In this document: in pieces, positions 1-64,000 of the stretch
Layout: every line of letters begins with the position of its first letter
How positions within the stretch are numbered: the stretch's first letter is position 1
Assembly: GCF_039595935.1 (NCBI RefSeq)
Contig: NZ_JBCNKR010000004.1
Location: forward strand, 433,001-497,000
Reading direction: 5' to 3'
Length of the DNA: 64,000 bases
Source of the DNA: Flavobacterium sp.
GTDB taxonomy: Bacteria; Bacteroidota; Bacteroidia; Flavobacteriales; Flavobacteriaceae
The notes under the pieces: model-generated
Databases searched by the model: none
Told to the model about the DNA's origin: nothing
The model's input: the letters and a program-made list of their open reading frames with translations, nothing else
Program-made: the position numbers and the translations under genes

Positions 1-1190
1 CCCTGAATTACCAAAGTCGAAAGGATCACACAAAAAACTAAATAAATAATAAGATTACGAAGCGGAAATTCTTCAGTTTTATTCAACATTAACGGAAGTG
101 CCAAAGCAGCTGCCATAGAAACTACCCCACGCATTCCAGACCAGCCAAAAATGATCATATTACGATAATCAAACTCTTCTTTCATTCTGATTTTTTTGCT
201 GATAAATCTCGGAATCATCGTAGCCGGAATTACCCATAAAAAACGAACTAAAATCACTACAATACTAATTACAGCCCCCCAAATAAATAATGAATTTCCG
301 GAATAATTACTAATTCCTTCAATAATCTGTCTCAACTGTAATCCGATCAAAATGAAGATTAAACCGTTGAGAATATTATTTAAAACATCCCAAATCGTGT
401 TGGACATAATTCGGCTTTCATGAGAAAAAATAGTACCCGATCTTGCTGCTAAAAATAATCCTGTAGTTACCACTGCCAAAACCCCTGAACCATGAAAATG
501 TTCGGCAATTAAATACGAAGAAAACGGAGTCAATAAAGTAAGCGTTACCTCGATAATGTCATCACAAACAAATCTTTTATGGATATAATACATGATAAAA
601 CCAACAGTCAAACCTATGGCAATACCCAAAATTGACATTAAAACAAAGTTTAATCCAGCCTGCCATAAAACGAAATTTCCGGCAGTAATAGCTGTTAATG
701 CATATTTATAGGCCACAAGACCGCTGGCATCATTCACCAGACTTTCTCCTTCAAGAATAGCAATTAATCTTGGATGTAAACCTAAACCTTTTGTAATAGC
801 GGTTGCAGAAACCGCATCAGGAGGTGAAACAATGGCACCTAATAAAAAAGCTAACGGCCAGGAAATATCATCTATTAGCCAGTGCGCTACAACAGCAACC
901 AGTCCTGTAGTAAAAAAAACCAAACCAACAGCGGCTAAAGTTATCGGACGAATTGTTTGTTTAAATTCTGACCAGCTTGTATGCCATGCTGCGTGATATA
1001 AAAGAGGCGGAAGAAAAATAATAAAAACAATTTCAGGACTTAGCTCTATAACCGGAAGTCCCGGCACAACGCTAATAATAACACCGCACATTACCAATAC
1101 AATAGGAATTGGAAAATTATATCTTTTACTTACTAAACTAAGAAAGGCTACGCCAAAAAGTAACATTATAATTACGGTAATATTTTCCAT
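1..1190 (-). CDS. CPA1-family Na+/H+ antiporter (3' end beyond window)
   Basis: The reading frame opens at the ATG at 1190-1188 (MENITVIIML...) and stays open to the left edge, giving about 396 residues without a stop, so the C-terminus lies outside. It is almost entirely hydrophobic helices, as in an inner-membrane cation/proton antiporter. Family marks are PPDAV near residue 123, an ESLVND stretch near 149-154 (the Asn-Asp pair expected to bind the cation in NhaP/NHE-type exchangers), and a late GWSGMRGVVSMAAALALP segment carrying the conserved arginine. By family knowledge it exchanges Na+ or K+ for H+ across the cytoplasmic membrane for pH and salt homeostasis. It is codirectional with nrdBA, but the terminator at 1317-1355 separates them. 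I saw no clear promoter in 1191-1316. Confidence 0.9.
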   Translation of the reverse strand, partial: MENITVIIMLLFGVAFLSLVSKRYNFPIPIVLVMCGVIISVVPGLPVIELSPEIVFIIFLPPLLYHAAWHTSWSEFKQTIRPITLAAVGLVFFTTGLVAVVAHWLIDDISWPLAFLLGAIVSPPDAVSATAITKGLGLHPRLIAILEGESLVNDASGLVAYKYALTAITAGNFVLWQAGLNFVLMSILGIAIGLTVGFIMYYIHKRFVCDDIIEVTLTLLTPFSSYLIAEHFHGSGVLAVVTTGLFLAARSGTIFSHESRIMSNTIWDVLNNILNGLIFILIGLQLRQIIEGISNYSGNSLFIWGAVISIVVILVRFLWVIPATMIPRFISKKIRMKEEFDYRNMIIFGWSGMRGVVSMAAALALPLMLNKTEEFPLRNLIIYLVFCVILSTLVIQ

Positions 1191-1316
1191 TTACTGCAGG
1201 TATTTATTTGTTTTGGATGATAATTTATTGGGTAAAATTAAGATTTTATGAGAACTAAATTAAATTCTCACTAAAAAGAATCTGACTAAATCTATTTGAA
1301 AATTTTAAGAAATAAT

Positions 1317-1355
1317 AAAAAAGCCGAATCTTAATTGAGATTCGGCTTTATCTTT
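1317..1355 (-). terminator. Intrinsic terminator after nrdA
   Basis: An 11-base perfect inverted repeat (1321-1331 with 1338-1348, AAGCCGAATCT / AGATTCGGCTT) with a 6-base loop lies directly beyond the nrdA stop codon. On the minus strand it is followed by a run of T residues, as expected for a Rho-independent terminator. The A-rich/T-rich flanks on both sides could let it work in both directions, but no gene approaches from the plus strand. Confidence 0.85.
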
Positions 1356-1356
1356 T

Positions 1357-3054
1357 TTATGATTCGCAGCTGCTGCAGGTAACTAAACTTGTAACCAATT
1401 CTTTAGAAACACTCTGGCTTCTTTGGTAATACAAACTTTTTACACCTAATTGCCACGCTTCTATCATTAATCGGTTTACCTCTTTAATTGGTAACTCGGC
1501 CGGAATATTAAGATTTAAACTTTGTCCCTGATCTACAAATTTCTGACGAATGGCTGCCTGCTGTACAATTTCCAGCTGGCTGATTTCTTTAAATGTTTTA
1601 AAAACATCTTTTTCCTCCTGCGTTAATTGTTCAATATGCTGAACACTTCCGCCGTTTAACATAATTCCTCTCCAGATTTCTTCATTATCTAAACCTTTAT
1701 CTTCGAGCAGTTTTTTCAGGTATTTATTTTTACGCATAAAATTTCCTTTGCTCAAACCAGCTTTATAATAATTACTGCTAAAAGGTTCAATTCCCGGAGA
1801 AGTCTGACCTAAAATTGCCGATGACGATGTTGTTGGTGCAATAGCCATTGTGGTTGTATTACGTCTTCCGTAACCTTTCAGCAATTCAGGTTCACCATAA
1901 ATTCTGGCTAAATCCTGCGTTGCTTTATCGGCTTTATCACTTATGTGTTTGAAAATTTCAGTTGTTTTCAATTTCGCTTCCATTCCTTCAAACGGAATCA
2001 TATTTTTTTGAAGATACGAATGCCATCCTAAAACTCCTAAGCCTAATGCACGGTGTCTTTTTGCAAATTTATTTGCTGCAGATAAATAATAATTTCCTTC
2101 TGTTTTTTCAATAAATTCCTGTAATACCGCATCAAGGAAAAAGATCGCCAGTTTTACAGCTTCAGTATCTTTCCATTCATCATAAAGTTCAAGGTTCATC
2201 GAAGATAAACAGCAAATAAAGGATTCATCCTGAGTTGACGGAAGCATAATCTCGCTGCACAAGTTACTGGCATTAATACGAAGATTTTGATCTTTGTAAA
2301 CCTGAGGTTTGTTTTTATTGACATTATCGCTGAAAAAGATATACGGTAATCCTTTTTGCTGACGACTTTCTAAAACTTTTGCCCAAATTTGTCTTTTATC
2401 AATATCACCATCAATCATTTCCTGCATCCAGTAATCAGGCACGCAGATTCCGGTAAACAAATTCTGAATAGGGTTTCCAATACTTTTAATTTTCAAAAAC
2501 TCCTCAATATCCGGATGATCAATATCCAGATACGCTGCAAAAGCGCCGCGGCGAACTCCACCTTGCGAAATAGTGTCCATAGCCGTATCAAAAAGTTTCA
2601 TAAAACTTACCGCTCCACTACTCTTTCCGTTATCCGTTACCGCACTTCCACGCTCACGCAATTCTCCAAAATAACCAGAAGTTCCACCGCCTATTTTGGT
2701 CTGCATGATCACTTCTCCTAATTTATGTGTAATTCCTTCAATTTTATCCGGAACGTGTACGTTAAAACAAGAAATTGGCAAACCTCTTTCGGTTCCCATA
2801 TTAGCCCAAACCGGAGAACTTATACTCATCCAGCCGCGCTCGATCATTTCTACAAAAGATTCTTTTAACTCGGGTTTGTATAATCTTCTGGCAGCTGCCG
2901 TACAAATTCTGTCAATTGCACCTTCAACCGTTTCTCCTTTTAAAAGGTAACCGCGATTTAAAATTTGTTCACTTTCAGAGTTCTTCCACCACATTTTTGT
3001 TCCTGCTTCATTTTGTGGAAGATTATTTACTTCATTTATATCAATTGTACTCAT
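1357..3054 (-). CDS. nrdA: Ribonucleotide reductase class I alpha subunit (NrdA)
   Basis: This is the catalytic subunit that reduces ribonucleoside diphosphates to deoxyribonucleotides in the cytoplasm. At 565 residues it lacks the N-terminal ATP-cone of classical NrdA (about 760 residues) and begins almost directly with the barrel domain. Visible active-site residues are Cys96 in PISCFN and Cys281/Cys282 (one of which should be its redox partner), the radical-site triad Asn264-Cys266-Glu268 in SNLCSEI, the Tyr542-Tyr543 radical-transfer pair in LYYQRSQS, and the C-terminal shuttle pair Cys560/Cys563 in CSSCES. It starts 9 bases after nrdB, so the two form one operon, and a strong terminator follows. 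Absence of the cone implies no dATP overall-activity switch in this subunit. Confidence 0.96.
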   Translation of the reverse strand: MSTIDINEVNNLPQNEAGTKMWWKNSESEQILNRGYLLKGETVEGAIDRICTAAARRLYKPELKESFVEMIERGWMSISSPVWANMGTERGLPISCFNVHVPDKIEGITHKLGEVIMQTKIGGGTSGYFGELRERGSAVTDNGKSSGAVSFMKLFDTAMDTISQGGVRRGAFAAYLDIDHPDIEEFLKIKSIGNPIQNLFTGICVPDYWMQEMIDGDIDKRQIWAKVLESRQQKGLPYIFFSDNVNKNKPQVYKDQNLRINASNLCSEIMLPSTQDESFICCLSSMNLELYDEWKDTEAVKLAIFFLDAVLQEFIEKTEGNYYLSAANKFAKRHRALGLGVLGWHSYLQKNMIPFEGMEAKLKTTEIFKHISDKADKATQDLARIYGEPELLKGYGRRNTTTMAIAPTTSSSAILGQTSPGIEPFSSNYYKAGLSKGNFMRKNKYLKKLLEDKGLDNEEIWRGIMLNGGSVQHIEQLTQEEKDVFKTFKEISQLEIVQQAAIRQKFVDQGQSLNLNIPAELPIKEVNRLMIEAWQLGVKSLYYQRSQSVSKELVTSLVTCSSCES

Positions 3055-3063
3055 ATTGTTGTT

Positions 3064-4038
3064 TTAGAAAAGATCGTTTGCCGTAATACTTTTGTCGTGT
3101 TTTGTATATTCTACAGGTCTTTTTGCAAAGAAATCATCTAAGCTGTTGGCAAAAACTTCTTCTTCAAACCAGGCAAGAGCTTTATAATCTTCCATATTAA
3201 CATTGAAAATGGTTGGAATTCCAATTTGTTTTAAGCTTTCGTCAATTCTAAATTTCATAAAATTCACTAAATCACCTTTTTTAATACTTTCGATTTCACC
3301 TTCTTCAAATATCCAGTCTAAAATATCTGATTCAACAGCAATAGAATCCTTAACCGTTTCTCTTACCAATTCAAGAGTATCAGCATCAAAATAATCCGGA
3401 AATTCTTCTCTGATTTTATTGATAATGAAAATTCCGCCATTAGCATGAATCTGCTCATCAATAGAAGTCCATGCAATAATGTTGCTCACATTTTTCATAT
3501 ATCCTTTAAATCTTGTAAAAGAAAGCAGAATAGCAAATTGACTGAAAAGTGAAACATTTTCGATAAGAATACTGAACAAGATCAGCGAAACCATGTATTT
3601 ACGATTATCCTGAGAACGGGTATCTTTTAAAACATTCGAAAGATAATCTACACGACGGCGAATAACCGGAACGTCAAGTAGTTTTTCAAATTCGTCATTA
3701 TATCCTAATACTTCTAAAAGGCGTGAATAAGCCTCAGAATGTCTGAATTCGCACTCCGCAAACGTAGTTCCTAAACCATTAAATTCAGGTTTTGGAAAAT
3801 GCTCATAGATGTTTCCCCAAAAACTTTTTACGGCTACCTCGATTTGTGCAATTGCCAGCAGACTATTCTTTACTGCTGTTTTTTCTGCTAAGGTCAAATG
3901 AGCATGAAAATCCTGAGTATCAGCAGTAAAATCAACTTCAGTATGTACCCAATACGCTTTATTTATCGCTTCTGTAAATTGTAAAACCTCCGGGTATTCA
4001 AAAGGTTTATAATTGACTCTTTTATCAAATATAGACAT
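3064..4038 (-). CDS. nrdB: Ribonucleotide reductase class Id-type beta subunit (NrdB)
   Basis: This is the radical-generating subunit that pairs with NrdA, 324 residues. The ferritin-like dimetal ligands are all visible: Glu67, Glu97, His100, Glu160, Glu195 and His198. A tyrosine sits at position 104 (HSEAY). In F. johnsoniae NrdB, the founding member of class Id, Tyr104 is present but not oxidised, and a Mn(III)/Mn(IV) centre activated by free superoxide starts the reaction. The matching residue number and overall layout, and the lack of an adjacent nrdI, fit class Id. No ATP-cone is fused at the N-terminus, unlike some flavobacterial NrdB proteins. Assignment to Id is by resemblance and not proven here. 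Confidence 0.93.
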   Translation of the reverse strand: MSIFDKRVNYKPFEYPEVLQFTEAINKAYWVHTEVDFTADTQDFHAHLTLAEKTAVKNSLLAIAQIEVAVKSFWGNIYEHFPKPEFNGLGTTFAECEFRHSEAYSRLLEVLGYNDEFEKLLDVPVIRRRVDYLSNVLKDTRSQDNRKYMVSLILFSILIENVSLFSQFAILLSFTRFKGYMKNVSNIIAWTSIDEQIHANGGIFIINKIREEFPDYFDADTLELVRETVKDSIAVESDILDWIFEEGEIESIKKGDLVNFMKFRIDESLKQIGIPTIFNVNMEDYKALAWFEEEVFANSLDDFFAKRPVEYTKHDKSITANDLF

Positions 4039-4120
4039 ATATATAGTATTTAACGGTGACTAAGTAAGGATAAAAAACTGCAGGATTTGGGGACGGAAAT
4101 TGCTACGTTTTCTATACATA

Positions 4121-4128
4121 CAAAATTA
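4121..4128 (-). promoter_or_regulatory. Candidate -7 element for nrdBA
   Basis: The plus-strand sequence CAAAATTA reads TAATTTTG on the gene strand, a perfect TAnnTTTG Bacteroidota -7 box 83 bases upstream of the nrdB start. I find no TTG at the usual 17-23 base distance upstream, so this is a weak call. The rest of 4039-4661 holds no gene. It is AT-rich and contains the TTATCAACA-like cluster. Confidence 0.3.
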
Positions 4129-4177
4129 ACCCCTCGATGTTCTTTAGTCTAGGTTTTGATGTTAAAAATCCGAACAA

Positions 4178-4345
4178 TTATCAACAGGAAAAAACGAGGT
4201 TAAAAATCATTAAAAATACAATTTATTAACAGGCACATAATTTTGCGTACTTCCCGAATTATCAGTTATTTAAACTGAATCTAAATAGAATTATCAACAC
4301 AAAAAATGAAATTATGACAGCAAATTAAAAAAACAGTTATCAACA
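4178..4345. promoter_or_regulatory. Cluster of TTATCAACA-like 9-mers upstream of nrdBA
   Basis: TTATCAACA occurs at 4178-4186, 4291-4299 and 4337-4345, with a variant TTATTAACA at 4223-4231, all on the plus strand in the nrdB upstream region. Two copies are followed by GG. The 9-mer differs from the classical DnaA box TTATCCACA at one base. nrd operons are DnaA-controlled in E. coli, so a binding-site cluster is possible. In AT-rich DNA, chance recurrence cannot be excluded. Confidence 0.3.
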
Positions 4346-4661
4346 GGTAAAATCAATTTTTAGTCTATTTTCGATAAAAGCTCATCAAAAATAAACGTCA
4401 GATTTCCTCATAAAATGAGTTTCATTATGACAAAAAAGAGATCCTGAAAACTTAAAAATGTTCGACCAATCAAAAACATAAACAGTTAACAAACAATTAT
4501 TTAGTTTTAAATTCGTTAAAAAAAGTTAAACAATTATTAAACCAAATTATAAAACTCATGTCTTACATTTTATTGAAAATAGAGATACTAAATTTTGATA
4601 GCTGAAAAACAGAAATTCAATTAAAATTTAATTAAGATTAAACTTTTGATCACAATAAAAC

Positions 4662-4691
4662 TTGATTTAAAAATATTAATCTTTACATTTG
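4662..4691 (+). promoter_or_regulatory. Bacteroidota-type promoter for the ankyrin gene
   Basis: TTG at 4662-4664 and TACATTTG at 4684-4691 are separated by 19 bases, which matches the TTG-N17-23-TAnnTTTG consensus of the Bacteroidota primary sigma factor. Transcription would start near 4698 and leave a leader of about 75 bases before the ATG at 4775. Confidence 0.55.
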
Positions 4692-4774
4692 CTCTTATTT
4701 TAATTTATTCTAAATAGCTGTTAATTTCATCTATAATTTTTGGAGTTAAAATTCCAATTGACAACATAAAAAAT

Positions 4775-6259
4775 ATGAAAAAGAATCTTTTTATTTCTTT
4801 AGCATTAACCGCAACATTCTTTGTTAGCGGGCAGCAAAAAAATTCATTATTAGAACAATCGTTCTGGAAAACTTCTCCAACAATTGAAACCGTAAAAGCT
4901 GAAATTGCAAAAGGAAATAATCCTGCAGAAGCCAACATAAATGCATTTGATGTTGCTACACTAGCAATAAATAATGATGCTCCAAACGAAACTATTAAAT
5001 TTTTACTAGATCAGCCTGGAAATTCAATTACAAAATTAACACACGACAACCGTATTTATTTACACTGGGCTGCTTACAGAGGAAATACTGAATTGGTAGA
5101 ATACTTAATAAGTAAAGGTTCTGATGTAAACTTTGAGGACAGTCACGGAACTACACCGGTAGATTTTGCTGCTTCAAACGGGCAATCTAATCCAGCTTTG
5201 TATGATGCTTTTTTTAAAGCGGGAATCGATCCTAAGAAAAAATATGCCAACGGAGCAAATCTGCTTTTATTAGCAATTCCTTCTGACAAAGATTTAAAAG
5301 CCGCTGATTATTTTACTACAAAAGGTTTATCTATTAAAGATGTTGATAATGACGGAAATACTGCTTTTACATACGCCGCAAGATCTGGAAATATTGCTCT
5401 TTTGAAAAAACTTCTTGAAAAAGGAGTAAAACCAAATGATAATGCCCTTTTTACCGCTGCCCAGGGAAGCCGTAGAGAAACTAATACTATTGAAACTTAT
5501 AAATATTTGGTTGAAGAAGTAAAACTAAAACCAACAGCACAAAATAAAGCCGGACAAAACGTACTACATATTTTAGCAGGAAAACCAAATCAGGCAGAAA
5601 TTGTGAAATACTTTTTAAGCAAAGATGTCGATGCTAATAAAGCTGATAAAGAAGGAAATACGCCTTTAATGGCTGCTGCTTCTGCAAAAGATATTTCGGT
5701 ATTGGAACTTTTGCTCCCTGTAACTAAAAATAGTAATGCTCAAAACTTAAAAGGAGAATCAGCTTTAACAAATGCTGTAAAATCTGGAACTCCGGATGCC
5801 GTTTCATTACTTTTAACAAAAGGTGCTGATGTAAATGTAAAAGATAAAGATGGAAACAATTTAGGAATTTATTTAGTTCAGTCGTACAAACCAGCCGGAA
5901 AAGAAACTTCTGACCCGTTTGATGCAAAAGTAAAATTACTTCAGGATAAAGGATTAAATTTAGCAGCGACTCAAAAAGACGGAAACACTTTGTTTCACCT
6001 GGCAGTTACCAAAAATGATATTGCATTGCTTAAAAAAATCAACGATTTAAAAGTAGATGTAAACGCTAAAAATAAAGATGGTTTAACAGCTTTGCACAGA
6101 GCTGCCATGATCGCAAAAGACGATGCGGTTTTAAAATATCTTATTTCTATTGGAGCAAAAAAAGATATCAATACAGAATTTGATGAAAGCGCTTATGCTT
6201 TAGCCAAAGAAAATGAACTGCTGACCAAAAACAACGTGTCAATTGACTTTCTTAAATAA
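4775..6259 (+). CDS. Exported ankyrin-repeat protein
   Basis: The 494-residue protein starts with a typical signal peptide (MKKNLFISLALTATFFVSGQ), so it is exported to the periplasm or outer membrane. The rest is a solenoid of ankyrin repeats. Recognisable repeat units include NRIYLHWAAYRGNTELVEYL, DGNTAFTYAARSGNIALLKK, GNTPLMAAASAKDISVLELL, DGNTLFHLAVTKNDIALLKK and DGLTALHRAAMIAKDDAVL. Such proteins bind other proteins, and the partner is unknown. It is preceded by a good promoter and followed by a palindromic repeat, so it is probably monocistronic. The function cannot be named. Confidence 0.88.
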   Translation: MKKNLFISLALTATFFVSGQQKNSLLEQSFWKTSPTIETVKAEIAKGNNPAEANINAFDVATLAINNDAPNETIKFLLDQPGNSITKLTHDNRIYLHWAAYRGNTELVEYLISKGSDVNFEDSHGTTPVDFAASNGQSNPALYDAFFKAGIDPKKKYANGANLLLLAIPSDKDLKAADYFTTKGLSIKDVDNDGNTAFTYAARSGNIALLKKLLEKGVKPNDNALFTAAQGSRRETNTIETYKYLVEEVKLKPTAQNKAGQNVLHILAGKPNQAEIVKYFLSKDVDANKADKEGNTPLMAAASAKDISVLELLLPVTKNSNAQNLKGESALTNAVKSGTPDAVSLLLTKGADVNVKDKDGNNLGIYLVQSYKPAGKETSDPFDAKVKLLQDKGLNLAATQKDGNTLFHLAVTKNDIALLKKINDLKVDVNAKNKDGLTALHRAAMIAKDDAVLKYLISIGAKKDINTEFDESAYALAKENELLTKNNVSIDFLK

Positions 6260-6262
6260 TAA

Positions 6263-6555
6263 AAGTTATGAGTTATGAATTATAAGTTATGAGTTGTTGG
6301 CTTACTCAAAATTTTATTTTTTAACTCATAAAATTTATTGCAAAATGTAAGATATGCCGTAAGGCACAAAATATCGGTAGAAAAATAAAATGATGATGAA
6401 TTTAGTGTGCTTTAGGTACACAAAAAAACATAGCGTACCTACGGCACGCAAATGAATCCTAATTTCTTGGCTACCGATATTTAATGCCTTACGGCATATT
6501 TAAATTAATAATTAACAATAAACCCATTATAACTGATAACTCATAACTCATAACT
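6263..6555. repeat. Nested palindromic repeat filling the 6260-6563 gap
   Basis: Three palindromes are stacked inside each other. The outer arms are runs of the ATGAGTTATGA type at 6263-6295 and its inverse at 6531-6555. The middle arms (6351-6380 and 6471-6500) share GATATGCCGTAAGGCA and the inverse of ATATCGGTAG. The inner arms (about 6401-6418 and 6434-6449) share GGTAC/GTACC. No coding potential is seen. The outer motif recurs near 63599 and the ATATCGGTAG motif near 9470, so these are dispersed flavobacterial repeats. Confidence 0.75.
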
Positions 6556-6563
6556 TCATAAAA

Positions 6564-7046
6564 ATGAAATCAATATTCAAAACAGCTCTTATAGCTGCTC
6601 TTATATGCCTGGCTTCTTTTCAATCAAATGCGCAATCGAGCAAATACAAATGCATGCTTCAAATGTCAAATTATATGGGAGAAGGTGCATACATCGTGGT
6701 TTCGCTAATTAATCCGTCTGGAGCATACGAAAAAACACTTTATGTAATGGGCGATGACAAAAAATGGTATAAATCATTAAAAGAATGGAACAAATTCCAC
6801 GCTCAAAAAAATGATGACATCAGCGCAAAAACAGGAGCTTCGGTAACGGGAGGCGATCGCAGCGTAACAACAATCGAAATCGAAGATTCTAAAATAAACA
6901 AAGGTTACAAATTACGTTTTGAATCAGCAGTAGAAGATCAGAAATATTATGTAAGCGATCTTGAAATTCCACTTACAACAGAAGGTCTTGCAGACAAAAC
7001 AGATGGTAAAGGTTACATCAAATATGTAAGACTTAACAAAATATAA
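6564..7046 (+). CDS. Periplasmic DUF2271 family protein
   Basis: A 160-residue secreted protein with a signal peptide ending at about SNAQ (residue 24). The body matches my recollection of DUF2271: an N-terminal beta segment (YKCMLQMSNYMGEGAYIVVS), a central YVMGDDKKWYKSLKEW stretch, and a late beta region ending in GKGYIKYVRLNKI. Members of this family usually sit beside PepSY membrane proteins and ApbE, exactly as here, which suggests a role in periplasmic electron transfer or iron/heme chemistry. The biochemical role is not established. It is followed at 7117-7149 by a hairpin and then by the reductase gene. Confidence 0.75.
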   Translation: MKSIFKTALIAALICLASFQSNAQSSKYKCMLQMSNYMGEGAYIVVSLINPSGAYEKTLYVMGDDKKWYKSLKEWNKFHAQKNDDISAKTGASVTGGDRSVTTIEIEDSKINKGYKLRFESAVEDQKYYVSDLEIPLTTEGLADKTDGKGYIKYVRLNKI

Positions 7047-7116
7047 TTTTTGTTAAACCTTTTCTTAACTTAACAATAAGCAGGAATTTTATTTTTCTGC
7101 CTAAAATTGAAATCAG

Positions 7117-7149
7117 GCTTTGTCAGAGTTTATATAACTTTGACAAAGC
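7117..7149 (+). promoter_or_regulatory. Hairpin between the DUF2271 gene and the reductase gene
   Basis: GCTTTGTCA (7117-7125) pairs with TGACAAAGC (7141-7149). The stem continues through one G-T wobble into AGTT/AACT around a 5-base loop, about 14 pairs in all. Only a short T run follows, so it could be a weak terminator or a processing element. The right side also contains TAACTTTG (7135-7142), a perfect TAnnTTTG box, so the site might instead hold the promoter of the gene at 7185. The nearest upstream TTG is 25 bases away, which is longer than usual. Confidence 0.45.
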
Positions 7150-7184
7150 TTTAAACATTTAATTACAATACAAGAATACATTCA

Positions 7185-9368
7185 ATGACTCTTTCTTTTT
7201 GGCGTTATGCACATTTGGCTTTAGCCTTGTTTTCTTCTATATTTCTGCTTTTAGCATCTGTAACCGGAATCATTCTGGCAATTGATGCCGCACAGGAAAA
7301 AACACTTCCTTACAAAGTTGAAAATTTTGACAAAATTACTTTAGGAGAAACACTGCCCGTTTTAAAGAAAAACTATTCTGAAATAACAGAATTAAATGTC
7401 GATTACAATCAGTTTGTAATGCTTCAGGCAATGGATGATGACGGAAACGACATTAATGCCTACATCGATCCAAAAACCGGAAAAGCATTAGGAAAACCAG
7501 TCAAAAAAAGTGAATTTATTCAATGGGTTACAAGTTTTCATCGTTCGCTTTTTCTGCATGAAACCGGGCGTTTTTTTGTGGGCGTAATTTCATTTTGTTT
7601 ATTATTGATTTCGATTTCCGGATTTGTTCTGGTTTTAAAAAGACAAAGAGGCATCCGTAATTTCTTTTCAAAAGTTATAAAAGAGTATTTTACTCAATAT
7701 TATCATGTTCTTTTAGGACGTTTGGCTTTAATTCCAATTTTCGTTATTGCGCTTACCGGAACTTATTTATCACTGGAAAGATTCAACTTTTTTATAGGCG
7801 AAGAAAAAGCAAAACCTGTAAAAACAGAGCTTTCGGCAGAAGCCAAAAAAACATCGGTATTTAAAACAACGCTTCTTTCTGACGTAAAAAAAATCGAATT
7901 TCCATTTACTGATGATCCTGAAGAATATTATATCATAGAACTTAAAGATCGTGAAATTGAAGTAAATCAGGTTGATGGCACAATAATTTCAGAAAAACGT
8001 TCGCCTTTTACCGTTCAGCTTTCCGCTTTAAGTCTTGATCTTCATACAGGAAGAATAAACGGAATCTGGGCTGTAATTTTGGCTATTGCCTGCCTTAATA
8101 TTCTTTTCTTCATTTATTCTGGTTTTGCGATTACTTTAAAAAGGAGATCTAGCCGAATTAAAAATAAATTTAAAGCTAATGAAAGTACTCATATTCTTTT
8201 AGTGGGCTCTGAAAATGGAAGTTCTTTTCGGTTTGCCAATGCTATTTCAAAACAACTAATCGACCACGGTAAAAAAACTTTTATTGCTGAATTGAATAGT
8301 TTTTCGGTTTATCCAAAAGCAGAACATATTATCGTTTTTTCATCTACGCATGGTTTAGGCGATGCTCCTTCTAATGCAAAAAAGTTTAAAGCGCTTTTGC
8401 AGAAACAAAATCAGGAACAAAAAATTAAGTTTTCTGTAGTTGGTTTTGGTTCTAAATCGTATCCGGATTTCTGCGGATTTGCCATTAAAATTGATAAACT
8501 TTTAGCAAAACAAAGCTGGGCAGAACGTTTTTTAAAATTACAAACCGTGAATGATAAATCGGCAGTTGAGTTTGTCGAATGGGTAAAATTATGGAGTGAT
8601 AAAGCTGAAATTCCGCTTGCCACTACTCCATCTTTATACAATCATGTTCCGAAAGGTTTACAGAAATTAATGGTATTGGATAAAACGCCAATTTCGGATA
8701 CTGAACATACTTTTATTTTAACATTACGTGCCAATAGCAGAACTAAATTTGCTTCGGGCGATTTGCTGGCTATTTATCCCGCGAATGATTCGAGAGAAAG
8801 ACTTTATTCCATTGGAAATCATTCAGGAAATGTCCAACTGGTTGTAAAACTACATCCAAAAGGATTGGGTTCAGGTTTTTTAAATAATTTAGAAATTGGA
8901 GACACAATTAAAGCCAGAATTATCAATAATAAAGCTTTTCATTTTCCGAAGAAAGCTTCAAAAGTGGCTTTTATTTCTAATGGAACCGGAATTGCGCCTT
9001 TTCTGGGAATGATTGAACAAAATAAGCTTAAAAAGGAAATTCATCTTTACAGTGGTTTTAGAATGGAAACCCCTACCCTTTCTGCTTATAAAAAGTTTGC
9101 CCGAATCATGATTCAGAAAGAGCATCTTGAGAATTTTAACGTGGCCTTATCCCGAGAAGAACAACGCATTTATGTAATGGATTTGATACGAAGAGATACT
9201 GCCTTTTTTATTGATTTATTGAAAAATGATGGTGTTATTATGATTTGTGGTTCTCTCGCAATGCAAAAAGATGTTGAAACAATCCTTAATGAATTATGTA
9301 TTGAAAACGGAACAAAATGCCTTCTGGATTATAAAGAGAATGGACAATTATTAACCGATTGTTATTAG
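7185..9368 (+). CDS. PepSY-TM / flavodoxin / FNR fusion reductase
   Basis: A 727-residue inner-membrane flavoprotein. The N-terminal about 330 residues form a PepSY_TM module with four membrane helices (near residues 7-30, 130-152, 175-196, 290-318) and periplasmic loops. After a basic stretch (KRRSSRIKNKFK) comes a flavodoxin-like FMN domain (ILLVGSENGSSFRFANAI, FSSTHGLGDAPSN). Then follows a ferredoxin-NADP reductase-like unit with FAD-binding RLYSIGNHSG, a nucleotide-binding SNGTGIAPFLGM, and MICGSLAMQKDVE near the C-terminus. The order resembles the sulfite-reductase flavoprotein alpha architecture fused to a membrane anchor. It likely passes electrons from cytoplasmic NADPH across the membrane to a periplasmic acceptor. 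The neighbouring apbE suggests that covalent FMN is part of the chain. Confidence 0.88.
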   Translation: MTLSFWRYAHLALALFSSIFLLLASVTGIILAIDAAQEKTLPYKVENFDKITLGETLPVLKKNYSEITELNVDYNQFVMLQAMDDDGNDINAYIDPKTGKALGKPVKKSEFIQWVTSFHRSLFLHETGRFFVGVISFCLLLISISGFVLVLKRQRGIRNFFSKVIKEYFTQYYHVLLGRLALIPIFVIALTGTYLSLERFNFFIGEEKAKPVKTELSAEAKKTSVFKTTLLSDVKKIEFPFTDDPEEYYIIELKDREIEVNQVDGTIISEKRSPFTVQLSALSLDLHTGRINGIWAVILAIACLNILFFIYSGFAITLKRRSSRIKNKFKANESTHILLVGSENGSSFRFANAISKQLIDHGKKTFIAELNSFSVYPKAEHIIVFSSTHGLGDAPSNAKKFKALLQKQNQEQKIKFSVVGFGSKSYPDFCGFAIKIDKLLAKQSWAERFLKLQTVNDKSAVEFVEWVKLWSDKAEIPLATTPSLYNHVPKGLQKLMVLDKTPISDTEHTFILTLRANSRTKFASGDLLAIYPANDSRERLYSIGNHSGNVQLVVKLHPKGLGSGFLNNLEIGDTIKARIINNKAFHFPKKASKVAFISNGTGIAPFLGMIEQNKLKKEIHLYSGFRMETPTLSAYKKFARIMIQKEHLENFNVALSREEQRIYVMDLIRRDTAFFIDLLKNDGVIMICGSLAMQKDVETILNELCIENGTKCLLDYKENGQLLTDCY

Positions 9369-9530
9369 AATTTTAGATTGTAGATTGTAGATTTTAGATT
9401 GTAGATTTTAGATTGGAGATTTTGGATTGGAATTTTGATTTTGGAATTTATAAATCCCGTAGGGATTGTATATCGGTAGCCATCATTTATTCGTTCCAAA
9501 ATAAAACCCATCGGGGTTTCACTTATTGTC
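9369..9530. repeat. Degenerate tandem repeat and mini-hairpins before apbE
   Basis: The region 9371-9440 is a run of imperfect copies of a TAGATTGTAGATT-like unit. It is followed by two short palindromes, AATCCC-gta-GGGATT and AAACCC-atc-GGGGTTT, with the ATATCGGTAG motif between them that is also seen at 6371. The stretch has no sign of being translated. Confidence 0.65.
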
Positions 9531-9567
9531 TCGATGAATTTTTATTAAATTCCTTAAAAAAAATTTT

Positions 9568-10557
9568 ATGCATAAATTGTCCTATAAAATTTTATTTGTT
9601 TTTGTAATTAGCTTTTGTTTATCAGCACATTCGCAAATATTACGAAAAAGAACTACCCTGCTTATGGGCGGACGTTTTGATATTAACATTGTTGCCCAAG
9701 ATTCACTAACTGCCGAACAAAGTATTAATGAAATCATTACAGAAATTATCCGAATTGAAAATTTAATTTCAGACTGGAAACCGGATTCTCAAGTTTCTCA
9801 AGTAAACCAAAATGCCGGAATTAAACCGATAAAAGTCGATAGTGAAGTTTTTGAACTTACTCAAAGAGCCATAAAATTATCTGAAATAACAAAAGGTGGT
9901 TTTGACATAAGTTTTGCCGCAATGGACAGAATCTGGAAGTTTGACGGATCAATGACCGAAATGCCTTCGGCGGAAGCCATAAAAAAATCGGTTGAAAAAG
10001 TAGGCTATAAAAATATCATTCTCGACAGCGTTCAATCGACAATTTTTCTAAAATTAAAAGGAATGAAAATTGGTTTTGGCGCTCTGGGCGAAGGTTACGC
10101 AACCGATAAATGTCGTACCATGATGATTACAAAAGGAATTCAAGCCGGAATTATAAACGGTTCCGGAGATATGAGTACCTGGGGAAAACAACCTAACGGA
10201 CAGCCTTGGAAAATAGGAATTACAAATCCGTTTAAACCTGAAAAAATTTTGGCAGTTGTTCCACTAAATCAAGGAGCTGTGACAACATCCGGCAGTTATG
10301 AAAAATTTGTTGTTTTTAACGGAAAACGATATTCGCACATCATAAATCCCGCAACCGGATATCCTGCAACCGGTTTATGCAGCGTTACGGTTTTTGGTCC
10401 CAACGCTGAAACTGCGAACGGATTAAGCACTTCCTTAATGGTTTTAGGCCAAAAAGAAGGTTTGCTTTTACTTCAAAAATTTACTGAATATAGCTGTGTA
10501 ATGATTACTGATAATGGAAAAGTGATTAAGTCTAAAAATTTTATTTATAAGTTATAA
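9568..10557 (+). CDS. apbE: FAD:protein FMN transferase (ApbE)
   Basis: A 329-residue exported enzyme with an N-terminal signal sequence ending near AHSQ (residue 23). ApbE proteins cut FAD and attach FMN covalently to a Thr or Ser of partner flavoproteins in the periplasm, using Mg2+. Family marks are the early MGGRFDINI, the FGALGEGYATDK segment at 170-181, GSGDMSTWG near 198-206, TTSGSYEKF at 239-247, and HIINPATG at 257-264. In the usual enzyme the last motif reads HIIDP, so an Asn replaces the common Asp here. It is third in the DUF2271-PepSY reductase-apbE set, so the reductase is the probable client. Confidence 0.92.
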   Translation: MHKLSYKILFVFVISFCLSAHSQILRKRTTLLMGGRFDINIVAQDSLTAEQSINEIITEIIRIENLISDWKPDSQVSQVNQNAGIKPIKVDSEVFELTQRAIKLSEITKGGFDISFAAMDRIWKFDGSMTEMPSAEAIKKSVEKVGYKNIILDSVQSTIFLKLKGMKIGFGALGEGYATDKCRTMMITKGIQAGIINGSGDMSTWGKQPNGQPWKIGITNPFKPEKILAVVPLNQGAVTTSGSYEKFVVFNGKRYSHIINPATGYPATGLCSVTVFGPNAETANGLSTSLMVLGQKEGLLLLQKFTEYSCVMITDNGKVIKSKNFIYKL

Positions 10558-10563
10558 CTAAAA

Positions 10564-11205
10564 TCAATGTGCTTTTTTAGCTCTCATTTTCGAAATCAAA
10601 ATCAGTATAATTGATAAAATCACAAATGCTATTAAAACAAAAAGACCGTTTCTAATGGCTGTTTTAAAACCTAATTTAGTAACATCGATAAAAGGATACG
10701 GATAAAAATTAGTTGCGATTCCGTGAAATAACGTAAAAATTATATAGATAACCGGATAAATCAGCCAAAGCAAAATAATCCTATAAGAGATTTTTTCGGG
10801 GCTGATAAAAAACAGCCAGTAAATAAAAAATAAAACAGGCACAATGCTATGGAAAATTTCACTTACAATACGATGCTGTCCTTCTAAATTTACTATAGAA
10901 CGAAGCAGTAAATTAAAAACAATTCCAACAATCAGAATATAAACTGTAACAGCCGTAATGGTGGTACATTTTGAGAAAAAAGAATTGATTTTGAATTTTC
11001 TGCCAAATAGCAATACTGCAGTACAAATGAAAACAATAGTGTTTGTTGTAATGGTAAAGAAACTAAAAAAGCGAACTGCAGCGCTGAAAAACGAAAATGC
11101 TGATCCGTTTAATAATAAATAAAACTGCATTGGCAATGCGTATAATTCTAAAGCAAAAATTATAGCCGGCAAAATTTGTCTTTTCGTGATATTTTCTTTT
11201 TCCAT
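10564..11205 (-). CDS. Pr6Pr family six-helix membrane protein
   Basis: The 213-residue protein is nearly all hydrophobic, with about six membrane-spanning helices and a basic tail (SKMRAKKAH). The helices carry HSIVPVLFFIYWLFFIS and LLWLIYPVIYIIFTLFHG, features I associate with the Pr6Pr (FAR-17a/AIG1-like) family. A role in the inner membrane is likely but no reaction is known to me. It converges on apbE with only 6 bases between the stop codons and no visible terminator hairpin there. Confidence 0.75.
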   Translation of the reverse strand: MEKENITKRQILPAIIFALELYALPMQFYLLLNGSAFSFFSAAVRFFSFFTITTNTIVFICTAVLLFGRKFKINSFFSKCTTITAVTVYILIVGIVFNLLLRSIVNLEGQHRIVSEIFHSIVPVLFFIYWLFFISPEKISYRIILLWLIYPVIYIIFTLFHGIATNFYPYPFIDVTKLGFKTAIRNGLFVLIAFVILSIILILISKMRAKKAH

Positions 11206-11258
11206 ATTTTACTTAAAGTCAGAATACTAAAGTAAAAATTTTATTTAAAAAAATAAGT

Positions 11259-11325
11259 AAACCATATAAGTTATATAAGTTCAATTAAGCGAAAACTTAA
11301 ATTACTTATATAACTTATATGGTTT
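11259..11325. repeat. Palindromic repeat with AACCATATAAG arms
   Basis: Perfect 22-base inverted arms at 11259-11280 and 11304-11325, with a 23-base centre that is itself partly palindromic. A sister copy is at 13818-13883 and a lone half near 17464. The right arm overlaps the stop codon of the GH2 gene at 11324. It may act as a terminator for the locus, as both strands have T/A runs beside it. The rest of 11206-11258 shows nothing. Confidence 0.8.
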
Positions 11326-13765
11326 AAAAAATCTTTGTGGATCTGTGACTTTGTGAGATTTGATTCACTTTAACTTCAATTGCAGAAGGCTGTAAATTAG
11401 AAGTCGTCGCTTTCAACTGAACATTGTCTTTCTTTCCATTCGATTGAATAATCACAACACATTTTCCATTAAACAACTTACAAGAATTTGCTTTAAACGA
11501 CTCTAAATTGGCTTGATATCCATTATCAACTCCGACTAATTTTCCTCCACCTGTTACTTCAAAATTGATTAAATCCATGGCGTTTGGCACTAAGTTTCCG
11601 TCTTTGTCAAGCATTGAAACCGTAATGTAAACCAAATCGTAAGTATCATTTTTGATAGACGTTTTATCCCCTTTTAAATCTATTTTAGAAGCTTGTCCTG
11701 CTGTATGAATTTCTTTTTCTAAAACCACTTTTCCGTTCTTTCTGGAAACGGCTTTTAAAGTTCCTGGCTCAAACTTCACTTTCCATTCAATATGCAAATC
11801 ATCATTTTGTTTTGATTTTTTGCCAAGCGATTTTCCGTTTAAGAATAATTCTACTTCATCGGCATTATTGTAATACGCCCAAACATTAATTTCCTGATCT
11901 TTTGTCCAGTTCCAATGCGGTAAAATATGCAGAACTGTTTTCTTCGACCATTCGCTTTGGTACATATAATACACATCTTTTGGAAGTCCAGCTAAATCGA
12001 CGATTCCGAAATACGAACTTCTTGCAGGATATGGATACGGATCAGGTTCTCCGATATAATCAAAACCTGTCCAGATAAAAGTTCCCGCCATGAAATCCTG
12101 ACTTTTAATTGTTTTCCAGTTTTCTTCGTGTGTAGCGCCCCAATATGATTTTACCTGATCGTAAGCCGAAACGGTCCAATCTGCATTTCCGTCAAACGGA
12201 GCACCGTGTTTTGTTGGCCAAGCTTTAATATTATCCGATTGATCATAATGTCCGCGCGTTTCTAAAGCTGAAACACTTTCTGAAGCTAATATTTTCTGTC
12301 CTTTAAATTTAGTTGGAAAATCTTTATAATCTTCATGTTTGTAATTGAAACCTAAAAGATCTAAAGCTCCAGATTGGTAAATAAAATTCTTCTCGATTAC
12401 ATTTTCGGTCAAAGCAGAAGTTACAGGACGCGTTACGTCTAAAGATTTTACAATTTTCGCCAATTCTCTTGTAATCGCAATTCCAGTCGAATCAAACTGT
12501 TCTCTGATTTCGTTCCCTATACTCCACATCATCACCGACGGATGATTGCGATCTCTTTTGATAAAATCTTCTAAATCTTGTTTGTGCCAAGCATCCCAAT
12601 CTTTGTGGTAATCGTTGGTTACTTTTTTCTTTTTCCAAACGTCAAAAGCTTCGTCCTGAACAATGAATCCCATTTCGTCACACAATTGCATCATTTCCAA
12701 AGAATGTGGATTATGAGACATTCTAATAGCGTTTGCTCCCATTTCTTTCATCAAAGTCAGTTTTCTTCTAACGGCATGAATGTTTTCTACCGCTCCTAAA
12801 GCACCATTATCATGATGCAGACAAACTCCGTAAATCTTGGTTGGAACACCATTTAATGAAAAACCTTTTTCTGAATCGAAATTAAAATATCTAAATCCAA
12901 GCGGTGTTTCATAATTATCAACCAATTTCGATTTCTCGTAAACTTTAGTAATAACTTTATACAAATACGGATTTTCTGTATTCCATAATTTTTGCTGTTT
13001 TATTTCTAAATTATGAATCTTTTTCTCAGACGTTTTAGCTCCGATTTTTTCTATTGAAGTAAAATTGGCAACTTCTTTATTTTCTGCATTTACAATCGAA
13101 GTAACGAGCTTAAATTCTTTAACAGAAACATTATCATTATCAATGGTAACTTCTAAATGTATTTTTGATTTTTCTGCTGAAACTTCTGGCGTAGTAACAA
13201 AAGTTCCCCATTTTCCAACGTGCAGTTTTTCGCTCGCAATTAATCTTACATTTCTATAAATCCCAGAACCCGTGTACCATCTCGAATTAGGCTGAGAATC
13301 ATTATCTACTTTTAAAGCAATAACATTTTCTTTTCCAAAGCTCAAATATTGAGACAAATCATATCCAAAAGAAATATAACCATTTGGACGAATGCCTACT
13401 GATTTTCCATTGATAAAAACTTCACTATTCTTAAAAACACCATCAAATTCAATTGAGACTGTTTTGTTTTTCCAATTCGCAGGAATAGTAAATGTTTTAC
13501 GATACCAGCCTTTTCCAGCCGGTAAAAATCCCTGTGCTTGTTTGGTTTTAGCATCTTTATCAAAAGCGCCTTCGATACTCCAATCGTGCGGTAATTGTAG
13601 CGTTCTCCAATCAGAAACATTGAATTTGGCATTTATTGCTTCAGGATAATCTCCTAATTTAAAGTTCCAGTTTTTGTTGAAGTCTTCTACAATTCTGACT
13701 TGTTTTTGTGCAAAAATTGAAACTGAAAGCATGATTGCAAATGCAAGCGTAATTTTCTTAACCAT
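11324..13765 (-). CDS. GH2 family exo-glycosidase (beta-galactosidase-like)
   Basis: Secreted enzyme of 813 residues. The ATG at 13765 was chosen because it opens a clear signal peptide (MVKKITLAFAIMLSVSIFAQ). The frame is open further upstream, but only through palindromic repeat DNA. Domain order: GH2 sugar-binding jelly roll, Ig-like domain, catalytic TIM barrel, then DUF4982- and C5-like sandwich domains. The acid/base is Glu419 in WSIGNEI, and the nucleophile is probably Glu496 in ILASESVS. GH2 enzymes of this layout remove terminal beta-linked galactose or glucuronic acid; which one is not decidable here. It is the last gene of the locus. The last dozen or so residues (QSHRSTKIF end) are encoded by sequence resembling the dispersed repeats, so the C-terminus looks extended by repeat insertion. 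Confidence 0.88.
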   Translation of the reverse strand: MVKKITLAFAIMLSVSIFAQKQVRIVEDFNKNWNFKLGDYPEAINAKFNVSDWRTLQLPHDWSIEGAFDKDAKTKQAQGFLPAGKGWYRKTFTIPANWKNKTVSIEFDGVFKNSEVFINGKSVGIRPNGYISFGYDLSQYLSFGKENVIALKVDNDSQPNSRWYTGSGIYRNVRLIASEKLHVGKWGTFVTTPEVSAEKSKIHLEVTIDNDNVSVKEFKLVTSIVNAENKEVANFTSIEKIGAKTSEKKIHNLEIKQQKLWNTENPYLYKVITKVYEKSKLVDNYETPLGFRYFNFDSEKGFSLNGVPTKIYGVCLHHDNGALGAVENIHAVRRKLTLMKEMGANAIRMSHNPHSLEMMQLCDEMGFIVQDEAFDVWKKKKVTNDYHKDWDAWHKQDLEDFIKRDRNHPSVMMWSIGNEIREQFDSTGIAITRELAKIVKSLDVTRPVTSALTENVIEKNFIYQSGALDLLGFNYKHEDYKDFPTKFKGQKILASESVSALETRGHYDQSDNIKAWPTKHGAPFDGNADWTVSAYDQVKSYWGATHEENWKTIKSQDFMAGTFIWTGFDYIGEPDPYPYPARSSYFGIVDLAGLPKDVYYMYQSEWSKKTVLHILPHWNWTKDQEINVWAYYNNADEVELFLNGKSLGKKSKQNDDLHIEWKVKFEPGTLKAVSRKNGKVVLEKEIHTAGQASKIDLKGDKTSIKNDTYDLVYITVSMLDKDGNLVPNAMDLINFEVTGGGKLVGVDNGYQANLESFKANSCKLFNGKCVVIIQSNGKKDNVQLKATTSNLQPSAIEVKVNQISQSHRSTKIF

Positions 13766-13778
13766 ATTTTTATTTTTT

Positions 13779-13916
13779 CTCTCGCAAAGACGCAAAAGCG
13801 CAAAGTTTTTTTTTCTGAACCATATAAGCAATATAAGTTCATTTAAAACAAAACTTAAATTATCTTATATTGCTTATATGGTTTAATTTCCTTTGCGACT
13901 CTGCGTCTTTGCGAGA
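13779..13916. repeat. Two nested palindromes between the GH2 genes
   Basis: The outer arms, with TCTCGCAAAGACGC (13779-13804) and its inverse (13891-13916), match at about 23 of 26 positions. Inside them lies a copy of the AACCATATAAG palindrome with perfect 20-base arms at 13818-13837 and 13864-13883. The structure looks like one repeat inserted into another. It supplies the spurious upstream start of the GH2 frame. Confidence 0.8.
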
Positions 13917-13926
13917 TTATTTTTAT

Positions 13927-16900
13927 TTACTGAAATTCGAAATTATCCAACATTAACCCCTTCAAATCATCGCCTTCCAACGTAATTTTATACGTTCCTG
14001 CATTAATATATCCTCCCGAAGTTGTATTTAAAATCTTCCATTTTTCAGGCGATGGGAAAAATTCAATCGTATCATTTCGCATTAAAATTCCGTACGCATC
14101 TTCCATTTTGAACTTCACTTTTAAAGGTGTTTCGTTTCGATTCATAAAACGGAAACGCATTAAATAAATTCCCGCAACGCCCGGTTTTACTTCAAACTCG
14201 ATGCTATTATTTGTCTTTTTAGTGAACTCAATATAATCCGCTTTTTTGAAATTTCCTTTTTCGATTCCCGCTCCAGTTGTTTTTGTTTTTTCAGCTTCGA
14301 TGATTACGACAGGTCTCGAATCGTCTTTTTCGCCCATGTCGTAAGTTGGAACGACCACAATGGTAGAGATTGTTTCTCCATTATCAAAAAGAACCTTCTC
14401 GCCTTTATTTACTTTTTTAGTAAAAACCTCAAATAAAATTCCGTTGCTGTTTTTCGCTTTTTCCTCTATCTTTTTATAATCCAAAAGTCCGTTTACTGTT
14501 TTTATTTTACTGTCAACTAAAACATAAATCGTCGATTCTTCTTTTGCTGTAAATGAACCTTTATTTTTTGAATTAATTGAAAACTGTAAATAATCTGCTC
14601 CAAAAACTTCTGAAGGCAATTCGGTAAAACTCACTTCTGAATCAACATATTGCTTCGAATTAATATCTAACCAAGAAGCTATTTTAAAGTCTTTAGAATC
14701 TAAACTCACATGCTGAATATTGCTTGGAGATTCTGTAACAGGTTTACTGTTTTTATCTTTCGTAGCAATCGCAATCGCAGAAATAATCGCCTGCGAAGCT
14801 TTTACATTTGGAAATGAAATTACAATTTTTCCGTTTACGCTTTTTACTACGAACGTTTTCTTTAAAGCGTTGTCATGTCCTGCTTCTGACCAAATATCAA
14901 AATCTTTTAAAACTACATTTTCATTAATGGCAACATCAAACAAACGCCAGCCTTTGCAATCCATTCCGCCTCCAGTTCCGTACCAAGGTTCTGTGAAATA
15001 AAGTTCTACTAAATATTCGCCGTCTGGAGCAGGAAATTCGTAACGCAATTTATCAACACCATATCTAAAACTTTGAAACAACTCAGGATCTTTTGTGCCG
15101 TTTATTGGATCGAAAGTTTTTCTTTGGCTGGCAAAAAAGTCTGGAAGTTTCTCAAAATTATCGGTCCATGATAATGAACCCCAAGTATTTTGTCCGCTTT
15201 TATGCCTGTCTGTCGACCAAATATTTCCTGAACTATCTGTCAATTCAGAACCTCCGCAGTTAACTCTATAAAGATAATTGTAACTTTTATTCGGTTTTAA
15301 AATATCGTTTTTATCCGCAACTAAAGTTTCAAAATTGGGTGCTTTAGGCAAATTATTTAAAACAATATAATCTTTTGCAACTACTTTTCCGTTTACATAA
15401 CCAACGGCATATAAAACATTATACTGAATATTGACATTATTGAATTGAAAATGCTGTCCGATTCCCGGATTTTTTAATTTTCCAAGTGAAACTTTATTGA
15501 CGTCATTAAACAATTCCACTTCATCACAATTGGAATAAATATCGATTCCGTTTTGGATTCCCGGTTTTTCCCAACGGCTTGGCCAAGTGTGCGAAACGAT
15601 ATAAACCATCGGATTGGTTTTGTTCGAAACATAATTCGCCCGATACATATAAAAAGCATCCAAAGGTTCACCCCAAATCGTAAAAAGTCCTTTGTAATTT
15701 ACTGGACCAACTTTGTCAATATCTCTAAATCCTTCGCCATTCTGCACTCTTCCCGGATTTTCGTGCGAAGCAAAAAGCCAGTTGAATTGTCCCGCAATTT
15801 TATCTTTTACCGATTCGGCTTCTCTAACTTTAATTTCCATTAATTGAGAAAAACGGTTTTCGCTTAAAGTCCCTTTTTGATCAAACTCGCCCTCGGTATG
15901 TAAATCGGCTGAACGCCACGCGCCATATTCTCCGTTTAATAACTGCGTTGTCATTTCTAAATGATACTTCAACGGATCTCCACCGTAAGTTCCCGACCAG
16001 TTTTGAACCACATTCCAATCGGTTCCTTCTCCACCATTACAAGTCGTTACAATTCTTTGCGAAGCTGATAACGGATCCATTTCGCGGATAGTCTGCGTGC
16101 ATTCTTCAGCAAATTCTTTTGGAATCGTACTTTCGTTCTGCAATCCCCACATTACTACAGACGGACTGTTTCTGCGTTCTTTAATCCATTCTCTTAATAA
16201 TGTTTTAAAGTTTTCTTTGAATTCTGGCGTATCATACCAAATATGTGCAGAAAACTGACTCCAAAATAAAATTCCGTTTTCGTCCAATTCTTTTTGATAT
16301 AATAAATTATGAGGCTGATGTGCTTCTCTAAAAGCATTAAATCCGCCTGCTTTGATTTGCCCAATTCTGGAATGAATCATTTCATCTGAAAACGAATGAC
16401 TTTTTCCAATTAAATGTTCGTATTCACAAACGCCATTTATAAAAACCAGTTCGTCATTTATGAAAAAACGATTATCTTTTCCGTCACGGCTAACCGGCCA
16501 GCTCACCCAACGAATTCCGTACGTCGTTGTTAATTGATCAATTACTTTTCCATTTTCGTAAATTGAAGTAACCAATTTATACAAATACGGATTAGATGGC
16601 GACCATAATTTCGGATTTTGAATCTCAGGAAGTATCTGCGCTATTTCTTTTGTTTCTCCAGAATTGATTTTGTTATCGATTTTTATAATAGCAACTTTCT
16701 TTCCTGAAGCATCTAGAAGAATATTTTCAATTGTTAAATTTCTTTGTGAAGTGCCGTAATTCTTGATTTCTGTAGTTGTATGAAGAATAGCCTTTCGCTT
16801 AGAAACTGATTTATCATTCCAGATATGAACGCCAAAAGGCTGAATTCTGACATCGTTTGTAATTATTAAAGAAACTGGCCTGAAAATACCCATTGGCTGA

Positions 16901-17448
16901 GAACCTTCCGAAAATCCCCATTCGCCAGAACAGCCACCGCAAACCCAAGGTAAATCGGCTATAAATGACGGATGTGAAGCTTTTACTAAAATGATATTTT
17001 CTTTGTCAAAAGAAACGGCTTTTGTAATGTCTAATGTAAAAGTCGTGCGTCCGCCTTTGTGTTCTCCAACTTTTTTGCCATTTACCCAAACAGTAGCGTA
17101 CGAACTTACACCTTCGAAATAAAGAAAATGCTGTTTTAAGCTGTCTTTCTTATCGAGTTTTAGTGTCTTTTTGTACCAAGCAGTGCCGTGTAAATTTCCA
17201 TGTTTTGTTCTTCTAAAACCATAATACTGATCCCAATTGTGAGGCACACTAACCTTCTGCCAATCAGAATCAGTTTTTGGATGGTCTACAAACCTCTCTT
17301 CCTGCACCGGAAGATTTTCCAACATTATGGTTTCCCAAGATGAATTCAGCGAAATCTCTTTACGAAACTTCCCTGAATCTTTGCTCTGACTCCAAACAGA
17401 GCAAAGACTTGAGAAAAAACAAAAAATAAAAAAAACTATTCTATTCAT
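13927..17448 (-). CDS. GH2 family glycosidase with malectin domain
   Basis: An 1173-residue secreted protein with a signal peptide ending at VWSQ (residue 21). The GH2 part has the jelly roll (about 30-195), an Ig-like domain, and a barrel with acid/base Glu439 in MWGLQNES. A candidate nucleophile is Glu507 in LLNGEYGAW. After the barrel come a DUF4982-like segment and a malectin carbohydrate-binding domain (about 735-905, with YRVNCGGSELTDSSGN and VELYFTEPWYG). A final beta-sandwich resembles a carbohydrate-binding module. GH2 proteins with malectin domains are frequent in pectin and algal-polymer loci. The substrate is probably a beta-linked galactosyl or glucuronyl unit, but specificity is not visible. 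Confidence 0.86.
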   Translation of the reverse strand: MNRIVFFIFCFFSSLCSVWSQSKDSGKFRKEISLNSSWETIMLENLPVQEERFVDHPKTDSDWQKVSVPHNWDQYYGFRRTKHGNLHGTAWYKKTLKLDKKDSLKQHFLYFEGVSSYATVWVNGKKVGEHKGGRTTFTLDITKAVSFDKENIILVKASHPSFIADLPWVCGGCSGEWGFSEGSQPMGIFRPVSLIITNDVRIQPFGVHIWNDKSVSKRKAILHTTTEIKNYGTSQRNLTIENILLDASGKKVAIIKIDNKINSGETKEIAQILPEIQNPKLWSPSNPYLYKLVTSIYENGKVIDQLTTTYGIRWVSWPVSRDGKDNRFFINDELVFINGVCEYEHLIGKSHSFSDEMIHSRIGQIKAGGFNAFREAHQPHNLLYQKELDENGILFWSQFSAHIWYDTPEFKENFKTLLREWIKERRNSPSVVMWGLQNESTIPKEFAEECTQTIREMDPLSASQRIVTTCNGGEGTDWNVVQNWSGTYGGDPLKYHLEMTTQLLNGEYGAWRSADLHTEGEFDQKGTLSENRFSQLMEIKVREAESVKDKIAGQFNWLFASHENPGRVQNGEGFRDIDKVGPVNYKGLFTIWGEPLDAFYMYRANYVSNKTNPMVYIVSHTWPSRWEKPGIQNGIDIYSNCDEVELFNDVNKVSLGKLKNPGIGQHFQFNNVNIQYNVLYAVGYVNGKVVAKDYIVLNNLPKAPNFETLVADKNDILKPNKSYNYLYRVNCGGSELTDSSGNIWSTDRHKSGQNTWGSLSWTDNFEKLPDFFASQRKTFDPINGTKDPELFQSFRYGVDKLRYEFPAPDGEYLVELYFTEPWYGTGGGMDCKGWRLFDVAINENVVLKDFDIWSEAGHDNALKKTFVVKSVNGKIVISFPNVKASQAIISAIAIATKDKNSKPVTESPSNIQHVSLDSKDFKIASWLDINSKQYVDSEVSFTELPSEVFGADYLQFSINSKNKGSFTAKEESTIYVLVDSKIKTVNGLLDYKKIEEKAKNSNGILFEVFTKKVNKGEKVLFDNGETISTIVVVPTYDMGEKDDSRPVVIIEAEKTKTTGAGIEKGNFKKADYIEFTKKTNNSIEFEVKPGVAGIYLMRFRFMNRNETPLKVKFKMEDAYGILMRNDTIEFFPSPEKWKILNTTSGGYINAGTYKITLEGDDLKGLMLDNFEFQ

Positions 17449-17510
17449 ATTTTCTTATTAAACCATATAAGTAATATAAGGTTATTAAAGTTTTTATTTC
17501 ACTCAACTTT

Positions 17511-17615
17511 TTGTCATTTCGACGTAAGGAGAAATCACACTAGTAACTCGACAAAGATTGACGAAATTTCGAGACGGAATTTCTAGTGTGATTTCTCGTT
17601 CCTCGAAATGACAAA
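17511..17615. repeat. TTGTCATT...AATGACAA long palindrome, copy 1
   Basis: About 105 bases with imperfect inverted ends TTGTCATTTCGACG and CGAAATGACAA. The internal arms AGAAATCACACTAG / CTAGTGTGATTTCT are almost perfect. It is one of five such elements in the window (also 27528, 39754, 44697, 63481). A lone half of the 39754-type copy follows immediately at 17616-17662, and a half of the AACCATATAAG palindrome precedes it at 17464-17490. Together with the next repeat they fill the 380-base gap between two genes. Confidence 0.85.
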
Positions 17616-17733
17616 CTATGCGGAGTTACTTGCGGAGATCCCTCGTTCCTCGGGGATGACAAGATTGTGTTTATATTTTCAATTAAAACTAACAGATTTT
17701 AAAAACATGTTAGGTCTAAATTAACAACGAGTT

Positions 17734-17821
17734 CGCGTGAGGGATTGAGGCGGTATCCTTTTATGTAGCGGAGCGGAATAAAAGATATAGCCGAAAGCCC
17801 GACCCGGAGGGGCACGCCCAA
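17734..17821. repeat. GCGTGAGGGAT ... CACGCCCAAAT repeat, copy 1
   Basis: Starts GCGTGAGGGATTGAGGCGG and ends AGCCCGACCC...GGGGCACGCCCAAAT. The centre contains an inverted TATCCTTTTAT / ATAAAAGATA pair. A related copy with a different centre is at 30242-30360, likewise abutting the 3' end of a gene of the locus. Confidence 0.7.
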
Positions 17822-17828
17822 ATTATTC

Positions 17829-20558
17829 TTAATAAAACAACCAGTCTATCGCTGCTTTTTCTCCTGCATCAATATATCCAACATCACGTGGCGTTATGGT
17901 TTGATCTGCGTCGATAAAACCTAAAATCAATACTTTTCCTTTTCCTAAGTCTAATTTATTCTCGCCCGGTTGGAAAGTGTATGTATGAATATTTACACGT
18001 GGAAGCTCTTTTAAATTAATAGCACTTGCCAAAATCACTTCGGCCTGACCGTGAGCATTTCCTGCTGCATCAGTTTCTAAACTTGGTGGTAACAAAAATC
18101 TTTTTTGATCTGAATTGAAATACCCCACAACTAATTTAACAGCTTTTGTATTTCTAAACTTTGAATGTGTTCCTTTTTCGTTTTGATCGTTTTCTACGAA
18201 CGAGAATCCTTTGAGATTTTGAAGTTCTGGAGCGATTTTAGTTAATTCAGAAATATCTGTTCCGTACACTTTTGTTCCAGTTTTAACTAAATAAGTTCCC
18301 GGTTTTTCGTCGATGAAAGTTACTTCAGCTGTTTTCCAAGGTTTTCCTTCTTTGGTTTCAATTTTACCATCTTTTGATGCTTTTAGCTTTTCTAAATTTC
18401 TTTTAAAATTAGCCAACTCACGTTCGTAATGAGGTAACAATTCAGCCCAAGTTTTGTTGTTTCCATCGTCTCCTCCAATCGGAATTCGGCGTTGAGCGGT
18501 CTGCATACTATTCGCATAATAATAAGTATCTTTTGTCAAGTTAACCAATAATTCGTAATGCTCGATGCTTTTCTCTAAATGAGGCATTGCTTTGTCTAAA
18601 TCGCTGATATCGTTTGAATAACTGTATCTTAAAACCAATAAAGCTGCTTTTACTTTTTCTGAAAAGAAATCGGCGAAAGCCTTATAAGCATGCATATCAT
18701 TTTTAAGACGTGCAAATTCTTCTTTGTCTTTGGTTACGCTCGCTTCAGCTTTATCAATTGCTTCAACTGCTAATCTTCCGTGTTCTGTAATTTCAGCAAT
18801 AATCTGCGTTGGAAGTTCACCTGAATGCGGTTCTTTGTTCCATTCTTTTTTAGCATATTCTAAAAGCAATTCTCCCGCTGGTCCGCAAGATTCGTGGAAT
18901 CCTGGATAAACACGCCATTTAGACGGATTTACCAACTGACTTTCGAACATTCCTAACAATAAAGTTTGGCGATTTCCTTCTGTGATTCCGAAACGTCTTA
19001 AGGTTTTTGGAGCAATTTCACCTGTTTCTTCGTATGCTTTTAGAATGTTATTTGCTGCTTCTTGAGTTGTTCCGAATTTCGTTGCTAAATCTTTATCCCA
19101 GAATTTAACTTCTTCGTTACGATCTCTTTGGCTATCCCAAGCATATCTCGCCCAAGCTTTGTACCAAATCCAGTCACGATCCATTTCTAATAAACGTTCT
19201 CCTGATTTCGTTTTATCTGCTGAATATGGCCAATCCCAATACGAAGCCTGTGGATATAAATGCAGTGCATTTGCTCCGTGAACACTGTGCATCGCTTTTA
19301 CCGTTTTCTGAATAAAATCTGGCGAACCATATCTGAAAGGTTCTAAGTTTGCCAAAATATGAACGTTCTCAATATGAATTGATTTAAGAGCGCTCAACTG
19401 TTTGTGCGTTTCTCCCCATGGTCCGCCCGGAGTATAAGTTGTTAAAGATTCACCAGTATATTTACTTTCTGTGTAAAGGTTTTTGTATAACGGAAGTGAT
19501 TTTTCCATTACCAAAGGCCCGTCTGTATCGTGAGAACGAAGGATAATTGGCGGTTCTTCTGTTTTTCCTAATGCCTGTAAACCGTCACGAACACCCGGAA
19601 TAATGGTTTTGGTAAACCATTCTACGTCATCATCAACGGTATTGATTGCTTCTCCCAAACAAACCATTAAACCAACGTTTGGGTATTTTTCTATGAAAGC
19701 GGCGATAGATTTTCTGGTGTAATCAGATAATAAAGGCGTTATTGGTCTTGAACGATCCTGAGTTTTAATGTTGTAATGCTCTGCAAAAGGTTTAGAAACA
19801 AGAATATTATAGAACATCTGAATTACCCAAATTCCTCTTTTATTGGCTTCAACCGTTAAGAATTTATAGATTTCTTCATTTTTTTTAAAATCTTCATCGC
19901 TTACTTCTACAGCAAAAGGATATTCTTTTAGTTTCACTAAAGAAGCAAAAGGATGTCCATTCCATAAATACAATGAGTTCATGCGGTTTTCTACCAGCAT
20001 ATCTAAATATTTCACCCACAAAGCTTTATCATAAAACCAAGGAAAAGTTTCTGGTGTATACGGATATTCGTAAACATCACGCCCAGGAAGATAAACTGGT
20101 TTCTGCATTCCGATACAAGCGCCTCTCAAAACCATTTCCGGACTGTCATCAATACTAATTTCTGAAGGAAGTTTTCCTGAAGCTTTAATTTTATCTGTTA
20201 ATTCTAATGCTCCATACAAAGCTCCTGAAGCATCTGTTCCTTCAATATAAATTACATTATTTTGAGTACGAATCTGAAAACCTTCTTTCTTAGTTAATTT
20301 GCTGTCGTCAATTTTAGCGCTTTTAGCAGTCTGTTTCCAGAAATCGGTTCCTTTTTCTCCTATTACAATTACTTTATCTTTTGATTTTTTGAATTTATCA
20401 GAAGAAGTTACGCTGAAACCTTTTGCTGTAAGCGTTTCTGATAATTTCTCTGCTCCAAATTTTACTCTCGGCGAATTGGCATCACTTACAACTGTGATGT
20501 TCTGCGCTGTCGCGAAAGAAATGAAAAAACATAAAAAAAGTAATTGTAAATATTTCAT
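17829..20558 (-). CDS. GH67/GH115-like exo-uronidase candidate
   Basis: A 909-residue exported protein with signal peptide ending at FATAQ (residue 19). Residues about 20-130 form the alpha/beta domain found at the N-terminus of GH67-type alpha-glucuronidases (GFQIRTQNNVIYIEG, TDASGALYGALELTDKI). A barrel-like central region follows (PEMVLRGACIGMQ, MLVENRMNSLYLWNGHPFAS, NVGLMVCLGEAINTVDDD), then a helical region rich in charged residues and a C-terminal beta domain. GH67 and GH115 remove terminal alpha-glucuronic acid, and related proteins have been called alpha-galacturonidases. Its place in a pectin locus makes a uronic-acid-removing role attractive. The precise family and substrate are inferred and uncertain. 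Confidence 0.6.
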   Translation of the reverse strand: MKYLQLLFLCFFISFATAQNITVVSDANSPRVKFGAEKLSETLTAKGFSVTSSDKFKKSKDKVIVIGEKGTDFWKQTAKSAKIDDSKLTKKEGFQIRTQNNVIYIEGTDASGALYGALELTDKIKASGKLPSEISIDDSPEMVLRGACIGMQKPVYLPGRDVYEYPYTPETFPWFYDKALWVKYLDMLVENRMNSLYLWNGHPFASLVKLKEYPFAVEVSDEDFKKNEEIYKFLTVEANKRGIWVIQMFYNILVSKPFAEHYNIKTQDRSRPITPLLSDYTRKSIAAFIEKYPNVGLMVCLGEAINTVDDDVEWFTKTIIPGVRDGLQALGKTEEPPIILRSHDTDGPLVMEKSLPLYKNLYTESKYTGESLTTYTPGGPWGETHKQLSALKSIHIENVHILANLEPFRYGSPDFIQKTVKAMHSVHGANALHLYPQASYWDWPYSADKTKSGERLLEMDRDWIWYKAWARYAWDSQRDRNEEVKFWDKDLATKFGTTQEAANNILKAYEETGEIAPKTLRRFGITEGNRQTLLLGMFESQLVNPSKWRVYPGFHESCGPAGELLLEYAKKEWNKEPHSGELPTQIIAEITEHGRLAVEAIDKAEASVTKDKEEFARLKNDMHAYKAFADFFSEKVKAALLVLRYSYSNDISDLDKAMPHLEKSIEHYELLVNLTKDTYYYANSMQTAQRRIPIGGDDGNNKTWAELLPHYERELANFKRNLEKLKASKDGKIETKEGKPWKTAEVTFIDEKPGTYLVKTGTKVYGTDISELTKIAPELQNLKGFSFVENDQNEKGTHSKFRNTKAVKLVVGYFNSDQKRFLLPPSLETDAAGNAHGQAEVILASAINLKELPRVNIHTYTFQPGENKLDLGKGKVLILGFIDADQTITPRDVGYIDAGEKAAIDWLFY

Positions 20559-20589
20559 GGTAATATGATTTATTCTTGAAAATGAATTA

Positions 20590-20654
20590 ATCTGCTTGAT
20601 CTGCTAAATCTGCGAGAGTATTTTTTTCCCGCAGATCTAGCAGATTTAGCAGAT
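20590..20654. repeat. ATCTGC / GCAGAT palindrome, copy 1
   Basis: Inverted arms of about 25 bases (20590-20614 and 20630-20654) built of AGCAGATTTAGCAGAT-like units around a T-rich loop. Sister copies lie at 36901-36966 and 47345-47410. It fills the gap in front of the GH67-like gene. Confidence 0.75.
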
Positions 20655-20666
20655 ATTTTTTTGATT

Positions 20667-21551
20667 TTAGTTTTGGAAAATGCGTTTTAAATACGTCACA
20701 TTTGCTCCGTAATTAGCTTTTACATTATGAACTTGTATTACATCACGAGAACGCTCTACAATCAGCCATCCGCTCCATTTCATTTCATCTAATGTTGCTT
20801 TGATTTTAAGCATGTCAATCGCGGGGTCGTTTTCTAACCAAAATTGATCAGTATTTGAAGCATGGATCTGCGCTAGATATTTCTTGCCTAAGATTTTTAA
20901 TTCTGACGAAATATCTCTTTTATTGTCTAAAGCATTCGCAAAATTGAATGAACTTTTAATGTATTTTGAACCGACTTCGTCTAAAAGTTTTTTCTCTTCT
21001 GTCGCGTCCAAAGAAGTTTCAATTGCAATTACACCACCAATTTTCCCGACTTCTTTTCCTGCCCATTGTAATCTTTTAATTACTTCTGGACGCAATTCCG
21101 GATTTTTAACTAAATCGGTCTGAGTTCCTAATGGAAGATATGCCACTTTTACTTTCATGTTTTTCATCGCCTGAATACAATCCGTAATCATGGGCGTGAT
21201 TTCTCTCGTAGCAAAAGATTGTGCATAAAATCCAGACATCGCAATCGAACTGATTCCAACGCCAGTTTCTTTTGATTTATCTAAGAATTTTTGTCTTTCG
21301 ACTGGGTCGCCCAATTTGCTGTCAAAAGTTGGGCGGTTTCCTAAACCTCCCATATCGAGTTCGATCCCGTCTGCTTTGATTTCAGATGCTAACCCAAAAG
21401 CACCTAATTTTTGTCTTTTCAAAATCATCCAGTCGCAAACCGCAACTTTATATTTTTGTTTTTTGTTTGAAGACTGAGCTGTTGCACAGCTATTGAATGT
21501 TGTTGCTACAAGAATAAGTATTGCAACAATTAAGTTTTTATTTAGCTTCAT
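20667..21551 (-). CDS. Exported TIM-barrel protein of the sugar isomerase/epimerase type
   Basis: The preferred start is the ATG at 21551, which opens a lipoprotein-like signal (MKLNKNLIVAILILVATTFNSC). An in-frame ATG 45 bases upstream lies in repeat DNA. The 294-residue protein has the xylose-isomerase-like TIM barrel: IKADGIELDMGG, GVGISSIAMSGFYAQ, VIAIETSLDA, YLAQIHASNTDQFWLEN, GWLIVERSR. Cytoplasmic relatives interconvert sugars or sugar phosphates using a divalent metal. Export is unusual for that job, so it may be a periplasmic epimerase, lyase or non-catalytic protein acting on released sugars. The activity is unknown. Confidence 0.72.
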   Translation of the reverse strand: MKLNKNLIVAILILVATTFNSCATAQSSNKKQKYKVAVCDWMILKRQKLGAFGLASEIKADGIELDMGGLGNRPTFDSKLGDPVERQKFLDKSKETGVGISSIAMSGFYAQSFATREITPMITDCIQAMKNMKVKVAYLPLGTQTDLVKNPELRPEVIKRLQWAGKEVGKIGGVIAIETSLDATEEKKLLDEVGSKYIKSSFNFANALDNKRDISSELKILGKKYLAQIHASNTDQFWLENDPAIDMLKIKATLDEMKWSGWLIVERSRDVIQVHNVKANYGANVTYLKRIFQN

Positions 21552-21557
21552 GTTAAT

Positions 21558-21702
21558 TGGTTTTACCATTAAGGCATTAAGGAAATTAAGCTTCAATACT
21601 TTTAATAATTATCATTAGAAGATGAAGAAAATTAAGCTTAATGTTCTTTTTAAAAGAATAAATAGATACAGCAACTTAACTTTCTTAATCTCTTAATTGT
21701 TC
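21558..21702. repeat. Imperfect inverted repeat around the isomerase start
   Basis: The left part (about 21558-21594) has CATTAAGGCATTAAGGAAA and the right part (21676-21702) the near-inverse CTTAACTTTCTTAATCTCTT. A further AATTAAGCTT pair sits between them. It overlaps the first codons of the longest version of the neighbouring reading frame and supports the shorter start. Confidence 0.5.
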
Positions 21703-21710
21703 AATTTATT

Positions 21711-22856
21711 TTACTCTTCTTCCGCTTTTACTGCTGTAACAACTTTTCCTTCTTCACCTGGCCAGATTCCGTTTTTAATTGGAAGTGCCACTAATTTACT
21801 TGGATCAACTTTTACATATTTCAGTTTTTCTCTTCTCCAAGTGTAAACAATATGAACCATACCGTCTGAACTTTGAATCATTGAAGGATAAGAATATTGA
21901 CTGATTTTTGAATCTTCTAAAACCAAAGCGGCATTCCAATGAATTCCATCTTTAGAAACCGAAACATTCAAAGGCGTTCTTGGTCCTTTTGCTTCTTTTC
22001 CTGGAGGCAAAACGTGATTGTAAACCAGTAAATGCCTGCCGTCTTTAAGTGTAACAGCATCTGTTCCTGAGTTGTTATTTGGTAATCCGATTAACTCTAC
22101 GTCCGACCAAGTTTTTCCGTTGTCTTTTGAAAATGTACTGAAAATTGCTCTGTTTCTGGTTCTTCCAATTGCCTGAATACTTCCGTCCTTATGAAACAAA
22201 ATACTTGGCTGAATCGCATTGATTTTTTGTTTTCCTCTTGGAAGCGTGTCTCCCATTACCCAAGTTTTTCCGAAATCTGGAGTAGATTCCATGCGTAATC
22301 TCCAACCATCACCTTCGATACTTGACGGACATAATAGAGTTCCGTTGCTTAATAAAACTGGTTTATTTTTGATTGGTCCTAAGAAACCATCTGGCATTTT
22401 TTGAGCCTCAGACCAAGTTTTTCCGCCATCAGATGAAGTTCTGATTACGCCCCACCATTCTGATGGTTTTGGTCCTATTTTGTAGAATAACATTAAATCG
22501 CCACCTGGAATCTGATATAAAACAGGGTTCCAAGTTGGTAATCTTGGGCCTTCTTTCATGACACCATCTGCAACTTTTACACCTTCATTCCAAGTATCAC
22601 TTTCTTTGGGTTTGATAGCTACGTAAATGCAAACATCAGGATGTCTTTCGTGAGTTCCTCCAAACCATGAGGCAACTAAATCACCATTTGTAGCTTCGAC
22701 AATTGTAACGGCGTGGCAAGACGGATAAGGCGCTTTATCGTAAATAAACTGATCTACTAAAATTCCTTCTTTCCAAGTCTTTTTCTCTAAAGCCGATTTA
22801 CAACTTCCTAAAAGGAAAAGTCCAAACAAGACAAATGCTAATTTTGTTATCTTCAT
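21711..22856 (-). CDS. Sialidase-fold (BNR repeat) lipoprotein
   Basis: A 381-residue protein with a lipoprotein signal (FLLGSC, Cys19), so it is probably anchored to the outer membrane or inner leaflet. Four Asp-box-like motifs mark a six-bladed beta-propeller: SSDGGKTWSE, TPDFGKTWVM, SKDNGKTWSD and SKDGIHWNA. Characteristic stretches are SWFGGTHERHPD and RLPTWNPVLYQIPGGDLMLF. Such proteins are usually named exo-alpha-sialidase, but in pectin loci the substrate would more likely be an RG-II keto-sugar (Kdo or Dha, as for GH33 relatives) or another acidic sugar. It has its own promoter-like region at 22945-22981. Confidence 0.8.
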   Translation of the reverse strand: MKITKLAFVLFGLFLLGSCKSALEKKTWKEGILVDQFIYDKAPYPSCHAVTIVEATNGDLVASWFGGTHERHPDVCIYVAIKPKESDTWNEGVKVADGVMKEGPRLPTWNPVLYQIPGGDLMLFYKIGPKPSEWWGVIRTSSDGGKTWSEAQKMPDGFLGPIKNKPVLLSNGTLLCPSSIEGDGWRLRMESTPDFGKTWVMGDTLPRGKQKINAIQPSILFHKDGSIQAIGRTRNRAIFSTFSKDNGKTWSDVELIGLPNNNSGTDAVTLKDGRHLLVYNHVLPPGKEAKGPRTPLNVSVSKDGIHWNAALVLEDSKISQYSYPSMIQSSDGMVHIVYTWRREKLKYVKVDPSKLVALPIKNGIWPGEEGKVVTAVKAEEE

Positions 22857-22944
22857 TCTTAATTAAATTATGAATTATTTTTTCTGACTATAAATACATA
22901 CCTAACATTTTTTTAGGTAAAAATATTTAATAAGTGTAAAAATA

Positions 22945-22981
22945 ACACCAAAAAATTAACAATGTATCCTGTACTGTCCCG
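22945..22981 (-). promoter_or_regulatory. Tandem operator plus promoter-like block, copy 2
   Basis: The plus strand at 22966-22981 reads ATCCTGTACTGTCCCG, two TCC[T/C]G half-sites 10 bases apart. It matches the susC upstream site (54806-54821) at 12 of 16 positions, and all four differences are transitions. One base away, 22945-22964 matches 16 of 20 positions of the block that contains the susC -7 box. This points to a second entry promoter for the genes from 22856 downwards, under the same activator. Confidence 0.5.
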
Positions 22982-22999
22982 AATTATTAAAAATGCAGA

Positions 23000-25750
23000 T
23001 TATTTAACGCTAATAGCAAAATTTCCTGACGAAAGTGTGACAATTGTTTGATTTTTTTCTACCGAATAAGTGTAAGAAGTCTTATCCAGCTTCTGTTTAT
23101 TGATTGAAATGGCTGAAACATTAGTGGCAGGAAGATACACAATTGCAGAAGTATTAGCCGGAATAGTAATATTCCAAACCAATGCTTTTTTATCTTTTTT
23201 CCAATCGCTTTTAATTGTTCCGTAAATTGATTCGTATGACGCATTTACGTAAGTCAATCCTGCATTAAAATCTGGTTTCATAATAATTTGTTTAAAACCA
23301 GGAGTTTCAGGGTTGCTTTTAATTCCTGCCATATTTTCGTAATACCAAATCAATAAATCGCCTAAAAGCATGACGTGATTTTGCGAATTCATTGCAGGAT
23401 CTGCCGTGTTTCCATTCCAAAGTTCCCAGATTGTTGTAGCGCCATTTTCGACCATATACCCCCAACTTGGATATGTTTTATTTGATGCCAGTTTGAAAGC
23501 CAAATCGCCACGACCAAAATTAGTCAGCGTTCGCATTAAAAACTGAGTTCCGATTACTCCTGTACTTACGTGACCATTTTTAGTCACTTCAACTTCATGT
23601 ACCAGATTTTCGAAAACCTTTTGTTTTAATTCTTCTGGAACCATTCCGAAAGTCAAAGGCAATAAATTGGCCGTTACGGTATTATTCGCGTAGCTGTTTT
23701 TTGATGCATTGAAATATTTAGCATTGAATGCTTTTTTAATTCTTGAAGCTAATTCATCATAATGTTTAATGTCATTTTGTGCATTCGCGATTACCGCAAA
23801 CTTTTTCATGATATTTAAAAGCTGATAATAAAACGCACTCGAAATCAATTCGCCATCCGTTAAACGAGAAGGATCTTTGGAACGAATTAATTCCAAAGAT
23901 TCTGGCGGAACGCACCAATCGCCATATTTGTCTTTGGTCATAATATCATCAACCAAATAGTTTTCTTCCATATAATCCATCCATTTTTTCATATATGGAT
24001 ATTGTTTTTCTACCACTTTTGTATCTCCAAATTGCTGATATAACATATCTGCAACTGTAATATACGTTCCCGGCCAAGTTACATTATCGCCGTAATAACG
24101 CCAAAAAGCTGGTGCCACATCTGGAATTCCACCATCAATAGTTTGTGAGTTTTTAATATCGTCTAACCATTTCGCATATAAAGTCTGATTATCAAATAAG
24201 AAACTTTCTCCGTAAGCTCCTGTTGTTCTATCTCCTAACCAAGGCTGACGTTCATTTCTTTGCGGACAATCAATTGGCATTCCTTTATAATTTCCGCTGA
24301 TTCCCCACCATGCATTCTTAAAAATCTGATTTATGATTGGGTTTGAAGAATCGAAAGTTCCTGTGGTCTGAATATCATCATAAACGACTTTTCCAACAAA
24401 ATTTTCTAAAGCTGGTTTTGTTTTAAATCCTGAGATTTCCACAAATCTGAATCCGTGAAAAATAAAACGAGGTTCCCAAACTTCTTCGCCTTCGCCTTTT
24501 AACGTATAAATATCAGTTGTTTTCGCATCACGAAGATTGGCAATATACAACGAACCATCTGGTTGTAACGATTCAGCAAATTTCATCGCGATTTTGTCGC
24601 CAGCGTTCCCTTTTACTTTCAACTGTAACCAGCCCACCATATTTTGCCCCATATCCAAGATATAAGTTCCTTTTGGCGTTTGTTTGATTGAAATCGGTTT
24701 TACTTCGCGTTTAATCTTCATATTCGCCGACATCTGTCCTTCATAGAATCCTCCCGGTTCTTGAACGTATCTGGCGTTTATCCAGTTTTTATCATCAAAA
24801 TTGGTCGTGCTCCAGCCTTTCATTTCCTTGCGGGCGTCATATTCTTCGCCATCGTATTCATTGTTAGCCAAAATCGGGCCGTCGGTTGTTAGTTTCCAAG
24901 TATCATCAGTTCTGATAACGTCTTTGCTTCCATCGGTATATTCTACAAATAATTGCAGAGCCATTTTCGGCAAACCAAATGACTTGATTTTATAGGGTTT
25001 ATAGTCTTGGCGCATAGCAAAAAATCGTCCGTTTCCTAAAATCGTTCCCAGCATGTTTTTACCTTCTTTCAATTGCGAAGTCACATCAAAAACATTGTAT
25101 TTTATATTTTTGGTATAATCGGTAGGAACAGGTGCTAAAACTTGATCACCAATTTTATTTCCATTAATGTACAACTCGTACAAGCCCATTCCCATAATAT
25201 AAACTTTGGCGCTTTTGACTTGTTTTTTCAGGTTGATTTCTTTTCGCAGATAACGTGCTGACAATTTTGAATACTGCGAAATGCTGTCATCTTTCGACAA
25301 TTTTTCATAACCAATCCAACGTGTCGATTTCCAATCTGCATAAGTCAAAATTCCGATGCTGAAATGTGCCGTTTCTTTTGATTGAACTTCGCCTTTATTC
25401 GTAAAAACCGTTACTTTCCAATAAACATCTTGTCGGTCTTTTAGTTTTTTTCCGTTATAAATCACATTGATAGAAGCGTCACTTTGAACTTTTCCGCTAT
25501 CCCATAAATCTCCGTTTCCTGCACTTAATTTCTCTAAACTTGATGAAGCAGTAATCTGATATGAAGTTTGTTTTACATCATTAATAACAGCTTTTATTTT
25601 CCAGCTCAATCTCGGCTGTAAAACATCAATTCCTTCCGGATTGGTCAGCATTTCGCATTTTAAATCACTTACACTGATTTTGTTTTGGGCTTTCGCCGAA
25701 ATGGTGAAAAGTAAAATTATTAAGGTAAGATGTAAAAAAAACTTTTTCAT
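23000..25750 (-). CDS. GH78 alpha-L-rhamnosidase (copy 1)
   Basis: 916 residues, signal peptide ending at SAKAQ (residue 22). It has the multidomain GH78 layout: N-terminal fibronectin-like unit (NPEGIDVLQPRLSWKI), beta-sandwich rhamnose-binding modules (VYIMGMGLYELYINGNKIGD), then the (alpha/alpha)6 catalytic barrel and a C-terminal beta-sandwich. The active-site segment DCPQRNERQPWLGDRTTGAY lies near residue 490-510 and carries the acidic residues typical of the general acid. GH78 enzymes release terminal alpha-L-rhamnose. Two are present here (the other at 32081), and their N-terminal regions differ considerably, so they probably act on different rhamnose linkages of RG-II or RG-I. Confidence 0.92.
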   Translation of the reverse strand: MKKFFLHLTLIILLFTISAKAQNKISVSDLKCEMLTNPEGIDVLQPRLSWKIKAVINDVKQTSYQITASSSLEKLSAGNGDLWDSGKVQSDASINVIYNGKKLKDRQDVYWKVTVFTNKGEVQSKETAHFSIGILTYADWKSTRWIGYEKLSKDDSISQYSKLSARYLRKEINLKKQVKSAKVYIMGMGLYELYINGNKIGDQVLAPVPTDYTKNIKYNVFDVTSQLKEGKNMLGTILGNGRFFAMRQDYKPYKIKSFGLPKMALQLFVEYTDGSKDVIRTDDTWKLTTDGPILANNEYDGEEYDARKEMKGWSTTNFDDKNWINARYVQEPGGFYEGQMSANMKIKREVKPISIKQTPKGTYILDMGQNMVGWLQLKVKGNAGDKIAMKFAESLQPDGSLYIANLRDAKTTDIYTLKGEGEEVWEPRFIFHGFRFVEISGFKTKPALENFVGKVVYDDIQTTGTFDSSNPIINQIFKNAWWGISGNYKGMPIDCPQRNERQPWLGDRTTGAYGESFLFDNQTLYAKWLDDIKNSQTIDGGIPDVAPAFWRYYGDNVTWPGTYITVADMLYQQFGDTKVVEKQYPYMKKWMDYMEENYLVDDIMTKDKYGDWCVPPESLELIRSKDPSRLTDGELISSAFYYQLLNIMKKFAVIANAQNDIKHYDELASRIKKAFNAKYFNASKNSYANNTVTANLLPLTFGMVPEELKQKVFENLVHEVEVTKNGHVSTGVIGTQFLMRTLTNFGRGDLAFKLASNKTYPSWGYMVENGATTIWELWNGNTADPAMNSQNHVMLLGDLLIWYYENMAGIKSNPETPGFKQIIMKPDFNAGLTYVNASYESIYGTIKSDWKKDKKALVWNITIPANTSAIVYLPATNVSAISINKQKLDKTSYTYSVEKNQTIVTLSSGNFAISVK

Positions 25751-25763
25751 GATTTTATTTTCA

Positions 25764-25912
25764 GTCCCAGAGGGACGATATATTTATAGATTTTATAATC
25801 GTATTTCCTTAAGCCCCAGAGGGGCGACATAATTTTCTAAAGGTATCGCTCCGCTGGAGCTTTTTATCTTTTGGGTGTATATTTTGCTATAAATATTATG
25901 CTTCTCCGAAGC
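25764..25912. repeat. Cluster of four small perfect hairpins
   Basis: GTCCC-aga-GGGAC (25764-25776), GCCCC-aga-GGGGC (25813-25825), GCTCC-gct-GGAGC (25848-25860) and GCTTC-tcc-GAAGC (25900-25912). Each has a 5-base stem and 3-base loop, at intervals of 35-52 bases. They sit between the 3' end of the gene at 25923 and the GH78 start at 25750. The layout resembles the mini-hairpins at 9450-9510. Confidence 0.7.
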
Positions 25913-25922
25913 ATTGAAACAT

Positions 25923-27491
25923 CTATTCAGAAACCAACTTCTCCAATCTCTCAGAAACCGCAATTTCTTTTCCGTTTTTAAAGATTCTAAAACCTTTCCC
26001 TTTTTTATATTTTTCTCCAGTTTTATCCCAAAGAATGGTAATAATATTGCCGTGATACAGGACATTATCCAAACAAAACCAATCCCATTTTTCTTGTGGA
26101 ATCAACGGATTTACTTCAATCTTTTCATCAGCTCTCGGACGTAAACCAACCAAGCCAGTAATCACTAAATCATTGAAAGTTGAATGATTATAATAACGGC
26201 TTCTTTCCCTGTCGCCCATTAACCAATAACCCGTTGTTTCGTCCAAATATTCACCAAGATAAGGTTTCCCTCTGTAATATTGCGACTGAACGTATAATTC
26301 CATTTGTTTGAAATAATCAGGTTTTGCTACATAATTCTGATTGTAATTATTCAGAACATTCGCCAAAGCAGTTAATGTCTGCGAACTTGCAAATGGCCAG
26401 ATCGCACCATCCCATTCGCAGGTTCCTGTTCCGTGTGTTCTAAAACGCGGACTTCTTCTTTCCGCCGTTGTTAAACCAAACGGAGCCGAAAATCCTTTTT
26501 CATCTTTAATTTGCTCCCAAGCTTTTTCAAAACCTTTATTTTGCTCCGGCAGATTAAAATACCACGGAATAAATCCGATGGCTTCTCGAACCTGCGCCAA
26601 AGTATCTTTTTCTGTAAAGGTCTCAAAAAATTCGCTTTTCTGATTCCATAATTTCGTTTCCACTAATTTTTGCAGAACATCAGCTTTAGCTTTGAATTTT
26701 GCTTCAACATCTTTATCGCCTTTCATTTCTGCCATTTTAGAAATCGCCACAGCATTTCCGTACATATAACTGTTAATCGTTGGTCTTGCATTTTGCACTT
26801 TTCGCCCGCCACTTAAGGATTCTTCCATCCCGTCTTTTACATCATGTTGCCAAAACAATCCATCTTTACGCTGACGGTCTTTTTCCCAAACAGTATAATC
26901 GGTAACCATGTCTGGATACAAATCCAATAAGAATTTTTCATCTTTATTCACCAAATAACGATTGTATAAAGCATCGGCTGTCCAACTGCTGAATTTATAC
27001 AATTTATTCATTGGTTTTCCATCATTTCCTCGATACCAGATTTTCACATCCTGCTCAATATATTTCGGATCATGAACCCATCTGAATTCATTGATATGAT
27101 GTCCCAAAGCACAACTGATCATATTGTATTTATCGGCATACGAACGGTCTACCAAAAACTCTGTGATCGCAAATCCTTGTGGTGTATTCTTAATATGTTT
27201 TCGAACGCTCCACCATCTGAAATAATAGATTTCCTCAAAATTCTGCTGTGGACATTCAAACAACGGAATATTATTTTCCATCCACGCCCAAGCACTGTCA
27301 TTTGGAATCGCAAACTTCAAATTTTCATCTTCCATCGTATTGAAATAATCAACATAATGTTTGAAGTTTTTTTCTTTTAAAATAACCGCTTTTCCTTTTT
27401 GAGAATGTCCTGCACCAGATTTGCAACCGCTACTTATAGAAGCAATTACAATTGAAAGTGTTATTATTTTATGTTTGAAATTTTTTAGCAT
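25923..27491 (-). CDS. MGH1-like (alpha/alpha)-barrel glycoside hydrolase lipoprotein
   Basis: The start was set at the ATG at 27491 (MLKNFKHKIITLSIVIASIS, then SGC as a possible lipidation cysteine). Upstream in-frame codons lie in a palindromic repeat. The 522-residue protein shows an all-helical barrel with WSVRKHIKNTPQGF, YMYGNAVAISKMAEMKG, FRTHGTGTCEWDGAIWPFAS (Glu/Asp near residue 357), and the end segment DRERSRYYNHSTFNDLVITG. These are features of the GH63/GH142-like MGH1 group. GH142 includes a beta-L-arabinofuranosidase used on RG-II, so a similar side-chain role is attractive but unproven. The exact CAZy family cannot be set from the sequence alone. Confidence 0.65.
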   Translation of the reverse strand: MLKNFKHKIITLSIVIASISSGCKSGAGHSQKGKAVILKEKNFKHYVDYFNTMEDENLKFAIPNDSAWAWMENNIPLFECPQQNFEEIYYFRWWSVRKHIKNTPQGFAITEFLVDRSYADKYNMISCALGHHINEFRWVHDPKYIEQDVKIWYRGNDGKPMNKLYKFSSWTADALYNRYLVNKDEKFLLDLYPDMVTDYTVWEKDRQRKDGLFWQHDVKDGMEESLSGGRKVQNARPTINSYMYGNAVAISKMAEMKGDKDVEAKFKAKADVLQKLVETKLWNQKSEFFETFTEKDTLAQVREAIGFIPWYFNLPEQNKGFEKAWEQIKDEKGFSAPFGLTTAERRSPRFRTHGTGTCEWDGAIWPFASSQTLTALANVLNNYNQNYVAKPDYFKQMELYVQSQYYRGKPYLGEYLDETTGYWLMGDRERSRYYNHSTFNDLVITGLVGLRPRADEKIEVNPLIPQEKWDWFCLDNVLYHGNIITILWDKTGEKYKKGKGFRIFKNGKEIAVSERLEKLVSE

Positions 27492-27527
27492 CTTTTTAAA
27501 TTCTGATTTTTTTTCTTTTCTCATCGT

Positions 27528-27620
27528 TTTGTCATTCTGAGGAACGAAGAATCCTCGCAAGTAACTCCACAATCTTTGTCGATTTTGCAACGAAGATTCT
27601 TCGTTCCTCAGAATGACAAA
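27528..27620. repeat. TTGTCATT...AATGACAA long palindrome, copy 2
   Basis: 93 bases. The arms TTTGTCATTCTGAGGAACGA and its inverse are near perfect and extend to about 25 bases on each side (27528-27552 and 27596-27620). The centre contains GTAACTCCACAATCTTTGTC. It lies between the GH95 stop codon and the next gene. Confidence 0.85.
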
Positions 27621-27642
27621 TAGGACGTTTTACTAATCGCAA

Positions 27643-30093
27643 TTAATTCCCAGTAAAAGTATACGTCTGCCCTGCTTTCATATTCACATCGTAAATATTG
27701 TATGTTGGCAATTGAACTTTAGGCAATTTTGCTTCATTAGAAATAATCGGTTTCTTCACTTCCACATCATAAAACAACGGGTTTAAATTTTTCCCTTTTG
27801 TTTTTTTGATTGAAGAACCTTTTAGAGTGTTCTCTACTTTCAATCGGCAATTTCCACCAATTTTTGAATAGATTTTAAGCGTTGAAACTTTATTATTTTT
27901 CCAGGTCATATCAATTACAAAACCACCTCTTGCAACCAAACCTTTTATGCTTCCGTCTTTCCAGACAGTTGGTAAAGCTGGCAATAAATGAATAGCATCT
28001 TCCTGACTCTGCATCAGCATTTCGGCAAAACCGGCAGTACATCCAAAGTTACCGTCAATTTGAAATGGCTGATGTGCATCTAACATATTTGGATACGTTC
28101 CGCCACCTTTTCTTTGATCTGCTGTTACCAAATGCAATTGATCCTGAATCAGTTTATACGCATGATTTCCGTCTAATAATCTCGCCCATAAATTCACTTT
28201 CCACCCCATTGACCAGCCTGTAGATTCGTCTGTTCTGTAAATCAGGGATTGTTTTGCTGCTTCAAATAATTCAGGCGTTTTAATTGGCGAAATCTGATTA
28301 CTTGGATACAATCCGTACAAATGCGAAACGTGTCTATGATTGTCTTTTGGATTGTCCCAATCGTCCTGCCATTCCTGCAACTGATTGTGTTTACCCACTT
28401 TCATTGGAGGCATTTTTGCCAAAGCCTCGCTTACTTTTTTCACATAAATAGCATCTGGCGAAACCAAAGCCGAAGCCTCAATTACATGCGCAAACAAATC
28501 AAAAACCAGCTGATTGTCCATTGTCGTTCCCGATGCAATCGTTGCTTTTCCAGTTCCGCCTGCGTGTGTATTTTCAGGAGAACTTGACGGCACAACCACT
28601 AAATATTTTGTATTTGGATCAATTACCATAAAATCCAAAAAGAAATCGGCAGCGCCTTTCATGATTGGATAAATTTCTGCTAAATATTTTTTATCCCCAG
28701 TATATAAATATCTTTCCCATAAATCCTGACAAACCCAAGCACCACCAGTCGGCCACATTCCTGAAGCAGCTGAATCTACCGGAGCGGTTACACGCCAAAT
28801 ATCGGTATTGTGGTGTAAAACCCATCCGCTGGCATTGTACATTGTTTTTGCCGTTTCTGCGCCTGTCACAGCTAACTCTTTTGCCATTTGCACAAATGGC
28901 TCGTGCATTTCCTGCAAATTGGTTACTTGTGCCGGCCAGTAATTCATTTCGGCATTGATGTTTGTCGTGTATTTACTATCCCAGGGTGGTGTTACCATAT
29001 CGTTCCAAATTCCTTGTAAATTGGCTGGCTGTCCGCCTGGTTGTGAACTCGAAATTAAAAGATAACGCCCAAACTGGAAATACAACGAAGCTAATTGCGG
29101 ATCAAATTGTTTCGAAAAATCCCTGATTCTTTCGTTTGTTGGTTTCTTTGTCAATTCGTTTGAACCTAAATCTAAGGCAAGTCTGTTGAAGAATTTTTGG
29201 TAATAATCAACGTGGGCTTTCTTTATGGTTTCAAAATCTTTTGTTTCCGCTTTCGCTAAATAATCTTTGCTTTTCGCAATTTCATCACCTGAAATATCCT
29301 GATAGTTTTTGAAATTGGTAGCAATCGAAATGTATAAAATCACTTCATCTGCTTTGTTGATGCTTAAAACGCCATTGCTGGCATCGATTTGCCCGCCTTT
29401 GTTTTTAGCTGTTAATCGGCCTTGAAATTTTACTTTTCCTTTTACGCCTTCAAAATTAGTTCCAACTCCCGAAAGTATTATCTGGTTTCCTTCTGTCGAA
29501 GCTACCGTTTTATCAATCGGGCTATTCATGAAAACGTTACAAGTAATCTGTCCAGGCTGACTCGCAGTAAGTTTTACCACAATGACCTGATCTGAAAATG
29601 CGGTTAGAATTTCTCTTGTAAATTCAACGCCGTTTACTTTGTATTTTACTTTAGCCGTAGCATTGCTGATGTCTAAATCACGGTAATAATCGGTATATTT
29701 TTGATGTCCGTTGAATGAAATATAAACGCTTCCGAAAGTTTGATATGGCATTCCATCATTGGTTTGCGACATGATATCCTGCGTTGCTAGATCCTGCGCT
29801 TCATCAAATTTTCCGTCAAAAATTAGCTGACGAACAATTGGTAATGCTTTTATCGATTTAGTGTGTGCATTGCTGTTTGGAGATCCTGCCCAAATGGTTT
29901 CTTCGTTCAGTTGCAAACGTTCTACTGCTGGGTCGCCAAAAACCATTGCGCCCAAACGTCCGTTACCTAAAGGCAAAGCTTCGTTCCAGATAGAAGCTGG
30001 TTTATCGTACCATAATTTTAGGTCGCTTTGAGCCGTTGCTGTTAAGGAAAAAAGTCCAAAACAGATTGCGGTTATTTTAATTTTTAACTTCAT
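27643..30093 (-). CDS. GH95 alpha-L-fucosidase / alpha-L-galactosidase
   Basis: 816 residues, exported (signal peptide ending at TATAQ, residue 22). The GH95 pattern is complete: N-terminal [20 protein letters not shown] and [20 protein letters not shown], the Asn pair in [12 protein letters not shown] (near 378-386), the general acid Glu in PSSSPENTH (near 504), and the base Asp in [10 protein letters not shown] (near 681). These match Asn421/Asn423, Glu566 and Asp766 of the founding AfcA fucosidase. Members cleave alpha-1,2-L-fucose, while some Bacteroides members prefer alpha-L-galactose, which terminates RG-II side chain A. Which of the two applies cannot be settled here. The pectin context favours L-galactose. 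Confidence 0.93.
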
Positions 30094-30241
30094 ACTTTAT
30101 CGTTGATGGTTAATAGTTAATTGTTGTTGGTTATTCTCATAAGAGTATATTCCACGATTTCAACAGATCAATTATTAAATTCATATTTCTTTATTTCTTA
30201 AACTTCTAATCAAAAATTAAATGTTCTTAAATGACGAGAGT

Positions 30242-30360
30242 GCGTGAGGGATAGAAGCTGGCTACCGAAGTAGCGCGGATAGCCCGACGCAATTTGAGAA
30301 AGGGGGCGAAATGAGCGGTTACAAAAGTGCCCCCTTTTTCAAATTGGGTCACGCCCAAAT
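30242..30360. repeat. GCGTGAGGGAT ... CACGCCCAAAT repeat, copy 2
   Basis: The same ends as the copy at 17734 (GCGTGAGGGATAGAAG, GATAGCCCGACGC ... CACGCCCAAAT). The centre has a 17-base inverted repeat (30291-30307 with 30329-30345, one mismatch) whose arms contain AAAGGGGGC / GCCCCCTTT. It abuts the esterase stop codon on one side, and 30094-30241 is otherwise featureless AT-rich DNA. Confidence 0.7.
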
Positions 30361-30361
30361 A

Positions 30362-31780
30362 TCATTTCTTAACTTCATATACTTTCAGATTTTTTTCTCC
30401 GAACATTTCATATAATTTGTTGATATCTTTCAGGGCATTTTTCGGCAATTTTTCGCCTTTATCTCCAAAAACAAGTAACTTTTCTTTTGGTTCAATCACA
30501 CAAGTCGATTCGTCGATTTCGCCTTTGTCGTTCTTGACTTTATCCAAATCTAAATTTAAATATTTCGCCATAAACGGATACAAAGCCATACGTTTTGAGA
30601 TTCCGAAGTCATGTCCTTCTTTTGCAAAATGGGCATTCTCTACTAAATCTTTCTTTCCGTACAATTCGTATGTTCTTTGGATAAAAGGAAATTCCAGTTC
30701 CGGAACCGCCAATGTCCAGTCTTTTCCGTCAGAAACAATCAATTGTGGTTTTGGCGCCATCATTGCAGAGATTTCGGCGTTGTTAGTTCCGTTTCCGCAC
30801 AAGTGAATTCCACGTCCGCTTTCGCAAGGACAACCGCCTGAGAAATGTGACGAAACCATTACAACCGGAGCCGAAACTTTTACACGATCGTCAACCGCTG
30901 CTAAAAACATCGTGTGCGATCCTCCGCCAGAACCACCTGTAACACCAACTCTTGACATATCGGCATTTTTTACGGTTGATAAATAATCCAGTAAACGAAT
31001 TCCTGTCAGCAACTGTACAGTCGATGCAATGCTGTTTCTATGTGTTTCTTCTGGAAACTGTAATAACGATTCGCCCCACGCAAATAAATCGTAACCAACT
31101 ACAATTGCGCCGATTTTGGCCATCATGGCACAACGGTACTGCTCGTCTTTTCTGTATCTTCCGTCGCCGAAATGCCCGTCTGGCGTAATAATTACAGCCG
31201 ATTTTTTATTGAAAGGATACGGTTTATAAATCGATCCTGTGGCATAAACTCCCGGAAGAATTTCCAAAGCAATATTTTCTACACTGTAGTCTTTGTAAAT
31301 TCTTTTTGGAGTTAAAAGTGGTTTAGACTTCGGCATTGGGGGTGCCTTTTCTAATCCAAATGATGCAATCATACAAGCTTTTAACTCCGTTTTGCGTTTC
31401 TCCCATTCTTCTTTGGTCGAATAAAGGCTTTCTAAGTAAAACAAGCGTTCTTTTCCTTTATCTACCGAAACTTTATGGTTTTCATACTTGCGTATGATGT
31501 AGGTTCCATCGGGTTGTTTAAAATACATCAATTCAAACGGCGCTAAAATATTAGTCAGCGAAAGTGGCAGATTTCCGGGTTCAATTCTCCAGTCGGCATA
31601 GTCGAGTTCTTTTCCCTTTAATAAACCTCTGTCATCGTTGATGGTTACGTTAAAAATAGTCTCGATTTTTTTAAGCGTTTCTGATACTGGCTTTCTAAAA
31701 TTCGTATCGGAAGTGCTTTGCGCATTGGCAAATGTCAAAGCAAAAATGGAAACTAAGAAGATGTATTTTATTTTTTTCAT
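30362..31780 (-). CDS. Alpha/beta-hydrolase esterase with STN-like N-terminal domain
   Basis: 472 residues with a signal peptide ending at FANAQ (residue 21). Residues about 30-100 (SETLKKIETIFNVTINDDRG, LPLSLTNILAPFELMYFKQP, DGTYIIRK) resemble the short STN domain of secretins and TonB receptors. The rest is an alpha/beta hydrolase of the acetylxylan-esterase type, with GVTGGSGGGSHTMFLAA (Ser nucleophile), SDGKDWTLAVPE and a late NAHFAKEGHDFG (catalytic His). In RG-II degradation a related Bacteroides esterase removes methyl esters from the backbone, so a pectin methyl- or acetylesterase is the best guess. A Cys-rich SGGCPCESGRGIHLCG loop is unusual and may be disulfide-linked. Confidence 0.75.
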   Translation of the reverse strand: MKKIKYIFLVSIFALTFANAQSTSDTNFRKPVSETLKKIETIFNVTINDDRGLLKGKELDYADWRIEPGNLPLSLTNILAPFELMYFKQPDGTYIIRKYENHKVSVDKGKERLFYLESLYSTKEEWEKRKTELKACMIASFGLEKAPPMPKSKPLLTPKRIYKDYSVENIALEILPGVYATGSIYKPYPFNKKSAVIITPDGHFGDGRYRKDEQYRCAMMAKIGAIVVGYDLFAWGESLLQFPEETHRNSIASTVQLLTGIRLLDYLSTVKNADMSRVGVTGGSGGGSHTMFLAAVDDRVKVSAPVVMVSSHFSGGCPCESGRGIHLCGNGTNNAEISAMMAPKPQLIVSDGKDWTLAVPELEFPFIQRTYELYGKKDLVENAHFAKEGHDFGISKRMALYPFMAKYLNLDLDKVKNDKGEIDESTCVIEPKEKLLVFGDKGEKLPKNALKDINKLYEMFGEKNLKVYEVKK

Positions 31781-31812
31781 TTTGATATTGTTGTGTGTTG
31801 GGACGCTGATGA

Positions 31813-32066
31813 GACGGATTCTCTATCGCGAAGACGCAGATCAAAGCGGATTTTTTTATTTTTTTTTAATTGCCTCCAGTTTTAACTGGAGGAAAACATT
31901 ATTGATTTCTACAATTGGCTTTAGCCTAACTTATTTATTTGGCTAAAGCCCTGTAACCTGTGTTATTTTTTAACCTCCAGTTAAAACTGGAGGCAATTCA
32001 ATTTTACATTTTATAATAAAATCAAAAATCCGTATAAATCAGCGTCTTCGCGATAGCGAATCCGTT
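31813..32066. repeat. Triple nested palindrome
   Basis: Three inverted repeats lie one inside another. The outer arms carry ATCGCGAAGACGC (31813-31837) and its inverse (32042-32066). The middle arms AATTGCCTCCAG... (31868-31892 and 31974-31998) are each also palindromic (CCTCCAGTTTTAACTGGAGG). The inner pair is GGCTTTAGCC / GGCTAAAGCC (31917-31926 and 31941-31950). It fills the gap between the esterase and the second GH78 gene and has no coding sense. Confidence 0.85.
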
Positions 32067-32080
32067 TCATCCGTGTTCCA

Positions 32081-34861
32081 TTATATTGTACATTCTATTG
32101 TATAAATTCCTGATCCTAATTCTAAAACAGGCTTTTGCGCTTTTTCATTAAAACCTGCTCCAACTCTTTTATTATCGATTTTTATTTCTGATTTTTTAGC
32201 AACTGGCAATTTAATTGTTGCTGTTGTATTTACCGGAATCTGAACGGTCAGAATAAATTTGCCGTCTTTCTTTTCCCAAGAAGAAGCAATTTTTCCGTAA
32301 ACGGATTGATAGTCCGCTTTCGCGAAAGTCATATCGCCAACCACTTCTGGCTGAATAAAGAAATGTTTGAATCCAGGTTTTTCAGGATCAGACATAATTC
32401 CGGCTAAACTCTGATAAAACCATTCTTCAATTTGCCCTAACATAAAGTGATTCCAAGAATTTCCTTTCCTCGGATCCCATTGTTCGGTTAAAGTGGTCAA
32501 GCCAAATTTAATCTGAAAACCATAACCCGGCGCATCGTAATGATTGTGCATTCTATACATCGTTTCGTTTTCGCCATTTCTTGCCAATGTTTGAAATAAG
32601 TAACGATTTCCAACATCACCTGTTGTCAAACGATCTCCTTTTTCTTTGATATCGGCTAAAAGGCTCTGCATTACCGCATCTTTATATTGCGCTTCTACAA
32701 TATCCATAAAAATCGGAACAGCGTTGCTAAACTGACTATTGGTACCGTATTTCTTGGTTTCTTCGTTGAAAAACTCTTTGTTGAAAGCTGTTTTAATTTC
32801 TGAAGCCAACGTATTGTATTTCTCAAAATCCTCAGTTTTGCCCAATAATTTTCCTGCTTTAGCCGTCAAATACGCTCCATAATAATAGTGCGAAGTGGCA
32901 GAAAGCGCAATCGGACTATTTTTAGAATACCCTGCAGGATGTGTTCCGTAATCGTACCAATCGCCTAATCCATGTGAAACGATATTGTTTGTCGCTTTGG
33001 TTGCTAAATAATCAACATACTTTTTCATTACTGGATAATATTTTTCTAATAATGAAGCATCTCCATAATATTCATAATACATCCAAGGCAAAATTACGCC
33101 TGTTACGCCCCATTCCGGAGAATCGGTAAAATCACCTCCAAAAATGACATATTCTGGAACGATTGTGGGAATTAATCCGTTATCACGTTGTGAATCAGAA
33201 ATATTCTGCATCGTTGCAGGAAGGAAATTCTGCAAGTTGTAATTGAACATCAAACCTGGGCCATTCAACTGAATTTCTTCCAACCAGCCTAATTTTTCAC
33301 GTTGCGGACAATCGGTAAAAACACTTTGGAAATTACTTTTTATCGAGTTATTTATCAGTTCATGAGTTTTGTTGAAAATCTCGTTCGAACAAGCAAAACT
33401 TCCCGCTTCTCCAGCCGAATTGTAAATAAAATTCGATTTTAAATCAACCAAAGTTGGAAACTCTTTATTCTTATCTTCTTTGTAATTAATGTTTTCTATC
33501 TGAACATATTGATAACCGTAGAAACTAAATTTTGGTGTCCATTCTTCCACACCATCACCTTTTAAAGTGTAATCGTAATAATACGGTTTTCCAGATCTTC
33601 CTTGCGCGATTGTGCCTTCTTCATTTAATCCTTCAGCAACCCAAACACGAATTGTTTGCCCTCTTTTTCCTTTTACTTTGATGGTTGGAAATCCCGAAAG
33701 ATTCTGTCCCATATCAAAAACATAGAAATTGGGTTTCAGCTCTTTTACGGTTTTCACCTCGTATTGTTTCTGAATCGTAACTGGAGGTGCTGTCTGTGGT
33801 CTAAGAACTCCTTTTGGCGCTTCCTGAACGACTACTTTTTTCCACTCTCTATCTTTGAAACCTTTACGATTCCAGTCTTTTTGTTCTAAATTGGCATTGT
33901 AATCTTCTCCTCCAAAAATGCTATTATAAGTAATCGGACTTTTGCTGTATTTCCAAGATCCATCTGACTTTATAATTTCTTCTGAACCGTCATTATACTT
34001 GATTTTCATCTTAAAGAATAAAGTCGGCGGACCAAAACTCACGAAGAATTTCGTATATCTTTCTGCAAGTGTATTGTACATTCCGTTTCCTAACAAAACA
34101 CCAATTACGTTATCGCCTTTTTGAAATTCTTTTGGACTTAATTCGTAAACATTGTAATTAACCGTTTTATCATAATCGGTCCACAAAGGCGCAAATTGAC
34201 TATTTCCAACTTTTTTCCCATTGATAGTCAATTCGTAATGTCCTAAACCAGAAATATAAACAACGGCTTCTTTGACTGTTTTCTCTATTTCGAAAGGTTT
34301 ACGAAGCATAATACTTCTGCGCGCCAAAGAATCGGAAGCATTGATAAAGGACATCTTTTTTTCTCTGTTGAAAGTCGCTGTATGATACGTTCTTCCTTCT
34401 GGTAAATGACTATCAGCTTTGGTAATGGCACCAATCCAAGTTGGATTTAAATCTGATTCTAGTGAAGCGGTTCTGAATGAAGCAGTTTTACTCCATTTTG
34501 AAACTTTTCCTGATTGATTCCAAACTTTAACTTTCCAGAAATATTTGGTTTCGCTTTTTAATGGTTTTCCGCTATAAAGAATATGCAGGTTTTTATCGGA
34601 ATTTACTCTTCCCGAATTCCAAATATCTCCATCGTCATTATTTAGTTTTTCTTCTGATGAAGCTACTAAAATCAAATAAGCGACTTGTGAGGCATCAGAT
34701 TCTTTTGAAATCAATTGCCAGCTTAATCTTGGCTGATTTTGAACCACTGCTAACGGGTTTTCTGCCATTTCCGTGGTCAAACGTACTGGCAGAACTTGCG
34801 CATTAGAAACTACAGTTCCTAGAAGACAAACGGATAATAATATGCTTTTAAAAAACTTCAC
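32081..34861 (-). CDS. GH78 alpha-L-rhamnosidase (copy 2)
   Basis: 926 residues from the preferred GTG start at 34861, which opens a signal peptide (KFFKSILLSVCLLGTVVSNA). The frame runs ten codons further into repeat DNA. GH78 layout: Ig-like N-terminus (NPLAVVQNQPRLSWQL), rhamnose-binding sandwich (VVYISGLGHYELTINGKKVG), (alpha/alpha)6 barrel and C-terminal sandwich. The active-site stretch FTDCPQREKLGWLEEIQLNG is near residue 515. Its sequence in that stretch differs from copy 1 (EKLGWLEE against ERQPWLGD), consistent with a different rhamnose linkage. It is separated from its neighbours by palindromes on both sides. Confidence 0.92.
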   Translation of the reverse strand: MKFFKSILLSVCLLGTVVSNAQVLPVRLTTEMAENPLAVVQNQPRLSWQLISKESDASQVAYLILVASSEEKLNNDDGDIWNSGRVNSDKNLHILYSGKPLKSETKYFWKVKVWNQSGKVSKWSKTASFRTASLESDLNPTWIGAITKADSHLPEGRTYHTATFNREKKMSFINASDSLARRSIMLRKPFEIEKTVKEAVVYISGLGHYELTINGKKVGNSQFAPLWTDYDKTVNYNVYELSPKEFQKGDNVIGVLLGNGMYNTLAERYTKFFVSFGPPTLFFKMKIKYNDGSEEIIKSDGSWKYSKSPITYNSIFGGEDYNANLEQKDWNRKGFKDREWKKVVVQEAPKGVLRPQTAPPVTIQKQYEVKTVKELKPNFYVFDMGQNLSGFPTIKVKGKRGQTIRVWVAEGLNEEGTIAQGRSGKPYYYDYTLKGDGVEEWTPKFSFYGYQYVQIENINYKEDKNKEFPTLVDLKSNFIYNSAGEAGSFACSNEIFNKTHELINNSIKSNFQSVFTDCPQREKLGWLEEIQLNGPGLMFNYNLQNFLPATMQNISDSQRDNGLIPTIVPEYVIFGGDFTDSPEWGVTGVILPWMYYEYYGDASLLEKYYPVMKKYVDYLATKATNNIVSHGLGDWYDYGTHPAGYSKNSPIALSATSHYYYGAYLTAKAGKLLGKTEDFEKYNTLASEIKTAFNKEFFNEETKKYGTNSQFSNAVPIFMDIVEAQYKDAVMQSLLADIKEKGDRLTTGDVGNRYLFQTLARNGENETMYRMHNHYDAPGYGFQIKFGLTTLTEQWDPRKGNSWNHFMLGQIEEWFYQSLAGIMSDPEKPGFKHFFIQPEVVGDMTFAKADYQSVYGKIASSWEKKDGKFILTVQIPVNTTATIKLPVAKKSEIKIDNKRVGAGFNEKAQKPVLELGSGIYTIECTI

Positions 34862-34878
34862 TTTGTATATTTTTTTTC

Positions 34879-35009
34879 GCCACGAATACACGAATTTTCT
34901 CTAATTATTCTTTGCGTTTTATTTCTCTAATTTTTACCGAAAGTTTAATTCGATTAATTTATGACAAAAAACACGTATCGATTATAAAAATAATTCGTGA
35001 ATTCGTGGC
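34879..35009. repeat. GCCACGAAT / ATTCGTGGC palindrome
   Basis: 18-base arms (34879-34896 and 34992-35009) with one mismatch frame about 95 bases of AT-rich DNA. The left arm lies directly upstream of the GH78 start and creates the spurious extra codons of that frame. A relative with similar arms is at 58484-58641. Confidence 0.75.
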
Positions 35010-35018
35010 TATTTTTCT

Positions 35019-36884
35019 TTACAACTTTTTAGTTATCAACGATTCGATATTGAATACTGCTTCTGGGATTAATTTTCCGGTTTGAGGCAGGTCGTCGTAA
35101 TCGTCTGTATCTGGCGCTGTATCTGGATCTGGTGAATGTCTCTGCTCTCCTGTGCGGAACATAATTCGCTCAAAACCATCTGTTGGCGCATAGAATATCT
35201 TTGTTGATTCTTTTCCATCGTTTACTTTTATAGTGTACTGACGGTTTTTAGCATCTAATTTAACTGTGATTGTATATGCTTTGTTTGCTTCGTACTTTGT
35301 AACCGAACTCAAACGCGCACCATTTTTCACCTTTAATTCTCCATCCGAATCAAAAATTAATCTTACAGAAGGCAAACCTTGTTTGTTTTGGAATTCAACT
35401 TGTAATAAACCATGATTATTTTGCTCTGGTTTTACGGTGAAAACGGCTTCCATTTTTGAAGCAAAAGGAATGACTCTTTCGGCACGAGAATAATCAAAAT
35501 AATCCTGATCTCTTAACGTTAACCATTTTTTACCATCGGCTTTCTTTTCGATTTTGGTTGATGCCCAAGAAAGATCATACGTATTCCATAATTTTAATTC
35601 TTCTCCATCAGGAAGAGTATTGAAAACGTCATTTACATTTTCGGTTACAACTGAAGTTACTGGAACAGGAATCGAAGCAACCCAAATATCTTCTTTATTT
35701 ACACTATAACCTACCCAGATTTTTCCGTCTGGCGGAGTTCCGTTTTTTTCTGTGATTCCACGAACGTATTGAGGACCTGCAGATTTGTAGTTTCCTCCAT
35801 ATCGCATCGGACTTACTTCTCCATGAACCAATAATAAATCTTTGTAATTTAAACCGTCGTCACTTGTCGAAATCGCCAAAGGCCAGCGATATTCTGACGG
35901 ATTGTAAAGTGTAGCATAACGATTGTCTGATGTTTTTTGTCCCCAGATTTTAGCATTGCTGTTTACAAATCCTGGTGCGCGCAATGGCATATAATCCCAA
36001 GATTTTCCGCCATCTTTACTGATCGAAGTTAAAGCATGTTTCCATAACCCGACTACATTTCCGTTTGGTAAATGATAATAACTAAATGCTTTGTATGGTT
36101 TCTGTAACGGAATTAATTCATCATCACGATCGGCTTCTTCCACCCATTGTTGTAAAACCAATGGTTCTGATAAAATTTCTTCGCAGGCTTTTTTCAAACC
36201 TTTATCTTTTGATGCAGTATAAAATGGGAATTTCGATTTCGACTTATCCCATGTTTTGTTATATCTGATGAAATAGATTTCGCCGAAACTTCCGTCTTTC
36301 TTGATTTCACGAATGACACGCCCAATACCTTTTCCGTCGTTTGGATCGTCTTTTTCATCCATTGCGATTCCGTAATACGCTAAAGCAAAAAGTCGTTTGT
36401 CTTTTGACGTATAAAATCCCATTCTTTGGTGCATAATCGCATCTAGATTTTTGGCAACGCCTTCAACGCCTTCTTTTTTCCATCCGTCAGGAATACGATA
36501 AATTGGGAAAATCACTTCTGGTTTTGTCCACGTTACACCGTCTTTAGAAGTCATTAATAAAGTCTGGCTTGGCGGAATATGTTCTCCCGAAGGATCGCTT
36601 AAATAATGCAGATAAAAGGTATTGTTCCAATACGCCATCATCGGCTGGTGGTTGTACGTCCATCCAAAACCATCTGCTTTTTCTGGATGTTCACGGCTGG
36701 CACGCATGATTTGTGTGGCGTGAACTCCAACTGCTGGACTCAATTGTCCATGATGATAATCGATGTTTGAAAGTGTTTTACCAACGTAACGTACCGTGTC
36801 GTTTTGTGCATTTAGAGCGGTGCAAGCCAGAAGAATTGTGGCCGTTGTGATGACGTTGGTTTTTATGTTTTGGAAAATAACCAT
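35019..36884 (-). CDS. Exported beta-propeller protein with C-terminal jelly roll
   Basis: 621 residues, N-terminal signal (VITTATILLACTALNAQ). Residues about 45-400 look like a sialidase-type six-bladed propeller: TSKDGVTWTKPE, YTSKDKRLFALAYYG, SKDGGKSWDY and TSDDGLNYKDLL. Residues about 430-600 resemble a LamG-type beta-sandwich (AVFTVKPEQNNHGLLQVEFQ). It ends in an acidic Asp-rich stretch (DPDTAPDTDDYDD) that could bind calcium. No standard sialidase arginine triad is evident to me. A glycosidase or lyase on an acidic pectin sugar is plausible, but I cannot name the family. Confidence 0.65.
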   Translation of the reverse strand: MVIFQNIKTNVITTATILLACTALNAQNDTVRYVGKTLSNIDYHHGQLSPAVGVHATQIMRASREHPEKADGFGWTYNHQPMMAYWNNTFYLHYLSDPSGEHIPPSQTLLMTSKDGVTWTKPEVIFPIYRIPDGWKKEGVEGVAKNLDAIMHQRMGFYTSKDKRLFALAYYGIAMDEKDDPNDGKGIGRVIREIKKDGSFGEIYFIRYNKTWDKSKSKFPFYTASKDKGLKKACEEILSEPLVLQQWVEEADRDDELIPLQKPYKAFSYYHLPNGNVVGLWKHALTSISKDGGKSWDYMPLRAPGFVNSNAKIWGQKTSDNRYATLYNPSEYRWPLAISTSDDGLNYKDLLLVHGEVSPMRYGGNYKSAGPQYVRGITEKNGTPPDGKIWVGYSVNKEDIWVASIPVPVTSVVTENVNDVFNTLPDGEELKLWNTYDLSWASTKIEKKADGKKWLTLRDQDYFDYSRAERVIPFASKMEAVFTVKPEQNNHGLLQVEFQNKQGLPSVRLIFDSDGELKVKNGARLSSVTKYEANKAYTITVKLDAKNRQYTIKVNDGKESTKIFYAPTDGFERIMFRTGEQRHSPDPDTAPDTDDYDDLPQTGKLIPEAVFNIESLITKKL

Positions 36885-36900
36885 TGCAATTTATATTTTT

Positions 36901-36966
36901 ATCTGCTTGATCTGCAAATCTGCGGGAGAAAAAAATTACTCTCGCAGATTTTGCAGATTTAGCTGA
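36901..36966. repeat. ATCTGC / GCAGAT palindrome, copy 2
   Basis: Inverted arms at 36901-36928 and 36940-36966 of the same family as 20590-20654, around a short A/T-rich loop. It occupies most of the 85-base gap between two genes. Confidence 0.75.
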
Positions 36967-36969
36967 TTT

Positions 36970-37887
36970 TTATTTTTTATCAATTAATCCTTTTAAAACG
37001 TCTGCTGAAATTGTTGTAATCGTTCCGTGTTTGTGTCCTTCTGGAAGACTAATTTTAGAAGATACATCTTCAAAATGAACAAAATCTGTTGTGCTTAACG
37101 CTTTATAATTTTTTGAACCGTAATTATCATAATATAAAAGCCAATTTTTACCGACTTTCACTACCGTTGGACCTTCCGATAAATATTCTGTCAGAGGCTC
37201 AGAACTTTTTTGAAACGGCCCTAAAGGCGATTTTCCGAAAGCTACTTTTATGTTTCGCATAGGTCTTGTGTTGTCTTTCAAAACCAAAACATACTCTTTC
37301 TTTCCTTTTTTGACAATCACGCAGTCAATTACGCTGAAACCTGGATCGTAATATAATTTTGTATCCGAAAACGTTTTGAAATCTTTTGTCGTTACGTAAT
37401 ACATTCTGTGGTTGTTTTTCTCTTCCTCCACTCCTTTTTCAAATCGGAACGGAATTGTAGATGCCCAAATAATAATGTATTCTTTTTTCACATCATCATA
37501 AAAAATCTCAGGCGCCCAAACGTTTACGACTTCTGGTTCGTTTTTCATTACCGGAATATATTGCTGTTCTGACCAATGAATTAAGTCCTTTGAACTTGAA
37601 TAGCCAAAACCATTTCCGCCTTTCCAGTCGGTTGTCCAAACCATGTGATAGGTTCCGTCTGCTCCTTTTGTGATTGACGGATCACGAATAATTTTACTCG
37701 CTCCGATTTCTGGCTTTAAAAATGAGCCTTCCAATCCTTTCCAATTGTACCCGTCTTCGCTGTATGCCAAATATAAACCTTCTGTTGCGGGTTCTCTAAA
37801 CGACGTAAAAAGATATAAATCTTTCTTTTTTTGTGAATAACTCACAGCAAAAAGCGAAAGGGTTAATATGATGAATATTTTTTTCAT
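36970..37887 (-). CDS. GH43-type five-bladed propeller glycosidase
   Basis: The start was placed at the ATG at 37887, which gives a clean signal peptide (MKKIFIILTLSLFAVSYSQ). The ten codons upstream come from a palindrome. The 305-residue protein is of GH43 size and order: a putative base Asp in IIRDPSIT, WAPEIFYDD (the usual pKa-setting Asp of WAPD is Glu), and a putative acid Glu in LSEGPTVV. Family members remove alpha-L-arabinofuranose, beta-xylose or beta-galactose from side chains. Specificity is not deducible. Confidence 0.78.
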   Translation of the reverse strand: MKKIFIILTLSLFAVSYSQKKKDLYLFTSFREPATEGLYLAYSEDGYNWKGLEGSFLKPEIGASKIIRDPSITKGADGTYHMVWTTDWKGGNGFGYSSSKDLIHWSEQQYIPVMKNEPEVVNVWAPEIFYDDVKKEYIIIWASTIPFRFEKGVEEEKNNHRMYYVTTKDFKTFSDTKLYYDPGFSVIDCVIVKKGKKEYVLVLKDNTRPMRNIKVAFGKSPLGPFQKSSEPLTEYLSEGPTVVKVGKNWLLYYDNYGSKNYKALSTTDFVHFEDVSSKISLPEGHKHGTITTISADVLKGLIDKK

Positions 37888-37900
37888 TTCTTCTTTTTTC

Positions 37901-38150
37901 TCCTGCAAGGTTTTCAAAACCTTGTAGGTATTTCTATACTTTTAATCTAAACCTACAAGGTTTTGAAAACCTTGCAGGATCAAGCCTAGTCTTTCTCTTT
38001 AGCCCCGATTGCAGTGGAAATCCTTTTGTACTGGGGTTCAGTACAAAAGATTGTAACGGAAAGCGGGATGTTGTTTCCAAAAAAGCCTGATATTTCTGCT
38101 TCTAAATATAATTATTAAATACCTACAAGTTTTTGAAAACCTTGCAGGAA
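37901..38150. repeat. Three copies of a palindrome plus a different hairpin
   Basis: A 29-base unit (CCTACAAGGTTTTGAAAACC core) occurs at 37901-37929 (inverted), 37951-37979 and 38121-38150. Each unit is itself nearly palindromic. Between the second and third lies another repeat with a perfect TTTTGTACTG / CAGTACAAAA hairpin at 38024-38048. The first unit reaches into the longest version of the GH43 reading frame. Confidence 0.75.
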
Positions 38151-38154
38151 CAAA

Positions 38155-39729
38155 CTATTCTGTAATCGCTTTTTTATCTAAATCTTTTCCTTTTTTAATC
38201 GCTGTTGTTACGTTGTTGAACACATTATTTTTCAGGAAAATATTTTTAGTGTCTTTTCCATTTGCCTCAATAAAAATATCGGTTGGATTGAATGGAAAAT
38301 TATTATTGATCAATGCATTTGAAACATTATCTAATTTGATAACTGGAACTTCTTTTATCGCTGTTGAAGATCCAACGTTGTCTAAAATCACATTTTTTGA
38401 ATCTGAGATTTTGAAAGACGAACCTACAGTTGCGTTCACTTTTACATCGTGAAATTCAACATCTGTTGCCGTGCTTACGGTAAAACCTTCTTTTCCGTCC
38501 ATATTGATGTTGGAGAAAGTGATGTTTTGAATTGGCATTTCGGTAATACCTAAAATCTGTCCAGCTTTGTTTACGTTTGAGGCCGTGATGTTGCTCATGT
38601 GGATGTTTCTGAAAATCGGTGTTTTCTCAGTTACTGGTTCAACCGTAGTTCCTTTATCGTAGAAAAGACTCAAAACAATAGCTTCTTCTTTGATGTTTTT
38701 CATGACAATATTATCGACACGAATATCTTCTACAACTCCTCCTCTTCCACGAGCCGACTTAATACGGATTCCGCGATCTGTTCCGTCAAAAACACAGTTT
38801 GAAATCGTGATTTTTTTGATTCCACCCGACATTTCGCTACCGATAACCACTCCACCGTGACCGCTTAACATCGTACAGTTTGTTATCGTTACATTTTCTG
38901 TTGCTTTTCCATATTTACGTCCGTCGCCGTCTCTTCCTGATTTAATCGTGATGCAATCATCTCCAACACTAATATGGCAGTTTGAAATATGAACATTGGT
39001 ACAAGAAGAAGGATTGATTCCGTCTGTATTTGGCGAATGCGGATTGAAAATAGAAATTCCAGTTACAGTCACATTATCACAAAATTCTGGATTGATGGTC
39101 CAGAACGGCGAATTTTTAAAAGTTACACCTTCAATCAAAATGTTTTTGCAGTTGTAAGCCTGAAAGAAAGAGGGTCTAAAAAATCTCTTATCTACCGTTC
39201 TTTTGTAGTATGGTTCTGTGTAAAGCCCTTTGTTTTGCTCTTCCCACATAGTTTGGTATTTCGTTGGAGGAAGCGGTTCTTTTGCCGTTTCGATTCGGTA
39301 AACTTCATTCCACCACGCTTTTCCTTGTCCGTCGATTACGCCTCTTCCTTTTATGGTGATATTTTCTGCGTCTTTTGCATAAAATAAAGGCTGGAAACTT
39401 TTCATTACAATTCCTTCGTAACGCATTTCTACATAAGGAAGAAAATCATCAAAGTTTTCTGAGAACTTTAAAAGTGCTCCAGAATCTAAGTGAATTGTAA
39501 TGTTGCTTCTTAATGTTAAAGCTCCCGTTAAATATTCTCCAGCAGGGAAAAAGATAGTTCCTCCACCGTTTTTAGATGCTTTTTCAATAGCATTCTGAAT
39601 GGCTTGGGTACATTTTATTCCTTTGTTGTTTCCGCCTTCTTTTAGGATGTTTATCCAACCGTCTTGTGCAAAAGTGGTGTTTAAACCTATTATGAAGCAG
39701 AGTATTATTAGTATGTTTTTAATTTTCAT
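38155..39729 (-). CDS. GH28 polygalacturonase-type enzyme
   Basis: 524 residues, signal peptide ending at TTFAQ (residue 22), right-handed parallel beta-helix. All four GH28 catalytic stretches are present in order: NTDG (near 235), GDDCI (near 257), GHGG (near 288) and RIK (near 320). Members hydrolyse alpha-1,4-galacturonan or related bonds such as the galacturonate-rhamnose linkage. The exported single protein would act on backbone pieces in the periplasm or at the cell surface. It lies between GH140 and GH43, in the middle of the side-chain enzymes. Confidence 0.95.
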   Translation of the reverse strand: MKIKNILIILCFIIGLNTTFAQDGWINILKEGGNNKGIKCTQAIQNAIEKASKNGGGTIFFPAGEYLTGALTLRSNITIHLDSGALLKFSENFDDFLPYVEMRYEGIVMKSFQPLFYAKDAENITIKGRGVIDGQGKAWWNEVYRIETAKEPLPPTKYQTMWEEQNKGLYTEPYYKRTVDKRFFRPSFFQAYNCKNILIEGVTFKNSPFWTINPEFCDNVTVTGISIFNPHSPNTDGINPSSCTNVHISNCHISVGDDCITIKSGRDGDGRKYGKATENVTITNCTMLSGHGGVVIGSEMSGGIKKITISNCVFDGTDRGIRIKSARGRGGVVEDIRVDNIVMKNIKEEAIVLSLFYDKGTTVEPVTEKTPIFRNIHMSNITASNVNKAGQILGITEMPIQNITFSNINMDGKEGFTVSTATDVEFHDVKVNATVGSSFKISDSKNVILDNVGSSTAIKEVPVIKLDNVSNALINNNFPFNPTDIFIEANGKDTKNIFLKNNVFNNVTTAIKKGKDLDKKAITE

Positions 39730-39753
39730 AATTGCATTATTTTATCCTCATTT

Positions 39754-39853
39754 TTGTCATCCTGAGGAACGAAGGATCTCCGTTAGTAGCTCCGCATGCT
39801 TGAGCAACTTTGTAGAGTTACTTGCGAGGATCCTTCGTTCCTCAGGATGACAA
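39754..39853. repeat. TTGTCATC...GATGACAA long palindrome, copy 3
   Basis: 100 bases with near-perfect arms TTGTCATCCTGAGGAACGA / TCGTTCCTCAGGATGACAA. The centre contains AGAGTTACTTGCG. A half copy of this subtype also lies at 17616-17662. Confidence 0.85.
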
Positions 39854-39902
39854 GATTGCGGGTAACCCCAAAATCTTTTATAAATTACTTTTCACTAATC
39901 AC

Positions 39903-41300
39903 TTAAATAGATCTCAAAATCAAAACCCAGTCATTACCATCTTCTTTTTTTCCTTTTGGCTGAAAGTTTTGAGTTCCTTTGTTATCAAATGTTCCGATTT
40001 TTGTTTTCTTTCCGTTTCTCGGATTGTACCAAGTTGCTTCGAATTTATCTCCAGCGATTTTTCCTAGTTTTACTTCTATTATTCTTCCGTTGTAAGTATA
40101 TAATAAAGCGTATTTTTCTCCTCTTATGGCCGAAATATAATCGTATTTCTCGCCTTGATTAACCACTAAAGAAACATCTGGAACTCCTTCTAAAAACGGA
40201 AACTCTTCCATTAATTTCTTAATATAAACCATCTGTTTTGCTCCAGGAGCATTTATTGCAGATGTCCATAATTCTTTGTTTCCGTAAGCGGGTTTATCGC
40301 CTTTTCTGAACATTTGCATTACGGCATTGTGCCCATATGTGTATCCAGCTCCACCTGATAAAACCGACCAATATCCGTAACGGCGAACATCGCTTGCTGT
40401 CCATTTTGGCTGTAAAGTATCGTGTAAACCGTGTGGAATTCCTTCATAAGACGGTTCTCCATCAAGTGTAGGTTTTGTTGGTTTTAATTCGAAATCTCTT
40501 AGAACGAATTTGTAATTATCTTCTTTGAAATTCGTTTTTGATGAATCCTGATCGTATCTTCTATGTCCTGATTGGAACATATTGAAATCCAACCATTTTT
40601 CGTTGTGAAAGTTTTCTGAAGAATCGGTTCTTCCAAACGGATGAAAAGTCACTAACTGATTTGGATTGTTGGTTTTTAAAGTATTTCCGATGGCATTCCA
40701 AATATCCTGAAATTCATTTCCGTGAGTATCTCCACCGTTTAACCAAATTACGTTGGTTCTGTTTTTATATCGATTAGCTAAGAACTTAGCATATTCAGTT
40801 GCTTGTTCTTTGCTTACTTTATTTCCTTTTGAAACATTAGTTCCCCAAACTGGAACCATTGCTACATAAATTCCGTTTTTCTGAGCTACATCTAAAGTAT
40901 AATCTACGTGATCCCAGTAATCGTATTGTTTTGCATCTTTGAAATCATTTCCTGCCGTAATCAAGGGTTTTGAAACATCTTCGTTAATTAAAGCTGCATC
41001 TCCATACACGTTTACAGCATTTATATTATGCAAAACCATTACCTGAACAACATTGAATCCTTTGTCTTTTCTGTCTTTGAAATATTTATCAACGCCTGCT
41101 CTGTCCAGTTTTCCGAATGCCAGCCAGCCTGTGTCGCCTAGCCAGAAAAATGGTTTTTCGTTTTCGGTAACAAAATAATGCTGATTTTTAGATACTTTGA
41201 TTTCAGGCAGAGATGCTTTTGTCGATTGCGAAAATCCGCTTTGTGCTGTCAACAAAAAGCTTATACTTAAGGCGTATAAATATTTAATTTTCAGATTCAT
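39903..41300 (-). CDS. GH140 apiosidase-like enzyme
   Basis: 465 residues, signal peptide ending at SGFSQ (residue 25). The protein has the DUF4038-type TIM barrel followed by a C-terminal sandwich (the collagen-binding-like unit), which is the GH140 layout. Conserved pieces are ENEKPFFWLGDTGWLAFGKL, NVIWLNGGDTHGNEF (Asp191) and PTLDGEPSYEG (Glu282). These two acids sit where the apiosidase of Bacteroides has its acid/base and nucleophile. GH140 is known for cutting D-apiose from galacturonan in RG-II side chains, so this is the most specific pointer to RG-II in the window. Confidence 0.9.
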   Translation of the reverse strand: MNLKIKYLYALSISFLLTAQSGFSQSTKASLPEIKVSKNQHYFVTENEKPFFWLGDTGWLAFGKLDRAGVDKYFKDRKDKGFNVVQVMVLHNINAVNVYGDAALINEDVSKPLITAGNDFKDAKQYDYWDHVDYTLDVAQKNGIYVAMVPVWGTNVSKGNKVSKEQATEYAKFLANRYKNRTNVIWLNGGDTHGNEFQDIWNAIGNTLKTNNPNQLVTFHPFGRTDSSENFHNEKWLDFNMFQSGHRRYDQDSSKTNFKEDNYKFVLRDFELKPTKPTLDGEPSYEGIPHGLHDTLQPKWTASDVRRYGYWSVLSGGAGYTYGHNAVMQMFRKGDKPAYGNKELWTSAINAPGAKQMVYIKKLMEEFPFLEGVPDVSLVVNQGEKYDYISAIRGEKYALLYTYNGRIIEVKLGKIAGDKFEATWYNPRNGKKTKIGTFDNKGTQNFQPKGKKEDGNDWVLILRSI

Positions 41301-41334
41301 TTTGGGTTGTTTTAAATTGTGTATTTATTTTTTT

Positions 41335-41452
41335 GCCACAGATTTCACTGATTTAATGGATTATCCAAGCTTTGTCTATAATTTTTTTCACGCAGATTTC
41401 GCAGATTAGGCAGATTTTATTTTTAATTCTTTTAATCTGTGCAATCTGTGGC
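41335..41452. repeat. Nested palindrome GCCACAGATT / AATCTGTGGC
   Basis: 19-base outer arms (41335-41353, 41434-41452) with few mismatches. They enclose repeats of the CGCAGATTTCGCAGATTAG type at about 41399-41416. It fills the gap between the DUF6298-type gene and GH140. Confidence 0.65.
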
Positions 41453-41455
41453 TAA

Positions 41456-44400
41456 TTATTTTTTCACTACAAAAAGCACTTTTTCCTTTATTTCAGCTTG
41501 AAGTATTGTGACTTGTTTTCCTCCGCTGATGTTGGCTTTTTTCGTTATATTTCCTGTTGAAACATTGATTGCAAATATTTCAAATATTCCTTTTTCGTTT
41601 GCTAAATCGATGGTAATATCCTGATCGTTTTTCAAGTAAAAAAGATAACTTTTTCCTTTGTTTTCCAATTTCCAAAGATTGTCTGAAAACGTATTTCCGT
41701 CAACTAATTTCATTTCGCTTAAAGCGGAATAAAATTGAGGCAATTCGATTTTCGGAATGTTTGGCATCGAAGCTCCTGCCATTAAAGCGGGCCATCCGAA
41801 TCTTGACGAACTATCTGTTGAATATAAAATAACTTTTTCAGGATATTTTTCTCTGTATTCACGAACTGCACGATAAACTTGATTGTCGGTTTCTTTTCCG
41901 GTTTTTAGTTTTCTGGCGTGCTGCCTTGGGGCTAGATTTACGCCTCCTTGTGGTGCATAAGCTGAACCGTCTTCTTTGTAATACCAATAACGAATGTCGA
42001 TTACGTCAACGGTTTTTACTCTTTTGGCATCATTCAAAATAGCATCCTGAACGTCTTTGGTAGCACTTAAACCAATTAAACCTTTTTTACCAGTTTCATC
42101 TTTCCATTTTTGTGCCTGATCAATCCAAAATTCCATAAAATGTTGCGGACCCGTATATTCGGCACTTGTTAACTGAATTACGTTGCTGTTTTCCTGAAAA
42201 TTTTCGAATGATTTTCTGATGAAACCTTCGTGCAATTTTCTTCTTTGAGGATTCGTAATATCATAAAACTGCTCCGCCATGAAAATACGTTTATCTCCTG
42301 CATAAGGCGGTGGCTCTGGAAATCCTGTACTATTGATATTATTTGCTGAACGCCAAGGTGAACTTGCCCAGTGTGCTCCAGCTTCTAAAATATTATGCTG
42401 AAAATATTGCTGATTGATTAACAATTGTCCGTTTGGTTCAGCAAGCGTTGCAAACTGAGCTAAACGACTCCAATACCAATCGTTGAATTTTGTTAAATCG
42501 TATTTACTCAAATGATCCCAAGCAAAATCTTTTCCGCTTCTGGCGAAAGGCTGTTCGTAAAACGGAGGCCAAACATCGTCATCGACTCTACGAACACGTT
42601 CGTGATCGTCCATTCTTCTGTCGTACCATAAACCGTAATTATGTTCTAAGGCAACGATGTTATTTTTAGTCAAATAATCTATCGTTTCCTGTACTTTATC
42701 TGTCAATCCGTTTCCTGTTCTTCCTGGAACAAAACGCGTGATATGCGGTGTCGATTTGTTTACGAAATCATCGGTTAAATCTCCTCTCCACCATGCTACA
42801 TTGGTTTCTTTTCCTGCAATTACTTTTCCTTCAAAAGTCAACCAACCGTTTTCTGTTGTTACTTTTGAAATTGATTTTTCTGTTTTATTTGGAATAATTT
42901 TTAAATCGTTTGCATTTTTTAAGCCTTTACTGTCTGTATTAATCGGATTTGCTTTTGAAGCTTCTGCAATCAACTCCTGTAGACTTTTTGCTGTCGTTGC
43001 AGCGTTTTTAGTCAATTCCTCAGCTACTTCTACACTCGGACTTGAAGAAGCTTCTGAACCTAAATCATAGATAAAAGGCTCAACTGGAAGTTTTCCTAAT
43101 CTGGCTTCTAGTTGTGTGTAGAATAAACTTCTTGGACTGATATGTTCGTTTACGTTTTTCCAATATCCGTTTCCTCCAAATTGTCCCCAAACTCCAAAAG
43201 CCCAGTTTTGTGCTGTTGGCGGGCTGTAACATTCAACTTTTGATGCCGATGATTCCCAGATTACGGAATTAGCCGATGTCCATCCTGCGCCTCTTCCGCC
43301 TTGTTCTCTATTATTGTAACTTAAAGATTTTCCATCGATGTTTGTAATGTCAAATAAAATTCCTGTTGCCCAGCTTCCGATTGCGCCGCTATTTTCGAAT
43401 GGCAAATGTGATTCGCACTGAACAAATACATTTGGGCCTGTTGTTCCAAATCCGCCCACAGCGAAATCATGATATCCAAATTCTGAATAACAGCGTTGAA
43501 ATAAAGTTTGCTGGCCTTCGGTATAAAAAGTATGTCTTCTGAATGAAGCGATTTCTGAAATCGGTTCTGTGGCAATACAATCTTCAATCGTAACTTGCTG
43601 ACTTGTTTTTAAAACCGTAACGGCTCCGCCTGCAAAGTGTTTGAAATTCACTTGTTTTACCCACGCATTTCTAGTGTTTTCAATACTGATTGCCTGCCAT
43701 CTGTGTTCTTCATCTTTTAAGTTTGATGAATTATAAGTTGATTCTATTAAAATATTTTCAATTCCAGTATTTTCAATTCTTCCCTCCCATGAATAAACAG
43801 TTACTTTTGAATTTCCGAAAGCATCATCCAAAGACATTGTAATTGGAGCGTTTACAGTTACTTCGTTTCCGTTTATTTTGGCTACAACTCTATTCCAGGT
43901 TGTAGTCCAATCTCCTTTTTTCCAGCCAATCCAAGAAGTTTCTCCGCCGAAATCCTGCATGTTAACTTCTTTAATGAAATTATCGGTTAAAGGTTTGCTG
44001 ATTTCGATTTCGTCTCCGACTTTTAATTTTGCTGTATTTTTTAATTGAATTTTCTGAGTTCCAAGTGGCGTATAAGCATTGGCGAATTCAAATGAATCTT
44101 GATACACTTTATCATTTTCTCCCAAAATTCTAATTAAAGCTTCTCTTTCTAATCCGGTTCCTAAAAGTACGGTTCCGTTTTCGGTATTTCCGCTTCCTCT
44201 TAATACTACTCCTGATTTTCTGATGTATAATGTTCCGCTGATTTTGAAAGTTCCTTTATCCAACAAAACAGCTCCACGAAAACCTGATTTATCTGGTTTT
44301 AATGAACTTACATAATCAATAGCGTTTTGGATTTTTTGAGTTGCATCTTCTTCTTGTTTGGAAACAAAAATTTTATTGTTCAGATTTGGAAGTGCAACTT

Positions 44401-44608
44401 CAGAATTTCTGTATCCTGCAAAAGAAAAATCAGGAATTTTATTTCCTTGATTATCTGTTGTGAAAGAAAGTTTTCCTTCTTTGGTTTTAACGATATCTGG
44501 GAAATTGTTTTGGGCTGTGATGTTTCCACTAATGAAAAGAGTAATACACATTAACGAAAATGTATTTTTATAAGAAGAAACTATATTTTGTAATTGATTG
44601 AAATTCAC
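41456..44608 (-). CDS. Two-domain beta-helix / DUF6298 protein
   Basis: 1050 residues with an N-terminal signal region (TLFISGNITAQ). Residues about 50-520 look like a pectate-lyase-type parallel beta-helix (GAVLLDKGTFKISGTLYIRK, HDFAVGGFGTTGPNVFVQ, NWAFGVWGQFGGNGYW). A linker rich in Ala/Ser/Glu follows. The C-terminal half, about 590-1050, is a separate TIM-barrel-like DUF6298 unit (RYWYYKEDGSAYAPQGG, ALEHNYGLWYDRR, VIQLTSAEYTGPQHFMEF). A protein carrying a lyase-like helix and a hydrolase-like barrel could act twice on the same branch. Its activity is unknown to me, and it lies beside GH140 and PL1. Confidence 0.65.
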   Translation of the reverse strand: MNFNQLQNIVSSYKNTFSLMCITLFISGNITAQNNFPDIVKTKEGKLSFTTDNQGNKIPDFSFAGYRNSEVALPNLNNKIFVSKQEEDATQKIQNAIDYVSSLKPDKSGFRGAVLLDKGTFKISGTLYIRKSGVVLRGSGNTENGTVLLGTGLEREALIRILGENDKVYQDSFEFANAYTPLGTQKIQLKNTAKLKVGDEIEISKPLTDNFIKEVNMQDFGGETSWIGWKKGDWTTTWNRVVAKINGNEVTVNAPITMSLDDAFGNSKVTVYSWEGRIENTGIENILIESTYNSSNLKDEEHRWQAISIENTRNAWVKQVNFKHFAGGAVTVLKTSQQVTIEDCIATEPISEIASFRRHTFYTEGQQTLFQRCYSEFGYHDFAVGGFGTTGPNVFVQCESHLPFENSGAIGSWATGILFDITNIDGKSLSYNNREQGGRGAGWTSANSVIWESSASKVECYSPPTAQNWAFGVWGQFGGNGYWKNVNEHISPRSLFYTQLEARLGKLPVEPFIYDLGSEASSSPSVEVAEELTKNAATTAKSLQELIAEASKANPINTDSKGLKNANDLKIIPNKTEKSISKVTTENGWLTFEGKVIAGKETNVAWWRGDLTDDFVNKSTPHITRFVPGRTGNGLTDKVQETIDYLTKNNIVALEHNYGLWYDRRMDDHERVRRVDDDVWPPFYEQPFARSGKDFAWDHLSKYDLTKFNDWYWSRLAQFATLAEPNGQLLINQQYFQHNILEAGAHWASSPWRSANNINSTGFPEPPPYAGDKRIFMAEQFYDITNPQRRKLHEGFIRKSFENFQENSNVIQLTSAEYTGPQHFMEFWIDQAQKWKDETGKKGLIGLSATKDVQDAILNDAKRVKTVDVIDIRYWYYKEDGSAYAPQGGVNLAPRQHARKLKTGKETDNQVYRAVREYREKYPEKVILYSTDSSSRFGWPALMAGASMPNIPKIELPQFYSALSEMKLVDGNTFSDNLWKLENKGKSYLFYLKNDQDITIDLANEKGIFEIFAINVSTGNITKKANISGGKQVTILQAEIKEKVLFVVKK

Positions 44609-44696
44609 TTTTTCTTATTTTAAATTTCAGAATTTAGATTCTTAAAATTAACCTTTTAAGGAACAATAAATTTATAAAATCCAATTTTCTCCAATC

Positions 44697-44797
44697 TTGT
44701 CATTTCGACGAAGGAGAAATCTTCGTTGCTATATCGGCAAAGATTGATATTCTTTGTGGAGCTTCTTGTGAAGATTTCTCCTGCGTCGAAATGACAA
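44697..44797. repeat. TTGTCATT...AATGACAA long palindrome, copy 4
   Basis: 101 bases with arms TTGTCATTTCGACGAAGGAG and its inverse (CTCCTGCGTCGAAATGACAA). The internal GAAATCTTC / GAAGATTTC also pairs. It lies downstream of the PL1 gene and upstream of the DUF6298-type gene start. Confidence 0.85.
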
Positions 44798-44824
44798 ACT
44801 AAATGGATATTCTTTTGTGTAATT

Positions 44825-44857
44825 AAACCTGACAGGTTTTAAAAACCTGTCAGGTTT
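44825..44857 (-). terminator. Perfect palindrome after the first PL1 gene
   Basis: AAACCTGACAGG... and its exact inverse form a 16-base-pair stem (44825-44840 with 44842-44857) with almost no loop. It starts 18 bases downstream of the PL1 stop codon. There is no long T run, so it may be a processing or attenuation signal and not a full terminator. Confidence 0.45.
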
Positions 44858-44874
44858 GTGTTGAAAATACTTAA

Positions 44875-46581
44875 CTATTGCAATAATGATTTTAACTTAG
44901 CCAAAGTATCCGTATTATTTTCGATTTTCGTCCAATCTGTTTTACTAGTTGGATCGATTCCGTTAAAATACTTTTCGATATTCGTATAACCATCTCCATT
45001 TGCATCTTTATTGGCATCTGAAGCATCGTTTGGATTTAAACCATATTTCTTTTCCCAAGCATCTGGAATTCCGTCATTATCAGAATCTTTATAGGCTTTT
45101 CCTTTGTAAGTTGGGTATCCGCCCACTTGGTCAGGATGTGTAATAATTCCTTTTTTATAAGAATCGGCAGGTAATCTTCTTTTGATATATTCTTTTCCAA
45201 TTGAGTTTTCTAAACCGTCTTTAACTTCGATTTTTCCTGTACGAACTTGTTTTAGGATTCTTTCATCAACCGCATCTCTTTTCGGAATTGTCGCTCCAAC
45301 ATTAGACAAAACAAAATCATAAGCTTCCTCAGCCGACATGATATTAAATTTTGGCATTGAGAAAGGTTTTGGCTGTTTGATTGCTGCTAAAAATTCCTTT
45401 GTTTCAGCTTCTGGAAGATTTTCCAATTGTACTCCGCCATTCCAGTTATCTGCTGTAACTTCAGGTGAACCTACAATAAAATTACCTGAAACATAAGCTC
45501 TTCCGTATTGTTTTGGTTCAATATAACCAGATTCTGGTTTTACAATTCTATGCGAAATAGGTTCATTTACGGGCGTAATTGGTCCTGGTTTAAAATAATT
45601 GTTGATAATGTTCAACATCGAACGATAATCACCACCGTCCAGCGTACGATTCCACCAATTGAATACTACGTTATTCACAAAATTAAAGTCGCCATACATT
45701 CCGATAGAAGCATTTCTAGAAATGTTGTCTGCCCATAAATTGCGCATAAAAGTACTATTTAATCCGCCGATTGTACTTCCGAAAGCGTGGTTATATGTAT
45801 CTAAACCTTCTGATGAAATGGTGTTTTGAATTGTAATATTACAAGCCGGTAATTTTTCCAGTTTTGATTTTGCATTAGCTGCAAATTGATGTCTGTATAA
45901 AGAAATATTTTCGTCTAATCCCCAACTTACAGAGCAGTGGTCTACAATGATATTTCCCATTGGATTTCCACCTAGCGCATCATCTCTTCTTGTAACTTCT
46001 GTAGCTCCACGACGGAAACGCATGTGTCTGATGATAACGTCGTGCGTATCAATTTCTAAAGTTTCTCCGGCAATACAAATTCCGTCACCTGGAGCCGTTT
46101 GTCCAGCAATGGTTACGTAAGGCGCACGCATGCTGATTCTCTTTTTCAATTGAATAATTCCCGAAACGTTGAAAACAATTGTTCTCGCTCCAACAGCTTC
46201 ACAGGCTTCACGAAAAGTTCCTTTTCCACTGTCTTCTAAACTCGTAACCACAAATATTTTTCCGCCACGACCACCTTGTGTGTACGCTCCACCGCCTTCA
46301 GCTCCCGGGAAAGCTGGAATATCAGCAAAAACAAAATCTTTTGGATAAGAAGCCCAAGGTAAATAAGGTTTTCCTTGTTTTGCTTCTTCTTTGATTATAT
46401 GAAGATTAGCATTCCAAATTTCGCTCAGTCTTTTTTCTTCGTCAGCTAAAATAGCATCAGCTTTTTCCTGAACGGGTTTTGGAATTACGGGATACTGGGC
46501 ATACGCCGATGATACAAGAGAACAAAATGACAACGCCATAAATGTTCTTTTTAAAGTACGGTTTGGAAAAATATTTTGCAT
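44875..46581 (-). CDS. PL1 pectate lyase with calcium-binding tail (copy A)
   Basis: 568 residues, signal peptide (ALSFCSLVSSAYAQ). A helical linker (about 35-75) precedes the parallel beta-helix, with DIPAFPGAEGGGAYTQGGRG, AGQTAPGDGICIAGE and IIRHMRFRRGATEVTRRDD. The C-terminus has a thrombospondin-type-3/dockerin-like Ca2+ repeat (DSDNDGIPDAWEKKYG, DANGDGYTNIEKY). The lyase cleaves homogalacturonan by beta-elimination. It is a close relative of the lyase at 47443, with DUF3826 between them. Confidence 0.9.
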   Translation of the reverse strand: MQNIFPNRTLKRTFMALSFCSLVSSAYAQYPVIPKPVQEKADAILADEEKRLSEIWNANLHIIKEEAKQGKPYLPWASYPKDFVFADIPAFPGAEGGGAYTQGGRGGKIFVVTSLEDSGKGTFREACEAVGARTIVFNVSGIIQLKKRISMRAPYVTIAGQTAPGDGICIAGETLEIDTHDVIIRHMRFRRGATEVTRRDDALGGNPMGNIIVDHCSVSWGLDENISLYRHQFAANAKSKLEKLPACNITIQNTISSEGLDTYNHAFGSTIGGLNSTFMRNLWADNISRNASIGMYGDFNFVNNVVFNWWNRTLDGGDYRSMLNIINNYFKPGPITPVNEPISHRIVKPESGYIEPKQYGRAYVSGNFIVGSPEVTADNWNGGVQLENLPEAETKEFLAAIKQPKPFSMPKFNIMSAEEAYDFVLSNVGATIPKRDAVDERILKQVRTGKIEVKDGLENSIGKEYIKRRLPADSYKKGIITHPDQVGGYPTYKGKAYKDSDNDGIPDAWEKKYGLNPNDASDANKDANGDGYTNIEKYFNGIDPTSKTDWTKIENNTDTLAKLKSLLQ

Positions 46582-46628
46582 TGTATTGTGTGGTCTAGTT
46601 AATAGTTTTTGGTGTAAAGTGTAAGAGA

Positions 46629-47315
46629 TTATTCTTTTGCAGTAGAATCTTTTGCTTTATTCTTTTCTCTTTCTTCAATACGTTTGTGCCAGTCAGCACT
46701 TTCTTTGTTTAAATCGTAACCTTGTTTTGATAAATAGTTGTTTATTCTTCCTTTGTATTTACCAAACCAGCCGTGTTTTTCTTTAGAAGAACCTGCGTCC
46801 ATTGCATGCTCTCTGGCTTCTACTAAAGCTTTGTAGATATAGTCTTTTTGTTCTGCTGTTAAATTTGGAAGCATATCATTGTAACCCGCAACTGTGATTG
46901 GAAGAACACCATAAGTCATTCCGTCTTTCACTTCAGTGATTTTGTCTTCAGATAATTCTTTACCTAATTTTTTGATGTACGATTTGTGCAGTTTTGCAAT
47001 TGATTCGTCTGCTTTTGCTTTGAGTTTATCAATTTTCTTGTTTTGATCTTCTTTAGCTAAAGAAGTGTCTTCTTTTATTTTTTTGATTTCAGCGTCTCTT
47101 CCGTCCTGGATTTCAGTTAGATCTCTGAACTGTTGTGCGATGATATTTGAAACTGCTTTTTCTTTTGCTTCGTTTTTCAAATCTAATTTGGTAACGATTT
47201 TTGCGGCTCTTTCGTTAGTAACTTTTACATATTCAGGATCTAAATGCTGTTGCGCTATATTGCTTCCAAACACTAAAAGCATCATTAAAATCCCTATATT
47301 TTTTATTGATTTCAT
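46629..47315 (-). CDS. DUF3826 family exported protein
   Basis: 228 residues with a signal peptide (MLLVFGSNIAQ). The body is mainly helical and highly charged (DGRDAEIKKIKEDTSLAKED, DKLKAKADESIAKLHKSYI), then a conserved stretch DGMTYGVLPITVAGYNDMLP and a C-terminal basic/acidic tail. I recognise it as DUF3826, a family commonly next to pectate lyases. No catalytic motif is visible, so a chaperone-like, binding or structural role is possible. It lies between two PL1 paralogues, 47 bases from copy A. Confidence 0.72.
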   Translation of the reverse strand: MKSIKNIGILMMLLVFGSNIAQQHLDPEYVKVTNERAAKIVTKLDLKNEAKEKAVSNIIAQQFRDLTEIQDGRDAEIKKIKEDTSLAKEDQNKKIDKLKAKADESIAKLHKSYIKKLGKELSEDKITEVKDGMTYGVLPITVAGYNDMLPNLTAEQKDYIYKALVEAREHAMDAGSSKEKHGWFGKYKGRINNYLSKQGYDLNKESADWHKRIEEREKNKAKDSTAKE

Positions 47316-47344
47316 CTTGATAAATTTTATGAATTACAATATTT

Positions 47345-47410
47345 AATCTGCCTGATCTGCTAAATCTGCGGGCTAATTTTTCTCTCGCAGATTTAGCAGA
47401 TTTGCAGATT
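47345..47410. repeat. ATCTGC / GCAGAT palindrome, copy 3
   Basis: 26- and 25-base inverted arms (47345-47370 and 47386-47410) of the same family as 20590-20654 and 36901-36966. It lies in the gap between DUF3826 and PL1 copy B. Confidence 0.75.
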
Positions 47411-47442
47411 TTTATTCACATGATTTTAAATCTCGCCGATTC

Positions 47443-49155
47443 TTATTTTAAATCTAACAAAGGTCTAACTAATGTTTCTTTATTATTAGCTAAATCTTTC
47501 CAGTCCACTTTTATCGCAGGATTTACACCATTAATGTAATCTTCAATATTAGTGTATCCATCTCCGTTTAAATCTCCTTGTGCATCAGAAGGATCGTTCG
47601 GGTTTAAACCGTATTTTTTCTCCCATGCATCCGGCATTCCGTCTTTGTCTGTATCAACATAAGGTTTTCCTTTGTATTCAGGATATCCTCCAACTTGAGA
47701 AACATCTGTAATGATTCCTTTTTTATAAGAATCCATCGGTAAACGTCTGTGTTCGAATTGGTAGAATTCTTTTTTCTCTAATCCTTTAGCATATTCTGGA
47801 ACTCCAGTTTTAACCGTTCTTACAATTCTTTCGTCTACTTTATCTCTAATTGGCAGAGTCGCTCCAACGTTTTTAAGAACGAATTCATAAGATTCTTCAG
47901 CTGTCATAAATTTGTTGAACCATGGCATTGGGAAAGGCTTAGCTGCTTTCATTTTAGCAAAGTATTCTTTTGCCTCATCATATGTCATTAATTCTCCTTT
48001 TTTATTTTCTAACTGAATTCCGCCGTCCCAGTTGTCTTTAGTCACTTTTTCGTTTCCGTTTACAACATTTCCATTTACGTAAGCTCTACCAAAAACCATA
48101 TAAGGCAATTTACTTCTTCCCGATTCTGGTTTTAAGATTCTGTAGCTAATTGGCTGAGTCAAATCGGTTACTGGACCTGGTTTATAGAAGTTGTTGATGA
48201 TGTTGTAGTTTGCAGTGTAATCACCACCATCTGTAGATCTGTTGTACCAGTTGAAAACTACGTTATTTACGAAATTGAAAATTCCGTTCCAACCAATAGA
48301 AGGGTTTCTTCCTGCATTGTTTGCCCACATATTTCTCATGAAAGAGCAGTTTTCTCCACCTAAAGTACTTCCAAAAGCGTGATTATAAGTATCTAAAGCT
48401 TCTCCGAATAAACTGTTTTGAATTGTAATGTTTACCGTTCCCACTTTAATATCTGGATAACCTGGCCCTGGGTTGTACATATGTCTGTAAATTGACATGT
48501 TTTCGTCTAATCCCCAAGTTGCAGAAACGTGGTCGATCATGATATTTCCAACAGGATTTCCACCGATAGCATCGTCACGACGACCTACGAAAGTTTCTCC
48601 ACGACGGAAACGTACGTGTCTGATAATTACGTCATGCGTATCAATCCAAGTTGATTCTCCTGCAATACAAACACCATCACCAGGAGCAGTTTGACCTGCA
48701 ATTGTAATGTAAGGCGCACGAATAATCAACGGACTTTTTAATCTGATAATTCCAGCAACATTAAATACCACAATTCTCGCTCCTCCTTGTTCGCAGGCTT
48801 CACGCAAAGTTCCAGGTCCACGGTCTTCTAAACTTGTTACTGTGTAGACTTTTCCTCCACGGCCTCCAAATGTGTACATTCCTCCACCTTCAGCACCTGG
48901 GAAAGCAGGAATATCTGCCTGAGGTAAGTCGGTTGGTCTTGCTGCCCACGGAATATATGGTTTTCCATGTTTTGCTTCTTCTTCAATAACTACTAAAGCT
49001 TTTGTCCAAGCTTCATCAGAAAGTCTTTGAGCTTCTTCTTTAATTGCTTTTTCCTGAGCCTGTACTTCTGGACTTATCTTCGGATATTGAGCAAAACATT
49101 TTGCGCTTCCCAAAAAAAGCAGAGATGATGCGATAAATAATGCGGAATTTTTCAT
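47443..49155 (-). CDS. PL1 pectate lyase with calcium-binding tail (copy B)
   Basis: 570 residues, signal peptide ending at KCFAQ. It has the same architecture as copy A (44875): helical linker, FPGAEGGGMYTFGGRG, AGQTAPGDGVCIAGE, IIRHVRFRRGETFVGRRDD, and a final DTDKDGMPDAWEKKYGLNPN Ca2+ repeat. Visible identity to copy A is high along the entire length, so this is a tandem duplication around DUF3826. It is the first enzyme gene after susD, separated from it by the hairpin at 49192. Confidence 0.92.
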   Translation of the reverse strand: MKNSALFIASSLLFLGSAKCFAQYPKISPEVQAQEKAIKEEAQRLSDEAWTKALVVIEEEAKHGKPYIPWAARPTDLPQADIPAFPGAEGGGMYTFGGRGGKVYTVTSLEDRGPGTLREACEQGGARIVVFNVAGIIRLKSPLIIRAPYITIAGQTAPGDGVCIAGESTWIDTHDVIIRHVRFRRGETFVGRRDDAIGGNPVGNIMIDHVSATWGLDENMSIYRHMYNPGPGYPDIKVGTVNITIQNSLFGEALDTYNHAFGSTLGGENCSFMRNMWANNAGRNPSIGWNGIFNFVNNVVFNWYNRSTDGGDYTANYNIINNFYKPGPVTDLTQPISYRILKPESGRSKLPYMVFGRAYVNGNVVNGNEKVTKDNWDGGIQLENKKGELMTYDEAKEYFAKMKAAKPFPMPWFNKFMTAEESYEFVLKNVGATLPIRDKVDERIVRTVKTGVPEYAKGLEKKEFYQFEHRRLPMDSYKKGIITDVSQVGGYPEYKGKPYVDTDKDGMPDAWEKKYGLNPNDPSDAQGDLNGDGYTNIEDYINGVNPAIKVDWKDLANNKETLVRPLLDLK

Positions 49156-49191
49156 GTTAATTTTAACTTTTGGTAATTCTTTTTAAACAAA

Positions 49192-49220
49192 TCACCTGTA
49201 TCTGAGTAGAATACAGGTGA
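49192..49220 (-). promoter_or_regulatory. Hairpin after susD
   Basis: TCACCTGTAT / ATACAGGTGA form a perfect 10-base-pair stem around a 9-base loop, in the 130-base gap between susD and the PL1 gene. The gene-strand side continues with a short AT-rich run. It could reduce read-through or protect the susCD message so that the transporter is made in excess of enzymes. The rest of 49156-49285 shows nothing. Confidence 0.5.
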
Positions 49221-49285
49221 AAGTTGTCATATTTTTTATTCTTTGATTAATAGAGATTCTTAATTTGGGGCAATTCAAGATTTAT

Positions 49286-51253
49286 CTATTCCTGATAGTT
49301 GTAATCTCCTGTTCCTCCAGAAGCGTCAGTCCATCCTATTGTTTGTTTTAACCAAGGATTTTGTGTAAGAACAGCAGTTTGTAATCCCATGATGTAATAG
49401 TTTGGATTAAATTTAATTTTAACCGCTGCATTATTTACGTTGTCCATAGGTGTTGGAGGTGCTGCTAATACAAAATTATCATTATAGAAAGTAGCTAAAG
49501 CTGCTAACTGTGTTTGGAAATTAGCTGCATCCGGATCTGCTGAAATACTTGCTCGAGCTGAAGCTAATGGATCTGCTGATGTTGCTGGATTTTTATACTG
49601 TAAATAATTCCCTGTTCTTTGTGTACCATTAATTGGTGTTAATCCTAATTTACTAACTGTTCCGCCAGTAGTTCCCGGAAGAGTAACATTGTCATAAAGC
49701 ATCCATCTTTGTACATCCCAGTAGCGTTTTCCTTCGTATGCTAATTCCACACGACGCTCATATAATACAGCTTCGATAGCTGCATATTTATCTGCTAATG
49801 TTCCAATTCCGTAATTATTTGCAGAAGGAATACCAACACGATTTCTAATTCTTCCTAAATAAGCAACAGCGTTACCTGTTTGTCCTAATGCGGCATAACA
49901 TTCTGCAATATTCAATAATAATTCAGCATAACGATATTCCATAATATCATTTCCTGAATATTGGAAACTACTTGCATTTGTAACCGTAACGTCAGTCATT
50001 TTTCTAACTAAAGCCGGACTTGTTTCGTTGTTTGAGTCGCTATAATACGCTTTTTTTGAAGCATCTAACCAACGGTATGCCCATACAACTGGTTTTACAC
50101 TTTCTTTATAATCCCATTTTACACCAGAAAAAGCAAATGTTCTGTAGAATCTTGGGTCACGATTAACGAAGAAAGTAAAGGCGTCATATCCGTTTGCAGA
50201 TGTTGGTCTTGAACCATTTGCCATTGGAAACAAATCAATCATTTCTTTTGGAGCTTCCATAGCACCTGTTCCTCCCTGGCTGATTAAACGAATCGCTTTT
50301 TCCCAGGAATTACTCATACCTAAATTGGTTGTGTTAGTTCCTAAAAGCTGTACTGTAATGGCCTCTGAACAAAATGCATTGTTACCAAGTGCAAACATAT
50401 TCTGCCAGTCTTTAGCTGAATTTCCATATAAACCGTATCCAGCACCAGATAATTCTGTTTCTGCTGCTAATCCTGCTTGTAAAGCTGCGTTCCAACGTTC
50501 GTTTGAACTATCCCAGCTTTTGTTGAATAATGGACTTGCATACGTTAATAATACTCTTGATTTTACTGCTAATGCTGCACCTTTTGTTACACGTCCATAG
50601 TCTGCAGAGTTCCAGTTTCTTGGCAGTAAACTTGCTGCCATATCTAAATCTTTTACGATTTGAGCCACTACTTCTGTAACTGTTGCTCTTGGCAGTTTTA
50701 TAGATTGATCGTCTGTACTTGGAGTCTGAATTTCTGTTACAATCGGCACACCTCCGTATACACGCATTAAATCAAAATATTGAACAGCACGTAAGTAATA
50801 TAATTGCCCTTTTGCCTGATCGCGAAAAGTTTTATCTAAACTTGCTCCTTTTACGTCAATGTCTGCAATAAAGGCGTTACAATCTCTAATTCTGTTGTAA
50901 GGAACGTTATTAATTTTATCCTCTAGTTTACCTCCATAATATCCAGATGCATCTGCTGCATTGGTATATGTAAGTGTTGGATTAATAAGGGGCTGAATTC
51001 CTCCTATTTCTTCCGTCATTTTTGAATAGGTATCTGCAAAAGAACCTACCAAACTTTGTCCCGGAGATTTAAAAGCAGAATAATAGTCAAAATAAACGTT
51101 GTTGATATAGGCCGTAGCACGTTCCTGACTTTCGTAAAACGAATCGTCAACACTTCCGTAATTTTTCTTTTCTTCCAAAAAATTATCGCTGCAAGAAGTA
51201 CCAAGCACTGCTAAAAGTGCTATAGTTATATATTTTTTCATTTTTAGTTTCAT
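49286..51253 (-). CDS. SusD/RagB family outer-membrane glycan-binding lipoprotein
   Basis: 655 residues, lipoprotein signal with Cys in LLAVLGTSCSDN. A start at the ATG at 51241 is equally possible, as both give the same signal. SusD features are the N-terminal helix region (DNFLEEKKNYGSVDDSFY, RATAYINNVYFD), tetratricopeptide-like helices, the RDCNAFIADID segment and the ELAYEGKRYWDVQRWM stretch near residue 510. It forms the lid over the SusC barrel and binds oligosaccharides at the cell surface. It starts 18 bases after SusC in the same operon, so the pair imports pectin fragments released by the enzymes around it. Confidence 0.95.
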   Translation of the reverse strand: MKLKMKKYITIALLAVLGTSCSDNFLEEKKNYGSVDDSFYESQERATAYINNVYFDYYSAFKSPGQSLVGSFADTYSKMTEEIGGIQPLINPTLTYTNAADASGYYGGKLEDKINNVPYNRIRDCNAFIADIDVKGASLDKTFRDQAKGQLYYLRAVQYFDLMRVYGGVPIVTEIQTPSTDDQSIKLPRATVTEVVAQIVKDLDMAASLLPRNWNSADYGRVTKGAALAVKSRVLLTYASPLFNKSWDSSNERWNAALQAGLAAETELSGAGYGLYGNSAKDWQNMFALGNNAFCSEAITVQLLGTNTTNLGMSNSWEKAIRLISQGGTGAMEAPKEMIDLFPMANGSRPTSANGYDAFTFFVNRDPRFYRTFAFSGVKWDYKESVKPVVWAYRWLDASKKAYYSDSNNETSPALVRKMTDVTVTNASSFQYSGNDIMEYRYAELLLNIAECYAALGQTGNAVAYLGRIRNRVGIPSANNYGIGTLADKYAAIEAVLYERRVELAYEGKRYWDVQRWMLYDNVTLPGTTGGTVSKLGLTPINGTQRTGNYLQYKNPATSADPLASARASISADPDAANFQTQLAALATFYNDNFVLAAPPTPMDNVNNAAVKIKFNPNYYIMGLQTAVLTQNPWLKQTIGWTDASGGTGDYNYQE

Positions 51254-51271
51254 CTTCCTATTGAATTAAAA

Positions 51272-54200
51272 TTAGAATGTAATGTTTAATGTAACAGCCC
51301 ATGTTCTAAGCGTTGGATAATTCTCAGAAGAACTATCGTACATATTGCGGTAATGATCCGGATAAGGATTGTATAAATCCCAAAGGTTGTTACCTGTTAC
51401 GCCTACAGACCATTTTGCAATTTTAATTTTATCTAAAAGATCTTTTGGTAAATCAAATCCTAATGTCAGGTTTCTTACTGTACATCTGAAAGTATCTAAC
51501 TGCCAGAAATCAGACGGTACTGCAATATAATCCTGATTGGCTAAGTTTGGATATTTACCATTTACGTTATCATCAGCATACATATCGTTCCAGAAAGTTT
51601 CACGTGCCCACATGTTGTGTGCAGATGATGTTCCTTGTTTTACTACATCAATAGCACGGTAACCGCCCCAAGATGTTGCAATTTGTGATTTTATGAAGAA
51701 TGATTTATATCTTGCTCCTAAATTAGTTGTAAAACCGTATGTTCTGTTTCTGTTTACTAATTTTACGTAATCTTCGTTTTTAGTAATCTGACCGTTTGGG
51801 CCAGCCTGAGTACCATCTGTACTATTAAATTGTCCTGCAACATCCTCATAAGCAAGCATTCCTTTTCTCATATTCGAAACATTAGAAATCCCCATATAGT
51901 TTGGAGCAACACCAGCTGCAGTAGCACGTTCTGTTAAATATGACCAGTAATTGGCAACGTCAGCATCTGTGCGTAAAATACCGTCTCCTGAAGAAGTTCC
52001 TTTCCAGGTTCTGAATCCCCATTGTGGGAAGAATAGAGAACGTCCTGCTTCTGTTAAATTATTTGATGGATGCATTAAAGCTGGTTCCGGGTATTTTTTA
52101 ACTTCGTTATCAGAAAGACCAAAGTTTACACCAACATTATAGTTGAAATTTTTATTCACATTGTCTTTCCATGTTACACTTACCTCAGTTCCCCAAGAGT
52201 CAACAGCTGCATAATTTTCTTCGGCAAAACCACCACCTACAGAGATTGGCACTCCAACAGCTCCGGCCATACCTGTTAACATGTCTTTTGATTTATCATA
52301 ATAAAAATCAGTTGTTATAGATAATCTGTTTTTTAATAAAGTTAAATCAAATCCTAAGTTATTTTTGATTGTTGTATCCCAGCCCACATTTCTGTTAGGC
52401 TCTACTCTTGGTGTGATTCCACTTCCTAAAACACCGCCGTTAGATCCGAATTGGAATCCTTTATCTGCAATTACATCATAAAGTTTCATCCATCTCCATG
52501 CATTGATGTTGTCGTTTCCTGTTTTACCGATTGAGTAACGGATTTTAAAGAAATCTATGAAAGAAATATTGTTAGTAAACCATTTTTCTTTAGACACAAT
52601 CCATCCTGCCTGAAGCGATGGGAAGAATCCCCAATAGTTTTCAGGAGCAAATTTTGTAGAAGCATCACTTCTGAAAAGAAACTGAAGCATATACCTTGAT
52701 TTGTAGCTGTAATTAATACGTCCTAAATAAGATAAAGTTCCCTGCTCACCTTTTAATGCTGTTGAGTTAGTACTTAAAGTTCCGGCCGTCTGGTAAGATC
52801 CACCGTAATCTTTACCTGTGTTTTCAAAAGCTAAACGTGTGCTTTTAAATTCAGATTCTGAACGCTCTATAGAGAACATTGCGCCAACTTCGTGGTTATC
52901 AAATGTTCTGTTGTAATCTGCGAAGAAGTTAGCCTGAATAGATTTAGAGAAATTACTATCGTAATATACTCTTGAGTTACGAGCGTTAGTTTCAATTACA
53001 TAATAATTATTTACTCCATTATTTTCTGTTGTTGGAAGAGCAGCACTTGCTAAGTGGCTGTCAACTTTCTCATATCCCATAATTCGGGCTAAATCATATG
53101 GTAACTGAACTTGTTCTGTACTTACAGAAGTCTGGCTTCTTGAATACGTTCCTTTAAGAGATAAACCTTTGATAAATGGAACTTTATAGTTTAACGACAT
53201 ATTTACATTATATGAAAAGTCGTTTGTCGTTTGCTTAGAACCATTGTTTATTGCAGCGAAATAATTCCATCCTGCAATTGTATTATTTGCATTCGCCGAT
53301 CCTAAAGTACGGTCTGTTCTTGGAAATGGCGACATATAATATTCTTGTCCGTTTACAGTTGTAGACCACGGAATGTACTTAGGCATGTGAAGTAAAAATC
53401 CATAATCTGCCTGCTCACCACCTGCAGCAGAACCGTAGCTACTGTCATTAATATTAGCAGAAGCTTTTGTAAATGATTTTTCAATATCTCCTGAATTACC
53501 CGAAACTGCTGCAGAAAAATCTAAAGAGTTGTTGATTTTTGCTGTCATTCCCGTACGGAAATTCCATTTGTTATAATCTTGCCTTCCAAGGTTTGCTCCT
53601 TGTGTAAAGTAGTTGATACCCGCAAAATAAGTTGCTTTTTCAGTACCACCGCTTACACTTAAAGTATGTTTTTGCTGAATAGCTGGTTTCCATGCTTCTT
53701 TTAACCAATCATAATCAAGTCCTTTCATTTCTTCTAATTCAGCATCGTTGAAAAGATATTGTCCGTTAGTACCAATATTGTTTGAACCTTTAAAAAATCT
53801 GTTAGAAAAAACACCATAATCATAAGCCGACATAGTTTTGCTATGACTAACAGCATCATTTACAGCAAACTGACTAAAGTATGAGAATGTTGGCACACCG
53901 CTTTTTCCTCTTTTAGTTTTAACAACGATTGCTCCCTGAGACGCACGAGAACCGTAAATAGCAGCAGAAGCATCTTTAAGAACCGTCATACTTTCAATCT
54001 CAGAAGGATCTAATCTGTTGAAGGCATCTAACGATGGTCTACCATTAACTGGATCTACCTGAATCATATCATCGATAATAATTAAAGGTGTTTTTGAGCT
54101 ACCATCTTTTGAGAATCCATAAGTTTGACGAATTTCTAAAGATGATTGATCACCAGGACGACCGCCTCCATCAATAACGCTCAAACCCGGAACCTGACCT

Positions 54201-54640
54201 CTTAAAGCTTCTGATAAGTTTGAAACCGGTAACTCCTGAATATCTGATGCGTTTATTGTAGCAATCGCTCCCGTAAGTTTTTCTTTCTTTTGACTTCCGT
54301 ATCCTACTACTACTATATTTTGCAACTCGTTTGAATCTTCTGTAAGTTTAACATTTACTGTTGTACGGGTTCCAATTGGCACTTCTTGTTTTCTCATTCC
54401 TATAAAAGAAAAAACTAAAGTTGCATTTGGTTTTACTTTAATTTGAAATTGCCCATTAAAATCTGTGGTAACAGTATTCTTTGTAGATTTCTCTGTAACG
54501 TTTACCCCTGGAAGCAGACCAGATACATTATCAGTCACAGTTCCTGTTACTGTTACCAGATTTGAGTTTTGAGCATAACTCATCACTGTCATCAGTGTAA
54601 ACAAAAGAAAACTACATCTCTTTAAAAGTGCTTGTTTCAT
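51272..54640 (-). CDS. SusC/RagA family TonB-dependent glycan transporter
   Basis: 1122 residues with a signal peptide (LLFTLMTVMSYAQ). The order is an N-terminal carboxypeptidase-regulatory-like beta-sandwich (about 28-105), a TonB-box-like NELQNIVVVGYGSQKKEKLT, a plug domain (about 125-240 with IDDMIQVDPVNGR, GSRASQGAIVVKTKRG), and then a long beta-barrel ending in an aromatic LNITF. It drives TonB-dependent import of large oligosaccharides across the outer membrane with its SusD partner. There is no extra N-terminal STN domain, so it does not look like an anti-sigma-linked SusC. The regulatory signal is likely periplasmic. Confidence 0.96.
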   Translation of the reverse strand: MKQALLKRCSFLLFTLMTVMSYAQNSNLVTVTGTVTDNVSGLLPGVNVTEKSTKNTVTTDFNGQFQIKVKPNATLVFSFIGMRKQEVPIGTRTTVNVKLTEDSNELQNIVVVGYGSQKKEKLTGAIATINASDIQELPVSNLSEALRGQVPGLSVIDGGGRPGDQSSLEIRQTYGFSKDGSSKTPLIIIDDMIQVDPVNGRPSLDAFNRLDPSEIESMTVLKDASAAIYGSRASQGAIVVKTKRGKSGVPTFSYFSQFAVNDAVSHSKTMSAYDYGVFSNRFFKGSNNIGTNGQYLFNDAELEEMKGLDYDWLKEAWKPAIQQKHTLSVSGGTEKATYFAGINYFTQGANLGRQDYNKWNFRTGMTAKINNSLDFSAAVSGNSGDIEKSFTKASANINDSSYGSAAGGEQADYGFLLHMPKYIPWSTTVNGQEYYMSPFPRTDRTLGSANANNTIAGWNYFAAINNGSKQTTNDFSYNVNMSLNYKVPFIKGLSLKGTYSRSQTSVSTEQVQLPYDLARIMGYEKVDSHLASAALPTTENNGVNNYYVIETNARNSRVYYDSNFSKSIQANFFADYNRTFDNHEVGAMFSIERSESEFKSTRLAFENTGKDYGGSYQTAGTLSTNSTALKGEQGTLSYLGRINYSYKSRYMLQFLFRSDASTKFAPENYWGFFPSLQAGWIVSKEKWFTNNISFIDFFKIRYSIGKTGNDNINAWRWMKLYDVIADKGFQFGSNGGVLGSGITPRVEPNRNVGWDTTIKNNLGFDLTLLKNRLSITTDFYYDKSKDMLTGMAGAVGVPISVGGGFAEENYAAVDSWGTEVSVTWKDNVNKNFNYNVGVNFGLSDNEVKKYPEPALMHPSNNLTEAGRSLFFPQWGFRTWKGTSSGDGILRTDADVANYWSYLTERATAAGVAPNYMGISNVSNMRKGMLAYEDVAGQFNSTDGTQAGPNGQITKNEDYVKLVNRNRTYGFTTNLGARYKSFFIKSQIATSWGGYRAIDVVKQGTSSAHNMWARETFWNDMYADDNVNGKYPNLANQDYIAVPSDFWQLDTFRCTVRNLTLGFDLPKDLLDKIKIAKWSVGVTGNNLWDLYNPYPDHYRNMYDSSSENYPTLRTWAVTLNITF

Positions 54641-54772
54641 AAATGTTTTGTTTTTTGGTTAGGTTTTATTTAGTGTTAGTTAGTCATGTTAAATGTGCTT
54701 CATTCAATTGTATTAAAATTTGGAAAACTTTAATTGAACTTAAATTAAATGTCAAAAACACATTTATTGTAC

Positions 54773-54821
54773 ATACCAAAAATATAACGATGACGAATGA
54801 GAACCGTCCTGTGCTATCCTG
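54773..54821 (-). promoter_or_regulatory. susC promoter with tandem operator, copy 1
   Basis: The plus-strand CAAAAATA (54777-54784) reads TATTTTTG on the gene strand, a perfect TAnnTTTG -7 box about 135 bases before the susC ATG. Where the -33 TTG should be, there is no TTG. Instead the plus strand has GTCCTGTGCTATCCTG (54806-54821), two identical TCCTG half-sites exactly 10 bases apart, as an AraC-type or HTCS activator needing two turns would use. A related site is at 22966-22981. The rest of 54641-55062 is AT-rich without a gene. Confidence 0.6.
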
Positions 54822-55062
54822 CTTTAATGGCATTATCTAAAAAAAACTAACTCAAAAAAAACAATATTAATAAAAAAAAGAAAGAAAAAATGCACGAAAT
54901 AGAAAATTTGAGCAATAAGTTTGAGTATAATAAAATAGAAGAATTGCTTTTAAAACAAAAACAAAAGAATTAGCATCAAAAACAAAAAATAACTGTTTTT
55001 TATTCAAAATTCGGCATTGAAACTCTGTTTTTTAATGAGTTAACTTTAGCTATATAAAATAA

Positions 55063-55098
55063 AAAAATGGCATTTTCTTTATAAGAAAAGCCATTTTT
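55063..55098 (-). terminator. Strong intrinsic terminator between CE8 and susC
   Basis: AAAAATGGC (55063-55071) pairs with GCCATTTTT (55090-55098). The stem continues, after one bulged base, through TTTTCTT / AAGAAAA with a 3-base loop, 16 pairs in all. On the minus strand a T-rich tail follows. It ends the operon that comes down from the right edge through CE8, about 215 bases beyond the CE8 stop, before the susC promoter. Confidence 0.75.
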
Positions 55099-55314
55099 AA
55101 AAGAATAAATCTTACAACATGAAAACGTTTTCGCTTTACAAAAATTTCTATAACTTTTTACTAAAAAAATATTTTTTTAAACGTAAAATCTGACCAATAT
55201 TATTTTTGTTTTGAAGAAAAGCGAGGTTTTGAAATCTAAAACGAAAAGAAAATATAAACAAAACTAAGAGCTGCTGTCGTATTTTTGAGCTACATGGAAT
55301 ATTTCGGGAATTAT

Positions 55315-56298
55315 TTATTTGGGATTCCATCCGTTTAAAACTAAATCTCTATCATATTTTTTAATATCTTCTTTCTTTAATTGATGTGACCATGATACAC
55401 GCTGCGAAATATTTTTGGCACTTGAGCCTTTACTTCCATATTCAGCATAATAAGCTGTCTTGTCTTTATCAGGAAATCTAGTATCAATCCACGCATTCCA
55501 ACCTTCTGGTATGATATGCGAACCTAAATCTGTATTGATAAAAACCGTTTGTGCATAAGGTCTCCAAGGTCTTCCTAGAAAAACTTTATCAACCGATTTA
55601 TCTTTTGCCGTAAGCTTACAATCTATAAAAACAAAACCATAAGCCTGCCCTTGCGGAGTCGAAGCCGCCGTAATATAGGAATTCGTTAAACTTTCAATCG
55701 TACATTTATAAAAATAAGCCGTTGCAGCTCCAAAAATAAAATCGGTTGTACCATTGATAAAACAGTTTTCAAAGTACACACGTGTTTTTTCTTCTGATAA
55801 ATAAAGTGTATCCTGATTGCCTAAAAGATTACAGTTTTTCACGATAACTCTATCGCTTTTAATATGAAGAGCTACCGCCTGTCCTACTCTTCCCGCTGTA
55901 TTTTCAATTGTAAGATTTTCTAATGTACAGTCATTACCTTTAATTAAAAAAGAATAAGATGTTGAAGTTCCAAATTCTTTTTTCCCTGACGGATCTGGTT
56001 CACGAAGCGGTTTTCCAGAATAATCATCAAATGAAATAATCGTTTTATTTCGATCTGTTCCTTTTAAAGTAATGAATTGTTTCGAAGCAGGAATTTCCAA
56101 TTTCTCCACATACTTTCCTGGTTTTATAGTAATTACAACTCTTTTTTCTGAATTATCTTTAACATTATTGATCGCTTCCTGAATGGTTTTAAAATCTCCT
56201 GAACCGTCTTGAGCAACGGTTAATGACAATTTATTATCGAGCGTTTGAGCTGATAGAGAAAGGGTTGTTAGTAAAAATAAGGTTATAATATATTTCAT
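55315..56298 (-). CDS. CE8 pectin methylesterase
   Basis: 327 residues, signal peptide ending at SLSAQ (residue 18), right-handed beta-helix. Diagnostic motifs are the GSGDFKTIQEAIN stretch (about 33-45), NCNLLGNQDTLY (Gln/Asp near 162), GTTDFIFG (catalytic Asp near 187) and FLGRPWRPYAQ (Arg near 243). It removes methyl esters from homogalacturonan to allow the PL1 lyases to act. It is last in its transcription unit. Confidence 0.95.
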   Translation of the reverse strand: MKYIITLFLLTTLSLSAQTLDNKLSLTVAQDGSGDFKTIQEAINNVKDNSEKRVVITIKPGKYVEKLEIPASKQFITLKGTDRNKTIISFDDYSGKPLREPDPSGKKEFGTSTSYSFLIKGNDCTLENLTIENTAGRVGQAVALHIKSDRVIVKNCNLLGNQDTLYLSEEKTRVYFENCFINGTTDFIFGAATAYFYKCTIESLTNSYITAASTPQGQAYGFVFIDCKLTAKDKSVDKVFLGRPWRPYAQTVFINTDLGSHIIPEGWNAWIDTRFPDKDKTAYYAEYGSKGSSAKNISQRVSWSHQLKKEDIKKYDRDLVLNGWNPK

Positions 56299-56341
56299 AT
56301 GTTTTTAATATTTAAAATTTTTACACAATGTATATATGTAG

Positions 56342-56418
56342 AGACGCACTGCAGTGCGTCTAACGCAACGTAACCACAATGTTTGATATACATGGCGTAG
56401 ACGCACTGCAGTGCGTCT
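56342..56418. repeat. Paired perfect palindromes AGACGCACTGCAGTGCGTCT
   Basis: The exact 20-base palindrome occurs at 56342-56361 and 56399-56418, 37 bases apart. The flanks TAGAG and CTCTAC extend the symmetry outwards. It occupies most of the 150-base gap between CE8 and GH127. Confidence 0.8.
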
Positions 56419-56448
56419 CTACGAAAAAACAGAAACCTATATATAATT

Positions 56449-58467
56449 TTAATGCGACATCCAAACCGTCATTTCTCCTTTTCCTTTGTTTCCCCATGCA
56501 AAATACGGAATCAATTTTACTTGTACAGTATTTTCATTTTTTGCAGAAAGCGGTTTGTACAATGTTTTATCCCATGAATTATTAGAATTTATTAAAGCTT
56601 CAGCATCAATACTCACTAAATTTCTATTGTTTAATGTAAAGTTGTTCGTTTTAAATTTCGAATTCAACTTTAAAGCCACATCATTCACACTAATTTTAGC
56701 CGGCAATTGATCCGATTCTAAACAGTATACTAAAGGACCTCTTTTTACAGCAACCTGATTTTTAACTTCTTCCACTAAAGGATTCGCTTCCATTAATTCA
56801 ACTGGCATTGGAATATTCAATTCAATAACATCCCCTTTTTTCCATTTTTGATTTAATTTCAAATAAGTTCCAGAAACAATTTTATCTGTAATTTTTGCAT
56901 TATTTACAGCAACTTCAGCGTTTTGACTCCAACCCGGAATTCTTAAAAAGAAAGCCTGCAAATCTTTTGGAGCTTTTACAATTTTCAAGGTTATTTTTCC
57001 GTCCCAAGGATAATTGGTCTGTTGCTCAATTTCTAATGCTTCTCCGTTAATTGTTTTGGTATTCAAAGAATTGCTTCCGTACAAATTGACAAACAAACCT
57101 TCTTTTGAAAGACTGTAAGCATAGTTTCCAACTTCGGCAATTGTTCTGGTCATGTTTGGTGCACAACAGTTTGACAATGCAATATAGCCTTCACGCATAT
57201 TTCCCCATCTTTGATGAAACGGTAAATCATTAGAAACATTCAGTGGATTATTATAAAGAAATTTTTCTCCTTCCAAGTCCATTCCCGAAAGTACACTATT
57301 ATAAAGTGCAAGCTCTACAATATCAGCGTATTTAGCTTCTCCTGTAATTTGAAGCATTCTCCAGTTCCACAAAACATTTCCAATATTTGCGCAAGTTTCA
57401 GTGTGAGCAGTTGCATTTGGCAATTGAAAAGGTCTTCCGTACGCCTGATGGATTTTCTGTACCACAGTCGGATCATAAGAAGTTCCGTCTGGCGAAACGC
57501 CGTCATACAAAGAACCACAACCTCCTGTAATGTACATTTTACGATACGTTACATCATCCCAAATCGATTCTAAATTATCTAACAATTTCTTTTCTCCAGT
57601 TTCGGCATACAAATCGGCAATTCCTGCGTACAGATAATTTGCGCGTACAGCGTGTCCCATTGCAGTTGTCTGCTGTCTAAACGGGACTCTATCCTGATTA
57701 TCATCAGTTCCGTCATTTGTCGTTCCGCGAATATCAATTAGATTATTCGCCAATTCCAGATATTTTGGATCTTTTACGGTTCTGTACATCTCAACAATTC
57801 CCATATAATGCGACGGACAAATCGCATTTCTAGCCAATTCAGGCGAAGCTTTTTTATAGAAATCATACAAGAAATCAGCAACGCCTTTGGCAATATTCAG
57901 GAAATTTGTTTTTCCTGTGGCACGATAATGAATACAGGCTGCAGTCATCAAATGTCCCATATTATATTTCTCAAAACCTAGTTGTTTCTTAACTTCTTCT
58001 GCCCCTAAAGTTCCCCAGCGTTCGTCAATTAAAACTGGAGTATGGATATAGCCGTCTTTACGCTGTACTTTCGCGAAAAGCGCAATCGCTTTATCCATTT
58101 CGGCATCGAGTTTTTTATCTTTTGTAACGGCATACGTTGCTGCCATTCCTTCAAAAATCTTGTAGAAATCACCATCATGAAACGAAGGTCCTTTAAAAGC
58201 TCCCTTGCTTAATCCAGCCGCAATTTCGAAGTTTTTGTAGGCATGCGAAATCTCGTCATTATGATACAAATCCCACATATACGGCAAGGTATTTTTGGTT
58301 TCTACATCAAATTGTTCTTTCCAGAATCCGTTTGTCCATTTTACATCTTGCAAGCCTACACTCTGTAGTTTGGAATACGGACTTTCTGAATTGGCAACCA
58401 AACCTTTATTTTGCCCAAAGATTACAGTTGAAAGAAATAATGATGATAGGATGATCTTCTTTTTCAT
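56449..58467 (-). CDS. GH127 (DUF1680) beta-L-arabinofuranosidase / aceric acid hydrolase-like
   Basis: The start was set at the ATG at 58467 (MKKKIILSSLFLSTVIFGQ). The frame is open 11 codons further only through repeat DNA. The 672-residue protein has the (alpha/alpha)6 barrel of GH127 with the zinc-linked Glu/Cys in TAHTETCANIGN (Cys near 357) and the Cys pair in NCCAPNMTR (near 434, one of them the nucleophile). Members remove beta-L-arabinofuranose. A Bacteroides relative removes aceric acid from RG-II. Both fit this locus. Confidence 0.92.
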   Translation of the reverse strand: MKKKIILSSLFLSTVIFGQNKGLVANSESPYSKLQSVGLQDVKWTNGFWKEQFDVETKNTLPYMWDLYHNDEISHAYKNFEIAAGLSKGAFKGPSFHDGDFYKIFEGMAATYAVTKDKKLDAEMDKAIALFAKVQRKDGYIHTPVLIDERWGTLGAEEVKKQLGFEKYNMGHLMTAACIHYRATGKTNFLNIAKGVADFLYDFYKKASPELARNAICPSHYMGIVEMYRTVKDPKYLELANNLIDIRGTTNDGTDDNQDRVPFRQQTTAMGHAVRANYLYAGIADLYAETGEKKLLDNLESIWDDVTYRKMYITGGCGSLYDGVSPDGTSYDPTVVQKIHQAYGRPFQLPNATAHTETCANIGNVLWNWRMLQITGEAKYADIVELALYNSVLSGMDLEGEKFLYNNPLNVSNDLPFHQRWGNMREGYIALSNCCAPNMTRTIAEVGNYAYSLSKEGLFVNLYGSNSLNTKTINGEALEIEQQTNYPWDGKITLKIVKAPKDLQAFFLRIPGWSQNAEVAVNNAKITDKIVSGTYLKLNQKWKKGDVIELNIPMPVELMEANPLVEEVKNQVAVKRGPLVYCLESDQLPAKISVNDVALKLNSKFKTNNFTLNNRNLVSIDAEALINSNNSWDKTLYKPLSAKNENTVQVKLIPYFAWGNKGKGEMTVWMSH

Positions 58468-58483
58468 TTTGAATATTTTTTTG

Positions 58484-58641
58484 TTTGCCACGAATTGCAC
58501 TAATTTTTTCTTTCTTTTTTAGCCACAGATTAAAAAGATTAAAATGATTTTTTTTTAATAATCTGTGCAAATCCTTTATCCCGATAGCTATCGGGAGTGG
58601 CTAAAAACTAATTCGTGGAAATTCGTGTAATCCGTGGCAAA
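58484..58641. repeat. Triple nested palindrome with GCCACG / CGTGGC ends
   Basis: The outer arms TTTGCCACG (58484-58492) and CGTGGCAAA (58633-58641) continue imperfectly inwards. The middle arms AGCCACAGATTA (58521-58532) and AATCTGTG (58559-58568) plus GTGGCT (58597-58602) form a second repeat. The 16-base perfect palindrome CCCGATAGCTATCGGG (58580-58595) is inserted within its right arm. It fills the gap between PL1 and GH127. Confidence 0.8.
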
Positions 58642-58651
58642 CCCATTTTTT

Positions 58652-61111
58652 TTATTTTGCAAAGAAATTTATAGTTCTGCTCATTGAATCTCCATCCGCA
58701 TCTTTTACAGTTACTACGAAAGAAGCGAAACCTTTATCTGAAGCCGTGAATTGAATTTCTTTTCCTTTTAAACTTGCTTTTCCATTTTTTACTTCAGAGA
58801 AAGTATAAACAGGTTTATTTTCAAAACCTTTGAAATAATCTGCCACGTTTAAAACTTTTTTATCTTTTAAATTGATAAAAAAATGAGGCTGAGCCAACCA
58901 GTCTAAATAATTATCCAACTGCGTAAATCCGTCTTTATCGGTATCTGAATTGGCATCTGAGAAATCTCCTGAAGGGGAGTTTTCATTCAAACCAAAAGCT
59001 TTTTCCCACCAGTTTGGCAAACCATCATGATCGGTGTCCCAATCAGCTGGACGAGTTTCTGAAACAAAATTTGGCCATCCTCCAGCATCTTGTTCGTTAT
59101 CGATCATTCCGCCTAAACCGCTTTTGCTTCCTTTATAAGTAAAAGTTCCTTTTAAAGTTTCATCGATAATTCGGTTATCATGTTTGCCAAAAAACGGCTG
59201 ATTAGCACCAACATCCGAAAGTACATTTTTGTAAGCCGCTTTTGCTGATTGCGTTTCTACGTAAGAAGGAAAAAATGGTTTATCAACAAAAGTTTCATAT
59301 TCAACTTTTTCATTATTACTTATAGTAGATTTTCTTCCTTTATCCTGAGATTTCTCATCAAAATAACCCGGCATTATGTTTCCGTCAAAATAGTAACGCT
59401 GCATTCCTTTTCCAACTCCTTCATGTTGTGCATTTAGAGCCACAAATATGGTTGTTGAAACACCTGGTTTATAGTAATTATTTACAAAATTTACTTCGTT
59501 TGCTCCACCGTCAGTTGTTCTTCCTCCCCAATTGTAAACTACATTGTTTGTAATATCCAGTCTTCCTGTATAATAGCCATCTCCATTTAAACCTCCGCCA
59601 ATACTCCAGTTACGACCTTGATTATGTGCTAATAAATTATGATGGAAACTTCCAATATCTCCGCCAATTGTTGCTGCGAAACCGTGCATTTTTCCAGCAG
59701 GATATTTATCATGTCCAGCCACGTTTAAAGCTTCTGAAATTAAAGTTCGCTGTAGCGTAATATGATGCGCACCACGTGAACTAAACGATTCGTCAATTGT
59801 CCAGCTTATCGAACAGTGATCAATAATACTGTAATCTGCACCTGTTAATCCCATTCCGTCAAACGTAGTTCCACCACCTATGCGAACCGTCAAAAAGCGA
59901 ATTACTCCATCATTTCCAGTTAACCCAATTGGCGCTCTGCTGATTGTGATTCCTTCTCCCGGAGCCGTTTGTCCAGCGATAGTAATATATGGCTGATTTG
60001 CGACTAATCTCGAAGCCAATTTGATATTTCCCGAAACATTAAAAACAATTGTTCTTGGTCCAATTTCCTGATTTATGGCATCACGTAGACTTCCTGGTCC
60101 GTCATCATTCAAGTTTGTTACTTCTATTACTTTTCCTCCACGTCCACCAACTGCATATCTTCCGTAACCTTCAGCTCCAGGAAAGGCCAATTGTGCAGGT
60201 TTAAATGACCATACATTTCCTAAAGTTACAGTTCCGTTAGAATCAATTTCGTCAACTCTCCAATAATACGTTGAACCGCTGTATAAGTCAGAAACAGTAA
60301 AACTTTTATCGCTTTGTTTTCCTTTAAATTCTTTTGAAGATTCGGTTGCTGTTTCAACCGCATTTTTATCAGTTCCAAAATACACTTTATGAGCCACTAC
60401 ATTTTTTGGAGCATCCCATTTTAAGATTAAACTTTTAGTTACTTCAACATGTTCATCTCTGTTTTTTGGTTCCGGAGTACGAGCCTGATTCATTAAGTTT
60501 GGCGTATCCAATTCAAAACCATTAATCACAATCTGTTTTACAATATCTGGATTTGAAGTCGGATCGATTTCAAAACGAACGATTACATCTTTTCCTTTTT
60601 CGGCACTAAAAGTAATATATGCCATCGAAGCATCAATCTTAGCATTAGCTCTCTGACTTGCATTTACGGTTTCCTGAAGTTTTCCATCCACATAAATTTT
60701 TATGGGTGAAAAAGTCTTTCCCGTAATCACATCAAAGGCATTATGAAATGTCAAAAGCGTATGTTTACCTTCTTTTAAACCACTGATTTTTAATTCTAAA
60801 TTTTCAGCTGTTATTAATCCGTCGCTTCCCAATTTATTGTAAAAAGGAGCGTTCATACCCACTTTATACCATTTTGAAGTGAAGTTTCCTTTTAGTTTAA
60901 AACTTACTGCGTTAAACGTTTTCTGGTCTTCTTTGTTTTCATTGATAACCCAAGCTTCATAACTCGGATCGTGAACCTCTTCTAATCTTCTTTGAAAAAA
61001 GTCAAAATCGACTTTTACAATTTGTTTATCAGTATTTTGAACTGATTGTGCTTGTCCGTTTGTGGTCAAAAATAGGGACAAAACAGCACCGCTTATTAAT
61101 TTCTTAATCAT
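58652..61111 (-). CDS. PL1-type pectate lyase with malectin-like and FN3 domains
   Basis: 819 residues with signal peptide ending at NGQAQ (residue 22). Residues about 30-200 look like a carbohydrate-binding domain (EVHDPSYEAWVINENKED). A fibronectin type III module follows (EVTKSLILKWDAPKNVVAHK, GSTYYWRVDEID, about 215-300), then a PL1-like beta-helix (FPGAEGYGRYAVGGRG, AGQTAPGEGITISR), a Ca2+-binding tail (DTDHDGLPNWWEKAFG) and a final Ig-like domain. It is more distant from the two tandem lyases and may act on a different part of pectin. Confidence 0.87.
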   Translation of the reverse strand: MIKKLISGAVLSLFLTTNGQAQSVQNTDKQIVKVDFDFFQRRLEEVHDPSYEAWVINENKEDQKTFNAVSFKLKGNFTSKWYKVGMNAPFYNKLGSDGLITAENLELKISGLKEGKHTLLTFHNAFDVITGKTFSPIKIYVDGKLQETVNASQRANAKIDASMAYITFSAEKGKDVIVRFEIDPTSNPDIVKQIVINGFELDTPNLMNQARTPEPKNRDEHVEVTKSLILKWDAPKNVVAHKVYFGTDKNAVETATESSKEFKGKQSDKSFTVSDLYSGSTYYWRVDEIDSNGTVTLGNVWSFKPAQLAFPGAEGYGRYAVGGRGGKVIEVTNLNDDGPGSLRDAINQEIGPRTIVFNVSGNIKLASRLVANQPYITIAGQTAPGEGITISRAPIGLTGNDGVIRFLTVRIGGGTTFDGMGLTGADYSIIDHCSISWTIDESFSSRGAHHITLQRTLISEALNVAGHDKYPAGKMHGFAATIGGDIGSFHHNLLAHNQGRNWSIGGGLNGDGYYTGRLDITNNVVYNWGGRTTDGGANEVNFVNNYYKPGVSTTIFVALNAQHEGVGKGMQRYYFDGNIMPGYFDEKSQDKGRKSTISNNEKVEYETFVDKPFFPSYVETQSAKAAYKNVLSDVGANQPFFGKHDNRIIDETLKGTFTYKGSKSGLGGMIDNEQDAGGWPNFVSETRPADWDTDHDGLPNWWEKAFGLNENSPSGDFSDANSDTDKDGFTQLDNYLDWLAQPHFFINLKDKKVLNVADYFKGFENKPVYTFSEVKNGKASLKGKEIQFTASDKGFASFVVTVKDADGDSMSRTINFFAK

Positions 61112-61126
61112 TTTTGTTAGTAATAG

Positions 61127-63487
61127 TTAGTTTAATTTCGTTTTCTCTGCTTCAGATTTTCCTAGCAGATTTATAATGTCTTTTTTTCTTTCTTCAGGAA
61201 TTACTTTTAAAACCTTCAATTCTCCGTTTAGAAGCTCGGCTTCAATTGTTGTATTTTGTTTGGCGTGTAATTTAAAATGAACGTTCCAATCTTTTGGCCA
61301 AGCGGGAAAAAGATAAATCTTACCGTCAGCTTCCTGCAAAAGCATTTCCTGCATGCCAATCATTCCCGAACCGCCCCAATTATGATCTGGAACCCAGTCA
61401 AAACCTGGTCCCCAAAAAGCAGGAAAACGTCTTTCTGAATTGGCCATTTTCATTGTATTGTATTTTGCTGCGTCTTCGGTTAAACCCAAACGAGCCGAGA
61501 AAATATTATCTTGTTTCCAGCCAATATGACTTCTAAATTTTATAGCATCAGAGTCGTATTTCCATGTATTTAAAGCCGTTTCTAAATCTGGTTTTCCAAT
61601 GCCATAAATGCCCCACGGATATACTGGATACAATTGCGGAACTTCCGAATTATTGACTCTTTCCCAGGATTTAGCAGGGACCAAAACTTTATGATTTTCA
61701 ATCTGTCCAAAATTCAAAGGCGGAATTCTTCCTGAAAAGTCAATTAAATATGCCGCATCTTCAACTGATAATTGGTTCCCAGAAAGCTTTAAAAGACTTT
61801 CTGTAATCACTTGTAAAGCCGAAATCGTACTATTGGCATTATTCGCCATTTTATACGTTTCTGCTCCAGAACCCGGATATAAAACTAATTTTCCGTTTCC
61901 GTCCAAAGCTTTTCTGCCTCTTTGTTTCGCTAAATATTGATAATGCTCATCAAAAAAACGAAGACAGCTGATGATGAATTGATTGTATTTCTGAATATCT
62001 TCTCCTGCATATTCTTTCTGCTGTAGCATCATTTGGCAGAATTCTAAAACCGTATCCCACTCATATTCTAACCATGCATTATATTCCATTCCCGGATCAT
62101 AATCTGCGGGACGTTTCCATTCATATTCCGCAGGATTTGGCAAACCGAAATTTTCTAATTGTTCTGTGAATGATGCGCCGTTGTGATTCCAGTAAACTTT
62201 GCTTCTTAATTCAGCATTTTTTTGAATGTTCAAATAATAATCTAGTTGCGATTTCATCATATCAAAATCACCGCTTTTTACCATCGGAAAATAAACCAAT
62301 CGCTGATTTTGAGCCGTCATTGTTCCTCCGCCCCAGTTTCTAAAATCGGGTGTAAAATCTAAATCTTTATTGGTATAAACTGGATCAACCGTAAAAAGTC
62401 CGCCGTTGAATTTTGTTGGATATTTTCCGTACGCATTGCATCCCAACATATATCGAAACAACTGATAATTCTGTCCGATTTGATAAACTGAATCTTTCTC
62501 AATCGATTGATTTTTTTGAGTGAAAATAAAACTGCGGCTCCAGAAATTATTCCACCATTTTTGCGTGTTTTTTTCTGCTTGTTTGGCTGTGTTTTTATTT
62601 TGAGAAATCAAACTTTTCAATCCGTTATTCCAAGTCAAAAAATCAGATTGGTTCGTATTTAAATATATTTCTAATGAATGTTTTTTCGATGGTTTTATAC
62701 TTGATAAATTAAAACCTTTAAAATCGGTTGATTGGTATTTTCCTAAATACGTTCCGTTTGGTTTTAGATTATTTCCTGAGATAAATCCGCCGAAAGTCAG
62801 ATTTGCAATCGGGTTCAGCATTTGGTCTTTAACCGATTCCATTTTTTGTTGTTTTACCGCTACATCAAAAACTGTATTTTCTCTGTTTCTGTGGTAAAAT
62901 TTGATTCCGTTATTTTCAAACGAAATAGAATCTTTAAACATAATAAGTTCTCCTTGAGGCGCCCATTTATAGGAATTAGCGTTGTTTTCTTTTCCTTTCG
63001 GATAACGGTTCTGATAACGCCAGCTTTCATAAGAAGCCGTCATTTGCAACGCATTTTTACTTTCTAAATCGACATGAATAATCGGTTTAAAAACATCTAC
63101 CCAAAGTTTGATTTTAGTATCATTTTGTCCAACCAAGATATAACCATCTTTGAGTTTCAATTCCTGATGAAAACCGTCTTTCCCTTCAAACGGATTCGGC
63201 ATTAAAGTCACTTTTATACGACCTAATTTCAATAAGGTATTATGCTCATCGAAAGTCCCACTTCGTGAAAAATAAAAATACAAATCGCCTTTCTCCACCC
63301 AGACATTCATACCAATATCCCCGCCACCTAAAGGCATTGATTCTGATGAATTCTGACTTTGTGTTGTCCAAACCTGATTGTAATTATCAAGCGTAGGAAT
63401 TTGCGCTTTGAGATAAAGCGTTGTGAAGAGAAGTATGTATTTTATGTATTTCAATTTTATTGTTTTTTTAAAGTTTTTTTTTGTCAT
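61127..63487 (-). CDS. DUF5703 family exported protein
   Basis: 786 residues if started from the ATG at 63487. A TTG at 63454 would give a tighter signal peptide (KYIKYILLFTTLYLKAQ), and the ATG belongs to the end of a palindromic repeat. The N-terminal half is beta-rich (ESMPLGGGDIGMNVWVEKGD, LYFYFSRSGTFDEHNT), as in GH95-like proteins. The C-terminal half is an (alpha/alpha)6-type helical domain (MMLQQKEYAGEDIQKYNQF, NSTISALQVITESLLKLSGN), then a short beta tail (KLHAKQNTTIEAELLNGEL). This resembles the GH95/GH65 clan, so a retaining or inverting exo-glycosidase is likely. No substrate is known to me. Confidence 0.7.
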   Translation of the reverse strand: MTKKNFKKTIKLKYIKYILLFTTLYLKAQIPTLDNYNQVWTTQSQNSSESMPLGGGDIGMNVWVEKGDLYFYFSRSGTFDEHNTLLKLGRIKVTLMPNPFEGKDGFHQELKLKDGYILVGQNDTKIKLWVDVFKPIIHVDLESKNALQMTASYESWRYQNRYPKGKENNANSYKWAPQGELIMFKDSISFENNGIKFYHRNRENTVFDVAVKQQKMESVKDQMLNPIANLTFGGFISGNNLKPNGTYLGKYQSTDFKGFNLSSIKPSKKHSLEIYLNTNQSDFLTWNNGLKSLISQNKNTAKQAEKNTQKWWNNFWSRSFIFTQKNQSIEKDSVYQIGQNYQLFRYMLGCNAYGKYPTKFNGGLFTVDPVYTNKDLDFTPDFRNWGGGTMTAQNQRLVYFPMVKSGDFDMMKSQLDYYLNIQKNAELRSKVYWNHNGASFTEQLENFGLPNPAEYEWKRPADYDPGMEYNAWLEYEWDTVLEFCQMMLQQKEYAGEDIQKYNQFIISCLRFFDEHYQYLAKQRGRKALDGNGKLVLYPGSGAETYKMANNANSTISALQVITESLLKLSGNQLSVEDAAYLIDFSGRIPPLNFGQIENHKVLVPAKSWERVNNSEVPQLYPVYPWGIYGIGKPDLETALNTWKYDSDAIKFRSHIGWKQDNIFSARLGLTEDAAKYNTMKMANSERRFPAFWGPGFDWVPDHNWGGSGMIGMQEMLLQEADGKIYLFPAWPKDWNVHFKLHAKQNTTIEAELLNGELKVLKVIPEERKKDIINLLGKSEAEKTKLN

Positions 63488-63584
63488 TTCGACTGAAAGG
63501 AGAAATCACACCCGTAACCACAAAGATTGTCGTTTACTGTTGCAGAATTTCTAGTGTGATTTCTCCTTTCAGTCGAAATGACAA
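63481..63584. repeat. TTGTCATT...AATGACAA long palindrome, copy 5
   Basis: 104 bases with near-perfect arms TTGTCATTTCGACTGAAAGG / CCTTTCAGTCGAAATGACAA. The inner GAGAAATCACAC / GTGTGATTTCTC also pairs. It overlaps the first three codons of the DUF5703 gene. Next to it at 63599-63619 is a short run of AACTCATAACTCATAACTCA, also seen at the outer edge of the 6263-6555 repeat. Confidence 0.85.
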
Positions 63585-63633
63585 ACTAGATGCCAAAACT
63601 CATAACTCATAACTCATCATTCAAAATTCACAA

Positions 63634-64000
63634 TTACCATTCGTCAGTTCTAAACGATGAAACTGGCAAACCTCCTGCACTAAACAATTCCGCTTTAGCG
63701 AAATCTTTCCATAAATAACGAACTGCAACTGGATTCTTTACTTTCTCAGAAGTCAGAACTACTGATTTTCTTCTTACTACTGTCTTCGCTGGATAAAAAA
63801 CTTTGTCTTCTCCTGCGATTTCAAAACCTAAAACTTCTTTATCATAAGAGGTAATTCCGTTTGTAACATCATCAAAAGAAACGGTTACAGCGCCATCTTT
63901 TATTTCCATCGATTTGTATTTCGGACTTTCGAATTCGAAACCTTCAATTCCATAAGTTCTTGCCAAAGCCTGAAAAGCCAGACGATTCCCGCCTTTTTCT
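63634..64000 (-). CDS. SGNH acetylesterase, C-terminal part (5' end beyond window)
   Basis: The frame is open from the right edge to the stop at 63634, about 122 residues. The sequence EKGGNRLAFQALARTYGIEG, PKYKSMEIKDGAVTVSFDDV, NPVAVRYLWKDFAKAELFSA and the end GGLPVSSFRTDEW match the C-terminal end of sialate O-acetylesterase-type SGNH hydrolases. Such enzymes remove acetyl groups, which suits acetylated pectin. The catalytic Ser, Asp and His would be in the missing part. It is the last visible gene of the locus towards the right. Confidence 0.75.
   Translation of the reverse strand, partial: EKGGNRLAFQALARTYGIEGFEFESPKYKSMEIKDGAVTVSFDDVTNGITSYDKEVLGFEIAGEDKVFYPAKTVVRRKSVVLTSEKVKNPVAVRYLWKDFAKAELFSAGGLPVSSFRTDEW

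What the first reader, a model, noticed from the sequence alone, without database searches (positions are those of the whole stretch)
11324..64000. Very large pectin locus with an RG-II-type enzyme set
About 25 genes, all on the minus strand, code for a SusC/SusD pair and exported enzymes. GH140 (apiosidase-type), GH127, GH95, two GH78, two GH2, a sialidase-fold lipoprotein and an MGH1-like lipoprotein are the families that dismantle RG-II side chains in Bacteroides thetaiotaomicron. PL1, GH28 and CE8 handle the homogalacturonan part. Typical RG-I markers (PL9, PL11, GH105, GH53) are not seen, and neither are GH106, GH137, GH138 and GH139 of the Bacteroides RG-II set. Either they lie beyond the right edge or uncharacterised members here replace them. 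A soil or plant-associated Flavobacterium RG-II system of this kind would be a good second model.
Basis: partly seen in the sequence, partly recalled or inferred. Interest (0 to 1): 0.8.

Follow-up and report, generated by a model that had tools for sequence, protein, structure and literature searches.

The report
Flavobacterium gene cluster for digesting rhamnogalacturonan-II
A Flavobacterium carries, in one stretch of DNA, enzymes of nearly every family known to take apart rhamnogalacturonan-II, the most complex plant sugar polymer, plus extra genes that may handle the one sugar pair that the well-studied gut bacterium leaves uncut.

Summary
The locus is a rhamnogalacturonan-II (RG-II) utilisation locus of about 75 kb, running 22 kb past the window's right edge. 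GH138 (17829-20558) and GH139 (61127-63487, all 11 published key residues conserved) are in the window; GH106, GH137 and GH141 follow to the right. Aceric-acid hydrolase, GH142, GH143 and a BT1017-type esterase are there too.

It differs from the Bacteroides thetaiotaomicron system. (1) GH143/GH142, GH137/GH2 and GH78/sialidase-like are separate genes. (2) An orphan exported protein, UNK559, is present; a fourth GH2 found in eight other loci read is absent. (3) A GH141-mutarotase fusion is followed by a Gfo/Idh/MocA oxidoreductase, a sodium-sugar symporter and an oxidative L-fucose operon. In 395 Bacteroidota genomes that oxidoreductase (70% identity or more) occurs in 15, all among the 18 with GH138; it was not found in any of 17 GH138-bearing genomes of family f11, where the two loci read have Bt-type fusions.

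B. thetaiotaomicron leaves 2-O-Me-Xyl-alpha1,3-Fuc uncut. The boldest reading is that this module imports and splits it: untested. L-galactose or free L-fucose use would also fit.

The parts
11324..13831 (-). GH2 (GH2a), exported; GalB/GalA-like beta-galactosidase type
   Evidence: Pfam; NCBIfam (848 bits, below cut-off 900)
13927..17448 (-). GH2 + malectin: beta-glucuronidase half of BT0996, without its GH137 half
   Evidence: NF049877 positions 361-1400, 1563 bits, below the cut-off 1800 of the full fusion
17829..20558 (-). GH138 alpha-D-galacturonidase (chain A)
   Evidence: NF049878 1538 bits > 1300
20667..21596 (-). Lipoprotein-like TIM barrel (AP_endonuc_2 / sugar epimerase-like), function unknown; in 50 of 53 GH138-positive genomes; fused to the BT1017-type esterase in three genomes
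   Evidence: (N-terminus judged by eye)
21711..22856 (-). BNR/sialidase-fold lipoprotein; candidate Kdo ketosidase of chain C; fused behind GH78 in other genomes
   Evidence: PF13088; fusions
23000..25750 (-). GH78 alpha-L-rhamnosidase family (GH78a), next to the BNR protein
25923..27590 (-). GH142 beta-L-arabinofuranosidase (chain D), stand-alone
   Evidence: PDB 5mqr residues 616-1104, E 1.1e-228
27643..30093 (-). GH95 (alpha-L-galactosidase/fucosidase family)
30362..31780 (-). RG-II pectin methylesterase of the BT1017 type, without the DUF3826 domain
   Evidence: PDB 6goc, E 2.8e-122, residues 22-460
32081..34891 (-). GH78 alpha-L-rhamnosidase family (GH78b)
35019..36884 (-). GH143 Dha hydrolase (chain D), stand-alone
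   Evidence: PF24067 BT_1020-like propeller 414 bits, PF22585 206 bits
36970..37917 (-). GH43-like; candidate alpha-L-arabinofuranosidase of chain E/F (BT1021 position)
   Evidence: neighbour of GH143 in the other loci read
38155..39729 (-). GH28, backbone (candidate BT1018 counterpart)
39903..41300 (-). GH140 apiosidase family
   Evidence: PF13204 376 bits
41456..44608 (-). DUF6298 protein (pectin-lyase-like N-terminal part + DUF6298 domain), uncharacterised; match in 52 of 53 GH138-positive genomes
   Evidence: PF19815 777 bits
44875..46581 (-). PL1-like pectate lyase (PL1a)
   Evidence: NF041900 146 bits, below cut-off
46629..47315 (-). DUF3826 protein
   Evidence: PF12875
47443..49155 (-). 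PL1-like pectate lyase (PL1b)
   Evidence: NF041900 135 bits, below cut-off
49286..51253 (-). SusD
51272..54640 (-). SusC TonB-dependent transporter
   Evidence: TIGR04056 762 bits
55315..56298 (-). CE8 pectin esterase
   Evidence: PF01095
56449..58500 (-). GH127 aceric-acid hydrolase (chain B)
   Evidence: NF049879 1120 bits > 950
58652..61111 (-). PL1-like lyase with long N-terminal part (PL1c)
   Evidence: PDB 9buj E 8.9e-45
61127..63487 (-). GH139 2-O-methyl-alpha-L-fucosidase (chain B); complete Trp triad
   Evidence: PDB 9hyq E 8e-286; residues
63634..64000 (-). SASA-type carbohydrate esterase (cut by the window edge; gene runs to C4:498058). Locus goes on to the right: GH106, LacZ-type GH2, GH137, UNK559, GH78-like, AraC, MFS (+), SSF symporter, Gfo/Idh/MocA oxidoreductase, GH141-rhaM (to C4:518998), GH28 (+), L-fucose operon (to C4:528715)

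Best explanation
An RG-II polysaccharide utilisation locus with enzymes for all side chains. Exported esterases, PL1-like lyases and SusC/D prepare and import RG-II. In the periplasm the side chains are trimmed by chain-specific enzymes. Chain A: GH95, GH2, GH138, GH141, GH140. Chain B: GH137, GH106, GH2, GH139, GH127, SASA esterase. Chain C: GH78 plus the BNR protein, probably releasing Kdo. Chain D: GH142, GH143. Chain E/F: GH43. Backbone: BT1017-type esterase, GH28. Products go inward through the SSF and FucP-type transporters. L-fucose-type sugar is then oxidised by the adjoining dehydrogenase, lactonase and hydrolase genes. Shown: family membership, gene order, conservation. Inferred from characterised relatives: substrates. 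Guessed: Kdo release, cell location of each step, and the roles of UNK559, DUF6298, the TIM-barrel protein and the GFO/SSF module.
For: Curated equivalog cut-offs passed for GH138 and aceric-acid hydrolase. PDB relatives: GH142 of BT1020, BT1017 esterase, GH139 with 11 of 11 key residues and 433 of 741 aligned residues identical. GH143 propeller, GH140, GH137, GH106, GH141. Much of the set recurs in 11 other Bacteroidota loci and in a genome of another class without a full GH138. PL9, PL11, GH53 not hit, GH88/105 only below cut-off inside GH127.
Against: No growth, expression or enzyme data. Several enzymes are assigned only at family level (GH95, GH78, GH28, GH43, GH2a, LacZ-type GH2). The GH2 half, GH137 and GH2a fall below NCBIfam cut-offs, the first two because the model is of the whole fusion. 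CE8 and three PL1-like genes show that homogalacturonan is also a target. One SusC/D pair serves the whole set. In the 100-120 kb read around GH138 in eight non-Flavobacterium genomes some parts were not seen: CE8 in 0 of 8, GH139 in 2 of 8, GH127 in 3 of 8, GH106 in 4 of 8 (GH127 of G269 lies elsewhere).
Confidence: 0.94

Rival explanations
1. A general pectin locus (homogalacturonan plus RG-I) with some RG-II-like enzymes; RG-II is incidental.
For: CE8, GH28 and three PL1-like genes are present.
Against: Enzymes for aceric acid, Dha, 2-O-Me-fucose and apiose are present and PL9, PL11 and GH53 were not hit. Much of the set recurs as a unit in distant genomes.
Confidence: 0.04
2. The GH141-rhaM / GFO / SSF / L-fucose-oxidation part has nothing to do with the 2-O-Me-Xyl-Fuc disaccharide. 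It serves L-galactose released by GH95 (L-fucose dehydrogenases and FucP often accept it; recalled) or another freed rare sugar such as apiose or 2-O-Me-fucose.
For: FucDH and FucP models pass their cut-offs. L-Gal is a terminal sugar of chain A (PMC7939467, passage). rhaM and GFO can sit apart from GH141 (G943, G853). No GH31 alpha-xylosidase was hit in the proteins scanned.
Against: rhaM is fused to GH141, whose product in B. thetaiotaomicron is the disaccharide with L-fucose at its reducing end (PMC7939467), not to GH95. GFO is next to GH141, or parted from it only by a rhaM gene, in 18 of 20 regions.
Confidence: 0.45
3. UNK559 is a carbohydrate-binding or structural protein, not an enzyme, and its presence opposite the fourth GH2 is a lineage coincidence.
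For: No family match by Pfam (E up to 5) or PDB sequence. Its first 180 residues resemble the C-terminal domain of GH138, which could be a binding domain. The distribution is confounded with the genus Flavobacterium.
Against: It recurs inside an RG-II locus of another class (G286, 53% identity). Its second part of about 375 residues is highly conserved, with some 20 invariant Asp/Glu in 18 sequences, and weakly resembles five-bladed glycosidase propellers.
Confidence: 0.4

Closest known systems
RG-II utilisation loci of Bacteroides thetaiotaomicron (BT0980s-BT1020s; Ndeh 2017, not held, recalled and as cited by PMC7939467 and PMC12282258)
   Same: GH138, GH139, GH137, GH142, GH143, GH127 aceric-acid hydrolase, GH140, GH106, GH141, GH78, GH95, GH28, GH2 and BT1017-type esterase are present here.
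   Different: There the genes lie in three loci (PMC12282258); here in one. GH143-GH142 (5mqr) and GH137-GH2 (NF049877) are single chains there and separate genes here. Here GH141 carries a C-terminal rhaM domain and adjoins GFO, SSF and L-fucose genes. UNK559 is present, and the GH2 type found in all eight non-Flavobacterium loci read is absent from the locus.
RG-II loci of other Bacteroidota
   Same: Shared core of enzymes; GH143 and GH142 are separate in f3, f4 and f9 loci read; f3 and f4 share the GFO/SSF module.
   Different: UNK559 seen only in Flavobacterium and G286; fourth GH2 in 8 of 8 non-Flavobacterium loci read and 0 of 4 Flavobacterium loci. GH78 and the BNR protein are one gene in seven of the loci read: G238, G394 (f11), G150, G904, G916, G940, G948 (f4).
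DgpA-type Gfo/Idh/MocA 3-dehydrogenases of glycoside beta-elimination systems
   Same: GFO's best PDB match is DgpA1 (9m3d, 77 bits).
   Different: Low similarity; a general sugar dehydrogenase role is equally possible; no partner eliminase shown in the cytosol.

Membership tests
RG-II utilisation locus | Enzymes for RG-II sugars (aceric acid, Dha, 2-O-Me-Fuc, apiose) | tested here: met
   by sequence family: GH127 NF049879, GH143, GH139, GH140
RG-II utilisation locus | GH137, GH138, GH106, GH141, GH142 present | tested here: met
RG-II utilisation locus | SusC/SusD pair in the cluster | tested here: met
RG-II utilisation locus | RG-II-specific methylesterase (BT1017 type) | tested here: met
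   6goc E 2.8e-122
RG-II utilisation locus | Induction by and growth on RG-II | not testable with these tools
   needs culture
GH139 (2-O-methyl-fucosidase) | Q411, N412, E561, N639, E641, W683, D723, N729 and the Trp triad W162, W403, W490 (BT0984 numbering, PMC12282258) | tested here: met
   11 of 11 identical; triad is W175, W385, W472 here
GH138 | Curated equivalog score | tested here: met
   1538 bits against cut-off 1300
Bt-type fused architecture (GH143-GH142; GH137-GH2; GH78-BNR, the last recalled as BT1013) | Both domains in one gene | tested here: not met
   separate genes here
GH33-type Kdo hydrolase (BNR protein 21711-22856) | Sialidase fold and ketosidase activity on Kdo | tested here: inconclusive
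   fold family yes; activity untested; only weak PDB sialidase matches
Known GH family for UNK559 | Significant match to a curated family over the second, putative catalytic part | tested here: not met
   none in Pfam, NCBIfam or PDB sequences; weak fold resemblance on a poor model

The most novel reading that the evidence does not exclude
Some Bacteroidota outside the Bt-type family have a route for the last uncut RG-II linkage. GH141 with its exported mutarotase domain releases 2-O-Me-Xyl-alpha1,3-L-Fuc and equilibrates its reducing end. The SSF symporter imports it. The RG-II-restricted Gfo/Idh/MocA enzyme starts an oxidative split of the bond, and the freed L-fucose is burnt by the adjoining L-fucose dehydrogenase pathway. 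In the same locus UNK559 founds a new glycosidase family that takes over a step done elsewhere by a fourth GH2.
Probability: 0.25. Interest if true: 0.85.

Novelty: new variant of a known kind. Interest (0 to 1): 0.62.

Why it matters
RG-II is present in all plants, and its breakdown has been worked out in a gut Bacteroides. A one-locus version in Flavobacterium, with split single-activity enzymes, would give cleaner reagents and a second model. It also points to specific genes for the one linkage B. thetaiotaomicron cannot cut and to two uncharacterised protein families: DUF6298, found in 52 of 53 GH138-bearing genomes examined, and UNK559, so far seen in two lineages.

Tried and rejected
RG-I locus: rejected, no RG-I marker above cut-off. 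'GH138 and GH139 replaced by uncharacterised proteins': rejected, both are present. The GH43-like gene 36970-37917 as a split GH137: rejected, GH137 is a separate gene to the right. TIM barrel plus GFO as a DgpA/DgpC-like pair in one compartment: weakened. By eye the TIM protein has a lipoprotein signal and GFO has no signal peptide; TIM is fused to the BT1017-type esterase in three genomes and is present in 15 of 17 f11 genomes that lack GFO. AlphaFold models of DUF6298 and UNK559 were poor (mean pLDDT 47.7 and 48.5). Only UNK559 was searched by Foldseek, and its second-domain match is treated as weak. Profile comparison of the DUF6298 C-terminal part with nine, and of its N-terminal part with five, families of the locus gave nothing. 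PADLOC search of UNK559: nothing.

Results against my reading: five GFO-bearing f4 genomes (G950, G907, G940, G861, G902) showed no rhaM domain, whole genome at E 1e-60 or near GFO at 1e-8; G866 had neither GH141 nor rhaM. GH138-negative G853 has rhaM-GFO-SSF. G166 (f9) has separate GH143 and GH142 but no GFO, so split genes and GFO do not go together strictly. G815 (f121), without GFO, has an SSF-like stretch (50%) near GH141. G093 has a 39% GFO relative. The p352/lactonase-like pair was seen beside GH138 in only 10 of 17 f4 loci. Bacteroides commonly use phosphorylative L-fucose genes elsewhere (recalled), so lack of oxidative genes there is not lack of L-fucose use. The GFO pattern follows family lines, so the Fisher p-values overstate the evidence.
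Full report
What is there. The window is C4:433001-497000 of a 5.49 Mb genome. For its GH142 gene 167 related stretches were found in named genomes and the best 80 listed: 73 in records named Flavobacterium, 3 'Flavobacteriaceae bacterium', 4 others ([Flexibacter] sp., Mariniflexile, Leeuwenhoekiella, a Bacteroidia MAG); best match 97% in F. phragmitis. From 11324 to the right edge there are 25 minus-strand genes. The cluster continues to C4:518998 (GH141), about 75 kb in all, interrupted among genes of 150 aa or more only by an MFS gene on the plus strand. A plus-strand GH28 and an L-fucose operon follow, up to C4:528715. To the left lie genes that look unrelated (an ankyrin protein; ribonucleotide reductase by eye, not searched).

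Families. Two RG-II equivalog models pass their cut-offs: GH138 alpha-galacturonidase at 17829-20558 (1538 bits) and aceric-acid hydrolase GH127 at 56449-58500 (1120 bits). GH142 at 25923-27590 matches residues 616-1104 of 5mqr (E 1e-228; that 5mqr is BT1020 is recalled). GH143 at 35019-36884 matches the BT_1020-like propeller model. The esterase 30362-31780 matches 6goc (DUF3826-domain protein, taken to be BT1017; E 3e-122). GH140 is at 39903-41300. The DUF5703 protein 61127-63487 matches 9hyq at E 8e-286. All 11 residues that PMC12282258 (abstract/introduction section and passages read) names for BT0984/GH139 fall at the same positions of 9hyq with an offset of one and are identical here, Trp triad included; 433 of 741 aligned residues are identical. 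That paper reports the full triad in just over 40% of GH139 sequences and links it to chain B. To the right: SASA esterase, GH106, LacZ-type GH2, GH137 (NF049877 positions 3-367), UNK559, a GH78-like protein, AraC, SSF, GFO, and GH141 with a C-terminal rhaM domain.

Comparison loci. Of 11 other GH138-bearing Bacteroidota loci (100-120 kb each; three Flavobacterium, eight not), the three Flavobacterium ones have every one of the 35 genes compared. In the eight others the chain A, C, D, backbone and apiose genes are mostly there at about 40-65% identity, but within the stretch read CE8 is in 0 of 8, GH139 in 2, GH127 in 3, GH106 in 4.

Split genes. BT0996 is GH137-GH2 in one model; here positions 361-1400 and 3-367 are two genes 55 kb apart. 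GH143 and GH142 lie in one gene only in the two f11 loci G238 and G394 and are separate in the other nine. GH137 and the GH2 half share a gene in G238 and G394; they are separate in six loci, and one of the two was not seen in G150, G269 and G080. The BNR lipoprotein 21711-22856 directly follows GH78a here, but is one gene with GH78 in G238, G150, G394, G904, G916, G940 and G948, so this fusion is not confined to f11. BT1013 is recalled to be such a GH78-GH33 protein. Since chain C is Rha-Kdo (PMC12282258), the BNR protein is my candidate Kdo ketosidase. That is inferred, not shown.

Uncharacterised core. DUF6298 (41456-44608) matches in 52 of 53 GH138-positive genomes (G866 only over residues 15-379, G902 in two pieces) and, of 16 GH138-negative genomes, full-length in one (G851) and over the first half in one (G847). 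The TIM-barrel protein is in 50 of 53 and 1 of 16, and is fused to the BT1017-type esterase in G916, G938 and G940. The 53 and 16 are handles I chose; they are not a random sample, and two of the 53 (G902, G866) score below the GH138 cut-off. No paper in the library holds the word DUF6298.

UNK559 (L001:10735-12414). It has no Pfam match at E up to 5, no PDB sequence match, and an NCBIfam match only of residues 24-182 to the GH138 C-terminal domain (hhalign probability 99). Foldseek on a poor model again finds GH138 for that part and, weakly, five-bladed GH43/GH130/GH117-like propellers for the rest. It is full-length or nearly so in 23 of 121 Flavobacterium genomes. A 53% identical homologue in G286, a genome of another class without a full GH138, sits inside an RG-II locus with GH106, GH127, GH143, GH140, DUF6298 and others. 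A fourth GH2 of about 930 residues is present in all 8 non-Flavobacterium loci read and in none of 4 Flavobacterium loci. In whole genomes it is found at 55% identity or more in 21 of 22 f4 (two in pieces), 2 of 2 f3 and 1 of 1 f9 (in pieces), at 49-51% in 14 of 17 f11, and at 50% in 1 of 1 f121. Of 28 Flavobacterium genomes none exceeds 48%: 15 have a 43-48% relative elsewhere and 13 have none. Of these 28, 25 are verified to hold UNK559; for G202, G324 and G343 only its first domain in a frame of suitable length was seen. UNK559 may thus have replaced that GH2. This is a hypothesis, and the genus explains the pattern equally well.

The GH141 module. GH141 is found in 51 of 53 GH138-positive genomes (not G866, G1095). 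It carries the rhaM domain in 10 of 10 Flavobacterium, 14 of 22 f4 and 2 of 2 f3, and in none of the f11, f9 or f121 genomes. Stand-alone rhaM proteins with lipoprotein-like N-termini stand beside GFO in G848, G943 and the GH138-negative G853. GFO is in 34 of 53: 10/10 Flavobacterium, 22/22 f4 (G866 in part), 2/2 f3, 0/17 f11, 0/1 f9, 0/1 f121; controls 1 of 16. In 395 genomes drawn across the phylum, GFO at 70% identity or more occurs in 15, all among the 18 with GH138 over its cut-off; one further genome, G093, has a 39% relative. The naive Fisher p is 1.6e-24; within the genus it is 10/10 against 0/14, p 5e-7. Shared ancestry makes these p-values too small. SSF adjoins GFO in 19 of 20 regions, the exception lying at a contig end. 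GFO's nearest solved relative is DgpA1, 77 bits.

L-fucose genes. Beside GH141 in the window's genome lie L-fucose dehydrogenase (353 bits, cut-off 300), an L-fuconolactonase-like protein (269, cut-off 400), a Zn-type dehydrogenase, a 2,4-didehydro-3-deoxy-L-rhamnonate-hydrolase-like protein (375, cut-off 500), an SDR, a second Gfo/Idh/MocA protein (p352) and FucP (369, cut-off 280). The dehydrogenase and lactonase are in the same place in 10 of 10 Flavobacterium genomes examined, own included. In f3, 2 of 2 have the hydrolase, SDR and lactonase beside GH138. In f4, 10 of 17 have a p352 relative (45-54%) and a distant lactonase-like protein (25-33%) beside GH138. In f11, 0 of 13 do (for 11 of them only about 8 kb each side of GH138 was read, which took in GH141 in 7; G394 has one partial 32% hydrolase hit elsewhere in its 120 kb).

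Why this matters. PMC7939467 (passages read) states that B. thetaiotaomicron cuts 21 of 22 RG-II linkages, all but 2-O-Me-Xyl-alpha1,3-Fuc, that its enzyme set including BT1002 leaves this disaccharide, and that cells accumulate it. In f11 the two loci read have Bt-type fusions, and none of the 17 genomes has GFO or a GH141 with rhaM. In f1, f3 and f4 GFO is present in all 34 GH138-positive genomes examined. This fits a route for that disaccharide. It does not prove one: no GH31 was hit in the proteins scanned, the bond-cutting step is not identified, G166 (f9) has neither the Bt-type GH143-GH142 fusion nor GFO, and L-galactose would also feed an L-fucose-type pathway.

In print. Searches listed no paper on a Flavobacterium RG-II locus (30 of 44 shown; 9 of 9; 5 of 5; 7 of 7; 87, 25 of 103 shown; 91, none; 1 of 1). 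I saw titles and abstract starts there. The library holds only open-licence papers. PMC12282258 says RG-II loci are also found in organisms of broader environmental niches, so their existence outside the gut is known. PMC8056085 (passages) reports pectin-induced PULs in F. johnsoniae; 'rhamnogalacturonan' and 'RG-II' do not occur in its main text. Ndeh 2017 was not held; assignments to BT0983, BT0992, BT0993, BT1010, BT1013 and BT1021 beyond the cited passages are recalled. PMC12168206, PMC10807430, PMC10628242 and PMC12758843 were read in passages only.

Verdict. An RG-II locus, supported by sequence throughout; a new variant of a known kind; the open question worth bench time is the GH141 module and UNK559.

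Noticed in passing
63480-63511 and 63554-63585: A perfect 32-nt inverted repeat (42 nt between arms) between the SASA esterase and GH139 genes, overlapping the first codons of the GH139 frame as called; its core matches twice in the window where shuffles give none, and not in L002 or L003.
   Followed up: partly
L238:2540-5199 (G286): Inside the RG-II locus of G286, OiaK-like kinase and OiaX-like RuBisCO-like protein genes (both below their cut-offs) suggest built-in apiose/isoapionate breakdown.
   Followed up: partly
49286-54640: SusC/SusD are only 62-71% identical to those of two other Flavobacterium loci (G170, G316) whose enzymes are mostly 87-98% identical, but 90-92% to a third (G206): faster turnover of the uptake pair.
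   Followed up: no
L229:3043-5355, L231:14-2227, L232:10493-12676: The BT1017-type RG-II methylesterase is fused to the TIM-barrel protein, instead of the DUF3826 domain that BT1017 carries (PMC7939467 passage).
   Followed up: partly
G866:C45: GH138 of G866 is found in two pieces in different frames.
   Followed up: no
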